Positions 1 to 23,973 of a stretch of 23,973 bases of DNA are shown in pieces (position 1 is the stretch's first letter; each line of letters opens with the position of its first letter). Below the pieces are notes generated by a model. That model searched no databases and was not told the origin of the DNA. It saw nothing but the letters and a program-made list of their open reading frames with translations. The position numbers and the translations under genes are program-made. Origin of the DNA: Chrysochromulina tobinii (lineage: Eukaryota > Haptophyta > Prymnesiales > Chrysochromulinaceae); NCBI GenBank assembly GCA_001275005.1, contig JWZX01000970.1, positions 1-23,973 on the forward strand. Direction: 5' to 3'.

Positions 1-10
1 GGCGGCGACG

Positions 11-36
<26 letters not shown>
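1..36 (+). repeat. GGC trinucleotide run (poly-Gly coding)
   Basis: Twelve GGC-type codons, one of them GAC, at the window edge. They encode a glycine tract in the oxidoreductase if the frame holds upstream. Length may be unreliable at a contig edge. Confidence 0.8.
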
Positions 37-42
<6 letters not shown>

Positions 43-1927
43 TACTGGCGCGATGGACTCGACGGCGTGGCACCGATCGAGGTCATGAGCACCGAGGATC
101 GCGAGCAGCTCCGACGTTTCCGGTCCCTCGTAGCATCGGAGGCGCACCGTACCACCGCAGACGGCCGGCCGCCGTTCACGCTGCCGTTGGCCGAATGCTC
201 CCGCGACGAGTCCGCACGTCGCCTCGACGCCATCTCCATGGCCACCTGGCTTGATCGGCATGGACTCCATTCGGAGCCGCTGCGTTGGTTCGTCGAGTAC
301 GCGACGCGGGATGACTATGGAGCCAGCCTGAACGCGACATCGGCATGGGCGGCGCTGCACTACTTCGCATCGCGTGACTCTGAGGAGCGCTTCGAATTCC
401 CAGAGGGCAACGGCCAGATTGTATACCGGCTGCTGCAGGAATTGAGCGCCGAGGAGCAGCGGCCGCAATTCCCCACAAGCAGCAGCGGCGCCGGCTCCAG
501 CAGCAGCGGCGCCGGCGAGGTAGAAGGTTGGCTGCGCACTGGTACACTGGTCTACACCATCGAGCCCACAGCCCCTGCGCGCGCATGCAAGTGCTCATCA
601 CGGCGCTCATCTCTCCCTAATTAGGTGCCCTGGTCTACTCCATCGAGCCCACAGCCGGCGGCGCCGTCGCGGGCGTCCTCGTGCGTTACGCGCAGCAGCC
701 GAAGCCGCGCCCGGCGCCCGACACAGCGCGCCCGACAGAGCGCGCGACCGGGGACCTCCGCAGCGAAGCTCTGGTGCGGACGCTGCACGCACGCCGGGTG
801 ATCTACGCAGCCCCGCTCTTCACCGCCGCGCACATCATCCGAGGCTGGCATGCGACGTGGCTTCGAGAGTTCACGTAAGCGCCGTCGTAGGCGCCTGTGG
901 CCCGTGGGCCCACCTGCGGCCTGTGGCCTGTTGCCTGTTGCCTGTGGCCTGTGGCCTGTGGCCTGTGGCCTGTGGCCCGTTGCCACGCCCACCTGCGCGC
1001 GCATGCTTTGCTGACCCGCCTGTCAGCACTGGCACTCCCCCTATTTTCGTCGCCACTCGCCACTTTCCCTATTCAGGTATGCGCCGTGGGTCGTGGCCAA
1101 CATCCACCTGCGCGCGCCACCCGCCGACGGGCCCGCGCGCTGTGACAATGTCATCTATCGAGCGCCGGGCTTGGGGTATACACTCTCCATCCACCCGCCC
1201 TCAAGCTGGCTCACCGCCGCCGCTAGGGTGAGGAGCAGGCTGGGTGGCGGAGGCACTCGTAGCACGACCAGCAGCAGGGGCAGTGGGGGCGGCGGCGGCG
1301 CGGTGCTCACCTATTACAAGGCGCTCGCGTCGGAACCGCCCGAGACGGCGCGTGTGCGCATGGCGGCTCGCTCGTGGGAGCAATGGCGGGATGAGGTGCT
1401 CGACTTATGATCACACCTGGTTGTCATTCACACCTGGTTGTCATTGATTGCGCTCGATTGAGGGATGAGGTGCTCGACTTATGATCACACCTGGTTCTCA
1501 TTGATTGCGCTCGATTGAGCTTGATTGAGCTTGATTGAGCACATGCTTGCCTCCCTCCTCAGGTGCTCGATGAGCTTGATTGAGCTTGATTGAGCACATG
1601 ATTGCCTCCCTCCTCAGGTGCTCGATGAGCTTGATTGAGCTTGATTGAGCACATGCTTGCCTCCCTCCTCAGGTGCTCGATGAGCTTGAGATCGCGCACC
1701 CGGGACTGCGCGCGCTCGCCACACAGCTGGACGTGCGGCTGCTGGGCCATGCGATGACCCGACCGACCCCCGGCCTCGTGCATGGCGTGGCGCGCGCAGC
1801 GGCGAGCGGCGAGCGGCCGCACGGCGTCGTCCACTTTGCCCACTCCGACCTGAGCGCGCTGCCGCTGTTTGAGGAGGCCGTCTATTGGGGGCAGCGCGTG
1901 GCTGTGGAGGTGGCGTTGGCACTCTGA
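1..1927 (+). CDS. Flavin amine-oxidase-family FAD-dependent oxidoreductase, 3' part (5' end outside window)
   Basis: Spliced gene entering from the left in frame 1. Exons: 1-541, 625-874, 1077-1395, 1673-1927 (TGA at 1925-1927), giving 454 residues in the window. All joins keep frame (phases 1, 2, 0). No ATG precedes the readable part, so the N-terminal dinucleotide-binding domain must lie upstream. Motifs seen: LRWFVEYATRDDYG and SAWAALHYFASR in exon 1, LVYSIEPT then RRVIYAAPLF in exon 2, YAPWVVANIHL, DNVIYRAPGLGY and AVLTYYKAL in exon 3, GHAMTRPTPG and FAHSDLSALPLFEEAVYWG in exon 4. From family knowledge this is the C-terminal half of a flavin-containing amine oxidase/phytoene-desaturase-type protein. 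The last motif resembles the C-terminal segment that closes the FAD site. Substrate unknown. A Gly run (1-36) and a Ser/Gly insert (about 478-520) are low-complexity. The family call is fairly firm and the substrate is open. Confidence 0.8.
542..624 (+). other. Intron 1 of the amine-oxidase gene (83 bp)
   Basis: Donor at 542 (ACTG then GTACACTGG), acceptor ending at 624 (CTAATTAG). Splicing joins G541 to GT625 and gives WLRTG-ALVYSIEPT; unspliced reading hits TAA at 619-621. The first 32 bases of the intron match the first 32 bases of exon 2 at 29 positions, so the intron begins with a diverged copy of the exon that follows it. This is the cleanest single-duplication intron in the window. Confidence 0.85.
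875..1076 (+). other. Intron 2 of the amine-oxidase gene (202 bp) with a 7-bp minisatellite
   Basis: Donor GTAAGC at 875, acceptor CTATTCAG ending at 1076. The join gives REFT-YAPWVV, which restores the conserved YAPW segment. The intron holds nine copies of a 7-bp unit (CTGTGGC, variants CTGTTGC and CCGTTGC) at 921-983, followed by a pyrimidine-rich tract before the acceptor. The intron start (GTAAGCGCCGT) and exon 3 start (GTATGCGCCGT) match at 10 of 11 bases, a weak form of the duplication signature seen in the other introns. Confidence 0.8.
921..983 (+). repeat. 7-bp tandem repeat, nine units, intronic
   Basis: Nine consecutive heptamers of CTGTGGC type, six of them identical (units 1 and 4-8). 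The array lies wholly inside intron 2 of the oxidoreductase gene. No coding role is supported. Confidence 0.9.
1396..1672 (+). other. Intron 3 of the amine-oxidase gene (277 bp), a tandem array
   Basis: Donor at 1396 (GATGAG then GTGCTCGAC), acceptor ending at 1672 (CTCCTCAG). The join gives WRDE-VLDELEIAHPG. The intron is made of units starting at 1396, 1470, 1563 and 1618 (74, 93, 55 and 55 bp), each opening with GTGCTCGA exactly as exon 4 does at 1673. The last two units copy exon 4 for 17 bases (GTGCTCGATGAGCTTGA). Before the second unit, the exon 3 end GGGATGAG is duplicated too. Inside are repeats of TTGATTGAGC. Each boundary is AG|GT, so several splice pairs are possible on paper. Confidence 0.85.
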
Positions 1928-2361
1928 GCCGCGAGGTGGCCACGCGCTCAAGTCCACGCTCAAGTCGTACTTCATTTAATAATGTTCATCAATTAAATCA
2001 GAAAAATGCTACACCTACGGTAGAGGTTCTTCGTAAACGTCCCCTTTTCATGTTTGGTCAGTGTCGTGTGGTCTGCCGGGACGTCCCGCTCGCCCGGCCT
2101 CCCCTCGGACGAGAGCGAGAATCCGAGCACTGACGTGTCAGGCTCGTGGCGTGCGGCGAAAACTTCATCCTATCGCTTCCAAATCGAGCTCTGGGATGAA
2201 GATTAAGTTTCTGCAATTCTCCAAATACCGTCTAAATCGTCCAAATTTGTTTATTCATTATTAACGACGAAACAAGAAGCAATCAGAAGGTGCGAGCGCC
2301 GCCTCCTGTGGGGTTCGAGAGAGATCGCGTAACAGGGACAAGATCTCATCAACCCTTGTGC
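1928..2361. other. Intergenic region between oxidoreductase and kinase genes
   Basis: About 430 bp with lower GC than its flanks, including an A/T-rich patch near 1975-2005 and another near 2220-2275. It should hold the 3' end of the oxidoreductase transcript and the promoter of the kinase, both on the + strand. The kinase frame stays open upstream to about 2290, but only with a GTG there. I see no gene in it. Confidence 0.5.
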
Positions 2362-4551
2362 ATGACGCTCTGCGCAAGGCCGAGGATGCCATCCTCGAGC
2401 TGGGCTCTGTCGTGGCTCGTAATGGCGTACGTCGTGATGGCCCACGCCGCTGCGCAAGCGGTCGCGCTTCTTGCGCTCGATCTAGTTGCACTGCTCGCGG
2501 CTCACTCACTTGGTGCTTGGGCACTGAGATGCCGCGCGTTGCCCTGGCTGCAAGTATTGGCAATCGTGATCGCTCCTGTCACCATGAGTGGCGAATCGAG
2601 ACTCCTCTGCGCGACTGCGTCCTCTGCTCTACTGCTTCATCACAGCATCCAGAGACTCGGCAATCAGAGACATTGCACATCCGACACGATTGCATTCGTA
2701 ATCCTCCAGCTTGTTCTGTGCCCTTCGACGTGCTTTGCAGAATCAAGCTCCTCCTCCTCTGCCAGTGTGTTCTTCCAGAGGCCTTCCGGGTTTCATTGGG
2801 TGCTGTGCTGCGCGGTTGTGCTTTTCGGAGCAGCTCTTGGCCGTGTCATCCTTGAATTGATGGCCTCGGAGTGCACCTCAGCGGAGAAGGTCGTCAGCTT
2901 GCCAGCTGCGCCGGCTATGCCATCTGTGCAAGCTGTTGTGCGGCCAGCTCTGCCAGCTCTCCTATCTGCATCAGCTCCCGCACCTGCTGCGCCTCACGCA
3001 GCCGCAGCCCTGGCGTCGGGGCCAGCTTCTTCTCTAGGGACAGGTCTCATCGATTGGGACCAGATCGAGGTCCTCCACCAAATCGGCAGAGGAGCGTACG
3101 GCTCGGTCTTCGCCGTCCGTTACTTTGGCTCGATGGCCTCTCTCAAGCTTGTGCACCGGAGCCAGACGAGCCAGCAGTGCCTGAGGCGCGAGACGGAGCT
3201 GATGCTGACGCTCCGCCACCCGCACGTGTGCTCGACGCTCGGGTTCGTGAGCGACGGCCTCGAGCGCCACGGGCTGCTCATGGAGCTGATGGCGAAATCG
3301 CTCGAGCAGCTTCTCAAGGATGATCACAAGCGGCAGGGTGGCGGCAAGCTCACTCACGTTCACGGAGCTAATGACGAGCCCAGCAAAGATCTGCTGTGCT
3401 GGGCCACACCGTTGCTTCGCATCGCCTTGCAGGTCGCCCAAGGAATGTCCTATCTGCATGGTCGACACGTCATCCACGGCGACCTCAAGGCGGCGAACGT
3501 GATGCTCGGTCCAGAGCCGCTCCTGCAAGTCAAGCTAGTCGACTTTGGCGAGGCGCGCCGTCTTGAGCAGAGTCCGAGCGGCACGTTCATGGGGCGTGAA
3601 CTGTCCGAGCGAGCTGATGTGTGGTCCTTCGGCGGTCTGCTGGTGCACCTTGAGAGACGCCAGCCGCCGTTCAACCCGGCGCCGCCCTTGCCGTGGCTGA
3701 CGAGCATGGAGCGTGGCGAGATAGAGACGAGCTGGCCGCCTGCTCTAGGTACGCTGGCGCTTCGATGCTCGATGCTCGGTGCGGATTGTAAAGGCGTGCA
3801 AGTGAGCTTTGCCGAGTGCGTCGCATCCTTAAGGGCTGTCGCGAGTAGCCTCGGTGTGGCCACGCCCTTTATGGAAAGCAGCACCGACTGGCCGCGCGCA
3901 ATCTCTCCAATCCAGCTCTCACGCCAGCTCTCGCCTTGGGCTTTCTCCCCACGATCTCAAACGTCAGTCTCCCTCTGGTCAGCGAGTAGCCGAGAAGACT
4001 CTCAACTAGACTCTCCCTCTGGCCAGAGCGATAGTGCACTTACCGGTAGCACGGCACCGGGTAGCACGTGCACCGCAACCTCCAGGGGGCTAGCTCGCTC
4101 AGGGATTTCAGAGACCAGCCTGCTCAACATGAGCGCAAGCCCAATCCCCGAATGGTGCTCAGGCCGAGGTGCTGCTGCCGAGGCCATCCCGGGTGCCGCT
4201 GCCGCTCACAAAGCTAGCGTCACTGCTGGCCGGTTTGCGAGTTGCGGCTCGTCGGATTCGCTCGCGCAAGATGCTGCGGATCTGACGCATCATTCAACTT
4301 CCGGTATGCTGATCAGCAGCACACCGCCCACACCCACGCCCAGCGATGCGCGGCTATCGATGCAATCCACGGAGGAGGCAATGTTGGCGCGGCCTATGCA
4401 TCCTCTACTCCAAAGTCGGCCTCAGGTGAGCCTGTCTCTCCGGAAACGAAGGAGCTCAGCTGAGTGGAACTCGCCGCTACTCCGCACAACTTTGGGGTCG
4501 CGGCGCCTCAGCAGGGATGACGCACCAGATCTCCAGATCGTCTTTGGCTGA
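2362..4551 (+). CDS. Multipass membrane protein kinase, TKL-like
   Basis: One uninterrupted frame, 729 residues from the first in-frame ATG (2362); the ATG at 2386 is an alternative start. Residues about 10-170 contain four or five hydrophobic stretches and so look membrane-embedded. Residues 230-500 are a kinase domain: glycine loop GRGAYGSV near 240, Lys262 in ASLKLV, catalytic loop HGDLKAAN with Asp374 and Asn379, DFG at 394-396, and DVWSFGGLL in the F helix. The HRD arginine is glycine, and the usual APE is replaced by GRE in a short activation segment. The remaining 230 residues are Ser/Thr/Pro-rich and look disordered. Lys, Asp, Asn and DFG are all present, so activity is expected. From family knowledge, HGD loops are common in algal TKL kinases. 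The membrane-to-cytosol layout suggests a surface or organelle-membrane signalling kinase; ligand and substrate are unknown. Confidence 0.82.
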   Translation: MTLCARPRMPSSSWALSWLVMAYVVMAHAAAQAVALLALDLVALLAAHSLGAWALRCRALPWLQVLAIVIAPVTMSGESRLLCATASSALLLHHSIQRLGNQRHCTSDTIAFVILQLVLCPSTCFAESSSSSSASVFFQRPSGFHWVLCCAVVLFGAALGRVILELMASECTSAEKVVSLPAAPAMPSVQAVVRPALPALLSASAPAPAAPHAAAALASGPASSLGTGLIDWDQIEVLHQIGRGAYGSVFAVRYFGSMASLKLVHRSQTSQQCLRRETELMLTLRHPHVCSTLGFVSDGLERHGLLMELMAKSLEQLLKDDHKRQGGGKLTHVHGANDEPSKDLLCWATPLLRIALQVAQGMSYLHGRHVIHGDLKAANVMLGPEPLLQVKLVDFGEARRLEQSPSGTFMGRELSERADVWSFGGLLVHLERRQPPFNPAPPLPWLTSMERGEIETSWPPALGTLALRCSMLGADCKGVQVSFAECVASLRAVASSLGVATPFMESSTDWPRAISPIQLSRQLSPWAFSPRSQTSVSLWSASSREDSQLDSPSGQSDSALTGSTAPGSTCTATSRGLARSGISETSLLNMSASPIPEWCSGRGAAAEAIPGAAAAHKASVTAGRFASCGSSDSLAQDAADLTHHSTSGMLISSTPPTPTPSDARLSMQSTEEAMLARPMHPLLQSRPQVSLSLRKRRSSAEWNSPLLRTTLGSRRLSRDDAPDLQIVFG

Positions 4552-5431
4552 TTGTCCATGGGAATGGCAGTCCACTTCGGATAGATGTACAATTATCGAA
4601 ATGGCGTTACGTACTACGTACTATGATACAATGTTATTTCCCGCAGGTGTAGTTGAGAAGGGGAACGTACGTACAGATTCGACAAATGTGCCATTGGAAT
4701 GAAAGAATGGGATGACATGAACATGGTCTTAACTTCCGAGAGTTATGCGTTCAAGACATCTGAAATTTCGGAGGCATCTCGTGGTCGCGGATTCTTGGTT
4801 AGCGTGTCTCGATCAATCGATTCGCCTTTTCGAGCGAGTGGCAAAGGTACACAGTAATGATACATGGTACAATGGGCATGGTCACATCTAATGCACACTT
4901 TCTACTATCTGGAATGGCGTTCTATTCCGGGCAGCCGCGAGCCGAGTAAAGCCGTATAGCCGTATAGCAAGGGGTGGGCATGTGCCCCCATGAACGCTTG
5001 CTTCATTATTGCGGTGTGGCGTGCGCGTCCGGCGTGCGCGTCCGGCGTGCACGTCACCTTTGCCACGTGTTGTGAGATGTCACGCATCGGCATGCACATC
5101 GCACTGTGTGTGCACGTGACCGGACACGCCGCTGGCGCCGCACTGACACGCACTGTGCAGGGAGTGCAGTACATACTATTCATCTGGTGACTGGTCGTCA
5201 ATTAGAAGTATATACACTATACTGTTCGCTGTACCCTAAATAATTATGCGTCCAGAAATCGCAATACGTCCAATGGAAACTTCCGCTAACGCTTAATATG
5301 TCTATATGATATAAAGAAACTCCGGTTCTCCGCGCGGGGGCGCGGCCCACCTCCTCTGGCGTGGTCTATCTGGGATTGGCTCTGCGAAGTGCTCTGCACT
5401 TGGCTCTTTTCGCTGGACTGGACGCTGAGGC
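4552..5431. other. Convergent intergenic region (kinase 3' end / cyclase-like gene 3' end)
   Basis: About 880 bp between two genes transcribed toward each other. It contains only small local repeats: a TACGTACTACGTACTA stretch near 4608-4623, a doubled CCGTATAG near 4951-4967, and a GCGTGCGCGTCCG repeat near 5027-5049. Short frames on both strands have no recognisable content. It is presumably 3' untranslated sequence for both genes. Confidence 0.5.
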
Positions 5432-8400
5432 TTATTCCTCTTCCTCCTCGACGATGTCGTCCCCGTCGTCCTCCTCCTCGGGCATCGACTCAATCTTAGG
5501 GCCGATTGAGTCCTGTACCTTTGTCATGACTGTCCCTGTCATGATCTGTCCTTCGGCGTTCAACTTAAAGTTTCGCTGGCTCGTGAGGGTCGGTTTACGT
5601 TGTGTAAAGGATCCTTCGGAGACCTTGTGGTCCGCCTCTGCCGCCTCCGGCACCTCCTCCTCCTCGGACTCCTCCTCCTCCACGTCGCCATGTTCGAGCA
5701 AATACTCGATGATGGCCTGATTACCCCGTGATCGCGCCGCCTCGAGCGCGGTGGCGCCCCGCGCGTTGCAGACTTTGACGCTGGCACCCTTTTCAAGGAA
5801 CCACTTGACCCCGGGCATGTCGCCCTGCTCGCACGCGGCCACCAGCTGCAGGCTCGCGCGGTGCCTTGCGGCCACGGCCTCTTCGGCAGCCTTGACCTCA
5901 TCCTGCTGCCGACGCACCTCGCCATCGAGCGCAAATTGGTCCGCGGGCAGCCCATGCCACGTCAGCAGGTCCTGCAGCTCGCCGATAGACGCCTCCGCCC
6001 GCGCCAGCCCCGTGGCCAGCTCAGCGACCCAATCTCTAGAGAGGGGCATCCTGTCGAGTGTGGCCCTCTCGGGCGACGCCTGTCGCGACGACTGTCGCGA
6101 TGCCTGCTGCAGATCCGCGGCAAGCGCAGCTTCATCCGTCGGAGGCGCTTGCCAGTTGCGCATGGCGCGCTCGTCATGGGGAGTACGAGGGGGCGAGCCC
6201 ACCCCCAGGCCAAGCTGCCCAAACGGGCCCAACTCCATCTCGCGCCCTAACGCGTCGCCGAGCGCCGCCGCACCGCCGCCGCCTTCAAAAGGCGGTGCCA
6301 CGAGCATCGGCGGAAACGGCGAGTGAGGCGTGTTGCCGCGAGATGGTGGCGAGAGGGCGTGGCGTGGCGAGCGAGGCGTGGCGCGGCGTGGCGTCGGCGC
6401 GAGCTCAGGGAGGTGCTCTTCGAAGGTCTGCAGTAGTTGCGGATCCTTGCCGACGGAGTCACGGAAGCATTTGAGGGCCCGGAGGCGAGCCTGCACGCTC
6501 GCAAGAGCCAGCTGGCTCGTCTGCTTGGTGAGCATCTCATCGCGAAGCGCTATGCGCATCTGACGCTGCCACGCGGAGGCGCGTGTGCGTGGTGAGGACC
6601 AGCCCTTCGGCTCGTGCTCGCTCACCTTCGTGTTCATGCGCACGTGAGCGTGATGGTCTCGCTGCGAACCCATGCGCATCAGATGCGCCACGGAGCCAGG
6701 CCCATCCCCCTCTGCCGCGAGCGAGCCACCCCAACGATCATCGACGGATGGCTTCACGCCGCCGCCGCCGCTGGCGTTCACACCGCCGCCGCCGTTGGCG
6801 CGTCGGCCTGGGGAAGCACCTCCCCCCCCCGCTTCTCCCTCGGCCGGAAGAGTCAGAGCGCCGAGGCCGCCGCGTTTCAGACTGCGGGTCGAGTCCGTGC
6901 TGAGCGTCGGTCGACCGAGCGGCGCCGTGGCGCTCGCCCCTGTGGGGATCCGTGGCAGGTCGTTCACACGCCCTTCACACCGCCCGATCGCCCCTGTGGG
7001 GATCCGTGGCAGGTCGAGGCTAGGCGGAGGGCGAGCCGACGAGCGTGGGGTCTGGACGTGCAGACCCTCACGCACGCCCCGCAAGCCACGCGCCGTGTCC
7101 GGGGGTGAGCCGGCGGTGTCCGAGTGCCCATCACGGCGCCCTCCAGGCCAGCCGCCTGCCGATGGTGTGTCCATCGTCTCGCCCACCCCGGCGCGTGGCG
7201 TGGCACGTGTCGTGGCGGTGGAGGCTGCAGCGGCGGTGTCAGCGTCGTCACGTGTGAAGGGCGGCGGGCGCACGTCACGCGGCACGTTCGAGGGCGGGCG
7301 CCGCGCCTTCGGGGAGTGGTTTGCCTCAGCTCGCACGTCGGCCCGCCGCTCGCGCTTGAAGCCGCCGATGCTCCGCGGGGAGGGGAAGCCGCCGATAAGT
7401 CGAGACGAGGGAGGGGGCGAGGGCAAGCACGCAGCGCCGTGATGGGCGCTCGCTACGGCGCCCGCCCTCGGCACGTCACTGGGCACGTCGACAAAGACGA
7501 CTGGCGTCTTTGGGCGGAAGCTCTCCTCTGCAGCGCCGTCTCGGGCAGCGCCGTCTTGGGCAGCGCCGTCTCGGGCAGGCGTCTTCGGGCGGAAGCTCTC
7601 CTCTGCAGCGCCGTCTCGGCCGCCGTGGCCACTGTGGGCAGACGGGGGTAGGGGGGTGCGAGGGGTGCGAGGGGTGCGAGGGGTGCGCGGCGCCGTTGCA
7701 GGCTCGGCCATGCCGTCGAAGACGAGGGCGCTGAGGTGGGCGTCGTGGTGGGCGCTGTGGTGGGCGCCATGGGCGCTGTGGTGGGCGGCCATGCCGTCGG
7801 AGTAGACGAGGGCGCTGAGGGTGGTGATCCCGTCAGGGCTGAACCCCGGAACGTAGCGCTCAAACGAGTACGGGGGGAAGCGCTGGGACGGGTCGACGGA
7901 CGTGGGGGGGCGGCGACTCCGCGCCGTGGCGGGCGGCGGATGCACTCTCGCCCCTTGGACTCTCGAGCTGGTCGAGCGCCGAGTTGGGCACGCTCGCTCG
8001 CGTCGCCTTGAGAGCATGCTGATGCTTCTCCTCGGCGGGGGGCGATCCATATATGGGAGTCTTGGGCATCTGGGTCGCTTGAGGGGAGCGCGCGCGCTTC
8101 GCCGCGAGGCTCCGGCGCGGCGACAGCATCTTGACGAGATGGGGCGATAGCGCGCTGTGATGGGCGACCGGCCCGAGGCGCGCTCGATGCTCTCGGTACT
8201 TATCATAAGTCTCCTGCACCTCGTTCACCAGCTCGAACATCCTGAACGCATTGTCAGGCGAGATGGCCCCCGCGCCGGCGCCCGCCTTACCGTCGGCCGA
8301 GGCGCTCGCTGGAAGCGCACGCGCGGCGGCCGCCTGCAGGCGCTTGCGCAGCCGACGTAGCGCGACCACCTTCCGCTTCGTCTGCGCGAGCGAGCTCGCG

Positions 8401-11400
8401 ATCTCGGCGTATTCGAGATGGCCCGAGCCGTCCGCGTCGAGCGCGTGGAAGACCGCCTCCACATCCTCGTCCAGAAACCCCGCCTCGGCCGACAAGCCCA
8501 GCGCACGGATGCCATGTGTGAACTCGGCGAGGTCGATGGAGCCGTTCTTGTCCGAGTCCCAAGCCATGAAAAGTGTCACGATGCGCGAGGCAGCAGCCGC
8601 GAGGCGTTCGAGGACCACCGATTGCACGTACTCACGCCGGTTGATGGTGCCAGAGCCGTCCAGGTCGATGGCCCGAAAACGTGCGCGCAGCATCTTGTCG
8701 TGCAGCAGCTCGGCATTCGGCTCCGTCCTGCGCACGAGCGCGCAGTATGCCTCAAAGTCAATCTCGACAGCCTCGCCGCCGTCAGCATCGAGCTCGCCAC
8801 CGCTACCGAGCAGCGCCGCCATGCCGTCTTCACGAAGCTCAACGCCATCCGAGGCACGCAACGAGACACGGCGCACGGGCACCAGGTTGCCCTTGGCATC
8901 GCGTGGATACCTGATGAGGGATGCATTCATACGCAATCATACGCAATCCAGATGCAATCCAGATGCAATTAAGGAGCGTGGGCAGGTACTTGATGAGGCG
9001 ATTATGAGGTCATCAGTGCCAATCAATGGTCATCAGTGCCAATCCTTGGAGCTCACCTGATGAGAGGATTACTCAGAGGTCATCAGTGGCAATCAGAGGT
9101 CATCATTGCCAATCCTAGGTGTCGCGTGCGGTACCTCGCCATGAACCCTTCGCCGAGCTGCAGCTGCAGCCCACGGCGCGTCGTGTAGGCGGTGAGCAGT
9201 AGGGGCAAGTTCAAGATTGGGTCGGAGACGCCGCCGCCGCCGCCCGCGCCCTTATCGCCGCCCTCGAGCGCGTCGGCGCTCTGAGCCGAGGCGGCAGCGA
9301 CGGCCGCTAGGAAATCTTTGAAGGTGATGCGCCCGTCGTCGTCGCCGAAGTTGCTCGTGCCGTCGCCGGTCGTGTCTAGGCTCTGTAGAGTTTTGCCGAC
9401 CGTACCGGTAATCGAGTGCGGCGCGTCCGGGTTGGCGACGTCGATATCTCGGAGCACCTCGAGGATCTCCGCGAGCGAGATCGAGCCTCGGCCGTCGTGG
9501 TCCAGCTCCTTGAACGCCTCGCGCATCTGGAGCTGCGCGCCCTCGGATAGAGCGCCTCCCTGAGGGGCCGCGACCGCGATGTGACCTACCGGCGCGTGCT
9601 TTTGGAGCCATGAGGCAACCGCCCACCCATACACCTTGGGCGGCTGCAGCGACTCGAGAGGCTTACGCTTCAGCACCGCGAGCATCGCGTGCTGCTTGAG
9701 CTGCCCAGGCACGCGCACGAGCATCGGGCGTTCGATGAACTCGAAGCGCGACCGGTTGGCTTGCGAGGTCGGCCAGTCGACAAGAACGGGATGCTCCGCA
9801 GTGCAGAACGCGAGCATCTGTGAGGCGAGTTGGAGCGGCTCGCCAATGAGCATGTACTCTCGGCGCGTCTCGCTGCCCGCCGAGCCGATCCAGACTTTGC
9901 CGGTGAGCACCACCGCGAAGGACTCGATCCCGAGAGGACGCAGCTCGGAGCGCACCTAATTAGGGGCGCAATCATGGCTCATCAGATGCAATCAAGTCAT
10001 CAAGAGGGCGCAGCTCGGAGCGCACCTCCGTGGCCGCCTGCATGGCGCCCAGCGCACAGCCCACTTCCGAGTGCTCGAAGGGAGGCAGCCCGAGGCAACC
10101 GACGACCGTGCACCCCTCTTCCGACTGAATCATATGCTTAAAGGTCCCCCTGCACTTGTACAGGGCGCGCTGGAAGAGAGCCGTCGCCGCCGTGTACGCG
10201 GCCACTTGGTTCATCCGAGAGGCTACCATCGGGGGCTTGAGGCGCACCAAGAGGAGAGTGACTATGCGCGTCTCGGAAGGCTTCACAATCCAGTCGGCGT
10301 CGTTGGCGAGGATCCGCCCCCAAATCGGTCCGGGCACGTACCTGTGGGGAAAAGGGAACACGCGCCATGGTGAGCACTCGCATGCTAGGCGAGGATCCGC
10401 CCCAAATCGGTCCGGGCACGTACCTGATGAGCGAGGCAATCAGAGGCCATCAGAGGCCATCAGAGGCCATCAGAGGCCATCAGAGGCCATCAGAGGCCAT
10501 CAGAGGCCATCAGAGGCCATCAGAGGCCATCAGGGAGGCAATCAGGAGCCATCAGGGGGCACGTACGAGCGGAGCGCCTTGAGCGGCACGCGTCTCATAT
10601 ACTCCTCCCGTTCGGCCTGCGCGGCGACACCCAGGGCCTCCGAGCCTGCCGCGTACGGCGCGAGGCCATTCTCGACGGGCAGTCGTTTCCATTCCTCGAG
10701 CCCCATCGCGGGTTGGAGGGCTGTCATGCCGTACTCGCCCCACAGACCCTCACCGATGAGGAGCTCGCCCGGTTCACACCTCGATAAGACCTCCTGAGCT
10801 GCCGCGAGCTCGGCCCCGCAGACGACGTACTCCCACCTGCCGTTGGCACCGCCCACGTGCATCGCCTGCGCCCTAGCGAGATGCAGGCAGCCGCTCACAT
10901 GGAGCCGGAAAGAGAGGCCGCCCTCCGCCTCCACGCGCTGCGCCTCCTTAACCGCATCAAGAAAGCTCAGTCCCCCGCTCCCCTTGTTTGCCGCCTTAGG
11001 CCGTAGCGCCCCAAACTTCGGAGTCTTCTCTCGGGACTTGGGTCGATACCCATCCCCGCCCGTGCCGTGCGCGCTCATGCGCGCCCAGAGCGATTTATTG
11101 GGCTTGTCCTCGGACGCGGCCTCCGAGGCCGCGGCAGGCGTGGCGGCGGCGGCAGGTGTGGCGGCTGCGGCAGGCGTGGCGGCATCGGCAGGCGTGGCGG
11201 CTGCGGCAGGCGTGGCAGCTGCGGGCTCGGCAGCCGGAGTCTTGGGGTGTCCCAGAGGCTCAGGCCGCCATAGGACGAGGTTATTGAGCTGCTCGAGCGT
11301 CTCGAGCGCCGCTGCACTCGCCGCATTCACCGCCTGCTTCATCGCCGCAGCTGACGGTTGTGACGCGCTCGGTGGCTGCGGGGCATCGGACGCGTCCAGT

Positions 11401-11933
11401 GTGCTGTCGCCCTCGACATCGGGCGCGAGCGACCAGACGGCGAGCGCCATGTCGCCAGCCAGGCGCAGCAGCTCGCCACCGCGCTGCGCCACCACGGATG
11501 CGATCGTGGAGGCCACCTTTGCCACGCGCTCTGCGGTGCCGTTGGCGTCGGCTGGCCATGGTAGCTCGGGCAATGAGTGCATGCCAGTGAGGCGCAAGCA
11601 GAGGTAGACGCCGAAACGCTCGCGCGGGAGCCGTGGGTTGTACGCCTCATTGTGCACGCCATCGTGCAGCTGCAAGATCAGCCCAGTGGGCAGGTATGAG
11701 GCGATCGCCAGATGCACGCGCCGCTCCTTGGACAGCTTGGTGGCCGTGCTGATGGCGCCGAGCACATTGCCGCTGATCTTCGCACCGCGCTTCCACGCTC
11801 TCGAATGCAAGTTGATGCCACGACTGGGAGCAACGACTGCACGTGTGGCATTGGGCGGTGATGTGGGAGCAACGACTGCACGTGTCGCCTTGGACGGTGA
11901 CGAGGGAGCGAGCGCTTCCTTGGCCTGGTCCAT
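5432..11933 (-). CDS. Soluble-adenylyl-cyclase-like (ADCY10-type) protein with EF-hands and C-terminal ankyrin repeats; catalytic residues apparently lost
   Basis: Exons (minus strand): 11933-10567, 10341-10026, 9955-9135, 8910-5432; phases 2, 0, 2; roughly 1990 residues. Start is the ATG at 11933; a stop lies just upstream. Residues about 75-160 and 310-435 resemble the first cyclase homology domain of soluble adenylyl cyclase, and 457-615 the second (GCTVVGCLGLP, then RREYMLIGEP). Aligned by eye with the mammalian enzyme, the first metal Asp is Arg114; Asp151 (in LAGDMALAVW) is kept. In the second domain the ATP-site Lys, Thr, Asn and Arg become Glu531, Met596, Gln603 and Gln607. Canonical EF-hand loops: 713-724, 917-928, 953-964, 993-1004; a degenerate one lies near 755. 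A long Pro/Arg/Ser-rich linker follows, then about two ankyrin repeats (encoded about 5870-5690) and an acidic tail. Near 7905 the frame shifts by one base at a C7 run. Probably a calcium-binding pseudocyclase; all as one gene is inference. Confidence 0.72.
8911..9134 (-). other. Intron 3 of the cyclase-like gene (224 bp)
   Basis: On the minus strand the donor is at 9134 (GGCGAG then GTACCGCACGCGA) and the acceptor CTCATCAG ends at 8911. The join gives GFMAR-YPRDAKGN in phase 2. The intron start GTACCGCACGCGA and exon 4 start GTATCCACGCGA match apart from a one-base gap and one or two substitutions. The body is an array of ATTGGCA, TGATGACC and TGATTGC motifs, with a second internal CTCATCAG|GT site near 9053-9062. 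Confidence 0.8.
9956..10025 (-). other. Intron 2 of the cyclase-like gene (70 bp)
   Basis: Minus-strand donor at 10025 (CACGGAG then GTGCGCTCCG), acceptor CTAATTAG ending at 9956. The join gives AATE-VRSELRPLGIES in phase 0 and restores the second cyclase homology domain. The first 23 bases of the intron match exon 3 at 22 positions, and the copy decays after that. The body contains TTGATGAC, TTGATTGC, ATCTGATGAGC and ATGATTGC. Confidence 0.88.
10342..10566 (-). other. Intron 1 of the cyclase-like gene (225 bp), two nested units plus a minisatellite
   Basis: Minus-strand donor at 10566 (CGCTC then GTACGTGCCC), acceptor CCCCACAG ending at 10342. The join gives KALRS-YVPGPIWGRILAND. A second unit begins at 10423 after its own acceptor CTCATCAG. 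It copies the first roughly 36 bases of exon 2 with one G missing, so splicing to 10423 would shift the frame. The first unit contains nine perfect copies of a 10-bp repeat, each with a CTGAT box. Confidence 0.85.
10441..10530 (-). repeat. 10-bp minisatellite, nine perfect units, intronic
   Basis: CAGAGGCCAT repeated nine times on the + strand, that is ATGGCCTCTG in the sense of the host gene. Flanking bases carry degenerate copies (10531-10560). Because each unit-to-unit junction recreates CTGAT, the array is a ladder of branch-point-like pentamers. It lies inside intron 1 of the cyclase-like gene. Confidence 0.95.
11131..11220 (-). repeat. 18-bp coding repeat (Ala/Thr/Pro linker), five units
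   Basis: Five 18-bp units of GCGGCAGGCGTGGCGGCT type on the + strand. In the minus-strand gene they encode repeated AATPAA hexapeptides. They form a flexible linker between the two halves of the first cyclase homology region. The unit length is a multiple of three, so copy-number change keeps the frame. Confidence 0.9.
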
Positions 11934-12263
11934 CGGCACGCCTCAGCGCTCAACAACTTCGAGTGTCGTTACATGTACATTCGTGCGGTGCCTGATTACC
12001 ATGAAACAGTTTTGTCCGACGAGCACGCGACCCTTCCCTTCCGTGAATTCACTGTCTTGCCGAAACCCGACACAATTGTCTTGCCGAAACTCGGAAAAAC
12101 TACGACGTAGAGTGCAGACGTAGATGATGGCGACTTTGCTGCTGCAGATTCACAGCCTTGCCGGCGATCTGACCCCTGCCGAGCGCGCCGCACTCATCTG
12201 CGACGAAGCGTATTGGAAGCGACTTTGTCCAAAGCTGCACGTCGGCTGCTCCTGAAGCCCGCG
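11934..12263. promoter_or_regulatory. Divergent promoter region between cyclase-like and adenylation-protein genes
   Basis: About 330 bp between two divergent start codons. It is AT-richer than its flanks from about 11945 to 12120 and contains the direct repeat TTGCCGAAAC(T/C)CG near 12057 and 12081. A stop (TGA on the minus strand at 11943-11945) closes the cyclase frame upstream. I can point to no convincing TATA box. A short + strand reading frame is described separately. Confidence 0.5.
12124..12255 (+). other. Short upstream reading frame, possible uORF or missed first exon
   Basis: ATGATG at 12124 opens a 43-residue frame (starting MMATLLLQIHSLAGDLTPAE) that ends at TGA 12253-12255, nine bases before the ATG of the adenylation gene and in a different frame. 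It reads like ordinary protein rather than noise. It could be an upstream ORF, or the true N-terminus if a small intron or an indel joins the frames. Evidence is composition only. Confidence 0.3.
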
Positions 12264-15200
12264 ATGGCGCCTGAAGCCCCTGAGGTTCCTTCCGAGGAAT
12301 GGGGATGGTCTCGAACGGCCTTGGAGCGCTTCAGCGCGCGGACGGCCCTCACTTGGGTCGATGCCTCGGTGAGGCCCGCGAATGCACGCTCCGTGACTTA
12401 CGCATCGCTCGTTGCATGCGCGTCCAAGGTGACCGATCTCATCCGTCGTCTGGATGACGAAACGCCTGCCTCGTCGCCGATCGCATTATGCCTCGACAAT
12501 GGCCTAAGCTTCGTCACGTGCATGCTCGGCGCTCTGTGGGCGGGTCACTCCTTCATGCCCGTGGCGATCGACCCGCAGGTGATCCAGATGCAGATGCTCG
12601 GCATGCTGGCCCAGATGCATGTGAAGATCCTCTTCTGTGCCCCCGAGCTCGTGCCCGCCGTGCAGGCCGTCGTCGCACGGTGCGCGCACCCCGTGCACGT
12701 GTGCGTGCTCGACGACGACGAAGTCCTCTTTCCCGCCAAGGCGCGGCACTGCATGGCCCTGGCGCGTTCACTGTACGGGGCATACAGTGACGCGCCGGTG
12801 CTGCCCGCGCTGCCAAGAGCGCGTTGCCACGAGCGCGTGTGTACGTTCCACACCTCGGGTACTACGGGTACGCCCAAACCGATCCACAACAGTCACGCCG
12901 AGTGGGCCGCGTTCGTACGAGCCGCCGCGGCGGCGTATCACATGACGGCGGACTCTCGTGTCTTCGTCGCGACCTCCCATATCTTCGACCCGTCGGCAGG
13001 TCTCACCTTTGCCGCACTCGCTCTGGGCGCGTCGGCATGCCTCGCGCCGTGGGCGCACACGCTCACCGAGCTGCGCGCCTCGATCGAGCTGACGCACGCA
13101 ACCCATGCGTGCTCGACACCGTCCGTTTGGGAGCTGTATGAATTAGGTATGCATCACGCCGCCGACGACGACGACGCGCAACACACCGCCGCCACCACCG
13201 CCGCGCATCACGCCTCCGCCTCCGCCTCCGCCGCCGCCTCAACCACCGCCTCCGCCACCGCCACCGCCACCGCCACCGCCACGCTGCCACACGCCGCCGC
13301 CTCTGGCACACCCCCTGGCACGCCCCGCGACTCTGAGCCCATATTAGGCAATGGCACGCCCCGCGACTCTGAGCCCAAATTGGGCGACTCGCCCATATTA
13401 GGCAATCTGACGCCGTCGTCGACGTTGCAGACGGTGATGCTCGGGGGGGAACCGATGCCTGTTGCGCTGGTACGCCGTTGGCTTCGGCGCGGCGTGCGGC
13501 TCATCAACACGTACGGCACGACAGAGGCCACCGTGTACCAAGCGACACACGAAATCCCACAGGACGTTGCTGAGCTTGACGAGGAAACGATCCGCGAGCA
13601 CGCTCATACCATCGGCATCCCATTTGAGGGCATCCAGATGAGCGTGATTCGGTGCGCCGATGATGACGAGGGCCATCAAGAAGCTGGAGGGATGGCAAGA
13701 GCAATGGGCAGCGTTGGTACCGTCCAGGCAGCAGCTGCGGAGCAGGCGGGGGAAGAGGCGGAGGCGAGGGGGGGGCTAGTCGAGCTTGTGCTGCATGGGG
13801 TCCAGGTCGACGGCGGAAGCGCGGCGGGATTTCGCACCGGCGACCTCGTCCGTCGGTCAGTATCGGGTCAGTGGCTCTTTGCAGGGCGCGCGGATCGACA
13901 GGTCAAGCTCGACGGGCGGCGCATCGAGCTCGGCCCGATTGAAGAAGTCATCAGTCGTAGGATGCGCCCGCTTGTGCAGCGGACGGTCGTGCAGCTCGTA
14001 GGCTCCCCTCGCCGCTTGCATGCCTTCTGTCAGCTCGAGCAACCAGAGTCTCTCGGAGCTGCCTCTGGCGAGCTGGCAATGGCGCACGCCGCGACGGTGC
14101 GTCAGCTCTGCGCGCTCGAGCTGCCGCGCTACTTGGTCCCCGCCGGTGTCACGTTCCTAGAGCGACTACCCGTGACTCCCACAGGAAAGCTAGATCAACG
14201 GACCCTTGCGCTCCTGCACGAGCGCCAGTGCTCCTTGGCCGCCAGCGCGGAGCTCTGTGCGCGCTCCGAGGAATCTGCCCGTGACGGCATGTGGTCACCA
14301 GACGGCAGCTGGCTGCACACAGTTGCATGCTGCTGGGCTGCGGAGCTTGGCTTGCCGCTAAGCCGGCTGAGTGCGCGCTCCAACTTCCAACGGCTGAGCG
14401 GCAACTCGCTCGTGGCGCTTCGCATTGGCTCACGGCTCTGGCAGCAGCGCGTGTCATGCCGGGCGGAGCTTGGAGGTGACCGAATTTGTCACTCGGAGTT
14501 TGGAGGCGCCTTTGGAGAGCGGATGGGCGTCTTTGCGCCGATCACTCTGCTGACTACGCCGGTGCTCGAGGAGTACGCTCAGGCTACGGCGCCTGCCGCG
14601 TCGGAAGCTGCCTTCGATGAAGCTCCCTCGACGGAGGAGGTGGTTTCAATACCCCTCGACGAAGCTCCCTCGACAGAGGAGGTGGATTCAATACCCTTCG
14701 ACGAAGCTCCCTCGACGGAGGAGGTGGATTCAATACCGGTGGCCGCTGCTCGGCCCACGCAGCTAGGGTCGTGCTCGGCCGACCCTAACTCTGCCGTCCG
14801 TCCGTCCTCGAGCTCATCGGAGATCGATGAGCTCGCGGGTCAGGCAGTGAGCCTGGACGCGGTCGCACTGCTGCGCCTGCTCCTGCTGCAGCACGACTAC
14901 ACGCACACGGTCGACAATGACCTTCTCATCGCCGCAGCGCGATCGAGCTCGAACGGTTGCGCGGAGCTACTGCTGCAGCACGGTGCCTCACCCAACGCCA
15001 TAGGGTTTGGTGCCTTGACGGCCCTGCACTTTGCCTTGCAGCGCCGGAACACGGTACTCGCGCAGCTCCTTCTGATGACCTCTGATTGCATGCTGATTGC
15101 CACTAATTGCCTCCTCGAGGCAGGTACTCGCGCAGCTCCTGCTGATGACCTCTGATTGCATGCTGATTGCCACTAATTGCCTCCTCGAGGCAGGTACTCG

Positions 15201-15918
15201 CGCAGCTCCTGCTGATGACCTCTGATTGCATGCTGATTGCCACTAATTGCCTCCTCGAGGCAGGTACTCGCGCAGCTCCTGCTGATGACCTTTGATTGCA
15301 TGCTGATTGCCACTAATTGCCTCCTCGAGGCAGGTACTCGCGCAGCTCCTGCTGAGCAGCCGGGCCGACGTGCGTGCGACGGACGAGAATCAGCAGACGG
15401 TGCTGCACCATGCTGCCCGTGCGGGAGGTGACGCGCTCTGCTTTGAGATGCTCCTCCGAAGCTATGCGGCAAGTACGTCCGAACCTGGAACACCTGGAGC
15501 AGCAGAGGCCGCAGAGACGGCAGAGACGGCAAGTGTGGCCGAGGTGCGGGCCGAAGCGCCGGAGCCTGGCATCGGTCGTGTCAGTAGTCACACAGGCACA
15601 CATTCGCATTCACACGTCGATCATGAGGCGTGTGGGCGGCTGGACAAGTGGGGGCGACTGCCACTGCACTGGGCGATCGTCAACGGCCATCGAGACGCGA
15701 TGGTGGCGCTCGTCGAGGCGGGCAGCAACGTGTGGCTCCGAGACTTTCAGCATCAGTCGTCGATGGACTTGGCCGAGGAGAGAGCGATGTGCCGCGAGTG
15801 GTTGAATGGGTCCGGCAACGATGGCGGGAGGTGCGATCAGCTCACTCTCTCGATGCTCAAGCTGATGGCTGGTGGTGCGGATGCTGCCACGGCAGTGCGG
15901 TGCGAGACAAAGGTGTGA
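12264..15918 (+). CDS. AASDH/ACSF4-like adenylation protein: adenylation - carrier - ankyrin
   Basis: Exons 12264-15053 and 15334-15918 join in phase 0 (1124 residues). Start is the first ATG of the frame. The adenylate-forming domain spans residues about 10-660: FHTSGTTGTPKP at 195, HIFDPSAG, NTYGTTEAT at 415, FRTGDL at 523, GRADRQVKLDGRRIELGPIEE and PTGKLDQRTL with the A10 lysine. The aspartate in FDPS is the residue that usually contacts an amino-acid amine. A carrier domain follows with GNSL, Ser715 being the likely phosphopantetheine site. After three 14-residue acidic repeats come about four ankyrin repeats (to residue about 1080) instead of the PQQ-type propeller known from animal AASDH. 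Expected chemistry: ATP-dependent activation of a small amino acid and loading onto its own carrier arm. There is no condensation, reductase or thioesterase domain, so the acceptor is unknown; the ankyrins may dock the target. Confidence 0.82.
13147..13401 (+). other. In-frame low-complexity segment, possibly a retained or optional intron (255 bp)
   Basis: This stretch inserts 85 residues rich in His, Ala, Ser and Thr, plus a doubled GTPRDSEP motif, into the adenylation domain between WELYEL and LTPSSTLQTVMLGGEP. It opens with GTATGC right after ATTAG and closes with CATATTAG, so GT-AG splicing would remove exactly 255 bases and give YELGNLTPSSTLQTV, which is closer to the family. There is no stop, so either reading works. 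Confidence 0.45.
13216..13285 (+). repeat. GCC/ACC-type simple repeat in the adenylation gene
   Basis: Runs of GCCTCC and GCCACC hexamers encode alternating Ala/Ser and Ala/Thr. They lie inside the in-frame low-complexity segment. Two copies of a roughly 24-bp unit containing CGCGACTCTGAGCCCA follow (about 13318-13380). Confidence 0.85.
14613..14738 (+). repeat. 42-bp coding repeat, three units
   Basis: Three in-frame 42-bp units encode (F/L)DEAPSTEEV(V/D)SIP. They lie between the carrier domain and the ankyrin repeats and form an acidic linker. The copies differ at only a few bases, so expansion was recent or is being homogenised. Confidence 0.95.
15054..15333 (+). other. Intron of the adenylation gene: four tandem 70-bp units (280 bp)
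   Basis: Donor at 15054 (AACACG then GTACTCGCGC), acceptor GAGGCAG ending at 15333. Units start at 15054, 15124, 15194 and 15264, and the downstream exon starts with the same sequence at 15334. Each unit is about 22 bases copied from the exon (encoding VLAQLLL of an ankyrin helix), then about 48 bases containing CTGATGACC, TGATTGC twice and TAATTGCC, ending in GAGGCAG. The units differ at only two positions that I can see. Removing all 280 bases gives RRNT-VLAQLLLSSRADVRA, which restores an ankyrin repeat. Because 70 is not a multiple of three, leaving one unit in shifts the frame. Confidence 0.92.
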
Positions 15919-16219
15919 GTTGAGCTTTCGTATCGTAGATAGGTAACCTCAACAGGATTACATATGAAATAACGTGAATGCGTGTCCGTGTCGCGTGTGT
16001 TGTCTGTTCCTGTTCGCTGTTGAATCCTTCGATCATGGATCAATACGAAAAATCGTGCGAACGTCGAACGAGCCGTTTCACAGGATTGTGGCGGCGCAAC
16101 GAGCGTTCACACACGCCACCAGACAGATAAGACCCCAGTGCGCGGGGGGGCCGCGACGAAACTTTACGCGAGACGAAAAAGTAGCACGACCACGCAAATT
16201 TCGTCAAGCACGCTTTTTT
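15919..16219. other. Intergenic region before the cysteine protease
   Basis: About 300 bp holding the 3' end of the adenylation-protein transcript and the promoter and leader of the protease. The protease frame stays open upstream, but its first ATG is at 16220. I see no gene and no clear core promoter motif. Confidence 0.45.
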
Positions 16220-17450
16220 ATGCTCGTTCTGTATACCCCTGTTGTCGCCTCCGTGATGTGGTCCGCCGCAACGGCAGGGCCGCCAGACTTCTCCAACGTC
16301 AGCTACGCCGACTTTCAGCACCAGTACGGCCGCGAGCCCTATGCCCTCCTCGGTGGCCTCAACCGTGAGGCGCTGTTTGAGGAGAACAAGAAGAAGGTGC
16401 TTGCGCAGAATGTCAAGTACGCAGCCGGCGATTCAACATGGTGGGCGGCCATCAACGAGTATGCCGATTGGACGGACGCCGAGTTTGCCTCGCAGAAGAC
16501 CAGCCGCAGCCCCATCCTCGGCAACCTCAAGGCATCCGGCCGCGCACTGGTCGAGGAGCGCGCCAACAACCCTGCTGCCTTTGACTGGCGCACCCGTTCG
16601 CCTTCCATCACGACGCCCGTGAAGAACCAGGCCTCTTGCGGCTCGTGCTGGGCCTTCGCGAGCACTGCCGTGCTCGAAAGCCACTACGCACTGTATGCCA
16701 AGTCCAAGGGCCTTCTCGTCCTCGCACCGCAAACGCTCGTCAACTGCGCCCCCAACAATCTCCACTGCGGCGGCACCGGCGGATGCGAGGGCTCGATCCC
16801 GGAGCTCGCGTTCAACGTAAGGAGATCGCAGTCGAACCACTCCCTTGCGCGCTCCTGACTCATCGGTGACGCCAGCGCTCACCACGGCGCTCGCGTTCGA
16901 CTGCTCCTCGCCGAGCGATGCGCGCGCGTCTCCGCAGTACACGATCGCACACGGCATTGCTCTCGAGAGTGACCTGCCGTACGAGGCGCACGACGAGCCG
17001 TGCGACGAGTCCGTGCCCAAGGCGGTCACGGCCACCTCGTACGTCAAGCTCCCCGAGAACTCGGGAGCTGCACTCGAGATCGCGATCTCGACCGTTGGAC
17101 CGATCGCCGTCAACGTGGCCGCAAACTGGAAAATCTACGGCGGCGGCATCTTCTCGGGGGGCTGCGACACGAACGCATGCACGCTCAACCACGTGGTGGT
17201 GGCCGAGGGCTATTCGCAGCCGGGCGCGACCGACCCGGAGGGTTACTGGACCATCCGCAACTCGTGGGGCGAGGGGTGGGGCGAGAAGGGCTACATTCGA
17301 CTCTCTCGAAAGTTCGATAACACCACGTTCGTGGACACGGACCCGGCCTCGGGCGTGGCGTGTATGCCCTTCCCGCGCACTCAGATCGTCGGTGGCGAGT
17401 CAGGCCTCCTCTTCGACATGAGCTACCCGACCGGCATGAAGGATGCGTGA
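16220..17450 (+). CDS. Papain-family (C1A) cysteine protease, secreted or vacuolar
   Basis: Exons 16220-16816 and 16938-17450, phase 0, 369 residues. The first ATG gives a hydrophobic N-terminus (LVLYTPVVASVMWSAATA) that looks like a signal peptide. Residues about 25-110 are an I29-type inhibitory prodomain (FEENKKKVLAQN, INEYADWTDAEF). The mature enzyme begins near AAFDWRTR. Catalytic residues are all present: Gln137 and Cys143 in KNQASCGSCWAF, His284 in LNHVVVAEGY, Asn307 in IRNSWGEGWGEKGY. Splicing joins PELAFN to YTIAHGIALESDLPYEA, as expected for the region before the second half of the papain fold. Length is ordinary for the family. It should be made as a zymogen in the secretory pathway and act as an endopeptidase in a lysosome-like compartment or outside the cell. 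I see nothing degenerate. Confidence 0.93.
16817..16937 (+). other. Intron of the cysteine protease gene (121 bp)
   Basis: Donor GTAAGG at 16817, acceptor TCTCCGCAG ending at 16937. It is the only intron here whose downstream exon does not begin with GT (it begins TACACG), and it lacks the CTGATTGC vocabulary. The end of exon 1 (CTCGCGTTCAAC, 16805-16816) recurs inside it with one mismatch at 16890-16901, which may be chance or a faint duplication remnant. Confidence 0.88.
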
Positions 17451-18056
17451 AACAAAGACTCACACAGAGGCAGAAAAGGTGGCGAAAAATATTCTCGCAG
17501 GACTCTCGCACGCAGAGTTGCCAGTTGGCCCCGAGGGTTGTACACGGAGGCGGTCAATCCATGCGGAACCCGGTCTTTTCTACTGTTTTCAGCGATGAAA
17601 AGTATCGCGTAGTACTACGGCTACGCTACCGTCGGTATGAGTAACTCAGTATCAACCAATCAAGTAACGTAATCAAGAGAGAAGAGTCGCAACCGAACGG
17701 AGCGGTAACGGTACCCGGGCTCGCCCGCGCGAGATACTTCCGAGACTTCAAGTCTGCCGGAGCAAGCGGCGGACCAGCGGAGGCCGTCCGGACGAGACCG
17801 TCGCGTATGGGCGATCTGTATTATATAAAGTCAAGAGTAAGTGGAAGCGTAAGATCTTAATAACAGTCTTGCTCAGGTGAGTTGTGACCGTCTCGAGCGG
17901 TCGGCGGTGCGTCGTCCGTGTTCCGGCCGAATAGGGATCGGCCACTCCAAGATGTGTCCGAGATGTGGGTCCGAGATGTGTCCGAATAGGGATCGGCCAC
18001 TCCGACACATCGTCGAGCAGCGTCCGTCCGGGACGCACAGTGCTTTGAATCAAGCC
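17451..18056. other. Convergent intergenic region with a 22-bp direct repeat
   Basis: About 600 bp between the protease and SFI1-like 3' ends. A 22-bp sequence (starting CCGAATAGGGATCGGCC) occurs at 17927-17948 and 17982-18003, with GATGTG(T/G)(G)TCCGA repeats between. A TATATAAAG string lies near 17823. Short frames covering it are repeat-derived. No gene is supported. Confidence 0.5.
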
Positions 18057-19958
18057 TCAACTGATGATGGTGATGCGCCTTCGCTGCGGGGTGATTGTGG
18101 GCCGAGGGTCCAGCTCCGATGGTGGGGGCAGCTTAGGTGTGGGGAGCTCAGATGGGAGCATCTGTGGAAGCATCTGTGGGAGGATGGCGTCTGATTGCGT
18201 CTGATTGCGTCTGATAGCCTCACTCATCAGATGGCCTCCCTCATTAAGCATCTGCGGAAGGATGGTGTCTGATTGCGTCTGATTGCGTCTGATAGCCTCA
18301 CTCATCGGATGGCCTCCCTCATCAGGCATCTGTGGAAGGATAGTGACGCGCCTCCTCTGCGACCGAACAGGCATCGAGGGATGAGGGAGCAGCGCCGGCG
18401 GTGGCGGCGGCGCAGGTGGTGGCAGTGCGCCAGCGCTCAACGTGACGGTGCCAACGGTCGTGGCGGGCCGTGGCAGCAGAGCTGGTGACCACGCAGCTGG
18501 TGTCTTCACAGCTGGTGTCTTCACAGCTGGTGTCTTCACAGCTGGTGTCTTCACAGCTGGTGTCTTCACGGCTGGTGTCTTCATGGTCTGCGTCAGCGGT
18601 GGTCCTACCGGTGGAGCGCCGTGTTGGGCATTTGGCGCGCTGACCATGAGCGTACTCAGCGTATCGAGGAGCACATCGCGATCACGCCGCGCCGCATGCT
18701 TCTCACGATCCGCCTGCAGCAAGGCCGCCTGTGTCTTCGCAAGCTCGGCAGATCGGCTAGCGAGCTGGCTCGCGAGATCCTCAAGGCTGGCGAGCTCCGC
18801 AGATCGGCTCGCGAGCACAGCGGTGCGCGCCTCGGCGGCCTCGAGAGTCTCCCGAGATCGGATCTCGGCGCCAATCTCGGCGCCAATCTCGGCGCGCGCC
18901 TCGGCGGCCTCGAGAGTCTCCCGAGCCGATCTCGCGAGCTCGGCGGCCTCGAGTATCTCGGCGTCCATCTCGGCGCCAATCTCTCTCGAATCATGAGCGC
19001 CCTCCCTAAGCTCCTCGCCGATCAACCTGCTCACGACAGCGCTCTCGCGCACGACAGCGCCCTCCCTCAGCTCCTCGCCGAGCAACCTGCGAGCGGCGAT
19101 GGCGAGGCCGTCGGTGGGCAGGGTGCTGCGAGGATGCCGCCGCTCGACGACAGCGCTGCCGCTCGGCGACGTCGGCAGGCTTTCCAAGCTCTCCCGAAGC
19201 TTCATAAAGGGGTGTGCTTTCTCACACCATTGGCTCCATGCAGGGAGGAGTCGGCGCATGTACAGTGCGGCCAATGCGGGTGCGAGGCGCCGCTCCTCAA
19301 GCTTCCGAACTCGAGCGTGCGCGCGTAGCCGACGCAGCGCTCCACGGCAACTGTGGATGCGATATAGGCTAGCGGCGACGTGGCGCTCGATGCCGTTCAG
19401 CAGAACCAGCCGGCACGCCGCTATCCACCTATGGACTGCGCGCTTGCACGCTGCGCACCATCGTAGCCTCTGAGCCTCTTGCGTACTCAATGCGTGCCAA
19501 AGCGCGAGACATCGCAGCGTGGAAAAGCAGCGGCTGACGCGGTGCACGTCCGCCCGTACGACGAGCCGGTCGACAGAGCGAAACGCACGTAGCTTCTGCA
19601 GATTCCTGCGCAGCCACCACTCAGCTGCACTCTCGAGAGCGCTCCGGAGCGCCAGCCGTTTCGAGACGAAGCGTCGCCATTTCGCCCATCGGAGCCGCTC
19701 ATCTGTCAACTGGTCAGAGCTCAGCTTGCGCAGACCAGCGAAATTGCGCTCCTCTGGTGGTGCCGGTCTCGACCATCGCTCCACTCGTCGCTGTGCGAAC
19801 ACCTTCTTGAAGTGCCGTTCTCGGAAGTGCACCGGGCAGAGCAACTCGCCCGTGCTCGTATCGACGCACGCCAGCGCGCGCTCGACTGGCCGCGCACATA
19901 CGGCGCAGGTTCCATCCGCAGGGCGCAGCTCTCTGGCGCTCGAGGGCCACATGAGCAT
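18057..19958 (-). CDS. Zinc-finger plus SFI1-like helical-repeat protein with repeat-rich C-terminus
   Basis: Single minus-strand frame, 633 residues from ATG 19958; the frame continues upstream without an ATG, and Met3 is an alternative start. Residues 18-49 form a probable zinc site of B-box type: Cys18, Cys21, Cys31, Cys41, His44 and His49 in CAVC...ELLCPVHFRERH. Residues about 75-310 are rich in Trp, Leu, Arg and His with short repeated helices (RWAKWRRF, ECLALWHAL-like RCLALWHAL, LLPAWSQWC), resembling SFI1/centrin-binding repeats. Residues about 350-470 are heptad-like, with repeated LLGEELREGA and SRETLEAAEAR, so probably coiled coil. Then come six PAVKT repeats, a proline run and two 26-residue repeats that are antisense copies of the intron motif family. 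A centrosome, basal-body or cytoskeletal scaffold role is an inference from the repeat type. Confidence 0.62.
   Translation of the reverse strand: MLMWPSSARELRPADGTCAVCARPVERALACVDTSTGELLCPVHFRERHFKKVFAQRRVERWSRPAPPEERNFAGLRKLSSDQLTDERLRWAKWRRFVSKRLALRSALESAAEWWLRRNLQKLRAFRSVDRLVVRADVHRVSRCFSTLRCLALWHALSTQEAQRLRWCAACKRAVHRWIAACRLVLLNGIERHVAASLYRIHSCRGALRRLRAHARVRKLEERRLAPALAALYMRRLLPAWSQWCEKAHPFMKLRESLESLPTSPSGSAVVERRHPRSTLPTDGLAIAARRLLGEELREGAVVRESAVVSRLIGEELREGAHDSREIGAEMDAEILEAAELARSARETLEAAEARAEIGAEIGAEIRSRETLEAAEARTAVLASRSAELASLEDLASQLASRSAELAKTQAALLQADREKHAARRDRDVLLDTLSTLMVSAPNAQHGAPPVGPPLTQTMKTPAVKTPAVKTPAVKTPAVKTPAVKTPAAWSPALLPRPATTVGTVTLSAGALPPPAPPPPPALLPHPSMPVRSQRRRVTILPQMPDEGGHPMSEAIRRNQTQSDTILPQMLNEGGHLMSEAIRRNQTQSDAILPQMLPQMLPSELPTPKLPPPSELDPRPTITPQRRRITIIS
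18171..18340 (-). repeat. 78-bp coding repeat, antisense copy of the intron-type motifs
   Basis: Units start at 18171, 18249 and (partial) 18327, so the period is exactly 78 bp or 26 codons. On the minus strand they encode DEGGHPMSEAIRRNQTQSD followed by ILPQM. On the + strand they read GCGTCTGATTGC three times, then GCCTCACTCATCAG and GCCTCCCTCAT(C/T)A. These are the same words found in sense orientation in introns elsewhere in the window, here lying antisense in a coding region. Confidence 0.88.
18494..18583 (-). repeat. 15-bp coding repeat (PAVKT), six units
   Basis: Six units of CAGCTGGTGTCTTCA on the + strand; only the last differs (CGGCTGG). They encode PAVKT repeats in the SFI1-like protein. 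The TP-K pattern might suit proline-directed phosphorylation, which is speculation. Confidence 0.95.
18826..19095 (-). repeat. Imperfect coding duplications in the coiled-coil region
   Basis: The stretch GCGCGCCTCGGCGGCCTCGA occurs near 18826 and 18895. A roughly 33-bp CTCCCT(A/C)AGCTCCTCGCCGA block occurs near 19002 and 19061. GGCGCCAATCTC occurs three times (two adjacent, one further on). They encode ETLEAAEARAEIGAEIGAEI and doubled LIGEELREGA segments. Units keep the frame. Confidence 0.75.
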
Positions 19959-20787
19959 CGTGTTCTGCAATCGTGTTCGATCGCCTTTGTGAACGTGAAC
20001 AGGGTTTGTGAACGTGAACAGGTTTTTGAACGTGAACACGACACACGCGTTGTGTGTGAACAAGAATGTAGACACAACTCGGCCACTAGGAATCCATAGT
20101 AGGAAATCCCTAGTAAGATAGATTATTAAGGAGGCGTGGAGGGCGTAGGTACGTGTAGCCGCCCATGGTCGCCCACCTCGTTAGTTACTTGAACTTGAAC
20201 TTGAAATTGAACTTGAACACTTGAATGGTACGGTCCGGTGAGACAAAAGACAACTTTTCTAAGCACTAAGGAGGGCGTACAGGCCCTTCAGTAGTATACA
20301 TGTAGTATCTTGGGGGGTTGTCGTGTCTTGACTCTTGTTGAGATAGTTCTAGAGAAAGACTACGGGAGTGAAATGGGCGGGAATGGGCGGTTCATATATT
20401 GGCTCTATTGCGTCATGCTAAACGTTGCGTATGCCGTATCGTTAAGTATCGGCCGCCGCACGCGCCGCCGGGGGCGCGTCACCGTCTTATCACCGTCATA
20501 TAACTCGAGCCTGCGCACGACCGTGCAAGCCTGCAACGCGTCCGTCGACGCTCTCGAAGTGTTGCTGTCGGGCACTGACATCGCGAATCTATTTCGCTGA
20601 AGTCTCAGAAGGTCGGGTGTGTGCATTATATAAATCGGTCCCCTTGCATGCTCGTATACATGTAGTACGTCTGTAGCGTCTGGGAGCATCATGGTGAGTA
20701 CGTGAGAGCTCACACAGGACGTATCTGGGTAATATGTACCTCCCACCAATCATCAGTCAGTCCGCGGCGATGGAGTGCAGTAGCTCG
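19959..20787. other. Upstream region of the SFI1-like gene and 3' flank of the bestrophin gene
   Basis: About 830 bp. Three copies of GTGAACGTGAACA-like sequence (19991-20037) and a GAACTTGAACTTGAACTTG repeat (about 20188-20220) lie upstream of the SFI1-like start and could be promoter elements or just simple repeats. A TATATAAAT string lies at about 20634. The longest + strand frame here (ending at 20600; 61 residues from its only ATG) shows nothing recognisable, so I do not call a gene. Confidence 0.45.
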
Positions 20788-21987
20788 CTACGGGCCACGG
20801 GAATGCATGCGGGCACCCGGCGGCGGGGAGCCGGTGCGCACGCGTTCCTCGAGTGCGGCGAGGCGCTGAAGGAGGACCTCAGTGCTCTTGTCCCCGCGAC
20901 CGCCGCCGCCGCTGCCGCTTCGGCCGACGCCGCGGCCGCCTTCGCCGTCGTCGCCGAGGTCTGGCTTCCAACCAGGGGTCATCTCGAGCAGGATCTTCTC
21001 GAGGTCGATCAAGAAGCTCTCGATGGGCAAGTCGTTCGCGTCGTTGCCAAAGGGCCCCTCGATCTCAACAGCCATCTGCTCCACACTCAAGAAGAGGAAG
21101 GCGATCAGGGACGACACCGGCACCGCCAGCCAGCCGAAATCGCCGATGAGCGGGATGCACAACGTAGAGAGCCAGAGGAGCATGAAGGTGCGCAGCGTGG
21201 CAATGTACGAGAATACCATCGGCGTGCGCTTGATCTTGATGCACGCGCCCACCATGTCGTTCATCTCGCGGAGCGCTTCGGAAGTTTCGTCATAGATTGC
21301 GGCGCCCAGCTTCTCAGGTAAGTTCTGGCGCGCCGTGTGCGAGAGGCGGTTGAGCGCCGTGGCTGGCGGGCAGTACGCCGCATTGAGCCTGCGGATATAG
21401 TTCCAGTCCATGCGGGGACCGATCTCCTCGCGCTGCACCGTCGTGTCGCGTAGCCAAGCCTTGAGGCAGAGGACGAACGCCATGAGCTCCATGAGCATCT
21501 GCTCAGTTTGAGCGGCCGTCGGCAGCGCAGGCGCAGTCTGGCAGCCGATCGATACGCAATTATTCAGGATCGTCTGCCACGAGCACCGCGCCTCCCACCA
21601 GCGATTCATCGACGTATCGGTGCGCATGACGACGAGAAATGAGAGCGCGCCGCCCAGGACACCATGCGCGGTCAACGGCATCATGATCAGGTCCACGTGC
21701 TCGGGGTGGAGCGACAGAAGATCGTAGGCCAGCAGGAACGTCGACAGCGAGATGAGGAACCACGGCCAGAACATCATGCCTTTGACGGAGAAGCGGATGG
21801 TGGGCAGCCACAACGTGGGATCGTAGATGTTGAAGCCGTCGAGCGCCTCCTGGTAGTAGGTTGTATCCAGCCATGGCTCCAGGTTCATCTCTGGGGTCTC
21901 GGGGGGCAATTCCTGGTAGGCGTCGGCTGGCGGCGCGTAGTACTGTGGCGGAGCGCCAGCCGCCTGGCCACCCCTCAATCCGTGCAT
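20788..21987 (-). CDS. Bestrophin-like (UPF0187) anion channel
   Basis: Single uninterrupted frame, 399 residues from the first in-frame ATG at 21987; extension to 22134 would need a GTG start. Family motifs seen: FSVKGMMFWPWFLISLSTFLLAYDLL (first membrane helix, residues about 67-92), VVMRTDTSMNRWWEARCSW, the hallmark R-T-(N/D)-x-x-x-x-R-W-W-E segment, and near residues 300-330 the conserved EQMAVEIEGPFG followed by NDLPIESFLIDLE. Hydrophobic helices about 270-305 complete the membrane part. The C-terminal 60 residues are Gly-rich with a short coiled-coil-like LLQRLAALEERV. From family knowledge, bestrophins are pentameric chloride or bicarbonate channels. Algal members sit in the thylakoid or plasma membrane, and some feed bicarbonate to carbonic anhydrase. 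No clear targeting peptide is visible, so location is open. Confidence 0.88.
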   Translation of the reverse strand: MHGLRGGQAAGAPPQYYAPPADAYQELPPETPEMNLEPWLDTTYYQEALDGFNIYDPTLWLPTIRFSVKGMMFWPWFLISLSTFLLAYDLLSLHPEHVDLIMMPLTAHGVLGGALSFLVVMRTDTSMNRWWEARCSWQTILNNCVSIGCQTAPALPTAAQTEQMLMELMAFVLCLKAWLRDTTVQREEIGPRMDWNYIRRLNAAYCPPATALNRLSHTARQNLPEKLGAAIYDETSEALREMNDMVGACIKIKRTPMVFSYIATLRTFMLLWLSTLCIPLIGDFGWLAVPVSSLIAFLFLSVEQMAVEIEGPFGNDANDLPIESFLIDLEKILLEMTPGWKPDLGDDGEGGRGVGRSGSGGGGRGDKSTEVLLQRLAALEERVRTGSPPPGARMHSRGP

Positions 21988-22221
21988 GTTGCAAAAAGCC
22001 AAAATAAATGAGATGCCGTGACGGGAGCCGAGTTTTCCTAATGGAGACGACTGTCCGGATAGGTCCCTGAACTCCAAAATAATCGTAAGTGAACTTGTTT
22101 GGAAGCGTGAATCTAGGTGCCCCACGTTGGACACTAGAGTGTAACGGGAAAAGGGTGATGGTCCGAGTTGACTTGCCTCGTCTTGTGTGACTTTGACGAA
22201 ACAACCGCAATAGGGTAATCA
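21988..22221. promoter_or_regulatory. Divergent promoter region, bestrophin (-) / acyl-CoA oxidase (+)
   Basis: About 230 bp separate the two start codons. The stretch 22005-22220 is AT-richer than either gene. No consensus TATA or other motif stands out. The shared region is the only visible link between the two genes. Confidence 0.5.
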
Positions 22222-23973
22222 ATGCTCTTTCGCGTCATAGGGGGGTCTCGCCTCGCGAGCTCGGCCCGCCCGCTGCTCGCGGCCCGCCCACTGCTGGCTA
22301 CCCGCCCGCTCTCAACACTGCCCCCCAAGCGCAACCAATCTACGGCCATCGTCGACGACGTCGACGAGGAGGCGGAGTGGGACGCTGCCTTCTTGGAAAT
22401 CGCGGACAAAGTGTACGACTCTTCGCGCAACCACCAGGACTCGGCCGCCGGGCTGCGGCAGCTGATCAAGAGCGGCCTACTCAAGCACACCGATCTCCGC
22501 GACCGTCCGGACCGCTTCTTCCGTGCCCACCGCCTCCTCGGCCGCTACGCGGTCGACCACGGCCCCGGCTTTTGGATCCGATTCACCGTGCACTACAATC
22601 TGTGCTTCGGCACCGTGCTGGCCGTGGGCGGGCCCGAGCAAGTCGACAGCATGGCGCGCGTGCAGGAGGACGGCCTCCTCGGCTGCTTTGCGCTCACCGA
22701 AAAGCTCGCGGGCGTCCAGTCGGGCCTGATCGTGCAGACGCGCGCCGAGTACGACAGCAAGACCGACACGTTCGTGCTCAACAACACGGGCAAGACGACC
22801 GGCGCGTACAAGAACTGGATCTCGCAGGGCTTCGTCGCCGACAAGGCCTGCGTGGTCGCCGATCTCACCGTCGGTGGCGAGCGCAAGGGGCCGCACGCCT
22901 TCCTGATGGACCTGCGCCGCAACGGCCAGCTCGTCGAGGGTGTCTCCGTCGGCGACATGGGCATCAAGACGACCGGCAACGACCTCGACAACGCCTGGAT
23001 CGCGCTCGACAACGTGCACGTGCCGCGCACTGCCTTGCTCAACCGGTACGCCGCGGTGGGCGCGGATGGTGCGTACAAGCAGGCGTCGGCCGACATCAAG
23101 CCGTTCGAGATGATCGGCCAAAGACTGTACACGGGTCGCGTGGCGGTGGCCCAAGCGGCCCTCTCATACCGTCGGCGCCTCTTCGAGAAGACGAAGGCGT
23201 ACGCGGACGCGAAGCCGATCCCCGCCTTCGGGCGCGGCACGGCCACCCTCTCGTCCATTCCACAGCTCAGGGCTCTCTTCGCCGAAGCGGAGGTGACAGC
23301 GGCGGCCCTCGAGGAGTATCTGAAGATCTCTGATTGCATCTGATGACATCTGATTGCCTCCCTCATCAGGTGACCGCGGCAGCCCTCGAGGAGTATCTGA
23401 AGATCTCTGATTGCATCTGATGACATCTGATTGCCTCCCTCATCAGGTGACCGCGGCGGCCCTCGAGGAGTATCTGAAGATCTCTGATTGCATCTGATAA
23501 CATGACATCTGATTGCCTCCCTCATCAGGTGACCGCGGCGGCCCTCGAGGAGTATCTGAAGATCTCTGATTGCATCTGATGACATCTGATTGCCTCCCTC
23601 ATCAAGGTGATGGCCCTCGAGGGCGAGCAGCTGCTGCCGGCGCTCCTCGCGCAAGTCGAGGCCACGCTCACAGAGTGCGCGCGTGCCAAGGGGCTGACGC
23701 TACGCCCCCGTCGCGCCGCCGCGGGCACCAACGACAGCGGCACATCCGACAGCGGAATCGCCGTATCGAGCGCCGTTTCGAGCGCCGTTTCGAGCGCCGT
23801 GCGCGCCGTCGTGGTGAGCGCAATTGCCAATGTGCTCAACCACGCCTTCCGACGCCACGTGGCGAGCGTTACGTGGAGCGCGGGCGGATTCGATCGCTTC
23901 AGAGACTCGAGTGGGGGCGGCAATGGGGGCGCGGTGGTGGCAAGGGCGGCAAGGGCGGCAAGGGCGGCGGCGG
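22222..23973 (+). CDS. Acyl-CoA oxidase-like flavoenzyme with a mitochondrial-type presequence (3' end outside window)
   Basis: Exon 1 is 22222-23292, exon 2 runs from 23607 past the window end, phase 0. The first 40 residues are Arg/Ala/Ser-rich without acids (MLFRVIGGSRLASSARPLLA, then a near-repeat of ARPLLA), typical of a mitochondrial presequence. The acyl-CoA oxidase/dehydrogenase fold follows: GCFALTEKLAGVQSG (flavin and substrate region) near residue 154, GAYKNWISQGF, VGDMGIKTTGNDLDNAWI and LDNVHVPRTALLNRYAAV near 250-275, then the helical domain (RVAVAQAALSYRRRLFEKT, SIPQLRALFAEAE). This resembles peroxisomal acyl-CoA oxidases more than dehydrogenases. The expected reaction is FAD-dependent alpha,beta-desaturation of acyl-CoA with transfer to oxygen, in beta-oxidation. 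Splicing continues AEAE-VMALEGEQLLPALL. Exon 2 then turns low-complexity (three AVSS units, Gly-rich). The catalytic base and C-terminal signal cannot be judged. Confidence 0.82.
23293..23606 (+). other. Intron of the acyl-CoA-oxidase-like gene: four tandem units (314 bp)
   Basis: Donor at 23293 (GCGGAG then GTGACAGCGG), acceptor CCTCATCAAG ending at 23606. Units start at 23293, 23370, 23447 and 23529 (77, 77, 82 and 78 bp); the third has a 5-bp AACAT-type insertion and the fourth one extra A. Each unit opens with about 33 bases of exon-like sequence (encoding VTAAALEEYLK) and closes with TCTGATTGCC then CTCATCAG. Exon 2 opens with a shortened version, GTGATGGCCCTCGAGG. Retaining the array gives a stop within 20 codons. 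Confidence 0.88.

Follow-up and report, generated by a model that had tools for sequence, protein, structure and literature searches.

The closest described systems are the introners, short dispersed elements that make introns and reach high copy number, with one splice site coming from the element and the other from the target duplication (PMC9860276). Where the features of an introner family can be determined, they resemble in most cases those of DNA transposons with short target duplications; these measure 3-9 bp in the families known earlier, with examples of 4 bp from Chrysochromulina and Symbiodinium (PMC9860276). The introner elements of Amoebophrya are also repeated introns with direct repeats at their borders; these comprise 3-5 nt direct and 8-20 nt inverted repeats, and the borders are mostly non-canonical (PMC7789003). 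Daphnia pulex neointrons repeat the exon edge at the opposite intron end and contain internal repeats (PMC4202315). In Rogers introns, exon sequence is duplicated at the intron start and the protein is unchanged (described in PMC4974935).

We analyzed a stretch of 23,973 nt from Chrysochromulina tobinii (contig JWZX01000970.1), referred to as the window, together with further loci of the same genome. At least seven of the nine window introns are probably introners, i.e. non-autonomous mobile elements of very small size that turn into introns when they insert. They share with the described introners the short dispersed elements, the high copy number and the division of the splice sites between element and target duplication, and probably also an aquatic host. 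The apparently new feature is the duplication, which is 16-36 bp long and variable compared with 3-9 bp in earlier introners; arrays of element plus duplication are a further difference (PMC9860276). Unlike in Amoebophrya, the direct repeats are long and the borders are GT-AG, and unlike in Daphnia, with its repeats of 4-12 bp, there are dispersed element families. Compared with Rogers introns, AG|GT is not required and single-unit introns consist mostly of sequence that is not an exon copy. Within the accessible portion of the open-licence PMC literature, we met no introner family with duplications as long as 16-36 bp.

Introns of the window and their junctions

The preliminary description of this DNA had stated that eight of nine introns copy the exon after them. 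We compared the opening 60 nt of every intron with the exon downstream of it, with 4,000 coding 60-mers starting with GT as background, and found this to hold beyond chance for seven of the eight. The p value was 0 of 4,000 for the introns at 542, 9956 and 15054, 0.003 for 875, 0.008 for 23293, 0.011 for 10342 and 0.048 for 1396. With whole introns it was 0 of 4,000 for 1396 and 10342, 0.00025 for 875 and 0.017 for 23293. The claim fails for the intron at 8911 (0.10 with the first 60 nt, 0.31 with the whole intron). The protease intron, singled out as the only ordinary one, indeed does not repeat the exon downstream of it (p = 0.34), but the end of this intron resembles the upstream exon (p = 0.016). 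Its placement in Table 1 (FN|YTIAHG) is gapless against a cathepsin-L-like chain.

Table 1 Introns and related features of the window
Feature	Position	Strand	Description
Intron 1, probable introner, family A	542-624	+	Exon copy 542-573 and element 574-624 ending TTAG; family-A core at 583-605
Intron 1, exon original	625-656	+	29/32 bases identical to copy 542-573
Intron 2	875-1076	+	Degenerate exon copy, broken at 913-977 by an array of (CCTGTGG)n
Intron 2, second matching piece CCACCTGCGCGCGC	989-1002	+	Followed by a family-A-like tail; piece and tail assigned by eye
Intron 3	1396-1672	+	Differing 5' part and 55-nt units (tandem repeat), last unit 1618-1672; exon original 1673-1689, 17/17 identical to copy
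Intron 4	8911-9134	-	Family-B-like by eye; junction from HMM; exon copy not significant
Intron 5, probable introner, single unit	9956-10025	-	Exon copy 10003-10025 and element 9956-10002; exon original 9933-9955, 22/23 identical to copy
Intron 6, probable introner, two units	10342-10566	-	Exon-proximal unit 10342-10423 with family-A element, other unit family B; exon copy 24/24 identical, 39 when one gap is allowed
Intron 7, probable introner	15054-15333	+	Tandem array of four 70-nt units; exon original 15334-15355, 22/22 identical
Papain-type protease intron (GTAAGG...CCGCAG), contrast case	16817-16937	+	Better placement
Two family-B units with flanking repeats	18168-18345	+	Antisense within ORF 18057-20180 (-), open in the frame of that ORF
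Intron 8, probable introner, acyl-CoA oxidase-like gene	23293-23606	+	Four ~77-nt units, family B; exon copy and exon separated by 8 nt (by eye)

The junctions were checked with a crude coding-score HMM that is blind to repeats. It gave exactly the junctions 8910/9135, 9955/10026, 10341/10567 and 23292/23607; it also overlooked the gene at 1-1930, extended the 15054 intron to 15627 and returned further calls of doubtful value. Of the 70 introns called by this model, five match their own downstream exon with a score of 8 or more (shuffled pairs: mean 0.095, maximum 2 in 1,000). Many of the 70 look false, and the proportion of only 5/70 was counted against the introner reading.

Protein homology covers part of the junctions. 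For the cyclase-like protein, 15 homologs were found and 11 examined; none has inserted residues at the 10342-10566 junction (8/8 covering homologs) or at the 9956-10025 junction (9/9). Homologs diverge past the 8911-9134 junction, which is weakly supported. The strumpellin gene at locus L020, with four introns spliced, shows 0 inserted residues in every covering homolog among 16 chosen, and it has no match among solved structures at E 0.001. The insert therefore appears removable with the coding sequence unchanged at four strumpellin junctions and two of the cyclase-like protein. P0037, a near-identical predicted protein, is without inserts at two junctions. The junctions at 542, 875, 1396, 15054 and 23293 are predicted from reading frame and splice signals; in 16 matched solved-structure sequences the alignment stops short of the one at 23293.

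Element families and target duplications

In the measured units, the first 16-36 nt are the exon copy and the remainder is element sequence ending in AG; for 14 of the 17 units this element part is 38-61 nt long. Family A has at least 2,171 copies in 53 Mb (24-mer, up to two mismatches) and family B at least 1,945 (20-mer, up to one mismatch); the reversed-pattern control gave 0 for each. Family sequence lies within introns in the window and at loci L002, L009, L018, L020, L022, L023 and L028. The same intron structure recurs at other loci of the genome, bearing out the earlier suggestion of a process wider than the window.

Among 18 hand-picked units, 17 have a duplication of 16-36 bp with a median of 24; the other one (57, inside an array) was dropped from the range. 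As identical repeats also vary in length (16, 17, 22, 24 and 27), this variation is not due to decay. A constant short target-site duplication was not found among these units; variable length is instead what SINE/LINE retrotransposition yields. To the left, the repeat continues exactly for 0-4 nt in 15 of the 18 units, and the three with a longer extension (16, 27 and 41) lie within arrays.

Exact family-A cores number 768, of which 477 reach CCACAG within 3-32 bases and 291 do not. After CCACAG the next base is G in 456 cases and the next two are GT in 410 (CCACAGGT), i.e. in 86% of the 477 compared with ~6% expected from base composition. Together with the window units, this shows a splice site recruited from the target duplication. 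In a 317-kb sample, a loose family-A pattern gave 21 hits; seven looked chance-like by eye, and the other 14 form the strict set. Twelve of these 14 reach AG and then GT. Flanking repeats scoring at least 13 likewise accompany 12 of the 14, compared with 4.7% of 2,618 control positions; one of the 12 is low-complexity, so 11 remain, and 11 of the 14 strict copies fall on just two loci, L018 and L020. Among the 11 copies with clear repeats (judged by eye), AG stands directly at the repeat in seven; two others have four extra bases, one has no AG there and one is an internal unit. The gap between repeat and GCATGC in family-A copies ranges from 0 to 16 bases.

These ends bear on two other routes of insertion. 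The first, put forward for the neointrons of Daphnia, is that staggered double-strand breaks were repaired with filler DNA taken from the tails of introns already present; the direct repeats of 4-12 bp in Daphnia provide a precedent (PMC4202315). It accounts for a duplication length that varies and for the absence of terminal inverted repeats, and it fits a 3' end fixed by splicing selection alone; such selection could fix the family-A end and thereby confound the fixed-end test. We nevertheless consider it unlikely, given that 477 of 768 exact cores share the CCACAG end, that two families have thousands of copies and that the duplications exceed those of Daphnia in length. The second is a non-autonomous DNA transposon (a MITE-like introner), with a transposase that would stagger its cuts unusually far. 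Among the 130 introner families whose features could be determined, 59.2% have target-site duplications, terminal inverted repeats or both (PMC9860276), and one family-B element starts with CTGAT and ends with ATCAG, a 5-base inverted match. However, no terminal inverted repeat was found in four family-A elements (4/15 end-aligned matches each; 0-6 of 15 across seven elements checked), the 5' end appears ragged and the duplication length is not constant, which makes this origin doubtful.

Repeat evidence is weaker for family B than for family A: four of eight strict copies carry the repeat, three of them in one array, with a control of 6.6%. Family B also shows 10-base steps, which a short RNA template copied several times over might explain. 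In IMG/VR, family A matched one contig, at 4495-4518 of 4,554 bases; the open reading frames of this contig look phage-like and the match is probably a chimeric end. The exact family-B 20-mer had no match there.

Three family-A copies (L002 1970-2047, L018 3348-3425 and L020 1600-1665) are multiples of three without stops and could be retained as protein. The last is a single unit of 27 nt copy and 39 nt element. Single-unit introns of this kind lack an older 5' part, and this, along with the genome-wide dispersal of the elements, makes it very unlikely that an old intron tail and exon start were duplicated locally without intron gain, as in the potato RdRp gene. Such duplication would explain the internal units of the arrays and has a precedent (PMC4974935).

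Splice sites and tandem duplication

The preliminary description had attributed the introns to tandem duplication of an exon segment containing AG|GT. This Rogers-type model needs an AG upstream and an intron end that copies the upstream exon. The upstream exon ends in AG in four of eight cases (TG, AC, TC and CG in the other four), and the intron end copies the upstream exon in none of the eight (p 0.22-0.76), leaving the model unsupported. As it would predict, introns begin with copies of exon starts and there are tandem arrays, but the non-exonic part is a dispersed repeat whose families have thousands of copies, which goes beyond local tandem duplication, and clear single-unit cases already contradict it. 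We regard it as extremely improbable. What stands is the origin of introns from insertions that duplicate exon sequence; AG|GT segment duplication as their mechanism does not.

In the introns at 1396, 15054 and 23293, the finished unit has subsequently multiplied in tandem. The two units of intron 6 belong to different families, so this intron looks like the result of a second insertion rather than of multiplication.

We scanned for repeats whose removal opens the coding frame and whose retention breaks it. AG|GT was found 11 times (two in one intron), compared with 0-3 for the 15 other dinucleotide pairs. In the 29 other loci alone, the count for AG|GT was 7, whereas the other 255 combinations averaged 0.55; some GC-rich combinations in this 256-way scan reach 5-6, from more raw repeats. 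The arrangement in which the target gives AG was not enriched as a class (2 compared with 0-2 in 15 controls). A gene-model-free scan of close direct repeats was not discriminating: coding and simple repeats prevailed, and AG|GT therefore did not rank among the first 20 of 256.

Insertion mechanism and significance

Intron gain through introners would begin with a unit, mostly of 38-61 nt, entering an exon, with 16-36 bp of target duplicated on either side, a step shown at the level of sequence and protein homology. The element would bring a candidate branch point, a pyrimidine tract and, as the 3' splice site, the CAG or TAG at its end; judged by the branch-point consensus, the candidates are CTCAC in family A and CTGAT or CTAAT in family B. 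The duplicated target would provide the 5' splice site, and the insert would be spliced out, leaving the protein unaltered. In some cases GT may come from the element and AG from the duplicated target, and the flanking repeats may then allow tandem multiplication of the unit, as individual cases suggest for both.

SINE/LINE retrotransposition gives variable target duplications and ragged 5' ends; these elements have the former and appear to have the latter. Together with a 3' end that is mostly constant and the lack of terminal inverted repeats in four family-A elements, this suggests SINE-like insertion through target-primed reverse transcription by a LINE, in which the element would be a minimal SINE. 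We know of no SINE of ~40 nt. The RVT_1 domain has 26 matches, 22 of them above the cut-off, and nine contigs carry an Exo_endo_phos match directly upstream of RVT_1 on the same strand. Contigs C914, C1323 and C1586 are examples with LINE-like open reading frames. GIY-YIG endonucleases, as in Penelope-like elements, have four matches. We tentatively propose a retrotransposon-type introner as one possible origin: a SINE-like RNA of ~40-60 nt, comprising hardly anything beyond a branch point, a pyrimidine tract and AG and inserted by target priming with 16-36-bp duplications, would generate introns at genome scale, and the repeats would allow exact deletion or multiplication of the intron by recombination or slippage, so that gain would be reversible.

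The bulk origin of introns is an old question. Here, each intron unit would combine a 3' splice module with a long copy of the target that can still be recognized, from which the insertion site, the donor site and the relative age of the intron can be read directly. In such a genome it can be tested whether introns arise by retrotransposition as well, and whether long repeats on both sides allow an intron to be removed precisely.

Exon copies in the introns of the window

In the preliminary description, eight of the nine window introns were said to begin with a copy of the downstream exon, and this was explained by tandem duplication of AG|GT (the Rogers model). Comparison of each intron start with its own downstream exon, against a background of 4,000 coding 60-mers starting with GT, supports such a copy in seven of the eight but not, at a significant level, in 8911-9134. 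The copy is confined to the first 16-36 nt of the single-unit introns, and the remainder is foreign to the gene. An HMM trained on long ORFs, and blind to repeats, recovered four of the described junctions to the base; it missed the gene at 1-1930 and gave the 15054 intron another end. In the gene for a long cyclase-like EF-hand protein, splicing out 10342-10566 and 9956-10025 leaves no inserted residues in 8/8 and 9/9 covering homologues, respectively (11 examined). As called, P0161 and P0162, near relatives of this protein, seem to begin inside the intron 8911-9134, which looks like an error of the gene caller. A further gene encodes an AMP-binding enzyme, a weak phosphopantetheine-site match and then ankyrin repeats. 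Among 31 bestrophin matches, the single one with an organism name is from Prymnesium polylepis (40% identity), and others are closer; the source of the window is likely a haptophyte-like marine protist.

The protease intron, better placed at 16817-16937, had been considered the only ordinary one. By the same test it carries no copy of its own downstream exon, but its last 60 bases resemble the upstream exon through a CTCGCGTTC repeat (p=0.016). Its stretch at 16867-16889 is like the family-A core; similar stretches also occur in coding DNA, and the likeness is possibly due to chance.

The Rogers model requires both an upstream AG and an intron-end copy, and it does not describe these introns, since the upstream exon ends in AG in only four of the eight and the intron end resembles the upstream exon in none of the eight. 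Nor is tandem AG|GT duplication the source of the non-exonic part, which belongs instead to two dispersed families of short elements, A and B.

Element families and their target duplications

Family A is built around GCATGCAAGTGCTCACCACGGCGCC...CCCCACAG, while family B consists of CTGATTGCCT-like steps with a 10-base period and ends in CTCCCTCATCAG. The genome (53.15 Mb in 2,253 contigs, the window being C334) contains at least 1,046+1,125 copies of A and at least 954+991 of B on the two strands, both lower bounds; reversed-pattern controls gave none genome-wide. Exact family-A cores number 768 (390+378). CCACAG follows 3-32 bases downstream in 477, CCACAGG in 456 and CCACAGGT in 410, one place seen being counted double in this series; the remaining 291 do not reach CCACAG within that distance. 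All three frames of the core are free of stop codons, so that a copy whose length is a multiple of 3 might be kept as part of a protein. Antisense family-B units inside a window ORF fit an element inserting in both orientations. Family A also appears in a second data set, as one exact core within the last 60 bases of the 4.5-kb IMG/VR contig L031, whose other ORFs look phage-like; this is probably a chimeric contig end.

All flanking-sequence measurements refer to 317 kb, comprising the window, the stretch L001 and 29 further stretches of 10 kb each (contig heads chosen by contig number). This sample holds 14 strict family-A copies, 11 of them on L018 and L020, and in 12 of the 14 the downstream sequence reaches AG and then GT. 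A flanking direct repeat (score >=13) accompanies 12 of the 14, against 4.7% of 2,618 control positions; one of these is a low-complexity match, leaving 11 clear copies. For family B it accompanies 4/8 strict copies, three within one array, against 6.6% of 2,900 control positions. In a looser set the figures are 12/21 for A and 11/20 for B, against 3.9% of 3,000 controls.

Duplication length was taken from 18 units picked by hand, one of 57 bases inside an array being left out. In the resulting 17 it ranges from 16 to 36 (median 24), and the element part measures 38-61 nt in 14 and 131, 161 and 213 in the other three. The variation in length is not decay, because perfectly identical repeats come in lengths of 16, 17, 22, 24 and 27 bases. 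Repeats end at the splice junction: apart from three units in arrays, identity extends leftward by 0-4 bases. The spacer from first copy to GCATGC is 0-16 bases. At the 3' end, AG stands right at the repeat in 7 of the 11 clear copies; among the others, two have four extra bases, one has no AG there and one is an internal unit. No inverted match was found between the ends of four family-A elements; one family-B element starts with CTGAT and ends with ATCAG.

The introns at 15054, 23293 and 1396 are made of, or contain, units of exon copy plus element in tandem. The 10342 intron has two units, and because these differ in family it suggests a second insertion at one place. In the genome-wide listing, some exact family-A copies are spaced by 71-85 bases and have tails that match or resemble each other (C88, C90, C365). 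Long direct repeats around an element would readily allow slippage or unequal crossing over, by which a unit could be multiplied or deleted exactly.

Predicted removal of the elements as introns

We asked whether removing the stretch between repeats opens a coding frame, according to the bordering dinucleotides. If repeats were unrelated to splicing, frame rescue should be equally frequent for any bordering bases. For 11 repeats bordered by AG|GT, which belong to ten introns, the coding frame is open after removal and not otherwise; the 15 other dinucleotide pairs yield 0 to 3. In the 29 other loci alone AG|GT scores 7, the top of 256 combinations (mean of the rest 0.55), though values of 5-6 occur for GC-rich pairs that have a larger number of raw repeats.

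The best gene case is strumpellin on L020, compared with 16 homologues picked from 120 listed; these include close relatives as well as Rattus, dog, Dictyostelium and Guillardia. At its four junctions the two flanks align well in 15, 15, 14 and 14 of the 16, with no inserted residues at any; P0077 and P0037 each end within the compared stretch at one junction. Three of the four introns have target duplications, and the remaining one, the third, carries two family-A units with no exon copy detected. The fourth takes its GT from the element start and its AG from the duplicated target, an arrangement also seen on L002 that as a class shows no excess (2 vs 0-2 in controls). P0037, near-identical to the L020 protein, shows nothing inserted at junctions one and two, seems to read into the third intron and then stops. 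This hints that the first two introns may be absent from its strain, provided P0037 was predicted without splicing; if the caller was splicing-aware, the protein would show that they are spliced out there too.

Locations of the elements, introns and genes discussed (L, sampled stretches; C, contigs)
Feature	Location	Strand
Cyclase-like EF-hand gene	window 5432-11942	-
AMP-binding/ankyrin gene	window 12111-15917	
Family-B steps	window 10433-10555; L023 8391-8597	
Antisense family-B units	inside window ORF 18057-20180 (strand given for the ORF)	-
Strumpellin intron 1	L020 2567-2651	
Strumpellin intron 2	L020 1600-1665	
Strumpellin intron 3	L020 1219-1362	
Strumpellin intron 4	L020 884-999	
Element GT, target AG	L002 2188-2274	
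Family-A copies divisible by 3	L020 1600-1665; L018 3348-3425; L002 1970-2047	
Family-A core, IMG/VR contig	L031 4495-4518	
Endonuclease/exonuclease/phosphatase upstream of reverse transcriptase	C367, C767, C914, C962, C1004, C1323, C1586, C1728, C1778	

Mobilisation and relation to known introners

Target-primed reverse transcription characteristically yields duplications of variable length, a 5' end that is ragged and a 3' end that is constant, and its products lack terminal inverted repeats. Here the evidence for a constant 3' end is partial, and such an end might instead stem from selection for splicing. Reverse-transcriptase matches number 26 in the genome, 22 above the cut-off; on nine contigs such a match is preceded, on its own strand, by one to endonuclease/exonuclease/phosphatase, as in LINEs. 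From these sequence features we infer that the elements may be mobilised by target-primed reverse transcription.

In the parts of the introner survey compared, families comprise 5 to >2,000 copies of 30-654 nt, recruit splice sites in both directions and show duplications of 3-9 bp in some earlier families, with 4 bp in Chrysochromulina and Symbiodinium examples and 8 bp in Aureococcus (PMC9860276). Direct repeats are 3-5 nt in the Amoebophrya account (PMC7789003) and 4-12 bp in that of Daphnia neointrons (PMC4202315), whereas here they are variable and span 16-36 bp. For the surroundings of 213 introns of all kinds, Rogers and Bendich, as excerpted, put direct repeats at 4-30 bp with a mean of 11.4 (PMC11782384); individual repeats close to 30 bp are thus already on record. 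The paper on mirusvirus introners (PMC12768974) contains no terms for target duplications. Since the introner literature compared, in the parts covered, contains no precedent for a family-wide duplication of 16-36 bp, we file the system as introners, distinguished by this feature.
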